NCBI GenBank assembly: GCA_033439295.1
Contig: JAVTLE010000010.1
Location: 1,178,001-1,242,000 of the forward strand
Reading direction: 5' to 3'
Length of the DNA stretch: 64,000 nucleotides
Source: Deuterostichococcus epilithicus
Lineage: Eukaryota > Chlorophyta > Trebouxiophyceae > Prasiolales > Stichococcaceae
The notes below the pieces were generated by a model that saw only the letters and a list, made by a program, of their open reading frames with translations, did no database searches and was not told the origin of the DNA. How positions within the stretch are numbered: the stretch's first letter is position 1; each line of letters begins with the position of its first letter. Below are positions 1-64,000 of this stretch, piece after piece. The translations under genes were made by a program, and so were the position numbers.

Positions 1-3000
1 GAACGGGCTGAGGGTGCGTCCGGCGGCAACAATGGCGGCAACAACGGCGGTGACCGTCGCCCACAGCAGCGGCCACAGGGACAGGACCAGCAGGACCGCC
101 GGCCGCAGCGCCCTCAGCAGCAGCAGCAGCGGCAAGGCGGCAATGGCGCAGCCGCACTAAACGGGCGTCCGCAGCAGCAGCAGCGTCCGCCCGCGGCGGG
201 AGCAGCGCCGCCTTCGACATCAGACCGCGGCCGGCGTGGCAGGCGTACCCGCGGCGGCGAGGCAGAGGACGGGTGAGTGACGCTATACAGCTGGCCTCTC
301 ACCACGCATCTGACGGAAAGCTGACTTCGACAGGGCGTGGCCCTCTGCACACCTGTGTGACGTGCGCCGTGGCGCTCCTCGCGTGCGCAGCCCTGTTTCG
401 AAACTCTCTGTGCCCATGTCGACAGGGCGGCGCGGCGAAAACGGCTGGAGATGGAGGCGAGCCGCCAGCGCACAGACGTGGGGCGGAGGCGCGAGACGCG
501 CGGCACTCGGCGGCGCGACCGCGCCATCGCGCGCGACGCGGCGGCGCCGGTGCGGCAGGACATCTTCGAGGTCGGCAGCGAGGGTCTGCCCGTCGAGGAG
601 CTGGCCAACAAGCTGGCGGTGCCGCCTGGCGAGGTCGTCAAGACTCTGTTTATGAAGGGCATCATGGTGCAAGTCAACCAGGCGGGTCCTCCCCGCTCAG
701 AACGAGCTGTGCCTGCTGTGCCTGCTGTGCCTGTGAGCACTCTGCTGTGTGCTGCCCTATCATCTGTATGCCCTGCCTTGCTTGCAGCCTGTCAGCTGCC
801 AGCTGCCCGAGGCAGGCGGAGGCATGGCTATGGGAGCTGTTTTTCGTTGTCTCGGGCAAGGCTGTCATGCAGTTCGGCCAGGCGGGAGTCACAGCGAGCC
901 GGCGGGAGTCACAGTGCTCGTTTTTCACCATCCCCCGCCCTCGACCCCACCTCGGCTGCAAAAGCACACCTGAATACGCATCGCCCACGTCAGACGCGCG
1001 CGGTTGAGATTGCTTCGCCATGCCGTTTGCCTGTAAAACCTCCTAAACCCTGCTGCAGGTGCTGGACCGGGACACGGTGCACATGGTGGTGGACGAATTC
1101 GAGGACGTGGAGATAGTTGACCGCGAGGCGGCCGCCTTGGAGGACTGGGCGCGCAAGACCACCGACTTCGTGGACGAGGAGGACCTCGACTTCTTGCTTC
1201 CGCGGCCCCCGGTCGTCACCATCATGGGCCACGTCGACCACGGGAAGGTGCGGCGGGCGGACATGGCTCGGGAGCTCTGGGTGCAGCGTGTGCTGTTCTC
1301 GCCGGTGACGCGGCAAGCCTGCCACGCCGCGGCTGCATGCATGGCAGCGTCACGTCTTGATGGCACACCCATCCCAGATGCGGGGCCCCTGTGACGGTCT
1401 CTCGGAATTTCACCTGAGCTGAATATTCGGTGCTGAACATGTTGACTGCTGACACCGCTGCATTCGCCGGGTTGCTCCGCTACAGGTCTACACTCTGTAT
1501 AGACATCAGTGGTTGATGAAATCACACTTTGTTTATTCTTTCTCTACTACCTGCAGACGTCGCTGCTGGACTTTGTGCGGAAGACCAAGGTGGCGGCCGG
1601 CGAGGCGGGCGGCATCACACAGGCCATCGGCGCATACACGGTGCAGGTGCCGCACGACGGCGAGAATGCGGCCATCACCTTCCTCGACACCCCGGGGCAC
1701 GAGGTGCGACGCCGCCTGTGTGTGCTGCTTGTTGCGGCCCTGCGTCGGGTGCAGCCACTTGCGTGTGCAAGCACCAAGACGAGAGCCTGGTCTCAAGAAG
1801 GCCCGCTGCGTACTGGCGAGTCGCGTGCAAGTTGCGGCGGGAGAGCCGGCAGGTTCGATCGCGTGCGGCGCCGTCGCGTCAGCGCGTGGCGCGTGCCCGC
1901 GTCTGGAGCCGCCGCGTCTCACGCGGCGCTCCCGCTGCAACGTCTGCAGGCTTTCAGCGCGATGCGCGCGCGCGGCACGAAGGTCACGGACGTGGCCGTC
2001 ATCGTGGTGGCGGCGGACGATGGGGTGCGGCCGCAGACGCAGGAGGCCATCAGCCACGCCAAGGCCGCCGGAGTGCCCATCATCATCGGCCTGAACAAGG
2101 CACGCTGCCTGCCTGCCTGCGTGTCAGCCCCGGCTCGGCCATGGGCGGCGGCCATGGAGGCAGGTCCTGCTGTGTGGGCGCCGTCCGTCTGCAAGTCGCA
2201 CGTCGCTGCTGGCGGGAGGACAGGCGCAGGCGAGACACCCGGCGCTGCTCCTCCAGGCACGAGGCTGCGTTTAGAAAGCTGGTTGACCAAGCATGATATC
2301 CGAAGACGCCTCCCCATCGCAGATCGACAAGGAGGGTGCGCAGCCGGAGCGGGTGAAGCAGGAGCTGGCGGACCTAGGGTTGCTGCCCGAGGAATGGGGC
2401 GGCCAGACCGCCATGGTCCCGGTGCGCTCGCTTTTGAACCTGAACAGCCGACGCCGCCTGGTCTCCGGGCGCTGCGTGAAATGTGTGCTGTTGAGATTGC
2501 ATGACAGGAGACCGCTCAGGAGCTGGGCAGCTCCGTTGTCCATCCCAGCGTTGTCTGCCTGTCACTTACGCCCTGAGCGGCAATGCCGAATGGCCCAGAC
2601 CTGTGAGCTTGCATGTTTTGGAATCAGGGACGGTTCCCCCTGCCTTTGCATCGTTCACTGCACTCAGCTGCAACCGCAACCCCTCTGACAAGGCCATCAC
2701 TCAGCTGCCATGTGCAAATCGCTACCATGTGGGTACCAGGACTAGGTACCCGAGCGGAGTCTGGTTTTGGTGAGGCACACATCAAACTACAAACCTCATC
2801 AGCACGCCCAGCTGACGGCGGCGTTCTCTGCCCTTGGCGACGCAGATCAGCGCCGAGGTCCGGCAGGGCGTGCATGCCCTGCTGCAGACGGTCTCTCTTG
2901 GCCGATGGCCTGCGGTTGAACCACGACAGAGGGCTGTCTCCCTGAACATGTTACACCACCCTCCGTGCAGATCAGTGCCGAGTTCGGGCAGGGGTTGGAC

Positions 3001-6000
3001 GACCCGCTGGAGACAATCCCTCTTGGCTGATGGTGTGCGGTTGCACCATGTCAGAGGAGTCCCTCCCTGAACATGTTGCCCCCATTCTCCACGCAGATCA
3101 GCGCCAAGTTCGGGCAGGGGGTGGACGACCTGCTGGAGACGATCCTGCTGCAGGCAGAGGTGGAGGAGCTGTCCGCCAACCCTGACCGCCCGGCGCGCGG
3201 CACCGTCATCGAAGCGCACCTGGACCGCCGCCGTGGCCCCGTCGCCTCGCTGCTGGTGCAGGCCGGCACCCTGCGCATCGGCGACATGGTCGTCGCCTCC
3301 GCCTCCTATGGCAAGGTGCCCACCCTGCTGCGTGGAAATGACCCCCTCCCCGACCGGTCTGGCAGGTTGCCATGGTGACACGCAAAACTTTGCACCAGCT
3401 GGTCGTCGCGTCCGTTTCATGCTTCAATTAGGCCAGTTGCGGACGTGTCTGGCGGAAGCGATGGCCCTCAGCCACCTGCTGCACCCTGAGCGTGCAGAGC
3501 GTAACAGCGCGCACGCTTATGACGATCTCCGGCCGCGTCTCCGTGCGCACCTCCAGGCCCTACACCCTAAACCCTAACCGAGCGCACGCCCCCGCAACGC
3601 AGGTCAAGTCGCTCACAGAGTCGACCGGCGACGTGGACTCAGCGACGCCGTCGTTGGCGGTCCAGATGGTGGGCCTCAACTCGGTGCCCACTGCTGGCGA
3701 TGAGTTCTACGTGTGCGAAGATGAGACGATGGCACGCAAGGCAGCGGAGCTCGCGGAAGACACCCAGGCAGGTTTCCAGTATGCGTCCTGAGGTGTTGAT
3801 CAGTGCGCATGAGTCTGAGGCGACTTGTGATGCTGGCTGGGGAGGGAGCGTGTGGCGCGAAAGCGGCCGGAGGCCGCTGCCGGGCAGCCGTAGCGGAACA
3901 ACTCTGGAGCGCCTGCTCGTGCTGCATCACATTCGCACGTTTGTGTACCTGAGTACCATGAACCTTCCCGCTGCGGTGGACGATCGTGTCCATCGAAGGG
4001 CTCCTGCGCACCTGCTGCCAGCCTGCTGGCTGACCAGCGGAGTGTCCCGACGTGAGCGTCCTCGCCCCACCCTGTGCAGCGCTTGGAGCGACTGGCGGCG
4101 TCGGCGGGCGGCGGCAACATCGTGACCACAAAGTCCTGGGCGTCCATGGACGACGACTCAGAGTCGCTGCAGCGCCTCAACGTCATCCTCAAGGTGCGGC
4201 ATTCATGTTCGACAAATCCTTCTCATACGCACCGCCCTCTGGGGTAGCAACACCAAACTGCGCCTGGCATGCAGCTACTTCACATGACGGGTGCTGGACT
4301 GGGTCACAGCGCAGGCGCCGTCTCACGACCGCCGAACGCACGGCAACACGAAGCGCAACCCCTGCCCTGAGATCCGTCCTCAAACCAGAGCCCTGTGCCC
4401 GGCCCACAGGCGGACGCGTCGGGGACAGTGGAGGCGGTCAAGGCGGCGCTGGGCGCGCTGCCGCAGGACTCTGTGCTGCTGCGCTTCCTGCTGGCGGCAC
4501 CCAACCAGATCACGACCTCCGACGTGGACCTGGCCGCCGCCTCGGAGGCCGTCATCCTAGGCTTCAATGCGGAGCCCTCGGAGGAGGTCGCCGCCTTCGC
4601 GAAGGAAAAGAGTGCGCTCCACCCTGCTGCCTTCCCAAAACTCAGGTCCGGCCTGCGGATGCTCCCGAGCCATCGCTGCAAGCGCTGCCTTTCCTGGTAA
4701 TGTGCTTGCGCTCAGGCAGGCTGCGCGTTGGCGCACTTGTGGCCGCTGCTGCTGATTGGCAAATGGTCGAAGGACTGTCAGCTCACACTGGCCATTCGGA
4801 TGCGCTTTATCGTAATTGATCTGACTTTATACAGCTGGCTGGCACTGTGCGGCCGGACACGACAGCCGCCCGTCACCAAAACTTCCGCTATCAGCTCGGC
4901 TCATGTGCGTCTGTCCTGCCCTGGGCTGCAGGCGTAACGCTGCGGTCGTACAACGTGATCTACGACCTGGTGGACGATGTTCGCGCTGCCATGGAGGGCC
5001 GCCTCAACACTATCGAGGAGCGCACTGAGATTGGCCAGGCCGAGGTGTGGCCCGCCCTTGACGTGGAAACCATGTCTCTTTCATCATCCACCTCCATTCC
5101 TCAATCATTCTGTACTTTGTTCTTGTGCCTCTGCTCCGTGGTGTTCGCCCTTCCGGAGCATCATCAAGCCCCGTCACCCTGGCGCTATGCGGCACCATGC
5201 ACCGAGCCTGCTGTGGCGCCGCGTCAGGGCGCCTCTGACCCATGGTGCCCTCTGGTCGAGTCGCACAACCGCGACAGGCCACTCACAAAGCCGCCTGTCC
5301 GCAAGCGCCTTTCCAGCATTACGCTGCGCCTTTGCGCCGTGTGCAGCCTTCCAGAGTTCTGGACGCGCATGCTGCCTGTTGGGTCCGGGCTGACCACACG
5401 CTGGCTGCTGGTTGCGCAGGTTCGGGCGACCTTCGGCTCCGGCAACCGCATCGTGGCGGGCTGCATGGTCAATGAGGGCGTGCTGCGCAAGGGCTGCTTC
5501 CTGGTCGTCAAGCGCGGCAAGAAGGTGCGGCGCTGTATGGCCGTGTGCTGCCGGCTCTATGACATGCAGATCTGCAGTCAGACTGACCCTCCTTGACAGA
5601 AGCGCTGCAGGACGGTCGCCAGAGTCGTAAGCGTGATCAAAGTGATCGCCCCTGCATTTGGCGGCAGCCAGCCTGAGGTCTCTCCGCTGAAGCTGACATG
5701 CTGCGTTTGGAAACCATCGTGGTGACTAAGTCTGAATTGATATTTGTTCACCTCTCGTCATGTGCACGGCGCCAGGTGGTGTTCGAGGGGCCGCTCACGT
5801 CGCTGCGGCGTGTGAAGGACGATGTGAAGGAGGTGTCGCACGGCCTGGAGTGCGGCATCCGCGTCGACGGCTTCACCGGCTGGCGCGAGGGCGATGCGGT
5901 CACGGCGTTCGCCGTCGCCGAGAAGCGGCGCACGCTGGAGGAGGCCGCTGAGGCGTCCGCTTCCATGGACGCCGCGCACGCCGCCTCCTTCAGCCTCGAC

Positions 6001-6012
6001 GAGGAGGAGTGA
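1..6012 (+). CDS. FUG1: Chloroplast translation initiation factor IF-2 (5' partial)
   Basis: GTPase that brings initiator fMet-tRNA to the 30S subunit of the organelle ribosome. The window opens inside a Gln/Asn/Gly/Arg-rich N-terminal exon (1-272, frame 1). Exons follow at 426-681, 1060-1248, 1557-1702, 1949-2099, 2323-2421, 3097-3315, 3603-3767, 4080-4193, 4410 to about 4621, 4932-5044, 5420-5524 and 5776-6012. G1 (GHVDHGK, then [14 protein letters not shown] across the intron), G3 (DTPGHE) and G4 (NK|ID, split by an intron) are intact; the second beta-barrel, the C1 domain ([14 protein letters not shown]) and the C2 domain ([15 protein letters not shown]-like) follow. Wording such as [25 protein letters not shown] and KRRTLEEA fits Arabidopsis FUG1 (chloroplast) better than mitochondrial IF-2. 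Three introns have GC donors. The transit peptide lies upstream of the window. Identity is near certain; the chloroplast destination is inferred from similarity. Confidence 0.95.
2841..3160 (+). repeat. Triplicated exon start inside IF-2 intron 6
   Basis: Three tandem units of about 125 bases begin at the same point, each with a CAG acceptor followed by ATCAG(C/T)GCC (acceptors at 2843-2845, 2968-2970 and 3094-3096). The third is the live exon ([16 protein letters not shown]). The second still reads as [16 protein letters not shown] before a stop, and the first is more diverged ([15 protein letters not shown]). The first two units also share the sequence after the exon-like part, including CTGAACATGTT. 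So the unit was exon start plus adjoining sequence, copied at least twice in tandem and then decayed. Confidence 0.9.
3558..3579 (+). repeat. Telomere-like CCCTAAA stretch in an IF-2 intron
   Basis: Three imperfect CCCTAAA-type units (CCCTACA, CCCTAAA, CCCTAAC) stand about 20 bases before the acceptor of the exon at 3603. CCCTAAA is the plant and green algal telomere unit. Single CTAAACCCT-like words also sit just ahead of other acceptors here (near 1040, 10820, 45838), where they probably serve as branch-point sequence, so a chance run of that signal is the simpler reading. Confidence 0.5.
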
Positions 6013-6536
6013 GGGCCGGGCGCAACGCTGGGTGGAGGGCGGGTGCGGCGTGGTGATTTCGCAAGATGGAGGGCGGGCGCCAGACTTTCATGTCTAGACA
6101 CAAGGGAGGTGGAACGAGCAGCGGCAGACACTGGGCGAGTGCATGGGTCGTCTGGCGGGACCTGGTTCTGATGACAAAGCTAGATGCCATGCATTGCAAC
6201 GCAACTGCTGCATTCTTGGTGGCCGCATTCCAATGTACTTGGTGCGATGTGGCAATGTGGGTGCGGCTGGCTCGTATGACACTGAACGTTGATATTTTCG
6301 GTCGTTTGGGCTGCATGACACAACGCTCTACCTAATTCGTTTCCGATGTGAGCTCTAGTGCCACCCAATCTGGTCACCTGGAAGTACGGCGCAATCGCAG
6401 CACCTTCGCTCGCACATATGCATAGGTACCTCTAGAAATCATACTTACTTCCTGCCTCGCTGCGAACAGATCGAAAATCCCACCATTTCTCCCACTGGCT
6501 CTACTGTGACATGCGCGCCATGCACCTGATATGGAA
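6013..6536. other. Intergenic, between two convergent gene ends
   Basis: Holds the 3' regions of the IF-2 gene (+) and the coiled-coil gene (-). I see no coding signal, no RNA gene and no clear polyadenylation word. The AT content is higher than in the flanking exons. Confidence 0.6.
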
Positions 6537-7825
6537 TCAGGATGCCGTGTGGCCAGACGAGAGCCCCTCGATGACTGCCTGCAGCCGCTTGATCTCCTCG
6601 TTTTTAGCTGCGAGGCAGTAAGCCAGACGTTGTCTGTGGATCTTTGAACATGCAGCAGCAGACACACATGACTGCCATGTGCAACGCTGCGCAGCAACTT
6701 GCTCACCGCTCAGCCCTACTGCTCACCGATAATCTCACTGTAGTGCAGCTTGAAGACGGCGGAGGTGTTCTCCATTTCCGACTGCACCTCCTTGACCTGG
6801 CAGTGGAATCAGTGATAGCCGTGAACGCCTGGAGCACAATCCGCGCTCATGACCAACAATTCTCTTGCAATGCGCCGATCGTCAAGGAGAACCAAGTCAC
6901 CGGGCTTGACCCGCGCAGCAGCAGCTCCCACGAATCAGGATGCGAAGTGCTGCATCATGGCAGGCGCAGCGTGCTTGCCTGCTGGTCACTGCGCCGCCGC
7001 GTCTGCTCCACATGCTCCAAGTGCTTTTGCAGCTCCTGGTTCTCCAGCGTCAGCGTTGCGACGCGGGCCTGCTGCGCCTGCACGCAGCAGTCTCCAACAC
7101 CGTCAAGACACTCAGCACAACCTGTTGTGTGCAGCAGCGCGCACAAGCCCCACGCAGCCTGTACAGGGACTCGATGCACACTGGCCAGTGTCTGCCGCAG
7201 CGTGCCGCTGCAGACCTGATGGGGACATCCCCGCATGAGCAGCACTGTGTGGTGTTTCCATCGTTGTCCAGAACGAGGTGCTACCTGGATGGTCTTCAGG
7301 TAGGCGACCTTGGGCTGCACCTGGTTGTATGCATCCTCGTCCAGGTACACCGCATCGTCCACAGCGTGCGCCAACCTGCGCGCATGCAGGAAGTCGGATG
7401 CACTGCAGCACATGTGCGTGCACGCAGGAAGCCAGATGCACTACAGCGACCATGTGCGTCGGACACCAAGCTGCTTGCATTGAAAGAGGCCCATGCACAC
7501 ACATGCATCCTTGCATCGTGCAATAATTGCGATCTGCTGGTGCAGTGGCGCACGTGTCCAGTGCGACGCGGGCATCCTCAATGTTGCCCAGCGCGGTTTC
7601 CCATCGGCCGAGCTGACCGTTGGCCGCCAGGTGGCCCGGCTCGGACGGCGCGGCGGCCGCAGCGGCATGTGTGCCATGCTGCAGCCTGCTGTGCGCGCTG
7701 CCGGCATGGGCGGGGCTGGCAGCGACGCCGCCAATGCTGCCCGGCATCCCGAGCGGCCCCGCGCCGGCGGGCGGAGTCCGCTTGGGGCTCTTGTTGTACA
7801 GGTACGAATAGCCAGGGTCCGCCAT
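6537..7825 (-). CDS. Small coiled-coil protein, not recognised
   Basis: The first exon starts at 7825 with MADPGYSYLYNKSPKRTPP, a low-complexity Gly/Ala/Pro head ending near NIEDARVALD. Further exons near 7364-7287 (VDDAVYLDEDAYNQVQPKVA), about 7085-6979 (ARVATLTLENQELQKHLEH), about 6798-6726 (VKEVQSEMENTSAVFKLHY) and about 6601-6537 (AKNEEIKRLQAVIEGL, stop) join in frame. The second half has heptad spacing typical of a coiled coil; the whole would be about 170-190 residues. The intron after SDQQ has a GC donor (6978-6977), and the intron after SEII splits a codon that completes as Ala. No enzyme motif is seen. It may be a cytoskeletal, centrosomal or tethering protein, but that is a guess. 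Confidence that it is a real gene is good; function is unknown. Confidence 0.65.
7378..7456 (-). repeat. Tandem copy of an acceptor region in the coiled-coil gene
   Basis: Two units of about 40 bases lie side by side, each containing GCAGGAAG(T/C)C(G/A)GATGCACT and CATGTGCG on the + strand. On the gene's own strand the downstream unit carries the live acceptor, and the upstream unit is a near copy of the pyrimidine-rich stretch and AG. It is a small example of the same local duplication seen in other introns. Confidence 0.7.
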
Positions 7826-8704
7826 GGGTGACGCGCCCGCCGTGTCACATTTGGGATTGTGCGAGGTCCACCGGTGCGGTGTGGCCGGCGAACTCACAGC
7901 GCCATAACGCTGCTGGATGCAGCGGACAACTAATCTGGGTCTACGTCTGCCCTCACGTGAAGGTCTGACAGATTTTCCTGCTTGAATTCGCCATGCGGCG
8001 GCGCGCGCGCTTGCCTTGTGTCCGGATGGCGCTGAGTGTTCAGAGGTTTGTCAGTAGCTTCGTGTTTTCTGACGGCAACAGGATCTGCAGTTCGAAAGCA
8101 AATCTCCGAGGCTCGCTTGTGTACGGAATTTGAGCCGAAAGTTCCCGAGAAAACGTTCCGACAGCAATTCCAAGAAAATTTCCGTCTACTTCGCGTCCGT
8201 ATTGCTTCGCCGACGTCTGAGTGTTCAGTAGTGGCTGTTTCAAACAGCGATGCACGGACGGCTGAATGCCTTATGGTTATTGGCTTGCAGACCGCCCGAA
8301 AGGAGCGGTCAGCTGATTAGCTATTGGCCTGGCCTAATTCCGCTACTGTACCGCGTCAGACAGAAGCGCCCAGTCCCTCACATGCTCAGAGGTTGCAGAA
8401 GCACATGCACCTGGAGCCTAATTCGAACGTTTTTAGTAGACGAAACACACGCGAGGACACAGAGGGCCCTGACCTGCCGAGCGTTTTGGACACAAACTGG
8501 CATCAGGCCCGACCAACAAGAAGCACATTGCAGAAGAGCGGCCAAGCAGCTGTGTGAGGCCTGCCAGATGCAGTAGACGTGCATGGAAGCAAATGACGGA
8601 GATCTGAGGCCGCTGAGGTTGCTTCTAAACACTTAGTCACAGCAGGCTATCCCGTGCAAGAAGGCAGCAGTGGACCGCAAAGCGCTCTGCAGGCCAGCGG
8701 CGTC
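7826..8704. promoter_or_regulatory. Shared upstream region of the coiled-coil gene and CUL3
   Basis: The two genes diverge from this 879-base stretch, so it should hold both promoters and 5' UTRs. About 8035-8320 is clearly less GC-rich than the surroundings and has open frames on both strands, but none shows similarity or codon bias I can recognise. No TATA box or operator could be assigned with confidence. Confidence 0.5.
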
Positions 8705-11700
8705 ATGTCGACAGGTCTCAAGCGGAAGCCGGTAATATTTCCCGTCCCGGCATCCCTCTGGAGGCAGCCAGGGCTGCTGTCTGTGCGTGCCCTGGTCAAC
8801 ATTAACCATGAAGCCTGGCAGCCGTGCTCCATGCCTTGGCCCCCCAGCTGGGTGATTTTTACTGTTGGAGGTGGACAGGCCTGCCACGGTGTTGTGGCAG
8901 CGGTTTCATATCACGGGCAGCCCGCAGCGCCCCAGACGCTGCGCTGCGCTGCGGGCTGCCCGTGATATGCAACGGATTTGTTGTGTAGCACTGCTCACTG
9001 AGCACTCATCTTGCGCGTGACGCAGTTCAAGATAGAACCATTCAAACACCCGCTGAAAGTGGACCCGCTGTGGGGAGGTGAGCAGGAATGCCATCTTTGC
9101 GCCTGCTGCTACTGTGTGCCAGCTCTGTTTGCCTGTGCATATCCCTGCAAGGCCTCACTCGAGACTGTTTCCGTATGCAGAGAAAACGTGGAAAGTGCTC
9201 GAGGATGCGATCCACGAGATCAACAACCACAATGCCAGCGGCCTCAGTTTCGAGGAGCTGTACAGGTGCGCTCGGTCTGCACACGGCACAGTACACGTTG
9301 CTGCTAACTGATGTCAGTGGCAGCGAAGCCCGAAAGACCATCGCGCAGCACTGCACAGCACGACGAGCTCACATAACACAGTCTCGGAAAGGTGACACAA
9401 AGATGACTCAACTTTGTCACTTCAACTATTCCTGCCTGCGCCGCAGGAACGCTTACAACATGGTCATCAACAAGTTTGGCGACCGGCTGTACAAGGGGCT
9501 GGTGGACACCATCACGGGGCACCTGCAGGACATTGCGGGCGCGATCGAGGAGGCGCAGGGCGAGAGCTTCCTGCGGGAGCTGAAAGCGCGGTGGGACAAC
9601 CACAACAAGTCCATGCAGATGATCCGCGACATCCTCATGGTGCGCCGCCGCCACAGAAAACAACAACAACAAAAGCCGCTGCCTCGCGAGGGTCAAGGAG
9701 TCCTCCCTCAGCGCTCAAGGCAGCCGCCAGTGCAAGGCGCGGTGGCTGCATGACGATACTGCTAGCAGCGGCATGGCCGGCGGGTCCTGCATGATGTTGT
9801 AGCCCCTGCCGCAGGGTATCACCTCGCGATTTTATGGTCAGCTGGCGCGGGCGTATCAACGAACCGGCAGCGAGCCAGCATTCCTTAGGCACCTGCTGCT
9901 GACACACGCCTCTGTGTCATTGTCGTGCAGTACATGGACCGCATTTATGTGAAGCACCAGAACAAGGTGCCGGTGCACCAGCTGGGGCTGAACTTGTGGC
10001 GCGACACGGTGGTGCGCTGCCCGCGCATCCGCGACCGGCTGCACGCCATCCTGCTGGACCTGGTCACCCGGGAGCGGTCGGGGGACGTCATCGACCGCTC
10101 CCTCATGCGCGCCACCACCATGGCAAGTGCCCGGTCGCCCCTGTTGCCCTGCCTCCGTGTGTTTCGGGGCGTCCAGGAGGTGTGCACATTGCAGGGGTGG
10201 GAACACCTCGTGCCTGCGCACTTGCTTGTGTCCCGTGGATGTTGGCAGATGTTGTCGTTGACATGGCCCTCAGCCACGGCGCTGCTGGCGGTTAGCCCAT
10301 CGAACCGAGGGCATGACTATCGGCGCCCTGTCGTCCAGGCCCAAGGCCAGGCCGGCGCGGCTATTGCTCAATTGAGACATGGCGCTGATTGTGGCGTTCT
10401 GCGCGCAGATGCTGGTGGATCTGGGGCATGATGTGTACCAGGACGAATTCGAGCGCGGCTTCCTGCAGACGGCAACCGAGGCATACCAGGTAGGTGCAAT
10501 CGGGCATCGCATGTTTGGATTTGGCACTGGGCCTGTCGCCTAGAGTGGCTGGCCGCAGCACCTGCCATAGCAGAAGGAGGGCCAGGGCAAGGGCGCACGG
10601 CGCTGCGCTCGCTGACTGGACTGCGCCCCCAAGCGTTGCAACAGCCCTGAGCCCCTTTTTCGCCTCGCCAGCGAAGTCAGATCCCGGGAGCAGGTTTCGG
10701 TCAGCGGCTGGCACCAGCCTGACCGATGGGCCGACAAGGCCCAGCCGGCGGCAGCGCCGCGAGTGCATCATCCGCGATCCTTTGTCGCGGCATCCAAGCT
10801 CAGGCAGTCCAAACTGAAAACCCTAAAACCCTTGTGCAGGCGGAGGCGCAGGAGTACCTGGCCGGGTGCGACGCGCCGGACTACCTGCGCAAGGCGGAGC
10901 GGCGGCTGGCGGAGGAGAGCGAGCGCGTGCGCAACTACATGGACCCGGGCTCCGACGCCAAGATCACACGCGTCGTCGAAACCGAGCTCATCCAGAAGCA
11001 GGTGCGGCGGCTTCCCCCTGCCACCAAAATTCCTGCTATGCAGTCCAGTACGCCGCACCTCTGAACCTGTGCTGCCCCTGAAACAGGCTCCGTGGATGCG
11101 CACCTGGCGGCGTGTCAGTCTGCAGATGATGGTAAACCCCGCTTGTCTGCGCATGCGTCAAGGCCATCCGTGTGCATACGCTAGTTGAGAGGCTGCTGAG
11201 GCCATCCGAGCCAGCCAGCCATCGCGAGCCTGTCACCTGGAGCTGCACGATTGTGGAGGACGCCACAGCGATGCAGTGTTTGCGCAACTGCTGTGGGGGT
11301 GCCCCCCACTCAGCACCGCCTCAACAACAGTCACACATGTGCCCCCTGGCGTGGCCTGCAAATGAAGACCCTGAGGGAGAAGGGGAACTCGGAGTTCAGC
11401 TCTTGACTGAAGACGCTGATGGAGACGCTGATGGAGACTTGTCCGCTGCCGCTGCGCGCAGATGAAGACGCTGATGGAGATGGAGAACTCGGGGTTCATA
11501 CCACTGATCGAGGGGCGCAAGTACGAGGACCTGGGCCGCATGTATGCGCTCTTCAAGCGTGTGCCCGGCGGTCTGGACCTGCTGCGCGCCACCATGGGCG
11601 CCTACATCCGCTCGACCGGCAAGGACCTCGTGCAGGCGCGAAGACCGCCACTTTTGCTCAGTGTTCAGGGTAGTCTGGGGAGCCCTGGCGCGCCCTGTGC

Positions 11701-14700
11701 CCCTTCAGTCCTCGGCTGTGACCCTTCACCTGCTGCTTGCTGCCTGAAGCTGAGTCGACCGAGGCAGAGCTGCTGCATCCTGCCTGTGTTCCATGTGCCT
11801 GCTCCGATGCGGCAATCATTGCGCGGCCAGCCGCTCCTCATTATGTGGGGCGCTGTCTCGTGGACGAAGTACCGCATCTGAGCGAGGCTGTCGGCGAGTC
11901 GGTGCAGTTCCAGCTGGCGCCGAGTGATCCAAGACACTTTGCGCTGGACTCCCTGCCATGACGACTGGAGGTCAGCGGGTTTTCAGGCACCGTGCCGATG
12001 ACGGCAGATTTCGACCGAGTTTTAAAACAGTTCGATTTTCGACAAAATCTCGATTACCCAACGCGCTGCGCGCAGGATCCGGAGCGGCTCAAGGACCCGG
12101 TGGAGTTCGTGCAGCAGCTGCTGGATGCCAAGGACAAGTTTGACGCGATCGTGTCGCGCGCCTTTGCCAACGACAAGGCCTTCCAGAACGCGCTGAACCA
12201 GGCCTTCGAGCACTTCATCAACCTCAACCAGCGGTCGCCGGAATACATCTCCCTGTTCATGGACGACAAGCTGCGCAAGGGCCTCAAGGTGACTCACCTT
12301 CTGTTTTATAACATGCACATTTCGCAGCCCGCTACACTTGTTCCTGAACGCTTGTGACGCCTCCACTCTGGCATCTGTTGCTCGTTGTACCAGCTGCCTG
12401 ATCGATCACCAACTGCCTGAGTTGTGACGTCTGCAGTGCTTCCGTGCATACACATGCTGCGATCCTACCTTCCGCCAGCCACACTCGTGCTGCCCATCAT
12501 GCGTCGACGGTCATGAGACGCATCCCGGTCAGCTGCAAGGCATCGAAAACACAACTCAACTGCGAGCCGTGCTGCTGTCATGTAAACCCACTCAAATCCT
12601 CCAAATACGCGACTGATTGAACAGCCTACTAAACTTCATTACAAAACCCTGCGCTCCCGCCCCCACAGGGCACCACAGAGGAGGAGGCGGAGCAGGTGCT
12701 GGACAAGGTCATGATGCTGTTCCGGTACCTGCAAGAGAAGGACATCTTCGAAAAGTACTACAAGCAGCACCTGGCCAAGCGGCTGCTGTCGGGGCGCACC
12801 GTGTCCGACGATGCCGAGCGCTCGCTGCTCGTCAAGCTCAAGACGGAGTGCGGCTACCAGGTGCGCTACTACGAGGCTGCTCGGGGTTTCATCTGTCAAT
12901 TTTCCAGGGTCTCCGGGGTGGTGTACCCGCAATGCAGCGCCACCGATGGGCGCCATCCTGTGACGGCTTGTCCATGTGGCACACACATCTGCCCTGCATA
13001 CGGAGGCTGACAGGCGAGTCGCTGCAGCTCTCGGGCATGTTCGACACCCGCAGTGCTCCAGCTTGTCTTGACGGTGACGAGTTTTGCGACCCAACACTGA
13101 CCCTGTTCTGTGTGATTCTCCCCGTAGTTCACGAGCAAGCTGGAGAGCATGTTCAACGACATTAAGACCAGCCGCGACTCCATGCTGGCCTTCAAGGGGC
13201 ACCAGGCATCCGCCGCCGCCGCGTCCGCTGCAGACCACGACATCGACCTGTCAGTTCAAGTGCGGCACATTCGTCTTGCTCTGCCATGCACAGTCTCTTG
13301 CGAACTCTTCCTGAATTCAGATGTGCTGTTGCTTTGAATACCCCATAGTGGATTGCGCTGCATCGACTGCACCGCAGAGCAATGGAGTCGTTGTGCCTGA
13401 CATCGGGACCAGCTCACAAGATGAGACAGCGCAGAGCTGGGCTCCTCAGGACCAACACAACGTCCCCCTCTAAGCTTCCCTCTTTGTGTGTCACCCCCGC
13501 AGGTGCTGACGACAGGTTCGTGGCCAACGCAGTCGGCGGCGCAGTGCAGCCTGCCGCGGGAGATGGAGCGCTGCTGCACAGAGTTCCAGGCCTACTACCT
13601 GCGTGCGCACTCGGGGCGCAAGCTGACCTGGCAGTCCAACATGGGCAGCGCCGACCTGAAGGCCACCTTTGGCTCCAAGCGGCACGAGCTGAACGTGTCC
13701 ACCTACCAGGCGCGCCTCTCATCCTGATGCACCTCTTGTCGGGATGAGTTCTTATGAGTTGTTCGGGCTGCGGTTCAGCCCGGGGTGGCGGCCGCCTCCT
13801 GCGACTGCTGGCAAGCTGCTGCGTGTGCAGTCCCGCAGCTGTGCTCGCCACGCGCTGGCAGCCGTCGACGAGCCGCTTTATGACGCTCAGCTGCCTGGCC
13901 TTGCTGCCGTAGCCGCTGCATCGCTGCTCCACAAGTGCCACAGCTGCCCTTGAGTCAGGCCGCTGGGAGCTCTAGGCAATTTTGTCTTACCTCTGCGAAC
14001 CAGGCCCTGCAGTAGGCGTGCATCCTGCCTGCTGTTCGACGGTCCCTACAACAGACTACCCAACCTTTGCGGCTTGGCCCTGCCTGCAGGCGTGCATCCT
14101 GCTGCTGTTCAACGAGTCGGAGTCGCTGTCCTTCCGCGACATCCTGGCCGCCACCGGCATCCCGCCCGCCGAGCTCAAGCGCAACCTGCAGTCGCTGGCC
14201 TGCGTCAAGGTGCGGTGTTGACCCTTCCAGAGCGGCCGCCACACCCCCTCATCACGAGCCTCGCGAGGCACCGGCGGGCGGCCTCTGGAGAGTCTCTCCA
14301 CTTCACGGCCTGCCTCTGCTGCTGTGTTCAGAGACTAGAGCAACACCTCATGCGAGGAATCACGTCGACAGTCTCCGGCTGCATCCCCCCCTCCGAGCAT
14401 GATCCCTCGTGGAGGACCACCCGCATCCACCCCAGCACCTGAAGCCCCAGTGTGCAACACCCGCAGGGCAAGAACGTGCTGCGGAAGGAGCCGATGGGCA
14501 AAGAGGTGGAGGACGGCGACGCCTTCTGCGTCAACGACAGCTTTGCCTCCAAGTTCTACAAGGCTCGTCGACTTCTCTGTTTTCTGATCCTTTATCATCC
14601 GACATTCATCTAGAATTCAAAGTTCGTTGCAATTAGAAGCCTCGTTCTGGTCATTTCATGTTCACACCAGTTACAGTTGCTTGCATGCCATCTCCTGTGC

Positions 14701-15255
14701 AATGTTCCAGGTTTTGACACCCACAGGTCAAGGTGGGCACCATCAGCGCCGCCAAGGAGAGCGAGCCGGAAAAGCTGGAGACGCGCCAGAAGGTGGAGGA
14801 GGACCGCAAGCCGCAGGTGGGCTCCAGGATGATTTCCAGGGAATGAGTCGCATGAGCGGCGCTGTGGGGTTGGGAGTATGCTGCGTCTGTCGCATGGCCT
14901 TTCCCGCTGTCGTGTCCGCGCCCCCGTGACCAGGCGCCGCAGCAGGGCGGCAGCGCTGCGTCAACGCCGCAGGGTTTGGGAGCGTGAGCGCCGGTCTTGC
15001 TTGCCGATTCTTGTGCTGGAACTCTAACTGAAACCCGCCGTCACGGCGCTGCAGATCGAGGCGGCGATCGTGCGCATCATGAAGGCGCGGCGGGTGCTGG
15101 ACCACAACAGCATCGTGGCAGAGGTCACGCGCCAGCTGTCGGGCCGCTTCTTGCCCAACCCCACCGTCATCAAGAAGCGCATCGAGTCCCTCATCGAGCG
15201 CGAGTTCCTGGAGCGCGACACCACCGACCGCAAGCTGTACCGCTACCTGGCCTGA
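8705..15255 (+). CDS. CUL3: Cullin-3, scaffold of BTB-type CRL3 ubiquitin ligases
   Basis: Sixteen exons spliced by eye give a full-length cullin of about 740 residues, very close to Arabidopsis CUL3. Exons: 8705-8731, 9026-9077, 9181-9265, 9447-9639, 9931-10122, 10409-10489, 10840-11001, 11462-11635, 12076-12288, 12669-12860, 13128-13259, 13503-13709, 14090-14209, 14467-14562, 14727-14816, 15055-15255. The start exon encodes only MSTGLKRKP and joins [10 protein letters not shown]. The N-terminal cullin repeats ([18 protein letters not shown]) would bind BTB adaptors; the cullin homology domain ([25 protein letters not shown]) would bind RBX1; the winged-helix end carries the neddylation lysine context IVRIMKARR and ends YRYLA. 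Four introns use GC donors (10123, 11636, 13710, 14563), each needed to keep frame and match the family. Two introns hold copies of the next exon's start. Confidence 0.96.
8907..8969. repeat. Perfect 24-base inverted repeat in CUL3 intron 1
   Basis: The arms 8907-8930 and 8946-8969 are exact reverse complements of 24 bases (one arm begins CATATCACGGGCAGCCCG), separated by a 15-base GC-rich loop. In RNA this would form a very stable hairpin in the first intron of CUL3 (8732-9025), about 55 bases before the acceptor. It is not a tRNA. It could be a small-RNA precursor, a regulatory hairpin or the trace of a local inverted duplication. Confidence 0.9.
11358..11498 (+). repeat. Decayed copies of an exon start in CUL3 intron 8
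   Basis: The live exon begins at 11462 with ATGAAGACGCTGATGGAGA and continues AACTCGGGGTTCA. Upstream in the intron, 11361-11398 repeats it as ATGAAGACCCTGAGGGAGA with AACTCGGAGTTCA, and 11408-11437 is a partial second copy with the GACGCTGATGGA unit doubled. The first copy has CAA where the live acceptor has CAG, so it no longer carries the splice signal. Confidence 0.85.
14002..14117 (+). repeat. Decayed copy of an exon start in CUL3 intron 13
   Basis: The live acceptor and exon start (14077-14117, GGCCCTGCCTGCAG followed by GCGTGCATCCTGCTGC) have a near copy at 14002-14040 that reads GGCCCTGCAGTAGGCG then TGCATCCTGCCTGCTG. The spacing is about 75 bases. In the copy the junction is shifted and a TAG lies just after the CAG. 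Confidence 0.85.
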
Positions 15256-15920
15256 GCGGCTGGACGCCAGTGGCGGTGGCGGCGGCGGCAGCGGCGGCGG
15301 CAGCGGCGGTGGCGGCGGCGGTGAAGTGGAGCGCCATGCTGCAACGCATTGGCCACCGGGGAGACGAGAGGCGTGAGCGCCCTCATCCAGGGCCTGAACA
15401 CGACGGAAAACGTAGGGCCTGTGGGCTGCCGACAGCGCTCTTGGTCCCCCTTCTTTGGTGTGGAACAACGCGTCCAGACGTGCAGACCTCACGACCCGTC
15501 CCGGGGTGCCGTGCCGCCCTCGGACCTCTAGCAGAGCGACATTTCATTTGTGCAGAGTTGTTGCAGTAAGTCAGATAAGAGATCCGCATCTGTGAGATAG
15601 CAGTGTACCTGAAGCGCTGCACCATGGTGTCATTTTACACCCTGAATGACACGTGGCGATCTAAAACCCTGCTGCTGCCGCAGGGTGGTCCTGTGCAGCA
15701 CTTAGCCATTTTTGCCACAACGCCACACACACTGTCCCAACGCATCTGCGAGGTGCAGCCAGCCAAGAGGCAGCCTCAGCACCCGGTGTATTGTGCAGCT
15801 GTTAGATTAACACCCCGCCGTTGTCTCAGGCCGGACGGACGGTTCCACACGGTCAACTTTGAATTTTGCGCATCGCTCTTGATGGCACAGCGCTCCCGGA
15901 AGACCCGGCTCTAAAGCGCC
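15256..15920. other. Intergenic, CUL3 end to TOP1 start
   Basis: Contains the CUL3 3' UTR and the TOP1 promoter and 5' UTR, both genes on the + strand. 15270-15330 is a GGC/GGT trinucleotide run. Otherwise I see no gene. Confidence 0.6.
15270..15330 (+). repeat. GGC-rich trinucleotide run after CUL3
   Basis: An imperfect (GGC)n tract with GGT and AGC interruptions starts about 15 bases after the CUL3 stop codon, so it falls in the 3' UTR. It is a simple-sequence repeat, likely length-variable between strains. Confidence 0.75.
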
Positions 15921-18900
15921 ATGGACACGCTGGAGCAGCAGCCAGTACTTTTGGGAGGCTTATCGCAGTCGAACATCACAAACCAGCGGTTGCCGGAGCA
16001 GCCTGCCCAGGAGGAGGCCGATCCTGCAGTGCCTCACGAACAGCATCAGGAGGAGTCAGTGTCTGCACCGGCGCCTGAGCCGCAAACAGATCAGCCGAAG
16101 GTGGCAATCGCACCACCGGCAGCAGACCGCGCGGCAGCTGCGGCCGACCCTGAGTCGGTGCCTCAGGAGGATGCCGCGCCTGCGCCTTCCGCGGCGCCCG
16201 CCTCAGCAGCCCAGCCCGCTCCCGCTACGGCTCCTGCAGCAGCCGCAGTGGAAAGTGACCCGGAGGACGAGCTGCCGCTGGCGCAACGACGGCTCAGCAA
16301 CGTGAATCTCGCTGCTAAAAACCCAGGTGAGCGCGCCCATCTGACACTCAGCCGCCCCTTTAATGGCTTTGAAAACATGCCTGCGTATTGAGGTAACTGT
16401 AAGGAAAAGTTGACAACATGAACGCGACAACATCCTCTAGAGTCAGACTAGTCTACATCATACAAGGGTGCAGCGTGCCCTGTCTAACAGTCAGCGGCTT
16501 GTCAACGGCTTCGACACATTCTGTGTGGCAACGGCGACACCAAGGGCGACACCAAGAAAACCACAACATCTTGCATCTGAACAGACTTTTCTACACTCAT
16601 ATGAGAGTGCAGTGCATTGCTGGAAGGTTGAAACTAATGTCAAATTGCCGTCCATGCAGTGGCGCAGCCGAAGTCGAAGCCGAAGCCGCAGCAGAAGCAG
16701 GCAGCCAAGCCGCGCGCAGCGGCACCGGCCAAGCGGAAGCTGGAGAACGGGTCGGCGTCGAAGGCCAAGCCGGCGGCCAGCGGCACCAAGAACGGCGCCG
16801 CCAAAAAGGCCAAGCCGGCGGCCAATGGCGCCGCCCCCAAGCGGAAGCGGGCCACCGTCCTCAGCTCAGAGGATGACGAGGAGGAGTCGTCTGCCAGCGA
16901 GGAGGAGGCGGAAACTGACGAGGAGGAGGTGATCCGGCCGAAGAAGAAGCGGGAGGCAGCCCCCCAGCAGGCGGCGCCCAAGAGCAGGGTGAGACTCGTT
17001 GGTGCACCCGAGCGTCTGCGTCTGTGCAATTCCCGGCGACTGGCTTGGTGCTGCTCACAGACTCCACAGGATGGGAGGGTGCATGTGGACGTGCGTCATT
17101 CGTTGGCGGCTCCGGACCTGCATCCCATCCTCAGTCGTTACCGCATGCACCGAGTCTGGGTTCAGTGTGGCACCAGAGGCGCGGATCAAGGCGGCATAGT
17201 AGGCAACAGCGTCGGCTGGCGCCCTGCGGCACGCTGATACCCCCCAGCACATGCTGCAGCCATGCAAGCTACTGAACAAGCAATGGCCTACCCTCCTTGT
17301 ACCAATCTTCCGCTGTTCCGGGCAGGCGCAGGAGGCGTCGCAGCGGGCGCGCAGCGAGCCGGAGAACAGGGAGACAAAGTGGACCACCCTGGAGCATGCC
17401 GGCGTGCTGTTCCCGCCCGAGTACGAGCCGCACGGCATCAAGATGCTGTACGAGGGCAAACCGGTGGACCTCACCCCGGAACAGGTGAGGTTGTCGGAGC
17501 TTCAAAGTGTGTGCTTCCGCTGGCCCTTGCTGCCAGCTGCCAGCAACATGTGCGCGCGCATGTGCACGAGCGGGGCGCCTGAAGGGCGGGAGGGTGCAAG
17601 TGGTGTGTGCTGCAGCAGGCCTGTTGCGGACCCCTGCTGGCTGCCAAGTTGGAGGACATTGGGCCGGCCGGGGCTTGCTGCGTCTGTGAACAGTCGCATG
17701 TCGAGCTGCGCAGCGGCCGCCATTTGCTGCCGGCCACACATGGGTGGTCTGCAATGGATGCAGCGGCGCCAAGCAAGCTGCAGCAGCATGGCTGCTGCGG
17801 CACTGCTGATCTCTTTGCTCTGTGTTGAGACAGACCTGTGCTTTGTCTCCACATGAATATACTCCTGATGGGGATCTGCTCCCGCCGCTTGAACAGGAGG
17901 AGGTGGCGACGTTTTACGCGGTCATGATCAGGACGGACTACGTGAACAAGCCCACCTTCAACAAAAACTTCTGGGAGGGCTTCCGCCAGGTGCTGGGCAA
18001 GAAGCATGTCGTCCAGGACCTGAAGAAGTGCGATTTCGAGGCCATCTACAGCCACTACGAGGCGGAGCGCGAGGCCAAGAAGAAACTGTCCAAGCCGGTG
18101 CGGCAATTTCCAAAGCCCTGTGTAGCAGGACCTGCGGCTGTTACGGCGTCTGCCACAACTGCCATACCGCCTAGCGTCCTCTCCGTGGGCCCTCCGGCCG
18201 CATTCGGCCTGCTGACAAGCGCCATGACGGATGCGGAGCCGGCATGAAGGGTGCCACAGCAACAGAGCCCCGCGGTCGCCGCGGCCGCTGCGACCGCTGC
18301 AGCAGATGCACGCTTTCACCCAATGCCGTGACAGATGCTCTGCCATTCTGCGCGCTGCTCCAACCCGACTCGTTCTTGTTCTAAAGCTTGTCCGAAAAGG
18401 GTTTGGGTGTTGAAAAAACAGGTGAAGGACGCCGCCAAAGCGGAGAAGCTGGAGAAGGAGGCCAAGTACATGACGGCCAAGGTGGACGGCAAAGTGGAGC
18501 AGGTGCAGCTTCCTGCCTCCTGCATGTTCAGCCTGTGCCAAAATGGACAGCGGGCTGGAGCAGGAGCAGCTTCCTGCTTCCAATTTGCTGGTCTGGTGCA
18601 GTGCTGCTGCTCTGTAGCTGTAACACTGCTTGCTGCAGATACCGGCGTTCTGGCTGCGCTGCAATTACAGCGCCCTGCTTGCTGGGTGCCCTGTCGATGG
18701 GCTGCATCTCGGCTGGCCATGCCCCCCCACTCGTGGGATATGACACAGTCTGACACAGAGCTTGCAGCATGTGCAGGAGCCAGCCCCTGCGAAAGTCGTG
18801 CGGTGGCCGTGGTTACTTGCCGCCATCGTTGCCGATGAGTTTTCATAGGCTTATTTCATGATATGCAGGTCGGCAACTTCAGGGTAGAGCCGCCGGGGCT

Positions 18901-21900
18901 GTTCCGTGGGCGGGGGGAGCACCCCAAGATGGGTAAGATCAAGCGCCGCATCTACCCCAAGGACATCACCATCAACATCGGCAAGGGCGTGCCCGTCCCG
19001 GAGCACCCCTACGAGGGCCAGGACTGGCGCGAGGTGCGAGCTCCACGCATTTGCTGAAGAGCTTGAGCGCAGACGGCGCGGCGCCGACTCCCCAAGGCAC
19101 AGCAGAGGGTCGTTGGCACCCTCTCGTGGGCGGCTCAAACAACGCGGCCAGCCACAACAAATACCACCAGAGCATTGAGGACCGTCCGAGGCATTGGGGC
19201 TGTCTGTCGTTCAAATTTGATATGCGCTCACCTGGAGACGGCGCACCCCCGCCCGCACGCGCAGGTGCGGCACGACAACACGGTGACATGGCTGGCCTTC
19301 TGGCACGACCCCATCAGCCCCAGCAGCTTCAAGTACGTGTGGCTGGCGGCCAACAGCGGCTTCAAGTCCGACAACGACCTGGCCAAGTACGAAAAGGCGC
19401 GCAAGCTCAAGTCCTTCATCGGCCCCATCCGGTGCGCGGCAGGAGCCCCTTCCACTCGATGTCCTCCTTCCGTCCGCTTTCCAAACTCGTGGTCCTTCTC
19501 CTGGGCTGCCGCCGGCAGCCGCGGTCGACGCCCGGCCTGCAGCAGACTGAAGCACCGGTGCACCGAAGAGGAAGCTTTCTTCTCAGGGACCAGTCTGATG
19601 GCCAGCCTGGACGCAGAGCCTCGAGGTGCTGTCTGGCTGTCTGGCTGTCCTCCCTTGCTGGAGGTTGCATCGGTGATGCTCACTGCCGTCAACTGTCACT
19701 GGCCTCCGACTCGATTCCGACTCTCTGTTGGCCCTCCCGCGCAGCGCCAAGTACGAGAAGGACTGGCTGTCGAAGGAGCAGCGCACGCGGCAGATCGCGA
19801 CGGCGCTCTACTTCATCGACATCCTGGCGCTGCGGGCGGGTCATGAGAAGGACGAAGACGAGGCCGACACCGTCGGCTGCTGCAACCTCAAGGTGGGGTG
19901 CCCCCGGCGCCACTTGTGCATGCGGCCAGGCGCAATGTGTTGCCGGCAAGCGCCGTGTGAAGCGCTGCGCGGCCGCGGCCGTGCAGCAGCGGCCACGAGC
20001 GGAGTGATGACCGTCGTCCGCTCGCGTTCCTGCTCCGCTCTGCCGGACAGGCTCACACCCGTTGCGATGCTTCGCCTCCGCTCTTCCCTCGCCCTGAGCC
20101 CTGAGACATGATCCAGCCCTGATCTCGCGGAGGCTGCAAATGCGACTGCAAATGCGGCTGCATACGCGCGCAGGCAGAGAATGTGAAGGTGCTGACGGAT
20201 GCGCTCCACCCCAACACCATCGAGTTCGACTTCCTGGGCAAGGACAGCGTGCAGTACCAGAAGGATGTGGAGGTGCACCCTGCAGTGTACAAAAACATCT
20301 CCAACTGGATCGGCCACACCGCCAGCGGCAAACGTGCGTTGCTGGCTCGGTCTGGACTCCCCACTGCCCAAGTTCCCCCGGCTGTGTGCGGCGCCCTGCC
20401 GAGCATTGTAGGGGGAGTTTGTCTTTTGAGATGCTCGCACGTGTGCAGCTCGAGGGACCCCGCATCAAGACGGAACTGTCGCGCCTTGGTGAGGGCCGCT
20501 TCCCTAGGCGACCAGGCGCCGCGACGGACGGCGCCGACAGCCATGCCTGGCAACCCCGCATCACTGCCTCCGCCGCCTGCACGCAGGCAAGAAGCCGGAG
20601 GAGCAGCTGTTCGACGCCTTTGACGCGCAGGACCTGAACAAGGTGCTCAAGGAGTGCATGGACGGGCTGTCCGCCAAGGTGCGCACCTACACCCAAATGC
20701 TAAAGCCTAAAGTGAGCCCATGCACCCTTGCATCCTCGAGTGCCGTGGTGACGGCAAGCCGGCAGGTTGCATCCCTATGAATGACGTGTGCGTGCTGTCT
20801 GAGGTGGGCAGTCATCCCCTTGGACACACTGTCACTAACACGCTCGGCGTCCAGCTGGGACTCACACTTGCGCACGCGCTCGAGCCTACACTCGCACGGC
20901 ATCAGTGCTGGAGGGACGGGCCAGCAGAGTTGCCGCTGGCGTGCGATTGTGAAAACTTTTCGAGGAAGCAGCTGACGCTTCGTGCGGCGCAGGTGTTCCG
21001 CACGTACAACGCGTCGGTGACGCTGGACCGGCTGCTGTCGGAGCAGGAGGCGGCAGAGGCGGCAACAAAGCAGGAGGAGTCGGCGGCGGAGGCTGAGAAG
21101 CGAGCCCCACCGACCATCGACGCACGCAAGGCTGACTACGACCGCGCCAACAAGGAGGTCCGTAGATGTTTTGTCTTGACAGCGTCTCACGGGATCTAGC
21201 GGTGTTCACTAGCGGTTGAGCGGAAGGCGACGAGGGTCCCTGGCCTGAGACGTGCAAGGCCGACACAACACTGCGTGATCAAGGAGTGAGCAGGGTTTTG
21301 GCTCCAGCGAGGGGGATCTTGAATTGAGGTGAGAAGGGGCCTCCCAAAGTCTGCTTGTCAGCGCCAAAGCGTGGCCGACCACGACTGCGCCGGCAACGAG
21401 GTGCGCAGGGGCTTTCTGGGCTGAGTGGCATCCCACACACTGCACTGGCAATTCAGCCGGATGCACGGCTGCATGGCTAGATGCCGCCTGGCAGTCATGA
21501 GGCTCATCTGCCCGCCTGGGCGACTTGGGCAGTGCTGCGCCCATGGCGAGGTCCTCGTCAGACAACAGCACGATGGTCAGTCTGCAGAGGAGTCAAGTCC
21601 CATCGAATCACAGCAAGAAGCTAGATACCTACCAACCAGCCCGTCAAAGCGCAGCAAGCCGCTCAACACCAACCAACACACCCCCTCCACCTCTGGACAG
21701 GTGGCCATCCTGTGCAACCACCAGCGCGCTGTGGGCAAGACGCACGACTCGCAGATGGAGCGGCTGCAGGAGAAGCTGGCGGGCCTGCGGGAGGGGCTGG
21801 AGCAGCTGCACCAGGACCTGAAGCTGGCGAGGGCCGGCAAGACCAAGCCGGTGGAAGACAAGGAGGGCAAGGTCAAGCAAGTCAAGCTGGAGCCCGAAGC

Positions 21901-23076
21901 GTGCGCCCTCAACCCCCTGAAACTCCCCCCTTCCCCCGCCCCCGCCCTCCTGATCCGCGCGCAACGCGGCCGATGTGCAGGGATCCGGACACTGGCGTCC
22001 ACGGCTCCGCATTTTTTCAGCGGCACGTTCCTTGTCTGTGTTCGACAGCTGCCCAGTGAGGCAGTCTCCGAACCCTGCTGGGCAGGCGCTGCTGCTGGGG
22101 CCGGGTGCGCCATGACCAGCTCAACATTCGGTGGCGGCGGCGCTCGCAGTGGTCGCTGCGTACATCAATGTAGTACTTGCACCCTGACATGCCTCGCGAT
22201 ACCATTGTGATACCTGGCAGGGTGCAAGCGCGCCGAATACAGAGGAGCACATCGCCCGACCACCAGTATTCCAAATCTGGCTGGCCCTCCAATGCACAGC
22301 TTTGGAACCTACCGAATCGGTCGGCGTTTGGCCACAGGGTGCAGACGCGCATCAAGAAGAAGAAGCAGCAGATCGAGAAGGCGGAGGTGGCAGCCAAGAT
22401 CAAGGAGGACCTGAAGACCGTGGCGCTGGGCACCTCCAAAATCAACTACCTGGACCCCCGCATCTCCGTCGCCTGGTGCAAGCGCAACGAGGCAAGTCAC
22501 GGCACCATGCGGGGCCCCTCCCTAAGCATGGGTGTGTGCGTGTGCACTGGGACACCTAACGCAGGCCTGGATGGTGCGCGATCGTGACGTGCCGCCGCGG
22601 CGATGCTGGGGGCTCGTGCCCGTGCGGCGCAGCCGGCCCTGCGGCGGTGGTGGCTGATGGGAAAGCTAGTGCGAAACACAGCGTTATGCGAGGAACATGG
22701 AGCTGACGAGTTTTGCCGCGGGTGTCCTGCAGGTGCCCATGGAGAAGATCTTCAACAAGTCGCTGCTCTCCAAGTTCCACTGGTAAGCTGCGCATGGATT
22801 GCGACCCTGCTGCATGCAGGCACTTGTTGCTGCTGCTGTCCTGACCGACTTGTCCTCCTTCGTCTGGCAGCAACTGCATTGTGTGCCAACTTGCTGTCTT
22901 GCTGCTTGCAGGGCTATGGTGAGTGCTGTGACAAATGTCTGCGAACGAGGCTGTGTCTTGGCAACATATGTTTGGGCTGCGCCTGGACTGCCTGGCGGCG
23001 ATGTGAGGAGGGTGTGGCAACATCATCTGAACTTTTCCAATTTTTGCAGGACGTGTCGCCAGACTTCCGCTTCTGA
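15921..23076 (+). CDS. TOP1: DNA topoisomerase I, nuclear type IB
   Basis: Relaxes supercoils ahead of polymerases by a 3'-phosphotyrosine intermediate. Exons: 15921-16326, 16660-16988, 17326-17484, 17897-18097, 18422-18502, 18869-19033, 19265-19431, 19745-19892, 20174 to about 20333, 20587-20678, 20993-21157, 21701-21880, 22345-22491, 22733-22782, 22912-22918, 23050-23076. A long disordered, basic then acidic N-terminus precedes the core ([15 protein letters not shown]). All five active-site residues can be placed: Arg in LALRAGHEK, Lys in FLGKDS, Arg in VFRTYNAS, His in ILCNHQRA, and the nucleophile Tyr in SKINYLDPR. The linker is a charged coiled coil. Exon 15 is only 7 bases and restores the plant ending W-A-M-D before VSPDFRF. 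The intron after Asn-Glu (22492) has a GC donor; the end of the exon at 20333 could instead be four bases earlier with a GC donor. Confidence 0.96.
18478..18581 (+). repeat. Decayed copy of an exon end in TOP1 intron 5
   Basis: The live exon end and donor (18478-18520: AAGGTGGACGGCAAAG, TGGAGCAG|GTGCAGCTTCCTGCC) are repeated about 60 bases downstream at 18538-18581 (AAAATGGACAGCGGGC, TGGAGCAG|GAGCAGCTTCCTGC). The copy has lost the GT of the donor. This is the mirror case of the exon-start copies: here the 5' splice site was duplicated into the intron. Confidence 0.88.
21126..21420 (+). repeat. Probable copy of an exon end in TOP1 intron 11
   Basis: The live exon end 21126-21157 with donor (GACTACGACCGCGCCAACAA, GGAG|GTCCGTAG) has a diverged likeness at 21366-21420 (GACCACGACTGCGCCGGCAA, CGAG|GTGCGCAG), about 240 bases downstream in the same intron. 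The copy's donor-like word is GTGCGC, as common here as the live one. More diverged than the other cases, so less certain. Confidence 0.6.
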
Positions 23077-23517
23077 TGGCGCCCTTGCCGCTGGGGCAGA
23101 CGTGCACACCGCAGCCACCTTTGTGCAGCGCAGCCTTTCCTGTGCGTGCAAACAGTGTAGCAAAACCCACACCCGCCGCTCAGGTAGCGGCTGAACGAAT
23201 CAGGCAGGGAACTCTACTGTTGCTATTGTGAAGCGTTCCAACCCTTTTTGACGGACCTCCTGGGCAGCCTGTGAGGCGGATATGGCATGCAACCGCGCAT
23301 TCCCACATCCCGGGTATCTTCGTCTTGCCAGACCTAGATCGGTGATGGATACCGTCTGTTTTCAATTAGTCCGTCAGGCAATGGCCAATGGCCACGAACT
23401 TGAGTTTTCGCGAGAGCAACAGGCCCTCTTCGTCTTGCGCATGCAGAAAAGACCTCCCAGATGCCGCCGCATGTCTGAAAGCTGATGACGCGACCATCAG
23501 CTCGCGCATGTGCCACG
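23077..23517. other. Intergenic, convergent TOP1 and NUP160 ends
   Basis: Shared 3' region of two convergent genes. No gene or RNA signal seen. The NUP160 reading frame could extend some way into this stretch if its last exon ends in another frame. Confidence 0.5.
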
Positions 23518-26500
23518 TCAGGCCATCGCAGCGGGCGCGCTCTGCTGCAGCAGCTCACTCTGCTGCACCGCCAGGCCGCCGTGGCGCTGCAGCGCCGCCG
23601 GCAGCGCCGTCTGGAGCGGCGCCAGGCCGGGGCGGCCGGCGCGGCCGCCAGCCGGGCCGCCAGCTCGGCAAGCGCGTCTGGCGGGAACCAGGCGGCGCCG
23701 CACTGCTGCCGCTCAACGTCCGTCACCTGCGCAGCAGCCACGAGCACGGCTGATTCACAGGGCAACGGGAGCACGAGCAGGCAGCAAAGAGGCGAAGGGT
23801 GCACCTCCTGGACGTGCTGTTCAATGGTGACGACACAAGCAATACGCTTGCACAACAATGAGGATCACCAGGCATGTCTAGGTTTGCAGTGACCGGCTGC
23901 AAGATGCCAGAGGAGCGGCAGAGGTCGCGGAGCGGACTGCGTCAGGATCCGACAGCCAGGTTGCATCTGGACGTAGACCCACCTGGCAGTCCCAGACGTC
24001 GAGGAAGGACAGTGTCAGGCGCGCCGCCTCCGGCAGCCTGTCAAAGCGCAGTAGCAGCCGCAGCGCCGCCGCCGGGTCGGGGCCACCGCCTGTCATGCCG
24101 CTGCCCACACGCGCCGCCGCCTCTGCCTGCGCGCCGGTCGACAGAACACGTGATGCGCTCCTGGGACAGCGCGGGGCGTCGCAGCACCGCAGCAACCGCG
24201 CCCAAGCGAGTCGGAGGGCGCAATGAGTGTGTGTGCCCGAGTCGAGCCCTGCTGGATCGCAGCCTCTCCCATTTGCTGATTGGCACGGAATGCGCTCGAG
24301 TGCTCGACGAGCGACACACAGTCCTGCTCGACTGCCACACTTCTAGGGAGCGGCCCACACCATGTCTGACCTGGAAGGGGCGCAGCAGCCACGGCGGGGG
24401 CTGCAGCCGGCGGTCGGTCGCCAGCACCGAGCGCAGCGCTGCGACATGCAGCCGCCAGCCGTGCTGCGGGCCGTCGGCGCCGGCCAGGAAGCGCGCCAGC
24501 CGCTGCCACGCTGTGGCCTCGGCCGCTGACCCGGTTGTCCCTGCAGGTGCATGCGAGCAGATGAAGCCTGCAGTCCAGATGTCCCTGTCGCTGGTTCAGG
24601 GTCATTGCGAGTATGACGCACAGGAAAAAGCTGAATGGAACGAGTATGAATGATTGCAGCTTGGTGGAAGGCTGTGCTGGCACTGCACACCTGCCGCCGC
24701 CGTCGCAGCCGCCGGCTGCCGCAGCTGCAGGCGCGCCGCCTCGGTGGCGAGGTGCGCCGCGACCTGCTGGAGCGCCGCCGTCAGCTCCCCACCCTGCAGC
24801 ACCGCTGCGGCCAGCGCCAGCGCCGCATCCACCCTCCCTGCAGCATGGAGGCGTTGCATCGTGGACGTGGATGGCAGGCTTGCAGCAGGACCTTACGTTG
24901 CCCCAGCGACAGGAGGTCCGGCGAGTGCTCAACCGTGGGGCACGCCTTGCGCAACACAACAAGACAGCAACACATCCCGCCCCTCGGTGCCTGGGCAGCT
25001 GCAGGAAGCCATCACAGGCCGTGGAGAACAGCTGTGGTCCCAGGGGAAGCCGGCCATCAGGTGCAGGCGTCAGCCAGCCTCGCACCCAGGGTGAGCAGGT
25101 GCTGCAGCAGGTCGGCAGGGTCTGTCGCCGGCGCCGCGCCGCCGGGCGGCACATTGGCCGCCGCCGCTGAGCGCGCTGCCGCCACCGCCGCCTCCCTCCG
25201 CAGCCCCGCCAGCGATAGCACGTGCACCGGCTCGTGCGACACGTCCCACGCCGCCGCCGCCGCCTCTGCATCCTCCCCTGCTTCCGGTCGCCGCTGCTCC
25301 GCGTCCGGGCCGTCGTGGCCGAGCCCGTCTGCGTGGTCCGCCTCCATGTCGGCGGCCGCTGCGTCGGGTGCTGCGGGGCGCTGGGCGTACGGAGATGGGG
25401 CGTTCCCGCCGCCGAAAGCACGGCCGGCGGCGGCGGGCGGCGCTGGGTCCAGCAGCCAGGCGTGCTCCGCGCCGACGCAGCCCAGCGCGTTGGCGGCCGT
25501 GGCTGCGCAGCCGAGAAGAGTGCATCAGTCAGATGGGGCGCCGTCCACTGTAAAGACTGTGTGTAAGGGTGAGAAGCCCACACAGAACCCTCCGTGCAGT
25601 GCTCAGCCGCACCCGCACAGACTGGCGTGCCCGACTCAGTCTGCATCTCAACTTGCCAAGGAGACGACTGGCGCCCTCGCAGTCCCCTGAGCGCACAAAT
25701 GCACATGCAGGACCCCCCACCCAGCGCGGCTGCGACGTCGCGCAGCGTGGCGGCGTCGGCGGGCGCCGCAGCCTGCAGGCGGCGCGCCCACGCCAGCATG
25801 GCGGCCGCCGCCTCGGCGTGCGCGCCGTGCTTGGCGTGCAGCGCATACAGCAGGTGGTACGGCCGCTCCAGGGCAGCGGCGTCCAGCCGTGCCGCCCGCC
25901 GCCGCAGCACCGACGTCGCCTCCGCCAGCAGCGACGTGTGCACTTCCCTGCAGGCACGGCTCACAAACATCTTTCCTCCTTCTAAACAAGGACGAGCAGC
26001 GTGTGCCCTCCAAGCCTGCTGATCAACGCCTGATGAGGGCGCGGACAAACGCTTTCGCATGTCAGGGTTTGCCTGAGAGGAGGCCGGCACAACCCGCTAT
26101 AACTGCTGTGCTTGTTGGCGAGTCGCCACATCCAGCCCAGAAGAGCCTGGCATGGGCATCGCATGCTGGACCTGCCCGGATTGCTTTTCAATACACAGAA
26201 CAAGGTCAGGAATGCCCTCTCAGACGCACTACCCCAGAGCCAGATCGGCAGCGCACCGGCCATTCCGCTCCAGGGTCACGGCGCCCGCAAAGGGCAGTGC
26301 CAGCAGCCGCGCGTGCGCCCGCCACGCCGCCATCGATGCCAGAAGCCGGCTGAGGCCCTCCGCCACGCGCCGCGGCTCCGGGTTCGATATCGCAGCCGCG
26401 TACGCCTCCTGCAGAGCCACGGGCAGGACGTGTGTCTCAGAGCGTGAACTCACAAGCGCACCGGTGGAGGGCTCTTGGTAGAAGCTGTCGCACTTGTGAG

Positions 26501-29500
26501 TGCCAGAGGCTAGAATAGCCAAGCTGGTCCCGGTGTCGCCCAGGACCTGCCTGCGCTGCCGGCAGATGCCAGCCGGTGACACAGGAACCCCAGACAATTA
26601 GGAACCATTAACCTGCAAAGTCGTCGTCGCCTGATCAGCGCTTCTCAGACTTCCTCCACTCGTCGGTTCCGCAGGCGGAGACTGCTATGGCGCACCTCAT
26701 AGGCGCCTGCTTCCAGCGCGTACTCGAACAGGTTTGCCCACAGGCGGCCCTCGCGGCGGGCGACCTCCTGGGAGGCCGCGGCGCCGCTCAGGGCGGCGTC
26801 CACGCGCTGCACCGCGGCGGCGGCGAATGCGGCGGCTGCGCCGGGGGCGCCAGCGCGCTCCAGAGCGCCCATCACCGCCTCGTAGTACTGCAGCTCCAGA
26901 GCCTGGGTGGGGGGGAAGGGCGGGGGTTGTTGCATTTTCTTTTCCAAGGTCACAGGGTTCAGTTGTCACGTGGCACGGAGGAGGCGAGCAGCGGGGGCGG
27001 AGCAGGCGGAGCTGGTACCACACGGCTACAGCACTGGTCTCCCCCGACCTGCCGAGCTGTGGGTGATGGGATGTGACTTGCAGGAAACTTCAGCCGACGG
27101 CCAGCGGCATGTCCCCCGAATGTGTCATTGCCAAACACCTGGGGGCCCTCCTCCGGCACATGGCCAATTGTGTCGCGCTGCAGCGCGGCCAGCAGCCGCC
27201 GGCACAGCACCACGCTGGCGTCGGCCGCGTCCGCCTCGGGGCGGAACGCGGCAGCGGCCGCGAAGAGCGGCTGCAGCGCCTCTGCTGCCGCGTCGGCGCG
27301 CGCATCAGCACCCAGCTGCGGTCGCCGCAGGGCATCGATCAGCGCCAGCCCCTGAGGCAGCACGGTCCTTGCGACTGTCAGAACGACCTGCCTGCAATGA
27401 CTCGCCTGGCAGGCACCGAGGCAACGGAACCTTTCGCCGGCATTCTGCGAGCGCCTGGAGGGAGGCTTGAAAAAATCGTGTAACATCAGGTTTGTGCCGG
27501 GAGTTGGTGCTGTGTCACCAAGGCCCGCCATCCAGGCCACGTGGGGCGCGCTCTGGATGGAACCTGTCAACACCGGTCTGTGTTCTAACGACGCGTAGTT
27601 GCAGCCCACCTTGAGCAGCTGCAGCGCTGGGTCCGCAGCCAGCGGCCCCGCCAGGCGCAGCAGCCCCGGCAGCAGCGCCAGCTGCCGTGCAGCCAGCAGC
27701 GCGGCGCCGACCGCNTGCAGCTGNCGGTGGGGCGCCTCCAGGCCTGTGGCGGCGGCGCCGTCCGAGCCGGCCCCCGGGCAGCGCAGCAGAGCAGCGAAGC
27801 GGGCGGCCCAGGGCTCCAGGCCATGATCCAGCGTAACTCCTGGGACGGGCAGTGGCGGTGGGTCGAAAACGCGATGCAAAACGAGCTGTGGCCTGAGGCT
27901 GTCAGCGGGCAGGCTCGCTGCGCATCAGCGTGGACGGCTGCAGACGCAGGGAGTGGCTGCTGGCCTGGGAGTGTGCAGCTGTGTGGAATCTGAATGTCGT
28001 GCCAGCGCGTCAGCATCATCAAGCCCTGGTCACAAGCGGCAGCGAGCTCTGCCTCGCATGTGTGTCTCAACAAGTGCGCACCGCCGTGCCGGCGGGCGAG
28101 CTCTGGCAGGAACAGGTGTGCGACGGTGCCGCCGCCACCGCCGCTGCCGCCGCCTGCTGCAGCCGCCCCATCGCGCGCGCCGCCGGGCGCTGCTGCCGGC
28201 GCGAGATGCGGCTGGCCGCCGCCGGCCGGCGCCACCAGCTGCAGCTTGCCGATCAGCGCCGCAGGGTCGCCGGATGCAGTAGGGGCCGCCGCTGACGACT
28301 TGTCGATCGGCGTGGACGCCGCCCAGTGGGCAATCGCCGCAGTCAGGAACGCCACAAACGCCTGAGAGGCGGCACGTAGAGGTCACGCTGTGCAACGTGC
28401 TCGGCTGGGGCACAAGAAGACGCGATGCGCGGGACGAGCTTTACAAACACGAGTTGTTTGCCACATGATCCAGGCGACAGAGCCAGCGCGCAGGCAGCGG
28501 TGTGCACACTAACTGCTGAACAGATGAGGTTGTCAAGCTCGTCAACGTTCAGGCAGCCGTGCCATACTTGGGGCAGCAGCTCCTGCTGCAGGGCGGCCGC
28601 CTGCGCCGGCGCCAGGTGCCAGCCGCCGGCGCCGCGCGCGTCCGCNAGNGCCCGCAGCAGCACCCCGCTTCCAGCAGCCGCAGCGCCGCCGCGTGTGCCT
28701 CCGCCCCCGCCGCCGCCACCAGCGCGTCCCCACCGCCCGCGGCACGCGCGGCGGCGCCGCCGTCGCGGGCGGAACCGCCATCGCCGGCGGCCTGCGCCGG
28801 AGGCGCGCGCGGCGGCGGCGGCGACGGCGGCGGCGGCGGCGTCGGTGCCCGCCAGCCGTGCGATGTACGAGCGCAGGGAGGCGACCGGGTCTTGCAGCGG
28901 CGACAGCTGCGCGCGCAGCTCGGCGCCCCAGCGGCGGCGCGCCAGCCGCCAGGCCGACTGCGCCGCGGCCTGCTCGCTGCTGACGGGCCTACAGAAGGAG
29001 GGACACCGAGTGAATCACTTGAAAGTCTTTGCACACTGTTGCCAAGGCCGGACTGATGCGTGTGGGTCGCATGTAATGGATGCTAACACAGCGAAGTAGC
29101 AGGATCGTGAGTGATGCACTCGTCGCTGTTGGAATCCAAGCCATTCTGGACTCGAATCCCTTGCACCCGCGACTGCTGTCGGCCGGCAGGCTGCTGGTGG
29201 CCAGCGCGGTGGCCAGGCCCGGCAGCAGCTGCCCCAGAACGTCGGCGCCGGACATCGCGGCTCCGAGCGCCAGCTCCAGCGGCAGAGGACCCAGCAGCCG
29301 CCGCACGCCGCCTGCGTGCGCACGGCTGACTTCAGTTCCGACTCCAGCAACGGGACTGGCTGCGGCAGCTGCAGGACCTTGAGCACCAGCAGGAGCACCA
29401 ACTGGATGCTACGGTTCGAACCAGGCTGCTCGACTTCGTCAGGGACACGCAAAGCATTCGTCACGAGGATTCACGCACTCTACGCTGACGCTTTGCGCAG

Positions 29501-32076
29501 CACTCTGCGTGCAAGTACGAGCCAGATCGGCTCTCAAGCCCGCAGCCGAATTCTCGACCAGGCCTTGTGGCACCATACAAGAACGCGGCCTGACCCTGCC
29601 ACGAACGAGCAGTTTGATGGGCACATCCGCAGTCCCGCACACCTGCAGCTGCCTCGATGTTGGCGAGGTGCGGGGCGGGCGGCGGCGCGAGCGCCGGCGG
29701 CGCAGGGCGCGGCAGTCCCACGCAGCCGCCTCCGCGAAGGAGCGCGGGCGCGTCCCAGCCGCCGCCCGGCAGCCCGCCCAGGCCCACGGGCGCATAGCGG
29801 CCTCGCCACGCGTGCGCATATGCCGCCAGGAAGCCGCGCGCAGCCGACAGGTCGCCTGCCGCGACAGGGGGCGAGGCGACCTTCAGTTGGCGGGCTGCGG
29901 TCACCCGTGCGACTCCCTGATGCGGCTGTGAAACTGAAGCGGAAGATGGATTCCACAGCGGCCTCAATGAGAAATGGCAGCTGCGTGCGCTCAGTAAGCA
30001 TCGTATCTTCCAATCGGGATCTTGCACAAGATCGCAATCAAGGTGTTGCCATCGAAACCCACCGGCAGCCTGCAGGGCGTGCAAAATGCGCTCCTGGGTG
30101 GCCGCCGCGCCGGCTGCCGCAATCTCCTCAACAGACGCCTGCATCCAGAACCGCCATCGGTGGGTCCTCTGCAGCTGCACTTGGCCTGCCCCCCCCAAGC
30201 ATCCCTTTGAAGAACGTCAGCGACTTGCCTGCCCTTCACACTTTGCAATTAACATTCAAACGAGAAGCCTATTCTCTAACCCTACAGTAGCGTCATCAAA
30301 CCGCTGTGCCGCCCTTGTGCCGCAGCCTCCTGCGAGCCCCACCTGCTGCCCCACCCGCTGCAGCGCCTCGCACAGGCTGGCGGCGCAGCGCAGCCCCGGC
30401 GCCGACAGCAGCCGCGCCAGGTGCGCCGCGCCCAGCAGCGGCTCGCCGCCGCNGGCGCCCTGTCGCAGCTGCGCTGCGACCGCTGCCCACATGGAATCCT
30501 GCAGCCACGCAGGCGGGGACTTGTGGAGCCTTCGAGCACGTTCAGCCTGTGAGCACGTGCGTGACACACAACCGCAAAGCCCCAGTGTGCTCAACAGCTG
30601 TGCGCATGGAATAGTAGGCGAACAAAGCAGCAATTCTTCTGTGCTGCAACAGGGCGCCCAGCGCTGCATCACGGCGAGAACGTCTGGCCCGTAGCCACTG
30701 CCGCACCTGCAGCGGCGTCGTGTCGGTCGAGGCGCCCAGCGCCTGCAGACCGTCGTCCAGCAGTGCGGCGGCCCGTGGCGCGCCCTGCGGCCGCGCCGAG
30801 TGCAGGCCGCCGTGCGTGAGCACCCAGGTCTGCTCACCGACGCCGCTGAGGAACATATCCAGGGCCTCCCCCGCCGGCCCCTGCATGCGCATGTGCACAC
30901 GTGCAAAGCGTCTGCAACCATGCCCTCTTGATACTTGAATGGGCCCAAGCATCAGCACTTTCACATTGCAGCCTCTCGTGAATCCCACACACGTTTGGTG
31001 GGTGCCTACCATGCAAGTGCCTTGCACACCTGGAGCGAAGCTGTGTGCTGCAGGCCCGCGGCGCGGCCCTCAAAGTGCACAGTGAACAGCTCAATGGCGG
31101 ACGACGCCCCTTCACCGCCGCCGCCGCCGCTGTCCCGGCCGCCGCCGAGCTGCACGCCCAGCAGCGCCTGCCGTGGTCCTTCGAGCGCCGCCAGGCGCAG
31201 CCGCNTCGGCGGGGCGCNGCCGGCAAAGGCGCCGCTGCCGGGCGCCAGCGCCGCCAGGTTGGGCACGACGGCCGTCGGTGCCGCGGCTTTGGTGTCCCAG
31301 AAGCGCAGCGAGGCGTCTTCGTACAGCGCCGCCAGCATGTGCGGGCCCAGGAAGGGCGCTGGGGCAAGGTCCGCAACGCCGGGCGCCGGCGTGCCGCCCC
31401 AGAACCCACGTGCCAGCCGCGTCACGAGGCCGTCGCCGCTGACGGCCAGCAGCGGTGAGTCTTCAATGGGCAGCTCCCCGGCGAAGCAGGCCAGCGGCAC
31501 GCAGCGCACGCCGCCGGCGTTGCCGCCGACCGCCACGGCGCCCGACACGGCCGCGAGGCTGGTCGGCGCTCCAAGCGCAGCGGCGTCTGGAATGGCGACC
31601 GACTTGACCGCTGCGGGACCGGCTGACGCCAGGGCCGTCAGCAGAGACCGAGCGCTCCGCCGGAGGCTAACAGAATGGAGCACGGCGTCGGCGGTGAGGA
31701 AGTACAGGACCGCAGCGGCGTCGCCGGCCCAGACGACCACCTCCGGCAGCAGCGGCGCAGCAAAGGTCACGCGCAGTGCCGCGCTGGTTTCTGGTCCGGC
31801 CAGGGTCCACTCGCGCAGCACCACGCTGTTGGCATCGGATGCACTGATGGCCCAGCTGAGCCCGCGCTCATCGGCTGCACCGGCGCCAGCTGACGCATTC
31901 TGCTGCCACAAATAGGCTGACCCGCCTCGCTTCGCAGGCGCCGGCCAGTCTGCTGCTGGCGCTTGGGCATCATCTGGAGCCGGCACGGAGATCGACTGCA
32001 AGCTTTCCACGGGCTCAAAGGGCACCTCGCAGTGGCTTATGGCTGCCCGATCAGCTGCGTGGGGATGATCTGCCAT
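23518..32076 (-). CDS. NUP160: Nucleoporin NUP160/Nup120, Y-complex subunit
   Basis: Structural member of the outer-ring (Y, Nup107-160) complex of the nuclear pore. A first exon of more than 1 kb (32076 to about 31030) encodes the N-terminal beta-propeller (WAISASDANSVVLREWTL, LPEVVVWAGD, LRFWDTK). About 17 further exons encode a helical, Ala-rich solenoid; clear blocks lie near 30885-30650, 30500-30310, 29910-29640, 28985-28540, 27840-27595, 27390-27100, 26910-26670, 25950-25710, 25500-25060, 24860-24690 and 24540-24380. The Nup160-specific end DPAAALRLLLRFDRLPEAAR (about 24080-24010) and WFPPDALAELAARL (about 23690) match the family's closing helices. Within the last exon the family-like reading (ending SELLQQSAPAAMA) is in a different frame from its beginning, in a very GC-rich tract: an unseen intron or a base-count error. 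Single N bases at 27715, 27724, 28646, 28649, 30453, 31205 and 31218 blur some residues. Identity is good; exon edges are approximate. Confidence 0.82.
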
Positions 32077-32762
32077 GCTTGCGCTGGCGCGACAGTCGCC
32101 TAGCCGAAACAGCCACTCCGGCAGCTTATGTTCGAGGCAGTCAGCATGTGAAGTGCGTGCGATGGGTGCTGAGCCTTCGCCCGAAATTAGACCTGGTTGC
32201 GTTTGTTCAGAAGGGTTTTGGGGACTGGAGTCAGGTGAAGGATAGCGCCTGGCATGTGCAGTGTTTTGCGAGCTTGCCGGCCCTGAGCTGCTTCAAATGT
32301 AGTATTCTTGTCTGGAGTGCCACCGCTTGAACAAGCGACCTTACGTTTTGCTGCACCCGCACCCGCTGATCATCGGAACTGGTCCGTTGACACTTCCTTC
32401 GCTGCACGTTTAAGCTGATTGCTGGGCGCTGGACAAAACAGCTTTGTCATCAGGCTGTCAAAGCGTAATCCAAGCCGCCTGCGCGGCAGAATCCCCGGAC
32501 CGGACTGGTGAGCAGACCTAGTTTTAGGGATCTGTTCGACACCTGCACCCTCGTGCTTGCTCGACGGTGCGGGCGACTGAGCCGAAGAAGCTGCGTCTCA
32601 TGGCACGCGTGTTCAATGGGCGAACAGCGCGCAGAGGCGTCGAGCATGACCAGCAACACAACATGACCCGCAGGCGCATCGGCGGTGGGTGGGCAGCCGG
32701 GCTGTGAGTGGTCGTAGGCCTCTGCGTGCCAGGAGCGCTGCTCCCGCGCGCATCCGGCCGCC
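32077..32762. promoter_or_regulatory. Bidirectional upstream region, NUP160 and V-ATPase D
   Basis: The two genes diverge from this 686-base stretch, so it should carry both promoters and 5' UTRs. It contains no frame with recognisable protein similarity. No TATA-like element could be placed with confidence. Confidence 0.55.
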
Positions 32763-35010
32763 ATGTCGGCAGCGAACAGGTACCAGGTGGCGCCGACGGT
32801 GACCATGATGGCGGTCATGAAGTCGAGGCTGACGGGGGCCGTCAAGGGCCACGCGCTGCTCAAAAAGAAGGCGGACGCCCTCACCATGCGCTTCAGGTGG
32901 GGCTGCTGTGCGTGCTGACGGAGCAGTGCTGGGACAAGTTGTGCAGGCAGCGGCAGAGCATCGTGGTCAGGCGGCGTGCCAGGCCGTTTATGCTGTGTGC
33001 CCTGAGTCGGCATGAAGAATGGCGGCTCCCGGGCCGCTGAACTGCCGCCAGCGTCAGCGCCAGCGCAGCTCAAGCAGATCTTCCAATGACCGCGTGCTTA
33101 ATAAACCACACAGGCAGATACTGAAGAAGATCGTGGACACGAAGACCGCCATGGGGGAGAATCTGCGGGCTTCGGCATTTGCGCTGACGGAGGCAAAGTA
33201 CGCCGCCGGCGACTTTCGGCATACAGTCTTTGACAACGTCGACCAGCCCACCGTCAAGGTGCGGCACGCTGCCGGCAGGAGGGCTGTCGCCTCAGCCCGG
33301 CGCAGTGGCCAGCACTGCCCGCCTGCCGCGCAGACAACTACGCAGCCTGGCCTTCATCGAGGTTGCGCAGCTGCAGCAATTTCCAGAGTGGCATCGCCCA
33401 CAACTGCGGCGTTCATCCTTGGCGGCACTCTACCCATTTTGCACCAACCCCGGCACCTGCATGTCAGCGCCAGCATGGACAGCGTGGCGGCCACAACCGT
33501 TGCTGAGCAGTTCGCAGCATCTCATAGTTTCACAGAGCTTCCCTCTGGCACTGTCTGCAGGTCAGGGCCAGCATGGACAACGTGGCGGGCACAAGTCATT
33601 ACTGGATTTCGAGCAGTTCGCAGCAGTCTATGGTTTCAGAAAGCTTGACAGCCCCCTGGCGCTGTCTGCAGGTCAGGGCCAGCATGGACAACGTCGCGGG
33701 TGTGAAGATCCCAAAGTTCGAGCAGTTCACAGAGGGCGTGGACAACAAGATGGCGCTCACCGGCCTCGGCGCAGGCGGCAAGGCCATCCAGGCACGCGCT
33801 CTCGGACGCGCCTGCGCGTCGGGAAGGACCTTCCCTTGCAAGCGGATCCCCTGCCCGGCGTTCCCTCGCCTTGTGTCCATTCCAGACTCGGGCGGTCCTT
33901 CCCTCGTTGGACCCTGAGCATCGAAGCACAGCATCACAAGCAACAGCTTCCACCTTCCGCCGTCCAATGCCATGCTGACATGTCGCTGTGGTCGTGCGCC
34001 GCCTTCCTCAGGCAGCTCGCAAGTTGTGTGTGAACGCCATCCAGCTGCTGGTGCTGGCCAGCACCAGGAGGCCAAGCTACGGGCATGACTTACATAGTGT
34101 TCACTGCTGATGCGCTGTGGTCCCCGCAGGCAGCGCGCAAGTCCTATGTGGACGCCATCCAGCTGCTGGTGGATCTGGCCAGCCTGCAGACGGCGTTTCT
34201 CACACTGGACGAGGCCATCAAGACCACAAACCGGCGCGTCAATGCGCTCGACTCCGTGGTCGTCCCGCGCCTGGAGAACACCATTGCCTACATCAAGGCA
34301 CGCGGCCTGCAAAGGAAGCACCTGCCTTGATTTGCTGTACTTCCCCCTTCCCGACATGGCAGGCGCCCAGGCGGTCGCATGCCGGCGACGGCGACGCGGA
34401 TGCTGGGTGTTTCGCGGGGGTGTGAGGGCATGACGCAGCTGGCATCGCCTGCTGCTTGACGCTGGCGGCCCCACAGCACTGTGGCAGCAAGGTCCGCTTG
34501 GCTCCTCATGCCGGGTGCACCCGACCCTGCCGCCCGCTCCCGAGGGGCACAATGCGAGACGGTGTGATCTGCACTGGAGATCGAGTATTGCGTCAATTGC
34601 AGGGCGAGCTGGACGAGCTGGAGCGGGAGGAGTTCTTCCGCCTCAAAAAGGTGCAGAAGAAAAAGAAAAAGGACGAGGAGGCGCGCCTCCAGGTCGCCCT
34701 CGCCCGAGTGCNCCCCCGGCTCATCCTGATGTCGACTGTGGTTTGCGCCTCAAAACCAAGCCACTCTGCTCGGCGGACGATGCTGCGAACCCCAGGCGCG
34801 GGCATGTCCACACCCCGCCGTGGGTGACGGGAGACGGGCATGTGCGCCGGTGTGTCTGCCACCTGTTCCTGTGTGGTCTTGGTGCAGGCAGGTGGCGTGG
34901 TGTGTGAATATGATGTCGGGTGGCGTTGTGGCATGCAGGTGGACCAGGAGGAGCACGACAAGGAGAATGCCATCCTGTCTAATGGGGACGACAAAGACAT
35001 CATCTTCTGA
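32763..35010 (+). CDS. VHA-D: V-type H+-ATPase subunit D (V1 central stalk)
   Basis: Central rotor shaft of the vacuolar proton pump: it turns inside the A3B3 ring and links ATP hydrolysis to the membrane rotor. Exons 32763-32896, 33114-33258, 33672-33791, 34130-34297, 34603-34692 and 34939-35010 give a protein of about 240 residues, the family's usual length. Marks of the family: the start MSAANRYQVAPTVTMMAVMK, KGHALLKKKADALTMRFR, the long antiparallel coiled coil (LVDLASLQTAFLTLDEAIK, then TNRRVNALDSVVVPRLENT), the charged stretch EREEFFRLKKVQKKKKK, and an acidic end. Two introns have GC donors (33792 and 34298), required by frame and by family alignment. Introns 2 and 3 contain decayed copies of the exon that follows. 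Confidence 0.95.
33462..33740 (+). repeat. Triplicated exon start in V-ATPase D intron 2
   Basis: Three tandem units of about 100-110 bases: 33462-33560, 33561-33671 and the live exon from 33672. Each starts GTCAG(C/G)GCCAGCATGGAC then A(A/G)CGT(G/C)GCGG and contains TTCGAGCAGTTC or GAGCAGTTCGCAGCA. The first two units end in CTGTCTGCAG, the same acceptor that precedes the live exon. Both upstream copies have lost the reading frame after the first 8-10 codons. Confidence 0.92.
34008..34188 (+). repeat. Decayed copy of an exon start in V-ATPase D intron 3
   Basis: The live acceptor and exon start at 34126-34188 (GCAGGCAGCGCGCAAGTC, then GACGCCATCCAGCTGCTGGT) is copied at 34008-34065 (TCAGGCAGCTCGCAAGTT, then AACGCCATCCAGCTGCTGGT), about 118 bases upstream. 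The copy keeps an open frame (AARKLCVNAIQLLVLAST) and a TCAG in place of GCAG, so it is a recent and possibly splice-competent duplicate. Confidence 0.92.
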
Positions 35011-35267
35011 TGCAGCCTTCACATGCGGGCTTGCGTGCGCGCTCTTGATTCCTAGGATGTGGCGATGGGTCGAAGATGGAGCAAGTGAGGTTGTGCACGC
35101 GAGGGAAATGGTAAAACAGGCGCACCACTAGCCATAACATTCGAGTCTCAGTCTCGAAGCAAATCCCTCATTCGTTGCCTGGAAGTGCGCTGCAAACTGG
35201 TCTGCCGCTACAGCAGTGCGACAACAAGCTGCCGACCTAATATGGAATGGCCCGAAGCAGGTTACGC

Positions 35268-38200
35268 TCAGAGCGTGTCCAGGTCAAAGTCTGAACCGCT
35301 GTCGTCCGTGCACTGCGCAGCCGCATCCGCCAGCACCTGCTTCTGCCTCTTAGCCTGCTTCTTCTGGCTGCGGACCTTGTGTGGGTTGAGCTGCCCCTCC
35401 TCCGAGTACAGCACCTCCGCCTGCTTGCGGCCCCTGCAGCAGCAAAGTCTCGGTATGAGACGGATGGCAGCGCCCGCATGGTGAGCCCACATTGTGATGT
35501 GGACACGACACCTTACCGGGCGCCTCCACAGCGCCGGCACTTGGCGCTGGTGAGAAAGGGCATGGCAGCAGGAGTGCCCAATGGCTGTCACACACGCCCT
35601 CGCTCACTTCGGCAGCGGCTGCGCCTTTGCCGTCGGCTGCGGCCCGTCGGTGTCATCCATCGCGTCGCTGCCCTCCACGTCTAACGCCGCCATGGGCTCC
35701 ACGCCGCCAGCGGGCTCAGCGCTGGAAACGTCGGCCGGTCGCGCCGCCGCCGCTGCCATGCCTTCAAGGTCGATCGCCGCAGCGGCACCGGCGCTAGGCG
35801 CAGCGAAGTGGGCGCCGTCCTCCGCCGGCGCCAGGCCCGCCAACACCGCTGACTGATCCACCTGCAATACGTGTGCGGGAGGTGTCAGCTTCTCCCTCAA
35901 ACCCAAGCCGTGCATGCGGAGCACTCAGGGCCTGATTGCCACGATCCTGATCTGACTGTGCAACCGCGTTTCCTGCTTGGAAGTGTTGTCAGAAGCAAAG
36001 CAGCCTTGTGCCGACAAAAGATGTCTGGGAGCGAGTCTGCAAGTTGCCCTGCATGCGTGGATGGACCGACCCCGCAGCTAATTCCACGCTGCTGAGCCAC
36101 GGTTCAGGGCCGACAGCCCAACCCCAATTTCCGCCAGCTCACCGTGTCAGCGCTGAAGGCGGCGCTCCAGTCGGTCACGATGGCCGCCGCCGCGTGATCG
36201 TCATTCTGTCGTACAGGCGGCTCCGTGTAGTAGGGAATGCGGCCGTCGTTCCAGTCTGTCAGCACCGTGCGCGCCGCAGCGTCCACGTTGACGGTGCCGC
36301 CCTGGTGCGGAAGGCAGTTGCATGAATTGTGATCGTCTTCCCGTGGTGCAGCTCGGAACAGGCGATGCAGCTCGGGACAGGCGATGCGGATTGATGCACA
36401 TGGTTGCGGGTCGGTTCAACACTGTGGACGGGCGCCAAGGCTGCGGTGTGGCGGACTTTGCCGGGAACCACAGACCGACGTGTGGGACGCTTCAGGAAGG
36501 CCCCAACATCGACGCCGCCGGTGTGCCGCCACAAAGGTGAGCGCCGTCACCAAAGCCCTAGCCCATCAATTCGTGGAGTCAGCTGACAAAGAGGTACAGA
36601 TGAGGCGGGTGCCCCACCTTGGCGAGCTTGCCGCGAGAGGCGGCGACGAGCTGCAGGAACTGATCGGCGTCGCGGAAGGCAGGGATCTTGTACACCGTCA
36701 TGAGCTGCTCCGCCGGGCACTTCGACACGATCTCCGCCACCGGCAGCGCCGGATCCTCCAGCTGCTCCACCTGAGCTCAGTTTCACCAGGTTGTCCAGGA
36801 GGAAATGTCGATACAGTTTCTTGTGTGCACAGCGGCAGCGCCGGGTCTGCCAGATGCTGAAGCTGCGCTCGGGTCTGCACTGCTTCACACATGACCTGAA
36901 GGTGTCATTGCACTGTGTTGCACCGAATGGTGTGTGGTCACGCCGTGCTTGGCCAAAGCGATATCCAGGCAAGCCGGACAGCAAGCCAGACAGGACAGCA
37001 GGAATGTTGGTGCGTCTGCAAATTGTTGAGACTCAGGTTCATGCAGCTTGGTTCCTTTGCACCGACACAAGCGTAGCCACACTCTGCAGTCAGCAGCCGA
37101 CTGCGCGTACGGGACAGACCTTGACGCAATTGCGCAACGCGGAAGCGGCGGCGCTGGCGGCGGCGCTGAACACGATGCCGGGGCTGTCCAGCAGCTTGAT
37201 GTGCTTGTCCAGATGCACCTGTTCGGCATCTCAATTTTCGCGGGAGTGCAACCGGAGACCATCTGCACAGGGTCAGCCAGCAGCCTGGCTGCTCGCAGTG
37301 CAGTACGAGCATGCATTTGCAGAACCATTGTGCCTTGGCACTGTGCACCGACTTCATTCACTGCAAGAATGCATCTGCGCTGTGTCTGGGCGGCAGCACA
37401 CCTCCTGCACGGAGGTCGTGACGCCGGGCGTGTTCCCAACGGCCGCGACGCGGCCACGCTTCAGGCTGTTGATCAGCGAGCTCTTGCCCACGTTGGGCAG
37501 CCCGATGATGCCTGTCAAGCGTGGCAAAAGCACTCATCAAAGAGCCTTGAGCCTTGTGTCCTGCCACCGGAGGTGCAGGCTTGCACACCAGCAATGCCGC
37601 AGCGGGGACAGAATGCCGCACCGCAGCACATGGGCACGTCAGGGCGCCCAGAGGCTGCAGCATGCACCTATGAGAGAGCCAGCGCTTCAGGCAGCCTGCA
37701 TCACACAGCTTCACGCACCCACGGTGATGGCGGTCTTGAGGCCGGAGTTGCGCGCGTAGTTCTTCAACAGCTGCAGCAGCGTGTCTGCGCCCAGGCACTC
37801 GCTGCCCGCCATGAACTTGCTGCCATCGCCGCCGGCGGCGCCGCCGCCGCCTCCCTTCCGCTTGGCGCCCTTGCCGCCCGGCACCGCCCGCTTGGACGAC
37901 AGATTGGCCGCCTGGGCACGGGCCAAACACACATGTTGTGTGGTGTGATGTGATGTGCCAGTGGCTTCTGCTTCTGCTTCTGCTGCTGCCTCCACTCCAC
38001 AGGCAGCCATCACGACAGCCGTCGGAAGTGCCGACTGCGGCTGATGCCCCACACAACCTGCCGACCAGTCGATGACAAGGGAGGGCAACAGAGTTTGTCG
38101 AAGCAGCGGAGTCGCAGTGGCTCCCACCTGCTTCTGTGTGGAGCACTTGAAAGCGACCGTCGGCAGCTCCGCCCGCAGGTAGGCCAGCCACTTCTCTGCA

Positions 38201-39654
38201 ACCTCCCGCGGCACCAGGTCTGCGAGTAAGAGGGTTTTCAGGGGTTGCGACACATGCGCCAAGCCAATTGGCGGATGCCTGGTCGCTTTGCCACCCCTGG
38301 GAGCCGCCCGGCCAGCGATGGTTTTCCCCTGTCTCTAGCAAACCGGTCTGGAGTCCTGCCACCCACCCCATCCGATGTGCTGGAGAGGCACAAGAGGTGC
38401 CGTGCCCGATAACTGTCATGCACTCGCGGACAGGAGGCGGGCCGCGCCGCCGCAGCTGGTCCGTCCACAGCCTCTGCGGCCGGCGTGGCGACCAGCAGCA
38501 TCGGAGACAAAGCCCTCGCCCCGGGGCGCGAGCTGTGGTGCTGCATGCAGCGTGCAAGCCGCCCACCGATCTTGTTGAGCAGCAGCACGATCTTCTTATT
38601 GGGGCTCGAGCTCCGGATGAACTGCTCCACCTCCGGGCAGCGGTACGCCAGCGGGTCCCGTGCGTCGAGCACCTCCAGCACCACGTCGGCCGCCTCCACC
38701 ACCCGCACGAACTCCTTGTAGAATGTGCGCCGCGAGCGCTCTGCGGGCGCAGGGGCCGGCAAGTAAGTGCATCAGGGCGCGGCGTTAGAGGCAAGGCGTC
38801 AGAGGGCGAGGTGTCAGAGCAGCAGGATGCGGCTGCCATGTGACGACTGGCTGCATACATTGCGGCGCCGACCGCCCTCAGCCTGAGGACTCTCTGACCC
38901 CTTGACGCACGCCGCGGCGGCGGCTGCATGACGGTCGCGCACCGGGCTCTGCCGGCTGTGTCGCGCGAGCATCCGATCACCCTTCTACCCCGCCTTCGCC
39001 CCCTCGGGCAGACGTGAACGGGACAAAGATGTCGTTCTAAGCTCGCTGGTCAAGTTGCCGACTCACCCTGGACCTGGCCAGGTGTGGCGGCTTCCGCTGC
39101 GCGGCGAGCTGACTTCTGCGCTGCGGCATATTTTGCCTGCTTGCCGGCCGCCTCCGTCTGCAGATTTTCCAGCGTCGGCGCCTCCCCCATGTCCTCGTCA
39201 GCCTCGCTGCGTGCTGCCTCCTGCGGAATTGCATAGAATGGTTATATATAATTTGCCGCCGCCGGCTGAGGGCGTGACAGCAGTGCCGAGGATGCCTGTG
39301 TCCGCAGCAGGCAGAAAGCCGCACGGAGCAGGGCCACAGTTGAGCAGTGTGATACATCGCGTTGCGCGACTGTAGGCAATGCCAAGAACTTGCCCGGGCA
39401 CGCTTCCGCTCCGCCTTCTTCTGCGCCTCCGCCTCTAGGATGAGCCGCCGCTTCTCCTCCAGCTCGTTGATGAGGTCCTGCTTGAAGGGCCACTGCTTGG
39501 GGATGCCGGGGTCCGCCGGCGCTTTGTTCTTCTTGCCGGACTTGCGGGCCTCCTTCGCCATCTTACGGCCATGCTCCTTGACCTTCTTGATAACTTTGTA
39601 CTTCTGCTTGAGGGTCACCCTCTTGGATTTGGACTTGCTGCTCTTCTTCGGCAT
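35268..39654 (-). CDS. NSN1: Nucleostemin/GNL3-type nucleolar GTPase
   Basis: Circularly permuted YlqF/YawG-family GTPase acting in the nucleolus in late 60S ribosome assembly. The start at 39654 opens a Lys/Arg-rich head ([19 protein letters not shown]), then a coiled coil ([20 protein letters not shown]). The G motifs come in permuted order: [17 protein letters not shown]4 LLLNKI|D split by an intron (about 38582 to 38226), G1 [12 protein letters not shown] with G2-like GVTTSVQEV (about 37520-37400), and G3 DSPGIVFS (about 37195). The exon at about 36302-36200 carries [14 protein letters not shown], a signature of the nucleostemin C-terminal half; an acidic tail ends [10 protein letters not shown]. 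About 12 exons. The head is a probable nucleolar localisation signal. Arabidopsis NSN1 and animal GNL3 or GNL3L are equally close as far as can be judged by eye. Confidence 0.93.
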
Positions 39655-40486
39655 GGTGAAGCACTACGATGAAGCCCCTGAACACAAACAACGCGTGAAT
39701 TTTGTTGCCAGACCTGTGAAGATGGGAGACTGCGCGGAATGATGTTCTAACGCAAGGTCACAGCAAAGCCGACCTACTTATAACGCTGCAACGGTCGCAT
39801 GTGCTGCTTTGAGAAGAATGATTCGCTTGGAGATGCAGAGATTCAGGGCAAGCCGGCTGCCGTCGCCGAGACGGCAGGACCAAGAACGGCGGCCTGTCGG
39901 CGGCGGATGATTTCTCAATCAGCCCAACGCATGCATTCACCAATGTATGGTGTGGGAATCACTCGCAGATAGTGCGTTCTCAGGAGGATTGTCATTGAGT
40001 CTGTCCTTAAGCTCAAAGTGCCGTGCTTCATTGTGCTGTCGGCGTGGACCGTGCCCTCATGTTTCAGTGCAAGCCTCAAAGCCATTCACCATGCAGCACA
40101 TAGGTAGCATTCGTGACGGCATCTGCCTTGCACCGATACGCACATCAGCTGCACACCAGCATGGCAGATACTGAATCTTCAGCGCCTCAAAATTGCGCCC
40201 AAGTCCCCCTTGCGCACTCCTGGCGCACGGGGTGCTGGCAGCCACAACCAGTGACAATGAGCGTCTGCTCTGCCTATCACAGTCTGCACGCTGCCACTTT
40301 GGGACCCAGTGCAGCGAAAATTTCGGCGACGACCCTTCCGCAGCTGCTCAGGCAACTCCAAGCTACTGCCCCTAGGAGCGCCGCCCCCATGCTTTCGCCT
40401 GCCATTTGGTGCATACGAGCAGGCTGCCGAGGACGACTGGCTCCGTGGCGCCAAAGCGGCGCGCCCAGATCGAACAGGTGCCACGC
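39655..40486. other. Intergenic: GNL3 promoter side and p24 3' side
   Basis: Both flanking genes are on the minus strand, so this 832-base stretch holds the nucleostemin upstream region and the p24 3' UTR. It is more AT-rich than the genes. No coding or RNA gene is seen. Confidence 0.55.
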
Positions 40487-41983
40487 TCACAGCAGCTTCT
40501 TTTTCGAGAAGAATCGCTGCACGGAGAGCGATGTCTCATTAATGCAAGAGCGCAAAATGAATGCATGGGCATCCATGAAGCAGTCGCTTGAGTTTGCTTG
40601 GAACCAAACTTGCATGCAGCACGAGCGCACTTCACAGCGTCTACCTACCTTAAGATACCACAGCTGCCAGGCTGCCAAGACGACGCACACGATCAGCGAG
40701 CCGATGCTGAACCAGGCCACGCGCGCATTGGTTGCCTCTGCAAACGCACAAACATGGGTACCCATCAAAGGTTTGGCAACGAGTTCGACACGCTCCGTGC
40801 CCGCTCACAGCCTGCCGCAGAGCCAGTCGTCCAGCCAGCAACCACGCGCAGCCACAGTGACGGATGAGGTGCCGAAAGGCGGGAGGCGCCGCGATGATGC
40901 AGTTCCCGACCTCTCACCGTTGATGTTGCGCATCTCCTCCTCGCGCGACCGCAGGAACAGCATTTCCTGGTGGATCTCCTTCACCATGGCCTCCAGCCGC
41001 CGCAGCTCCGTAGACATGTCATTCAAGTTGTCCTTCTTTGCAATCGCGTCCCAGTCCTGCCGGCATGACGACGGACAGAAGCAATAGGAATCAGGAGGGT
41101 ATCAGAGGGAGCTGTCATTGAGTTGTAATTATATGCAAACTGTGCCCATTGGCTGGGACGTGCCGCATAGTTCAAAGGGGTCTGAGTGGCAGCACGGGCG
41201 CATGCACGACTCGCACCGTGGCGGCGACGCCCGTCTTCCAATCCAGCTTGATCTTCGCGTTCTGTGCTGTGTTGACGTCTGCACGTTACAGAAGCCACTA
41301 TCAACACGCAGTGCGTCCGCGACCTGTCACAGGCGCAGTGTTGAGACTGAATTCCACAGCACAGGCAGCTGCTAGCGCAAGGCTCGCCTTTTGCCGTGAA
41401 GCAGGCTTTGAAGTCGCCATCCTCCTTTGTCGTGAAGGCGAACTGCCCCTGTGAAATTCCCTTCTTTTCGTAAAGCACCGTCCCCGACGGATCCTCCACC
41501 TGCGCGTCGATGCTTGTTCATGGATGCCACCGACGGCGCGCCGCGTGCATGGTAGACTGGCAACACCTTATGAGCAACGTCTTTGCAGGTCTGCACCTTC
41601 ACGTCCATGGGTACGAGAGTGGCGGAGTTGTCCTTGTGGAAGGCCGCGAAGTCCCCCACCACAAGGACGTTCCTGTTGATCTCCTCCATCACGCACTTGG
41701 TTTGGAAGAGCATATCAAATTCCTGTGCACCGTAGAATTGCGTCATGACAGCACCTATTGGGGCGCAGACTGCGCGCTTGAGACATAGATCGGCGGAGCG
41801 TCGTTGGCAGCCTAGCATCGTCCGCTCGAATCCACAAATGGATGCTGACCAGCACCCAGCACGTACAACATGCCGGTAAGAGCAAGCGCAGCCCAGGCGC
41901 ACCAGCCCATTGCTATGCTGCGCCAGCAGCGCGGCCAGCAGCAGTGCGACTGCAAGCCGCGGTGTGGTCGCGGCGCCCCTCAT
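40487..41983 (-). CDS. p24-delta (TMED10-like) ER-Golgi cargo receptor
   Basis: Type I membrane protein of COPI/COPII vesicles that selects cargo such as GPI-anchored proteins. The start at 41983 gives a signal peptide (MRGAATTPRLAVALLLAALL). The GOLD domain follows in three exons, with the two disulfide cysteines in QTKCVMEEI and FKACFTAK; then KIKLDWKTGVAAT, the coiled-coil stalk (LNDMSTELRRLEAMVKEIHQ with SREEEMR, about 41055-40912), one membrane span (WFSIGSLIVCVVLAAWQLWY, about 40735-40653) and a 27-base last exon encoding RFFSKKKLL. The tail pairs a Phe-Phe COPII signal with a C-terminal KKxx COPI retrieval signal, diagnostic of the delta class. Seven exons; the intron after FTAK has a GC donor at 41387-41386. 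About 210 residues, the normal size. Confidence 0.94.
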
Positions 41984-43211
41984 GGGAGCGCTGCCTCGAA
42001 GCCCACGGACTCAGGCGACCATTCACCAAGATCAGGCGGTGCACCTCAACTTGATCAGTCCTTCGCGAGCTGCACCTTGTCCTGTTGTGCCTTTTATATC
42101 AAAACGAAAGATGGCTTCGATAACAAAACAAAAGTATCCTGGTCGGGACAGCATCAACTGCACCGCAGGGGTATCGGTTAGCAGCGACCTGAGATCAACG
42201 GGGCAAAAGCCAGAGCACAAGCGAGATGCGCTGGCTCAGATCGTCGAGGACCGATCAGGGACGAATCAGAAGGTTGCACTGTCACAAACACAAAATGATT
42301 GCACCTTTTGATTATCGCTGAGCCGGCATTCTCGGTACATCCATTACGTCCTGCTGCCTCCCAGCTGCAAATGTATCCTGTCCCTTTCAATGTACGAAAA
42401 CTCGTAATCTAGGTGTTGAACGCATTCCATCAGCCGAGAAGACATAACACGTACTACTGGGTGGCCTATCTAGGTACGCTGTAAAACAGTCAGGACGAGC
42501 ATTCATGCGGCTTCCAATCCACACAAACCAAAATCCAGCCTGTACACTGCAAGCCTGGTGCGAGGCTACCTGCTGGGGCTGTGCCGAGTCGGCCTGGTAT
42601 CGGCGCTGCCGCTTGCTCGAGGGCGGCGCATGTCTGCAGAGGGCACCTCGCACAGGCATGCTAGTCGACCTTCGAGCAAGACTCACCGGTGGAAGCCCGA
42701 ATCGGACGCATGGCGCAAATGTGCAAAAAATCCGCCTGCATTGCTCATTGCTGCCAGTACACATAGCCCGCTGCCAGGCGAATATCTGTTCCAGGTGCTC
42801 GTCTCGATGGAAGTCGCTATACAGATGATTGTTCGCGACCGCCGCACGGTCGCGTTGTGGAGCAGCTGAGTCTTTGGGCTTACGGTTGAAGCTGTAAGGT
42901 GTAGCTGCTGCTGCTGCTGCTGCCCGCGCTGGCCCATCGGCCAGAACGGCCACCGCCAGACGGTCTGCTAAGTGGCAGCCAGCTGCATCGAGGTAAGTTG
43001 CAGCCATGCGGGGCTCGCCCCGGTCCGCGCCGCAGCCAGCAGCCAGCATTGACGGGCCGCCTGCCGGCCCTCGCTGCCACGGGGGACCTGGGCATGGTCG
43101 CGCGGCAGGCACGCGGTGACCGCCGGGATGGGCAGCCCGCGCTCACACAGCAGGGCTGACAGGCCGGTCCGGGAACCCCGCTCCAGGCCCGTCCCGCGCG
43201 CAAGGCGCCGC
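41984..43211. other. Intergenic: p24 upstream region and phototropin 3' side
   Basis: A 1.2-kb gap between two minus-strand genes. It contains the p24 promoter, notably AT-rich around 42090-42400, and the phototropin 3' UTR. Open frames at 42387-43112 and 42880-43324 are GC-rich shadows without recognisable similarity. No RNA gene seen. Confidence 0.5.
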
Positions 43212-49204
<5,993 letters not shown>

Positions 49205-49704
49205 GGCTGTTGCCCGGCCCGCGGCGGGCGTCGAAACGCGGGCTTCAGGCCCTCAGGCCCAGCTCGAGAACCGGCCCCAACACTGCGGAGGCGTCTCCAC
49301 CAGCAACTCTTGCGACGTCAACACTCTGGCCCCAGTCAGGGCTCCTCGCCTTGCTCGCAGACTGTGGCGTCAGCCAGGACCTCAACCGGTCTGAGGGCGT
49401 CTAAGGGGCGCAAATGGGCTCTGCAAATCAGGACCCCTCCAACTTTTCGACGCGTATCCCGCACTCCTCCACTTCAGCCGTCCGGGCCCCAGCCGAATCG
49501 CTGATCCACGTCCTCCGGGGACTCCAGTTAGGATGGCACGCTTTAGATTGGCAGCCTAGCTGCTGGAGCTCAGAGCTGCATCCAGCAGCCAGATCTCCAC
49601 TAGATTCTCCCGGCAAGTACGTTTGCGTGGACAGCGAGCTGACTGTGCGCTTGCATATCACGGATTTCTAGATGCAACATGCATTTTATGCTCTAACGAT
49701 CAAT
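49205..49704. promoter_or_regulatory. Phototropin upstream region and hnRNP 3' end
   Basis: Both neighbours are on the minus strand, so this 500-base stretch holds the phototropin promoter and 5' UTR next to the hnRNP gene's 3' UTR. No coding signal beyond GC-rich chance frames, and no light-response element that I can name with confidence. Confidence 0.5.
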
Positions 49705-52700
49705 TCAGTACGGGGCATATCGCTGGCTGCCACCGCCACCGCGACCACCATAGCCGCCATAGCTGCCGCCGCCACCGGAGGGGCCGCGACCCCGCACTGC
49801 GCCTCCACCACCGGCACCAAAGCCCCTGCCCCGCATTGGGCCGCCCATGCCTACGCCGCCGGCGCCCATGCCACCGCCCATGCCGCTACCCATGCCGCCA
49901 CCGCCCATGCCGCCACCCATGCCACCTGCCCCCATGCCGCCAGCACCCATGCCGCCACCGGCACCGGACAAGACATAGCCGACCTGCAGGACAACAGAGG
50001 CAGGAGAAGGTTGAATGAAGTGCAGTAGAGTACCAGCAACATGCAGTGCATGCCTGCGCTGGGCCATGCACATGACCAATGCAGCATACCTGGCCGTTCG
50101 GCAGCATCATGGGAACCATCTGCATGCCGGCGCCGCCGCCGGCAGCCATGCTGCCCATACCACTCCCCATGCCACCCCCCATGCCGCCGCCATAGCTGCC
50201 ATAGTCCTCGCCACCGTAGCCGTAGCCATCGTCACCTGTGGAGGAGAAAGGCAGCTGTTGCCATGCTTGAACAGCTCCACGAACTTCATGGATGCATGTT
50301 CGTCACCAGCCATCGAAGGACGAAGAACTGGGCGCAGAAAGGCTTCCGGGCACTGTCGTGGAACCGATGGAAAGTGGTTCAGGAAACTGAGGACGAGCCG
50401 CACCATAGCCCTCGTCCATGCCATAGCCGCCGCCAAATTGCTGCTGACCGCCGTATCCAAAGCCGCCGCCGCCGCCAAAGTTGCCTCCCCGGCCGCCGAA
50501 GCCCTGCTGCTGAAACCCCATTTGACCACCGCCCATCCTGCACACGACGGTTAGAGTCGAATGAACAGCCAGGGAACAGCCAGCAGCCAGCAGCAGCAAT
50601 ACCAGGGTCCACAAGGTGTCGAAGCAAAAAGCAATGCCAGCTTTCCTGGTGTCAGCACGATGTGGAGAGGCAGCATTGCAAAGAGAGGGCATGCCTGCCG
50701 CCGCGGCCGCCAAAGCCGCCCTGGCCGTAACCGCCCTGCTGCCCGAAGCCACCCTGGCCCTGCTGGAACTTCTGCGGCGGATTTTCATGGTACACGCGCC
50801 CCATCTTCACCTGTTGGCGGGGACACAAGAGCGTCAACAGGCGCCAACAGGCCAGGCCAGATCCAGCGGCAACACGTCAAGAGCAGGCAAGATCCGCTGA
50901 GGTGAGCACACGGTCCTGGCTGCCCGTCCATGCAAGCACATCATGCAGTACACCTCCTGAGTAGCTTTGGGATGTTGACGTTGGGATTCAAACTGACCAC
51001 ATCCGAGGACGAGGCACACAAGGGCAACGCACGTCGAGGGGCGCGCCGTCCATGATGAACTTGTCGCCCTCGTCATTCTGCCGGATGGCCTGCAGCACGG
51101 AGGCGCGGTCCACGTAGTGCACGAAACCGAACTCGCGCCGCGTCTTGCCGTCGCGTGGCGCCGGGATGAAGGCGCGGGTGATCTCGCCCAGGGGGCCGAA
51201 AATCTCCCGCAGCTTGGCCTCATTGGCGGTGTCGGGCAGGTTGCCAATGAAGATGGACTTGATCTCGTTCTGCTGGTCAGCTGCGATGTCAGCGCGGCGC
51301 GGCTCCGCAAAGGTGATCGTCAGCGGCTTGTTGCCCACCCTGCAGTTCGTGACAGAATGCGAATGGGTGCGATTGTACATTGCAGGACGTCCACTTTTCA
51401 AGCTTTTGAACTGCGGACAGTGATGTAGTACCTGCACAAATGTTCATGCTGACTGCTGCAGCCACAGGCTGCAGCATCCCGTTGAGATGGTCAAAAGCGA
51501 GAGCCGCAAAGCGCTAAAGCAAAGTTCGTGGATGAAGGCGTCTCACTGGAAGTTGGGCGGCGACAACGCCGCCTTTGCGTGCTGCGCGCACGCGTGGTTG
51601 TAAAACTCCAGGAAGCAGAAGCCACGGTTTTGGCCGGGAATGTCCTTGGACATCAGCAACTCCACGCTCTCAAGACCTAATCGCAGAATGGAAAGATCAT
51701 GCCTTGTATCACTTTGCTTGTGGTTTGCTTCACCTGGCAAAGTTCAGCAACACAACAGACACATCTGGCCCGCCAAGGCTGCACCAAAAGTTGGCCTCGC
51801 AATCATCCGGAGTGCATGTCAGGACCATGCCTCAAGCATACCCTTGGTGGCGTCTCGGACTTGCGCTTCGAGCTCGTCCTTCGACATCGTCTTTGGCAGG
51901 TTGCCCAGGTACAGCCGGTTCTTTGACTGCGACGGCAGCACCCGGATCTGCACCAGCACATAGCACACAAGACTCAGCAAAGCAGCAGAGATGCCAGCTG
52001 CTGCATCCACACAACATGACTCAGACACCATACTCGATGAACCAGTTGATGACTGCGGGCTAGGGTTTTCACCAACTACTATGTTTACCAAATGAAACCG
52101 GCAGATGAATTGCGTATGTGCCCTGCTCGCCCTGCAGCTGCAGGGACAGCAGTCAGGTCGCTGACAGCAGCAGACCGGACCACACCTGGTGACCAGGGTG
52201 GTCCTTCATCTCGGTGTTGTTCAGCTTGGTCATGGCGGCAGTGGCCATCTCCTTGGAGTTGTACTTGATGAACCCGTAGCCGCGGTTGAGGCCGCTGCCT
52301 GGGTCCTTCAGCACCGCGCACGAGTACACCTGCAGGGTTTGGCCGTGCCGCATCGACTGAGTTGTGCAATGCGCCCATCACCATTCTCAACACTCACGGG
52401 TCACGATGGGATGACGCGCTTTCGACTGCTATGCTGCACTGCTGCACTGCATGCCCACCTCCCCGCCCTGCGAGGCGAATTCAAGCAGCTGCTCGTCGGT
52501 GACGGTCGCGGTCTTGGGGATGCCGCCCACGAAGACCTGCACCGAAGAGGATAGCTGAAAAGAACGAAGACGTAGTCAAGCGCTGCACGCTGATGGAGTG
52601 TCGAGCGGCCACTGCCAGCACCATGAACTCAAACTGCGGGCCCACCTCACTGCCATGGGGAGGCTCCTCGAGCGGGTCAGCACCGCCGGTCGCCTTGATG

Positions 52701-53290
52701 ACCCTGTGCAAAGATGAGGACAGGACATCATGCGTCTGCTGCACAGTTTCTGCTGCACAGTTTCTGGCAACCGCAAGACAAATGCAAGCAAGACAACAGG
52801 TAGAGATGAAACAGTGCCACGGTTTGAAACTCACTGGGCTGGGCTGGCTGCTGCTGCTTCTGCAGAAGCCTGCGCGTCCGTGACTATGTCTGTTGGCTGC
52901 TCCTGTGGGTCAGTGCAAGCAGTGTGAGCCGCGCAGACAAGCATGAGCAGGGATAGCCTCCTCTTGGTGTGCTACGGTCGCTCGAATCGATGATACATGG
53001 CATGCACGAACTGACGCACCTCCGCGTCGCCAGGGGCAGCTGCCGTCGCATCCCCAGCAGCAGCGGGGGAGCCCTCCTGCTGTTGCGTGTCTGCAACGGG
53101 CGCTTCCTCGGCCGGAGCCTCCTCTGCCTCGTAGTCGACAATCTCCTGCAACCCAGCAGCTCAAAGACTGTCAGACATGTGCCAAGTGTTGGTGGCTGAG
53201 GCGATTGCGTTGCAATGTAGCATGCGCTTGCCGCATGAGAGCCTGACGCCGCACCTCATCCGCCTGATGCTCGACCTCCTCGGCGCTCAT
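49705..53290 (-). CDS. hnRNP Q/LIF2-like RNA-binding protein, three RRMs
   Basis: Start at 53290; the first exon is 36 bases (MSAEEVEHQADE). An acidic Ala/Glu-rich head (EIVDYEAEEAPAEEAPVADT) precedes three RRMs. RRM1: VFVGGIPKTATVTDEQLLEF, then LNRGYGFIKYNS (about 52540-52200). RRM2: NRLYLGNLPKTMSKDELEAQ, then NRGFCFLEFYNH (about 51945-51545). RRM3: KSIFIGNLPDTANEAKLREI, then REFGFVHYVDRASV (about 51350-51040). The last four exons form a Gly-rich tail with GGF/GGY/RGG and a long GGM-type array (about 49980-49840), ending QRYAPY. This order of acidic head, three RRMs and RGG tail is that of SYNCRIP/hnRNP R in animals and LIF2 in plants, which act in splicing, mRNA stability and, in plants, chromatin regulation. 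About 12 exons. Confidence 0.9.
49840..49980 (-). repeat. GGM-type coding repeat in the hnRNP tail
   Basis: The last exon encodes an array of short Gly-Gly-Met units (GGMGAGGMGAGGMGG and variants) from near-identical 12-15 base repeats. This is an in-frame low-complexity repeat, probably length-variable, of the kind that promotes RNA-protein condensates. Confidence 0.8.
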
Positions 53291-54200
53291 GGTAGCACAC
53301 TGAGCAGCGTCGCGCCTGCCTGACGGCGTACCCTAGCCCTGGTCTCGACCCGCACAGCAGTTGGCTGCGCAAGAACTGCCTGGAGACAACGCTGAACGAG
53401 TCCTTGCAAGGCAGTCCAAGCACAGAGACATCAGACGGCGCTGCGTGAGAGTAATGTAAGGAAGAAAACCGTGCGAAACGGACTGCTGTGAGCGACCAGA
53501 CTTCAAGTTCGCAGGATGATCGGGCCGCAGCAACAGTGGCCGCTGCAGCATGCAAGCGAGGCAACGACATGGTGGCACAGCCGCAACAGATCAAGCAGTC
53601 CGGGCTCAGCGACAGGCGGAGGTTGGCGTCGATCAAGCGACGTGCGGAAGAGTGCCAAAAAGAACTGGGGTGTCAACAGATACCTGCACTGAGTCTGGTC
53701 TCAAAACAACGGGCGAACGCTCGCACGAGGACGGGACTGTTCCAAGCCTGTCTCTGAGCCTCTTCTTGGTGTCTGGCTGAGGTGTGTGCTACACTGCGCG
53801 AGGCTGCCGTATGCATTCATGAAAACACGAGCTGGTCCGCTTTGAGCATCCCGCTGTTCATAAACCCTACACGGCTTGTACGCTTGGTAGCAGTTTCAAA
53901 GCTGCGACGACAGACAGGGTTTGCAAATGCAAAAATGCTGCTCATGCTGGCTTTGTGTGGCCGCGCAGCCCGTTGCCGCTTGACAATTGGCGCAGCTTGC
54001 TCGACCTCGCCAAAGATCGCAGGGAGCGAGTCGTCCCGACAGCGAGTCACTCGAAAAGCAGAGCTGCAGTCCAACGATAGCTGCTGAGGCAGTCGCATCT
54101 TCGATCGCGTTGCGGGACATGACATTCCGAATTGCAGCACAAGTTACTAGTTGTTGTTTTGACTTTGGTAGCTGACAGCCGACAGGACGGGCTTTTCGCA
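53291..54200. promoter_or_regulatory. Bidirectional upstream region of hnRNP and 54-kb genes
   Basis: Divergent genes leave about 900 bases here. GC content is lower at 53780-54190. No protein-like frame and no RNA gene recognised. Confidence 0.45.
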
Positions 54201-57200
54201 ATGCAGGTGAGCTGGCATTGTGCATTCGTACTGCATGGGTCCTGGTCACGGCTCACGGGCTCAGGGCAGCAGCAGGTGCCAATCCGTATCGAGGTCAAAT
54301 ATGCGGATGGTACTGCATGCAGGATGCAGCCAGGAGAGAGCCTTCGACGACATTGCCGGTCCCGCGACTGCCGCTCGGCACGCTGCGGCAGAACTCGCTG
54401 CAGCTGACAGATTGGAGCGCGGGGCTCACCTTTCCAGGCAGCCCGTGGCCTGCTCGTGGACAAGTGGGCTACGCCTACCATATCTGCACGCGGTTTGGTT
54501 GCGAGCCTTGCAACTGATCAGCATTGACATCGACTGCACGCCTGCATAGCAGTGTGATGCGCAGGCGAACCAAGGCTCGTTCACTGTGCTTGCAGAAGCC
54601 TCAGCCGTCAGATCAGACAGGAGATCGAATTGGAGCAGCGGATCGGGGTGAGTCTGCCCAGAACAAGCGCGAGGGCGGATGGCAGGCGTGTTTCATGGCA
54701 AGGCCGGCCAAATCTGGTTTCTGTTTTTACCGCGCTTACATTTGCAGATCCTGGCGTGTGCAGGCGTCAATGCTTCGCAAGCATCCAGAGACTCCGACAG
54801 CATCGCCACGGAGGCAGTGCAGATGCTGCCGCAACAGTCGCTGTCCACTCCAGGTGCAGGCCCGAATCTGCCTTCCGACGCCCTGTCTAAATTTCAGCAG
54901 CAGTGCTTGCGTCAGAATGCGTTCCCTAATTTTCTTGCCCGCCACCGCCACCGTGCCTCACTGTCTCTGCTGTCTTCTCATCTGCAGGTCGCCTGCTGCA
55001 TGTCGCGCCATCGGCGACCCCCGGGCAGCCACTGCCGACCCCTGCGCGAGCTGCGACAGCAGCCCTCCTATCGCCGCTCCACACGCCGCTGCGGCGCTGC
55101 GGCATCTCCGGGGCACCGCAGCGTGTCGCCACGCCGGCAACGCGCTCCGAGCACCCGGCCCGGCCGCCATTGCGGCCGCAGCCCTTCACCCTGATGTCGC
55201 CCCGCATGGACGCCACCCAGCACATGGCGCACCAGAGGGCCGCCGCAGAGGCCGCGCGGCTGCAGCGGCACCCGCGGCCGGCGCTGGGCCCGGAGGCGCG
55301 CCCCGAGGGGCATGCCGCCGGGGCCCGTCTGCCGACAGCGAGCGCGCCTCTGCAGCAGGCGAACCAGCAGCAGCCTGCAGCGGGTGCCGATGCGCCTGGC
55401 GCAGCGGCAATGCCGCCGTCAGACCCTGGCGCTGCTCCACACAGGCGAGAAGAGCCAGCAACGCTATGCTGCGAGTCATGCTGGCGCCTGTCTGTGTCGC
55501 ATCAACCTCGTGTGCTGATGTCTGTCATCACGCTGTGCTCGTCTGTCCAGCAGGCCGATGCTGGCGAGCTACGTGAACGAGGAGGACGGCGCTGTGCAGG
55601 TCGCTGTCACGCCGCCTCCTTGCAGTAGCCGCCAGGGTGGGTCTCTTGCATCACGCAAACTGGTCCAGGACTTGCTTGGTTGTAAGAAACCTGCTGCACT
55701 GCAACACTGTCACACCACGGGCAGCTACCCAAAGTAGCATGGCTGTCAATGAGCATCTGCCGCAACTGCAAGGCCGTGACTGAGCCGCGCCGCATGCGGC
55801 TGGCAGGCGGTCTCAGGGAGGAAGCCTCTGGCGAGCAGGAGCTGCTGCCCGCTGCTGCGTCCGCGTTCTTGAGCGTCTCCGACTCGGATTCCGGTGCCAG
55901 GGACTGCGACTTGCGTGCAGCCGCTACAGAAGACCTTGACCTTGGCGACAGCACGCCGCAGCCGCGGGTTGCATACGCAGCCGCCGCGGGCTCGGCGCCT
56001 GCCGCACAGGGAGCGCTCTCATTCCTGGCCATGCCCGCTTCCGTCGGCAGTCCGGCAGCGGGCGGGTTCGGCAGCCCAGCAGTGGACGAGACAAGCATCG
56101 CGTCTTCGAAGTGCTCCACGACGCTGCTGTCAGACGCCAGCCCGGCGGCCACTGCCGGCAGTCCTGCACAGGCGGCCACCCCCACGGCCGCAGAAGCACT
56201 GCTGCAGCGCGGGCCACGCGCCGTCAGCCCGGAGGTGCTGAGCTTCCTGGAGGCGGCACAGGATGCTGGGAGCAAAGCAGGTGGCTCCCCACAGGACAGC
56301 AACGATGGTGATGATGTAATGTTCACCTTGTCGACCCGAGTCGAATGACGTCCATTGACTTGACAGTGGCACAGCGACTGCCCCTAGATGCCTTGAATTG
56401 CAGAGAACCGCAGAGAGGCGGGGCGCAACCCAGATGCACAAGCCTGAAACGTCATTCGTTCTGTGCTGCAGGTGAGCATGACGAAATTCTGACTCCCGCA
56501 AGGCGGCTGGAGGAAAGTCTACCACGCCGCACTCCGCTCGGCAGGCCGCAGCGAATTCCAGGCTGCGCCAGGTGCTGCTCTTCTGCAGAATGTTCTTCAG
56601 CCGTCCCGTCCCAGCTTCACATATTCTGAGAAGAAACACAATGCTTTGCCCGGGTTCCTCCTGTTGGTTTGAGCGCGCTTTTTCACCAACCAAGCTGCTT
56701 GTCTCAGCTCCTCCACCTGCACCCTGTGCCAAAACCCCTGACTTTGCGCCTGTGAAGGCCAGTGCCGAGCCGGGAGCTGCGGCAGCTGACTGCCGGTGGC
56801 GGCGCCGGCCGCCAGGCGGACCTCGACGGCGCCCTCGGCAGCATTTCGCTGCTGAGCCCCGTGCGCGCGGCCGCCGCTCGCAGGCAGCCGCGCCTCGGCA
56901 CCCAGACGGTACCGCCCACCATCTTTGTTGAGATAGCTGCACTCCTTCCTTGCAAGACGAAGACAAGGGCTGCACATGCCTGCCACGCATGGGCCCTGCT
57001 ACATGGAAGCGGCACAGCCACCCCGCATTTTCAGCCAGGCCCTTGCCCGCGTGACCAGCTTGGGTCCTGTTAACACCCCAAGTGCCCGAACCCGGATTCT
57101 GTAAGGTACCGACATGTGCCCTTAGGTGGCAACGCCGGTGCGGCGCTCGGCGCGGCGGACTGCGTCGCAGCCGTCCATCGCTTCGGTGCTGGAGCAGACC

Positions 57201-58044
57201 GGCTTCGCCTATGCGCCCAACAACGCGGCTGTGCCGGGTTTATCTGGGGAGGTTGAGCGCGAAGTGGCCGCGCTGCGCGAGCCCGGGTCAGCAACTCCAC
57301 CGTCATCAGACATCTGTTTGTGCCTCTGTGAGTTGGCTCTGGCTGTCTGACGGATGTGGACTCAGTGCACGCCTGGAAGCACCTTGACTGCCCAGAAGCC
57401 TGCTCACAATCATGGCGTCCGCACCGGCAGGCGGGCAGGCGCGTGGCGGGCGAACCGCATTGTGGCCGAGGCCACCGCCGAGTCTGCCGCACTGCCGTCG
57501 GGCGCGGCCGCAGGGCGGCCCGCCGCAGCAGCGGCACGGCCGCGCCTCACCGTTACGCTGCCAGACGCCGACCCGAGCGGATGGGCGCAATCCCCTGAGG
57601 CCGCTACGCCCTCTCCGCCGGTGACCGCTGCGGCGCAGTCGCCGCTGTCACCGGCGTCGCCGCCGCCGGCAACGCCCACTGAGGCCTTCCAACGGCGCAT
57701 CACCCGCCAGATGTCCACCATCAAGGTGCGGCGGGTGGCTTGGGCAATGCAAGCAGGCGTGAATTCGTGTTGTCGTGTTGTCGGTCTCAAGATGTTGCCT
57801 GGACGTCCCATCAGGCGAGCATGTAGTCCCCAGAGGGTGCCGCAGCAGGGAGTGCACACCAGGTGGCAGCAATGTCAAGGCCAAGTTCTGCTGCATACAG
57901 GCGAGGGCGCTGGCCTCAGCAAGAAAGAGCAGCAGCAGCGAGGCGGCCGCTGCCAGCAAGTCTCCCAGTCCGTCAATGAGCCCGACTGAACTGAACATTC
58001 GGCAGAGCCTCCGGCGGTCGGCATGCAAGAAGCAGGCAGCATGA
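54201..58044 (+). CDS. Ser/Ala/Pro-rich disordered protein, not recognised
   Basis: A spliced frame can be followed: possible start ATGCAG (54201-54206); 54319 to about 54460 (REPSTTLPVPRLPLGTLR); about 54595-54648 (KPQPSDQTGDRIGAADR); 54769 onward (VQMLPQQSLSTPGAGPNLPS); about 54989-55420 (RPQPFTLMSPRMDATQHMAH); about 55561 (MLASYVNEEDGAVQ); about 55760-56340 (EVLSFLEAAQDAGSKAGGSP); about 56762-56910 (DLDGALGSISLLSPVRAAAA); 57126 onward (TPVRRSARRTASQPSIASVL, EQTGFAYAPNN); about 57460-57725; and a last exon about 57905-58044 (MSPTELNIRQSLRRSACKK). Phases match at the joins I tested. No folded domain is evident. The TPVRRSAR motif followed by a short acidic helix resembles motifs in spindle-associated proteins, but that is weak. 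Being a real gene: likely; exon edges and start: uncertain; function: unknown. Confidence 0.55.
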
Positions 58045-58756
58045 GGCCTGGTTGTCAACACGTCTGTCGCCCATCTACCTACACATTTTGGCAGCAGAAC
58101 GGGGAGCACGGGTCGGGTGCAGCCTGCAAACCTCATGGTGACCGGGAAGGCCGGCAGGTTGTCAAGCACATTAAACCGCACAGGGCCAGCGCCAGCTGAA
58201 ACACACGAAAGCATGTGTCAGCGGGAGGTTGAGACACGGAGCTGAGTACTGGAGACACTTCTGGTTGCAGCAGTCTGCGCACACTGAGAAATTGCAAAGA
58301 ATACCTGGAGAACGAACAATTGGTGCTGACTGTACCTCCGGCCAGCATAATGTTTACACATTACCATGGCATCAGGCGTGCGTCAAGCAGAAGGTACGGC
58401 AAGATGTATTCTCTTGAGAGCACTCATGACCCTCTGCATTCTAGATACATACAGCTAGCGAATCAACAACATGGCTACAGACATGTCATTGCACAATGAC
58501 ATACTTGAAAAGAACACTGGTTCAGCGCAGTCACGCTGCTGCGTCGGCAAGCACCACAGGCTGCTCAGCTAGGGTTCAAAAGTTCCTGTGCATCTGCGCC
58601 CCTCAGCAATGTCTTAGCTGCAGGCAACCGCCTGGGGCTGATGCTCTAGCAAACCACGGCTCCGAGTTCAAATACCCGCCGGGACTGTGGGAAGTCCACA
58701 GCGTTCAGTCAGCAGCTATGTCAGCAGCTGGCGGCCGGCCGCCGCGTGGTCGCCCG
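58045..58756. other. Intergenic, convergent ends at 58 kb
   Basis: 3' regions of the unrecognised + gene and the GDPD gene. The stretch is more AT-rich around 58230-58520. A word resembling a tRNA T-arm (GAGTTCAAATACCCG, about 58665) has no matching stem or body. Nothing else seen. Confidence 0.5.
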
Positions 58757-61700
58757 TCAGGAGGCAGCCAGGCCGTCGGGTGGCGGCGAGCCGATCGCCA
58801 GCGGCGCCAGGCCGCCAGTCAGCGCCTCCACCACCTCCACGTCGGCAAAGCTGGCCGGCGAGCGCAGCGGCTTGTTGAAGAAGGACGCCTGCTTGCCGGA
58901 CGCCTGCAGGGCAGATTTGAGAAGGGGACATGAGGTGCAGGAGTAATTCGGGCCTGTGCAAAGGTGGGCCGCCGTGGCATGCAGCCGCCGACACTCCAAG
59001 ACGCAAAGGAGGCGCCGCATCGGCTGCAGGGCGGTCCGTTCTGCTGCGCATTTGTGCAGCGGATGCATGGCACCTTGGTGAGCTTTGCGACGTCGTCCAT
59101 GATGATGGCGTCGACGCCCGCCTTCCGCTGCCGGTTGTACATCTCCACGTGGTTGTCTGCAGCGCAGCATAAGCGCCCGGTCGCACCTGCGTGTGTCTCC
59201 CTGGCAATGCGCGGGCGTCAGCAGTGCTGCCGCGTGCGGCACATGACGTCCTGCTGCATGCACGCCCTGGGCTGCGTGCAAGCAGCCGCCTGCATGCTGA
59301 TGGGCCCCTTGCTGTGTTTTGGTCCAATCAAAGGGCCGCGGCCCTACAAGGGTGGGAGTGCAGCGCGACGCACTGATGTCGCCCCAGCTGAAGATGTACA
59401 GGCCGTTGGTGTGGCAGTCCCGCACCACCTGCAGCGATGCAACATACAAATGTCACCATCGGCATGCAAAGCAACATGCAGCTGTCCTGTGTCACCGTCA
59501 TCTTGCATTGCAGACAGCTGCCGACCAAGCTCGCCGCCCGACCTGGTTGCGAAGCAGGGGGGCATGCGCTGTCCAGGACTTTGCCGTGCAGGATTGGACG
59601 ACAGAGAAATGGACTTCATGGCGCCTTGGCGCTGCTCTCGGCACGGGTAACGGTTCACACGAAAACACGCACCTCTTCCAGGCGGTCGGCCATGCCAGAC
59701 GCTTCCACCACCACACCCTGCAGCCATTATCGAGCCACGAGTCAACTACGCTGCAGCCACGTCGAGTGGGAGCAGCTGCCCATCGTCCCAGCTGCAGCTC
59801 TGCGCAGAGCCAGTTGTTGTGGGGCTTGAAGCGCTGTTGGGCCGCGCGTTCTCAGCGACCCGCGATACCCATTGCCGACGGCCTGGTGTACACATTTGCA
59901 GGACTGGACGCGGACGAGTACCCGGCAACAGCAGTTCTCGCAGAGTCTTGAAAGGCCGTCAGCCGTGGCTGCCGCCGTTGCCCCGCCAGCTGGTGCCTCG
60001 CATCACCCAGGACGCGCCAGTGCGGCAGCACACGCAGCGGCCTGGTTGCTTCAGCCGAGGGGCGCGCCTGCAGCTGGGATGACTTGGCGAAGGCGAGGGC
60101 GGCGTCTACAGTAGTCATGCGCGGGTCGCTGAACACCTTCGTGCCGGCGCACGTCAGGAAGAACACCTGCGGGGCAAAGCGCACGCTATGGACATAAAGA
60201 CAGGACTTCCACCTCGAACAGGGAGTCTTTGCACCTTGGAGGCGCAGCAGAGTGGCTGCAGGGCCGGTCCGCAACACCCTAAACTCGTGCAGCCGGAGAC
60301 GGCGCCGTGGAGCCAGCGTCCAGGCGAGCAGCGAGCAGGGGCAACAACGAGCGAGGGGGAGCGGGATCAGGGGTTTGAAGGGCGCACCGGGTAGCGCGGC
60401 TGCTTGAGGCGGACCAGGGTGGCCACGTCCGGGTCGAAGGACGAGAAGATGACCTTCCTGTCGTGGCCTTCCTCCAACACCACCTGTGCGCGCCGACAGT
60501 GGGCGCCAGGGTCTCAACGACTGAGCATGTCACTGGGCACCACAAGGCGCCAGAACATCCTCCAGGGAGCCGCAGCCCAGCGGACAGGTCCGTGTTTCGT
60601 CACAGCTCGCGAGCAGAGGCAATCTGGAGACTGCGCGAACGAACAGGGAAAGGGAGGTGGCGGCGGTCCGGCAGTGCCTGTCTCGCCTCGCCAGCAGAGA
60701 GCGGGGCGCGATGGCGGCACACGGAGAACGCAACACGAACACACCCTTGAAGTTTTCATAGCTTTTAATGCACCTTGAGCACGGCGTCGACGAAGTAGTT
60801 GCGGCTATACCAGCGCGTCGCCATGGACTGCAGCTCCGCGTCGGTGGGGTATTTGAGCTCGATGTTGAAGCCCAGCCACAGCGGCGTTCGCCGGAACGCC
60901 TCCCGAAGCGTTGCTGCGCGGGTTGCAGTTGGGGCTCTCGTGAAACTCTCAACTTTTTCGGTGGTCAGTGTGCCAGTGAGTCAAGCGCACTGACAACGCT
61001 CATGGCACGCAGGCTTGACGCCATGCTTCTGGAGCTTGCCGTGTCCTCGCATGAAGGGACGCGCCGATGAACAAGGGCGAAACAGGGAGCGGTGACCACG
61101 TGAGGACCCGCCGCGCATGCGCAGCAAACAGGGAGGAGGATGCAGCCAGCGACCAAAATCCCACCGATGCGGTCGGGCAGGCGCCAGGAGGTGAAGTCGG
61201 TCGCAGCGGTGGGGGAGCCGGGGGAGTGGGCTTCGAGGCCCCCGTTCTCGCCCAGCTGCTGCAGCCCTTGCCGCAGCATGTCCTCCCCGCTGGACATGTG
61301 CCGCTTGAACGTGCGCCGCTGCTGCTCCCTGCGGGCAAGCGCAAGTGCACGGTCGGAGGCTGTGGCAGGCCGACTCAGATCAGTGTGCGCCTGCGGGTCG
61401 CGCAAAGTCGGAGACTGTAGCAGGTGTGAAACCTTTAGCAGGCCACTCAGCTCAGGGCACCACACTGGAGAGCAGCTGCTGTGTGTGCGCAGATCCCCAT
61501 CGTCGTGACCAGCAGCACATTCGAGTGGCATGCCCGTGGATAGATGGTTCAGCCAGCGCAACAGCGATTCTTGTAAGTAGTGGAAAAGGGAGCAATGGTC
61601 CCACCTGTGGGCATCGTACTTGTCGATGTCCTGCCGCTGCGCCGGAGACACCTCCCCCATGTGCGATGTGAACTCCGAGCTGCAGCGCAGAAAGCATGAG

Positions 61701-64000
61701 GCGAAGTCAAACGACACGCGGTTACACCCTCTCAAGGCTTCATGCCTTCAAGCAGCAGCATCAAATCGCCGAGCCTGCCATCGACATGTGTTAGTGACGC
61801 TGCAATGTGCTGCAGAGTCAGGGGAACTTGCTGTAGAGCCAGGGCACCTGGGCCCTGCCCCGGCTGCCAAAGGGCGCCGCCGCACCTCTGCAGCTGCTTG
61901 GAGGTGATGCCCAGAATGCCGCAATATGCTGTGCAGCGCCGACAGCTTTGGTCCCTCACCCAAAACTCTCGGGGCGACATGCACTTTTGCAGCTGCTTGG
62001 AGGCGACGGAGGATTGGGGGTGACGGAGGTGACGCCGCTGTCGTGCTGTACAGAGTAAGGAGTCCAGCCCTTCTGATCCGACTTCGTTAGTGCTTTTCGA
62101 GAGGCCGCACCTCTGAAGCTGCTTGGAGGTGATGGAGGGGATGCCCAGGTGCACCGTCTCGCTGCCGACGCTCAGTTTCACATCAAAGTCGTGGTGCACC
62201 ACCACCTCCCCATCCTGCGGATACATAAAGGTTAAAAGGGTGTTCGTGAGCCACTTTGGCTGTCAGAAGTCACTGCAGCCGCAGCTGTCATGTTCGAAAC
62301 GCAAGTTCTCGTTGGAGGCAGGTCACTGGGACTGGACTGCCGTCGCAGGGGAACCCCCTGGCAGCACCGGCAGGGGAATTGTACAAGCACAAGGGGAGGG
62401 AGCGCACGCGACAGATGTGGCAATCGAATTCGATGAAGTCGCTGCGTCACGGAGCAGACGGGACATCAGCCGGGGTGCTGTGTCAGTGCAGGCGGTCTCA
62501 GCAGCACTGCAGGCAGTCTCAACAGCACTGCAGGCGGAGCCGGCGGCCGACAGCACCCGAGCGCTGAGCATGGCCCGACAGCTTTCAGCGGCCCACCTGT
62601 GGTTCGTGGCGGCCTTGAGGAAGGACAGAATGGTGTTCTCCCGCACGTGGTGGTCCTTCACCTTGGACGCGCCCGAGCCACGGTGCCTGCGGGAATGCAC
62701 AGGACATCAGCACCTGCGGCCGCAGTATCAGCAGGGCCACAATTGAACGAATCTGGCACTTGCACATGCATACACCACTTGCAAGAGGCCAGTTGCAAGA
62801 GGCGGTGCGAGGCATAAACCTTCAGCACTCAAGCGTCTGCACCGCATGCGCTGGCTGCCAGACACATCCGCAGACTCCGACGCCGGCCAGCTCACGTGTG
62901 TATGGGACGGTGCCACAACAAGGGGGCCAAACCAAAAGGGGCCGTACCCAATGTCCAGGGTGGAGCTGACGACCTCGGGCGTCCAGCGCTGGCGCTGCAC
63001 GCTGCTCAGGTCGTTGGCTGCATAGTCCGCCGCCGTGACCACCAGGTACGCAGCCCTGAAGGTGCCCGCGTACTGCGCAACGATGCGGTGGCGCATGAGC
63101 TTGAGGTTTGAGGACATGGCGAGTGAGCAGAGGGAGATGCACTTGCTCAGAAAGCAGGTGTCCAGGTGGTGTCTCCCCCCGCACATGCCCGACGCATGGA
63201 TGACGGGCTCTGCAGGCTTCCAAGGGTCAGCAACATGGCGAAGCTGGCAACACCATGAGCCGTGGCGTCATGAGCGTCACGGTGATGCGGCCCTCCAGGT
63301 CCGCCAGTGTCGCCGCGGAGATGAAGGCCCTCGCCAGCAGCGTGCCATCCGTCTTGGCCACTACGTCCTGAGGGTGAAAATCAGACTACGTGTGAGGGCG
63401 TCTGCTGAGCTGCCGTGCAGTCTGCCAGCCACGGCTTGTGGCTTGGCGGCAACGCCGTGGACAAGCACTCGCTCAGGTGCAATCGACCGAAGGTGCGCTC
63501 GGAAGGCATCATCCTCGAAAGTCTGCCCCAAGGTCATGGTAGTCAATACGCAGAGTTTACGCTACCAAACCCGGCGGCTGTGAGGAACAAGCCAACACTG
63601 CAAAGCTGCCCGCAAGCGGCAAAGCTGACAGGATACAACAAGCGGACAGCTTACCACACGGAAGGCGAGGGCGTCCAGCGACTGCCCGTTCATGAGGTAG
63701 GTGGAGCCGCTGGTTGGGTGCAGCTCGCACGCATTGCCATTGCCTGCAGTGCCACACGCTCCACTGTCTGCTCTCCTCATCCTAATGATGGCGCGTGCTG
63801 AACTGCCGGAATGGCTTGCAGCCGTGCCGCAGCGGTCAGCAGGCCGGTGACGTCTCCTGGACGACCCCTATCGCATGGCCGGGGGCGCTGCTGTTGCTGT
63901 AGCGCCTTGCACAAACCCCGCTCAAGCTCTGAATGCAGACACCACGAGGTACCAGGCTCGAGGAGGGCGCACCGTTCTCGATGAAGCCCACTTCATGCGC
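58757..64000 (-). CDS. Glycerophosphodiester phosphodiesterase, GPCPD1-like (5' partial)
   Basis: Metal-dependent hydrolase that splits glycerophosphocholine and related diesters to glycerol-3-phosphate and the alcohol. The N-terminal exons run off the window. Visible in order: LMNGQSLDALAFRVV (about 63690), TDGTLLARAFISAATLADLE (about 63340), a C2-like strand region ending WTPEVVSSTLDIG (about 63000), joined in frame to catalytic HRGSGAS and VRENTILSFLKAA (about 62695-62600), DFIEFDCHI (about 62440), DGEVVVHHDFDVKLSV (62217 onward), LWLGFNIEIKYPTDAEL (about 60880), RKVIFSSFDPDVATLVRLKQ (about 60450), CTNGLYIFSWGDIS-like and VDAIIMDDVAKLTK, stop at 58757. The His, Glu-x-Asp and His-Asp of the GDPD active site are present. 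The LDIG-HRG-x-G junction matches human GPCPD1, whose N-terminus has a starch-binding CBM20 module; whether this one does cannot be seen here. At least 14 exons. Confidence 0.88.
61880..62148 (-). repeat. Triplicated exon end in a GDPD intron
   Basis: On the gene's strand the live exon ends ...ITSKQLQ with donor AG|GTGCGG (62148-62105). Two copies follow in the intron: about 62015-61985 (SVASKQLQK) and 61920-61880 (GITSKQLQR, donor AGGTGCGG intact). All three contain CCTCCAAGCAGCTGC or CCTCCAAGCAGCTTC. Spacing is about 110-125 bases. The last copy keeps a full donor-like site, so alternative use is possible. Confidence 0.9.
62483..62542. repeat. Short tandem repeat in a GDPD intron
   Basis: Two adjacent 21-base units on the + strand, GTCTCAGCAGCACTGCAGGC and GTCTCAACAGCACTGCAGGC, preceded by a partial third. 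Non-coding by the present gene model. Confidence 0.75.

What the first reader, a model, noticed from the sequence alone, without database searches (positions are those of the whole stretch)
2841..62148. Introns repeatedly carry decayed tandem copies of the neighbouring exon edge
Across five unrelated genes, an intron holds one or two tandem near-copies of the adjoining exon boundary with its splice site: IF-2 (2841-3160), CUL3 (11358-11498, 14002-14117), TOP1 (18478-18581, probably 21126-21420), V-ATPase D (33462-33740, 34008-34188) and GDPD (61880-62148). Some duplicate the exon start with its acceptor, others the exon end with its donor. Spacing is mostly 50-125 bases and decay ranges from fresh to heavy. 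Intron gain or growth through tandem duplication of a splice-site segment is a known idea; this density in one 64-kb window suggests an active, genome-wide process in this lineage. It would create competing splice sites and raw material for new introns.
Basis: partly seen in the sequence, partly recalled or inferred. Interest (0 to 1): 0.85.

Follow-up and report, generated by a model that had tools for sequence, protein, structure and literature searches.

The report
Introns lengthened by duplicated exon edges
In this stretch of what looks like a green-alga genome, about one intron in eleven carries worn-down copies of the edge of its neighbouring exon, most likely left by short tandem duplications across the splice site that made the intron longer; the kind of mutation is known, the density is striking.

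Summary
Own-intron matches exceed chance: 18 of 226 exon edges reach p<0.01, against 3 of 226 for the reverse-complemented intron and 1 of 186 for an intron four further on. Of 17 repeats with spacing 40-300, 16 belong to these ten introns; six resampled windows gave 0-1 each.

Best reading: tandem duplications of about 60-240 bp spanning a splice junction. The outer site keeps working; the inner copy becomes intron and decays. These introns are longer (median 409 against 237; 300 after subtraction). Mismatches are roughly even across codon positions. Intron gain is not supported. Intron-side homology exists (Fisher p=4e-4) but is weaker than a simple tandem model predicts (p=0.002-0.02).

Unresolved: at that threshold no repeat lies wholly away from exon edges in non-coding DNA; differential decay or something specific to splice junctions. 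'Genome-wide' could not be tested.

The parts
2842..3145 (+). IF-2 intron 2422-3096: two intronic copies (acceptor + about 48 nt of exon start) before the functional acceptor; exon begins 3097
   Evidence: junction matches the IF-2 protein alignment without insertion
11340..11498 (+). CUL3 intron 11002-11461: copy of acceptor plus exon start (exon-like part 11362-11398), second partial copy 11408-11437, functional exon 11462
   Evidence: junction aligns to CUL3 without gap
13989..14118 (+). CUL3 intron 13710-14089: copy of acceptor plus exon start (exon-like 14016-14044), functional exon 14090
18476..18581 (+). TOP1 intron 18503-18868: copy of exon end plus donor; copied donor GT changed to GA
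   Evidence: (intron-side homology p=0.009); junction aligns; p=0.025 in the repeat
21130..21408 (+). TOP1 intron 21158-21700: weak, decayed copy of exon end plus donor at 21373-21408; copied donor still GTGCGC
   Evidence: junction aligns; exon-only test p=0.057
33457..33732 (+). V-ATPase D intron 33259-33671: two copies (boundaries at 33463 and 33561) of acceptor plus exon start; possible third older copy upstream; functional exon 33672
34006..34183 (+). V-ATPase D intron 33792-34129: copy of acceptor plus about 51 nt exon start (34012-34062), functional exon 34130
61879..62145 (-). GDPD intron 62110-61680: two copies of exon end plus donor (first intron-like base 61984 and 61885); functional donor at 62110
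36738..36870 (-).
   Evidence: exon-only p=0.015
47214..47368 (-).

Best explanation
Short tandem duplications (about 60-240 bp) that happened to span an exon-intron junction. Two equal splice sites result; splicing that keeps the outer one leaves the protein unchanged, so the inner copy of exon edge plus site becomes intron and drifts. The intron grows by one unit. Existing repeats then favour further units (IF-2, V-ATPase D). Shown: direct repeats spanning the edge, longer introns, decay without clear regard to codon position, proteins that align across seven of the ten junctions. Inferred: the duplication step, which site the cell uses, and neutrality.
For: Own-intron excess with controls; census 16 of 17 repeats at these edges, resampled windows 0-1. 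Intron-side homology at the predicted offset: 5 of 11 outer copies p<0.05, Fisher p=4e-4; both young inner pairs (IF-2, V-ATPase D) at the test floor, p=0.005. Intron length 409 vs 237 (p=1.7e-6), 300 after subtraction (p=0.075). Mismatches 27/165, 18/163, 28/163 by codon position. Spliced IF-2, CUL3, TOP1 and V-ATPase D proteins align to solved relatives with no insertion at their seven junctions; the GDPD, GNL3-like and phototropin junctions were not tested that way.
Against: Six of 11 outer copies show no significant intron-side homology, clearest for IF-2, CUL3 11002 and phototropin (p 0.65-0.87); the average is below the simulated tandem model (Fisher 0.002-0.02). No repeat of this spacing at score>=15 lies wholly in non-edge introns or intergenic DNA (one chance-level pair, 61352/61407, at score 13), although a blind process should leave about 31-46% there (my arithmetic).
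Confidence: 0.7

Rival explanations
1. Short copies of exon edge plus splice site, born without the intron half (break repair with filler DNA, or template switching), placed 20-180 nt into the intron.
For: Homology stops at or near the splice site in IF-2 c1, CUL3 11002 and phototropin, and just after the donor in the GDPD copies; intron side weaker than the tandem simulation.
Against: Pooled intron-side homology is above chance; blind copying should also leave exon-internal pieces in introns, and no clear one was found.
Confidence: 0.15
2. The copies are kept by selection as decoy or regulatory splice sites or as alternative exons.
For: 5 of 13 copied sites score as well as or better than the functional one; 3 of 13 would give an open in-frame insertion; the edge-only distribution.
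Against: 8 of 13 copied sites are weaker, 10 of 13 give a stop or frameshift, mismatches are roughly even across codon positions.
Confidence: 0.08
3. Assembly artefact or joined haplotypes.
For: Nine isolated N in the window show some ambiguity.
Against: Copies differ from the exon by about 4-26%, at different ages, at splice junctions, with no N in them.
Confidence: 0.03
4. Intron gain by tandem duplication (Rogers model).
For: Same class of mutation; the potato RdRp case began with a duplication across an intron-exon boundary (PMC4974935); 5 of 224 gain-signature tests above the 99% level against 2.2 expected.
Against: Four of those five lie in low-complexity genes; the copies lie inside introns with their own pair of sites.
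Confidence: 0.04

Closest known systems
Potato RdRp tandem duplication (PMC4974935; passages seen, parts of the abstract among them)
   Same: A tandem duplication containing the 3' part of an intron and the 5' part of the next exon, with putative branch site, tract and acceptor
   Different: There a new intron arose in the duplicated region; here protein alignments fit use of the outer site, so the old intron lengthened. Here donor-side cases exist too, and ten introns in one 64-kb window
Rogers tandem genomic duplication model of intron gain (AGGT in an exon); reviewed in PMC3443670 (passages)
   Same: Tandem duplication supplies a second splice site
   Different: The unit here spans an existing junction and shows no sign of making a new intron
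Drosophila near intron pairs from sliding or tandem duplication (PMC2891723; passages)
   Same: Short regional tandem duplication changes gene structure
   Different: There intron positions are new; here I have no sign of a changed position, though without relatives it was not tested
Tandem exon duplication and mutually exclusive exons (PMC9013439; passages)
   Same: Exon-like sequence in the neighbouring intron
   Different: Only one edge is copied here, and most copies do not keep a reading frame

Membership tests
Tandem duplication across a splice junction | Direct copy of the exon edge with its splice site in the adjoining intron, above chance | tested here: met
Tandem duplication across a splice junction | Intron-side half of the unit is duplicated too, at the same offset | tested here: inconclusive
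   Pooled p=4e-4 but only 5 of 11 outer copies p<0.05, and below simulation
Tandem duplication across a splice junction | Intron is longer by the duplicated length | tested here: met
   (length comparison only; no empty allele available)
Intron gain by tandem duplication | Intron start matches downstream exon start, or intron end matches upstream exon end | tested here: not met
   5 of 224 against 2.2 expected, four of the five in low-complexity genes; none of the ten introns is among the four best shown for either side
Intron gain by tandem duplication | Intron absent at that position in relatives | not testable with these tools
   no relatives found
Mutually exclusive exons | Copy keeps frame and both ends of the exon | tested here: not met
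   One edge copied; 10 of 13 give stop or frameshift
Decoy or alternative splice sites in use | Spliced reads at the copied sites | not testable with these tools
   no RNA data

The most novel reading that the evidence does not exclude
In this lineage a duplication process is specific to splice junctions (for instance breaks or replication slips tied to co-transcriptional splicing or R-loops), or junction copies are actively retained, so that introns grow mainly from their own exon edges. That none of the ten non-coding repeat loci found at the census threshold lies away from an edge fits this.
Probability: 0.18. Interest if true: 0.85.

Novelty: new variant of a known kind. Interest (0 to 1): 0.52.

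Why it matters
Why introns have the lengths they do, and where intron sequence comes from, is largely open. Here 10 of 113 modelled introns (9%) show an addition with an identifiable source, and the exonic half gives each event a rough clock. If the density holds genome-wide, a simple count in annotated green-alga genomes would give a rate of intron growth and test whether duplication is blind to splice sites.

Tried and rejected
Relatives: CUL3, TOP1 and V-ATPase D proteins in viral contigs and V-ATPase D, CUL3 in genome contigs gave no relative. First gene-finder settings over-split genes; stricter penalties were used. Gene models are mine and imperfect: neighbouring genes are chained in one model (gaps of 900 nt or more were left out of the intron set), one IF-2 junction near 1305-1556 brings an insertion against homologues, a few of the 113 introns (such as 7631-7684 and 15198-15291) are doubtful, and the phototropin acceptor is probably 6 nt earlier in the transcript than modelled (my reading of the LOV motif, recalled). 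A first impression that homology always stops sharply at the splice site was weakened by gapped, anchored tests. Low-complexity hits (NUP160 gene, Gly-rich RNA-binding gene, 15198-15291) were set aside: 42 of 226 edges dropped in one count. One exon-internal match in TOP1 (17351-17454, p=0.0035) was taken as chance, since about 3.6 of 226 are expected below p=0.01 by that null. TOP1 18503 is not among the 34 best rows, where exon sequence alone was used. In one search a further comparison with the next intron was computed but not printed, so I have no result from it. Checkpoint note 2 says 6 of 11 outer copies with p<0.05; one search shows 5, as given here. Intron gain, mutually exclusive exons and assembly artefact rejected as above. 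Literature: nine searches bore on this question (one search was on GC-AG introns). In the listed titles and abstract starts I saw no description of such a density of junction-spanning copies in an alga. I opened five papers and saw passages only; subscription papers are mostly not held.
Full report
What the window is. The 64-kb window is 63% G+C with nine isolated N. An ad hoc gene finder, Pfam and PDB sequence searches give IF-2, CUL3, TOP1, a NUP160-like gene, V-ATPase subunit D, a p24 gene, a GNL3-like GTPase, a phototropin (PAS plus kinase; the name is my reading), an RNA-binding gene (my reading of the sequence, no call) and GDPD. Phototropin and G+C content suggest a green alga; this is inference. 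The models hold 113 introns under 900 nt, mean 256, median 244. Alignments of the spliced IF-2, CUL3, TOP1 and V-ATPase D proteins to solved relatives run across the seven junctions of interest in those genes without insertion, which supports the outer sites as the functional ones. The GDPD, GNL3-like and phototropin junctions were not tested this way.

Observation. Direct copies of the exon edge and its splice site are present in all eight introns listed and in two more. In total 14 copies lie in ten introns: six introns with acceptor copies (IF-2, CUL3 twice, V-ATPase D twice, GNL3-like) and four with donor copies (TOP1 twice, GDPD, phototropin). Spacings run from 43 (the second CUL3 copy) to 251 (across two IF-2 units); the main ones are 61-243.

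More than chance. Each exon edge of up to 80 nt was aligned with its own intron and with length-matched pieces of other introns. At p<0.01 there were 19 of 226 and, in a repeat, 18 of 226, against about 2.3 expected. Controls: reverse complement of the own intron 3 of 226; intron four further in the same gene model 1 of 186. After dropping 42 edges in low-complexity genes, 12 of 184 remain, nine of them in the ten introns. In one search all ten introns are among the 19; the other nine are five low-complexity edges and four weak ones (introns 9640, 14210, 23611, 60167). In the repeat TOP1 18503 fell to p=0.025. With exon sequence alone, 15 of 226 pairs had p<0.01 against about 3.6 by the null calibration; seven of the 15 are these introns, seven are in low-complexity genes and one is an exon-internal TOP1 match taken as chance. 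GNL3-like (0.015) and TOP1 21158 (0.057) are weaker, and TOP1 18503 is not in the 34 rows shown.

Census. An ungapped repeat census with spacing 40-300 and simple sequence masked found 17 repeats at score 15 or more. Sixteen belong to the ten introns (three of them between copies of one family) and one is exon-exon in the Gly-rich gene. None lies wholly in intron or intergenic DNA outside these families. Six resampled windows gave 0, 0, 0, 1, 1, 0. At score 13, 24 repeats appear, among them one intron-interior pair (61352/61407), and the controls give 2-6.

Anatomy: tandem or short copy? In a tandem duplication of length p with v bases of exon, p-v bases of intron must be duplicated as well, and both of those copies are free to drift. 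The young inner pairs of IF-2 and V-ATPase D show this clearly (p=0.005 each, the floor of the test). For 11 outer copies, with an alignment anchored at the splice site and real introns as control, five have p<0.05 (CUL3 13710 0.014, V-ATPase D second intron 0.019, GNL3-like 0.048, TOP1 18503 0.009, GDPD far copy 0.015); six do not (IF-2 0.87, CUL3 11002 0.65, V-ATPase D c1 0.28, TOP1 21158 0.22, GDPD near copy 0.17, phototropin 0.73). Fisher over the 11 gives p=4e-4. The two GDPD rows share an intron and are not fully independent. So intron-side homology exists, but the mean score (10.0) is well under the 18-20 expected by simulation from the exon-side decay; the shortfall has Fisher p=0.002-0.02 over four settings. 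Either some copies were born short, or the intron half, which carries branch-point and tract signals, is lost faster than neutral.

Consequences. Introns with copies have median length 409 against 237 for the others (p=1.7e-6); after subtracting the duplicated length, 300 (p=0.075). Longer introns also offer more room for a match, so part of this difference could be ascertainment. Mismatches between copy and exon are 27/165, 18/163 and 28/163 at codon positions 1, 2 and 3: roughly even, as expected of non-coding drift. Of 13 copied splice sites scored (the second CUL3 copy was not), eight score below the functional one and five equal or exceed it; four have lost the canonical dinucleotide (two AG, one GT to GA, one GT to GC). 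If used, 10 of 13 would bring a stop or frameshift and three an open insertion. The intron-gain signature passed the 99% control level in 5 of 224 tests against 2.2 expected, four of the five in low-complexity genes (all).

Edge bias. A simulation of blind tandem duplication with neutral decay, together with target sizes (27.9 kb of edge placements, 15.3 kb of intron-interior and 16.7 kb of other non-coding DNA), gives (my arithmetic) about 46% of detectable loci away from edges for mixed ages and about 31% if most are old. Zero of ten is then improbable at about 0.002-0.024. The model is crude, treats all edge placements as viable, and the sample is small; smaller-period repeats do occur elsewhere, for example 38 bp at 7377-7459. 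I hold this as a lead, not a result.

Relation to known work. The closest published case I saw is the potato RdRp duplication crossing an intron-exon boundary (PMC4974935, passages), in which a new intron arose. The Rogers model and its in-vivo test are reviewed in PMC3443670 (passages). Drosophila examples are in PMC2891723 (passages). The type of mutation is therefore known; the density, the two-sidedness and the outcome (intron lengthening without sign of gain) make this a variant worth a genome-wide count.

Limits. Gene models are computed, not annotated. No genome, relative, RNA or read data were available, so origin, age, use and generality are inferred.

Noticed in passing
window, 113 introns under 900 nt: 18 of 113 modelled introns start with GC instead of GT, including three of the five V-ATPase D introns under 900 nt, where the protein aligns well; an unusually high share if confirmed.
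   Followed up: partly
33320-33400: Possible further, much older copy of the V-ATPase D exon edge upstream of the two clear ones (alignment p=0.02).
   Followed up: partly
11408-11438: Second CUL3 exon-edge copy carries its own internal 12-bp duplication.
   Followed up: no
7377-7459: 38-bp tandem duplication in the stretch between the IF-2 and CUL3 models, the clearest longer repeat not at an exon edge.
   Followed up: no
33541-33700: V-ATPase D copy 2 and the exon are nearly identical for about 50 nt around the junction but differ strongly in the next 20 nt of exon; local gene conversion is possible.
   Followed up: no
36347-36387, 52735-52766, 62487-62537, 62775-62803: Short-period (14-21 bp) tandem repeats inside introns.
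   Followed up: no
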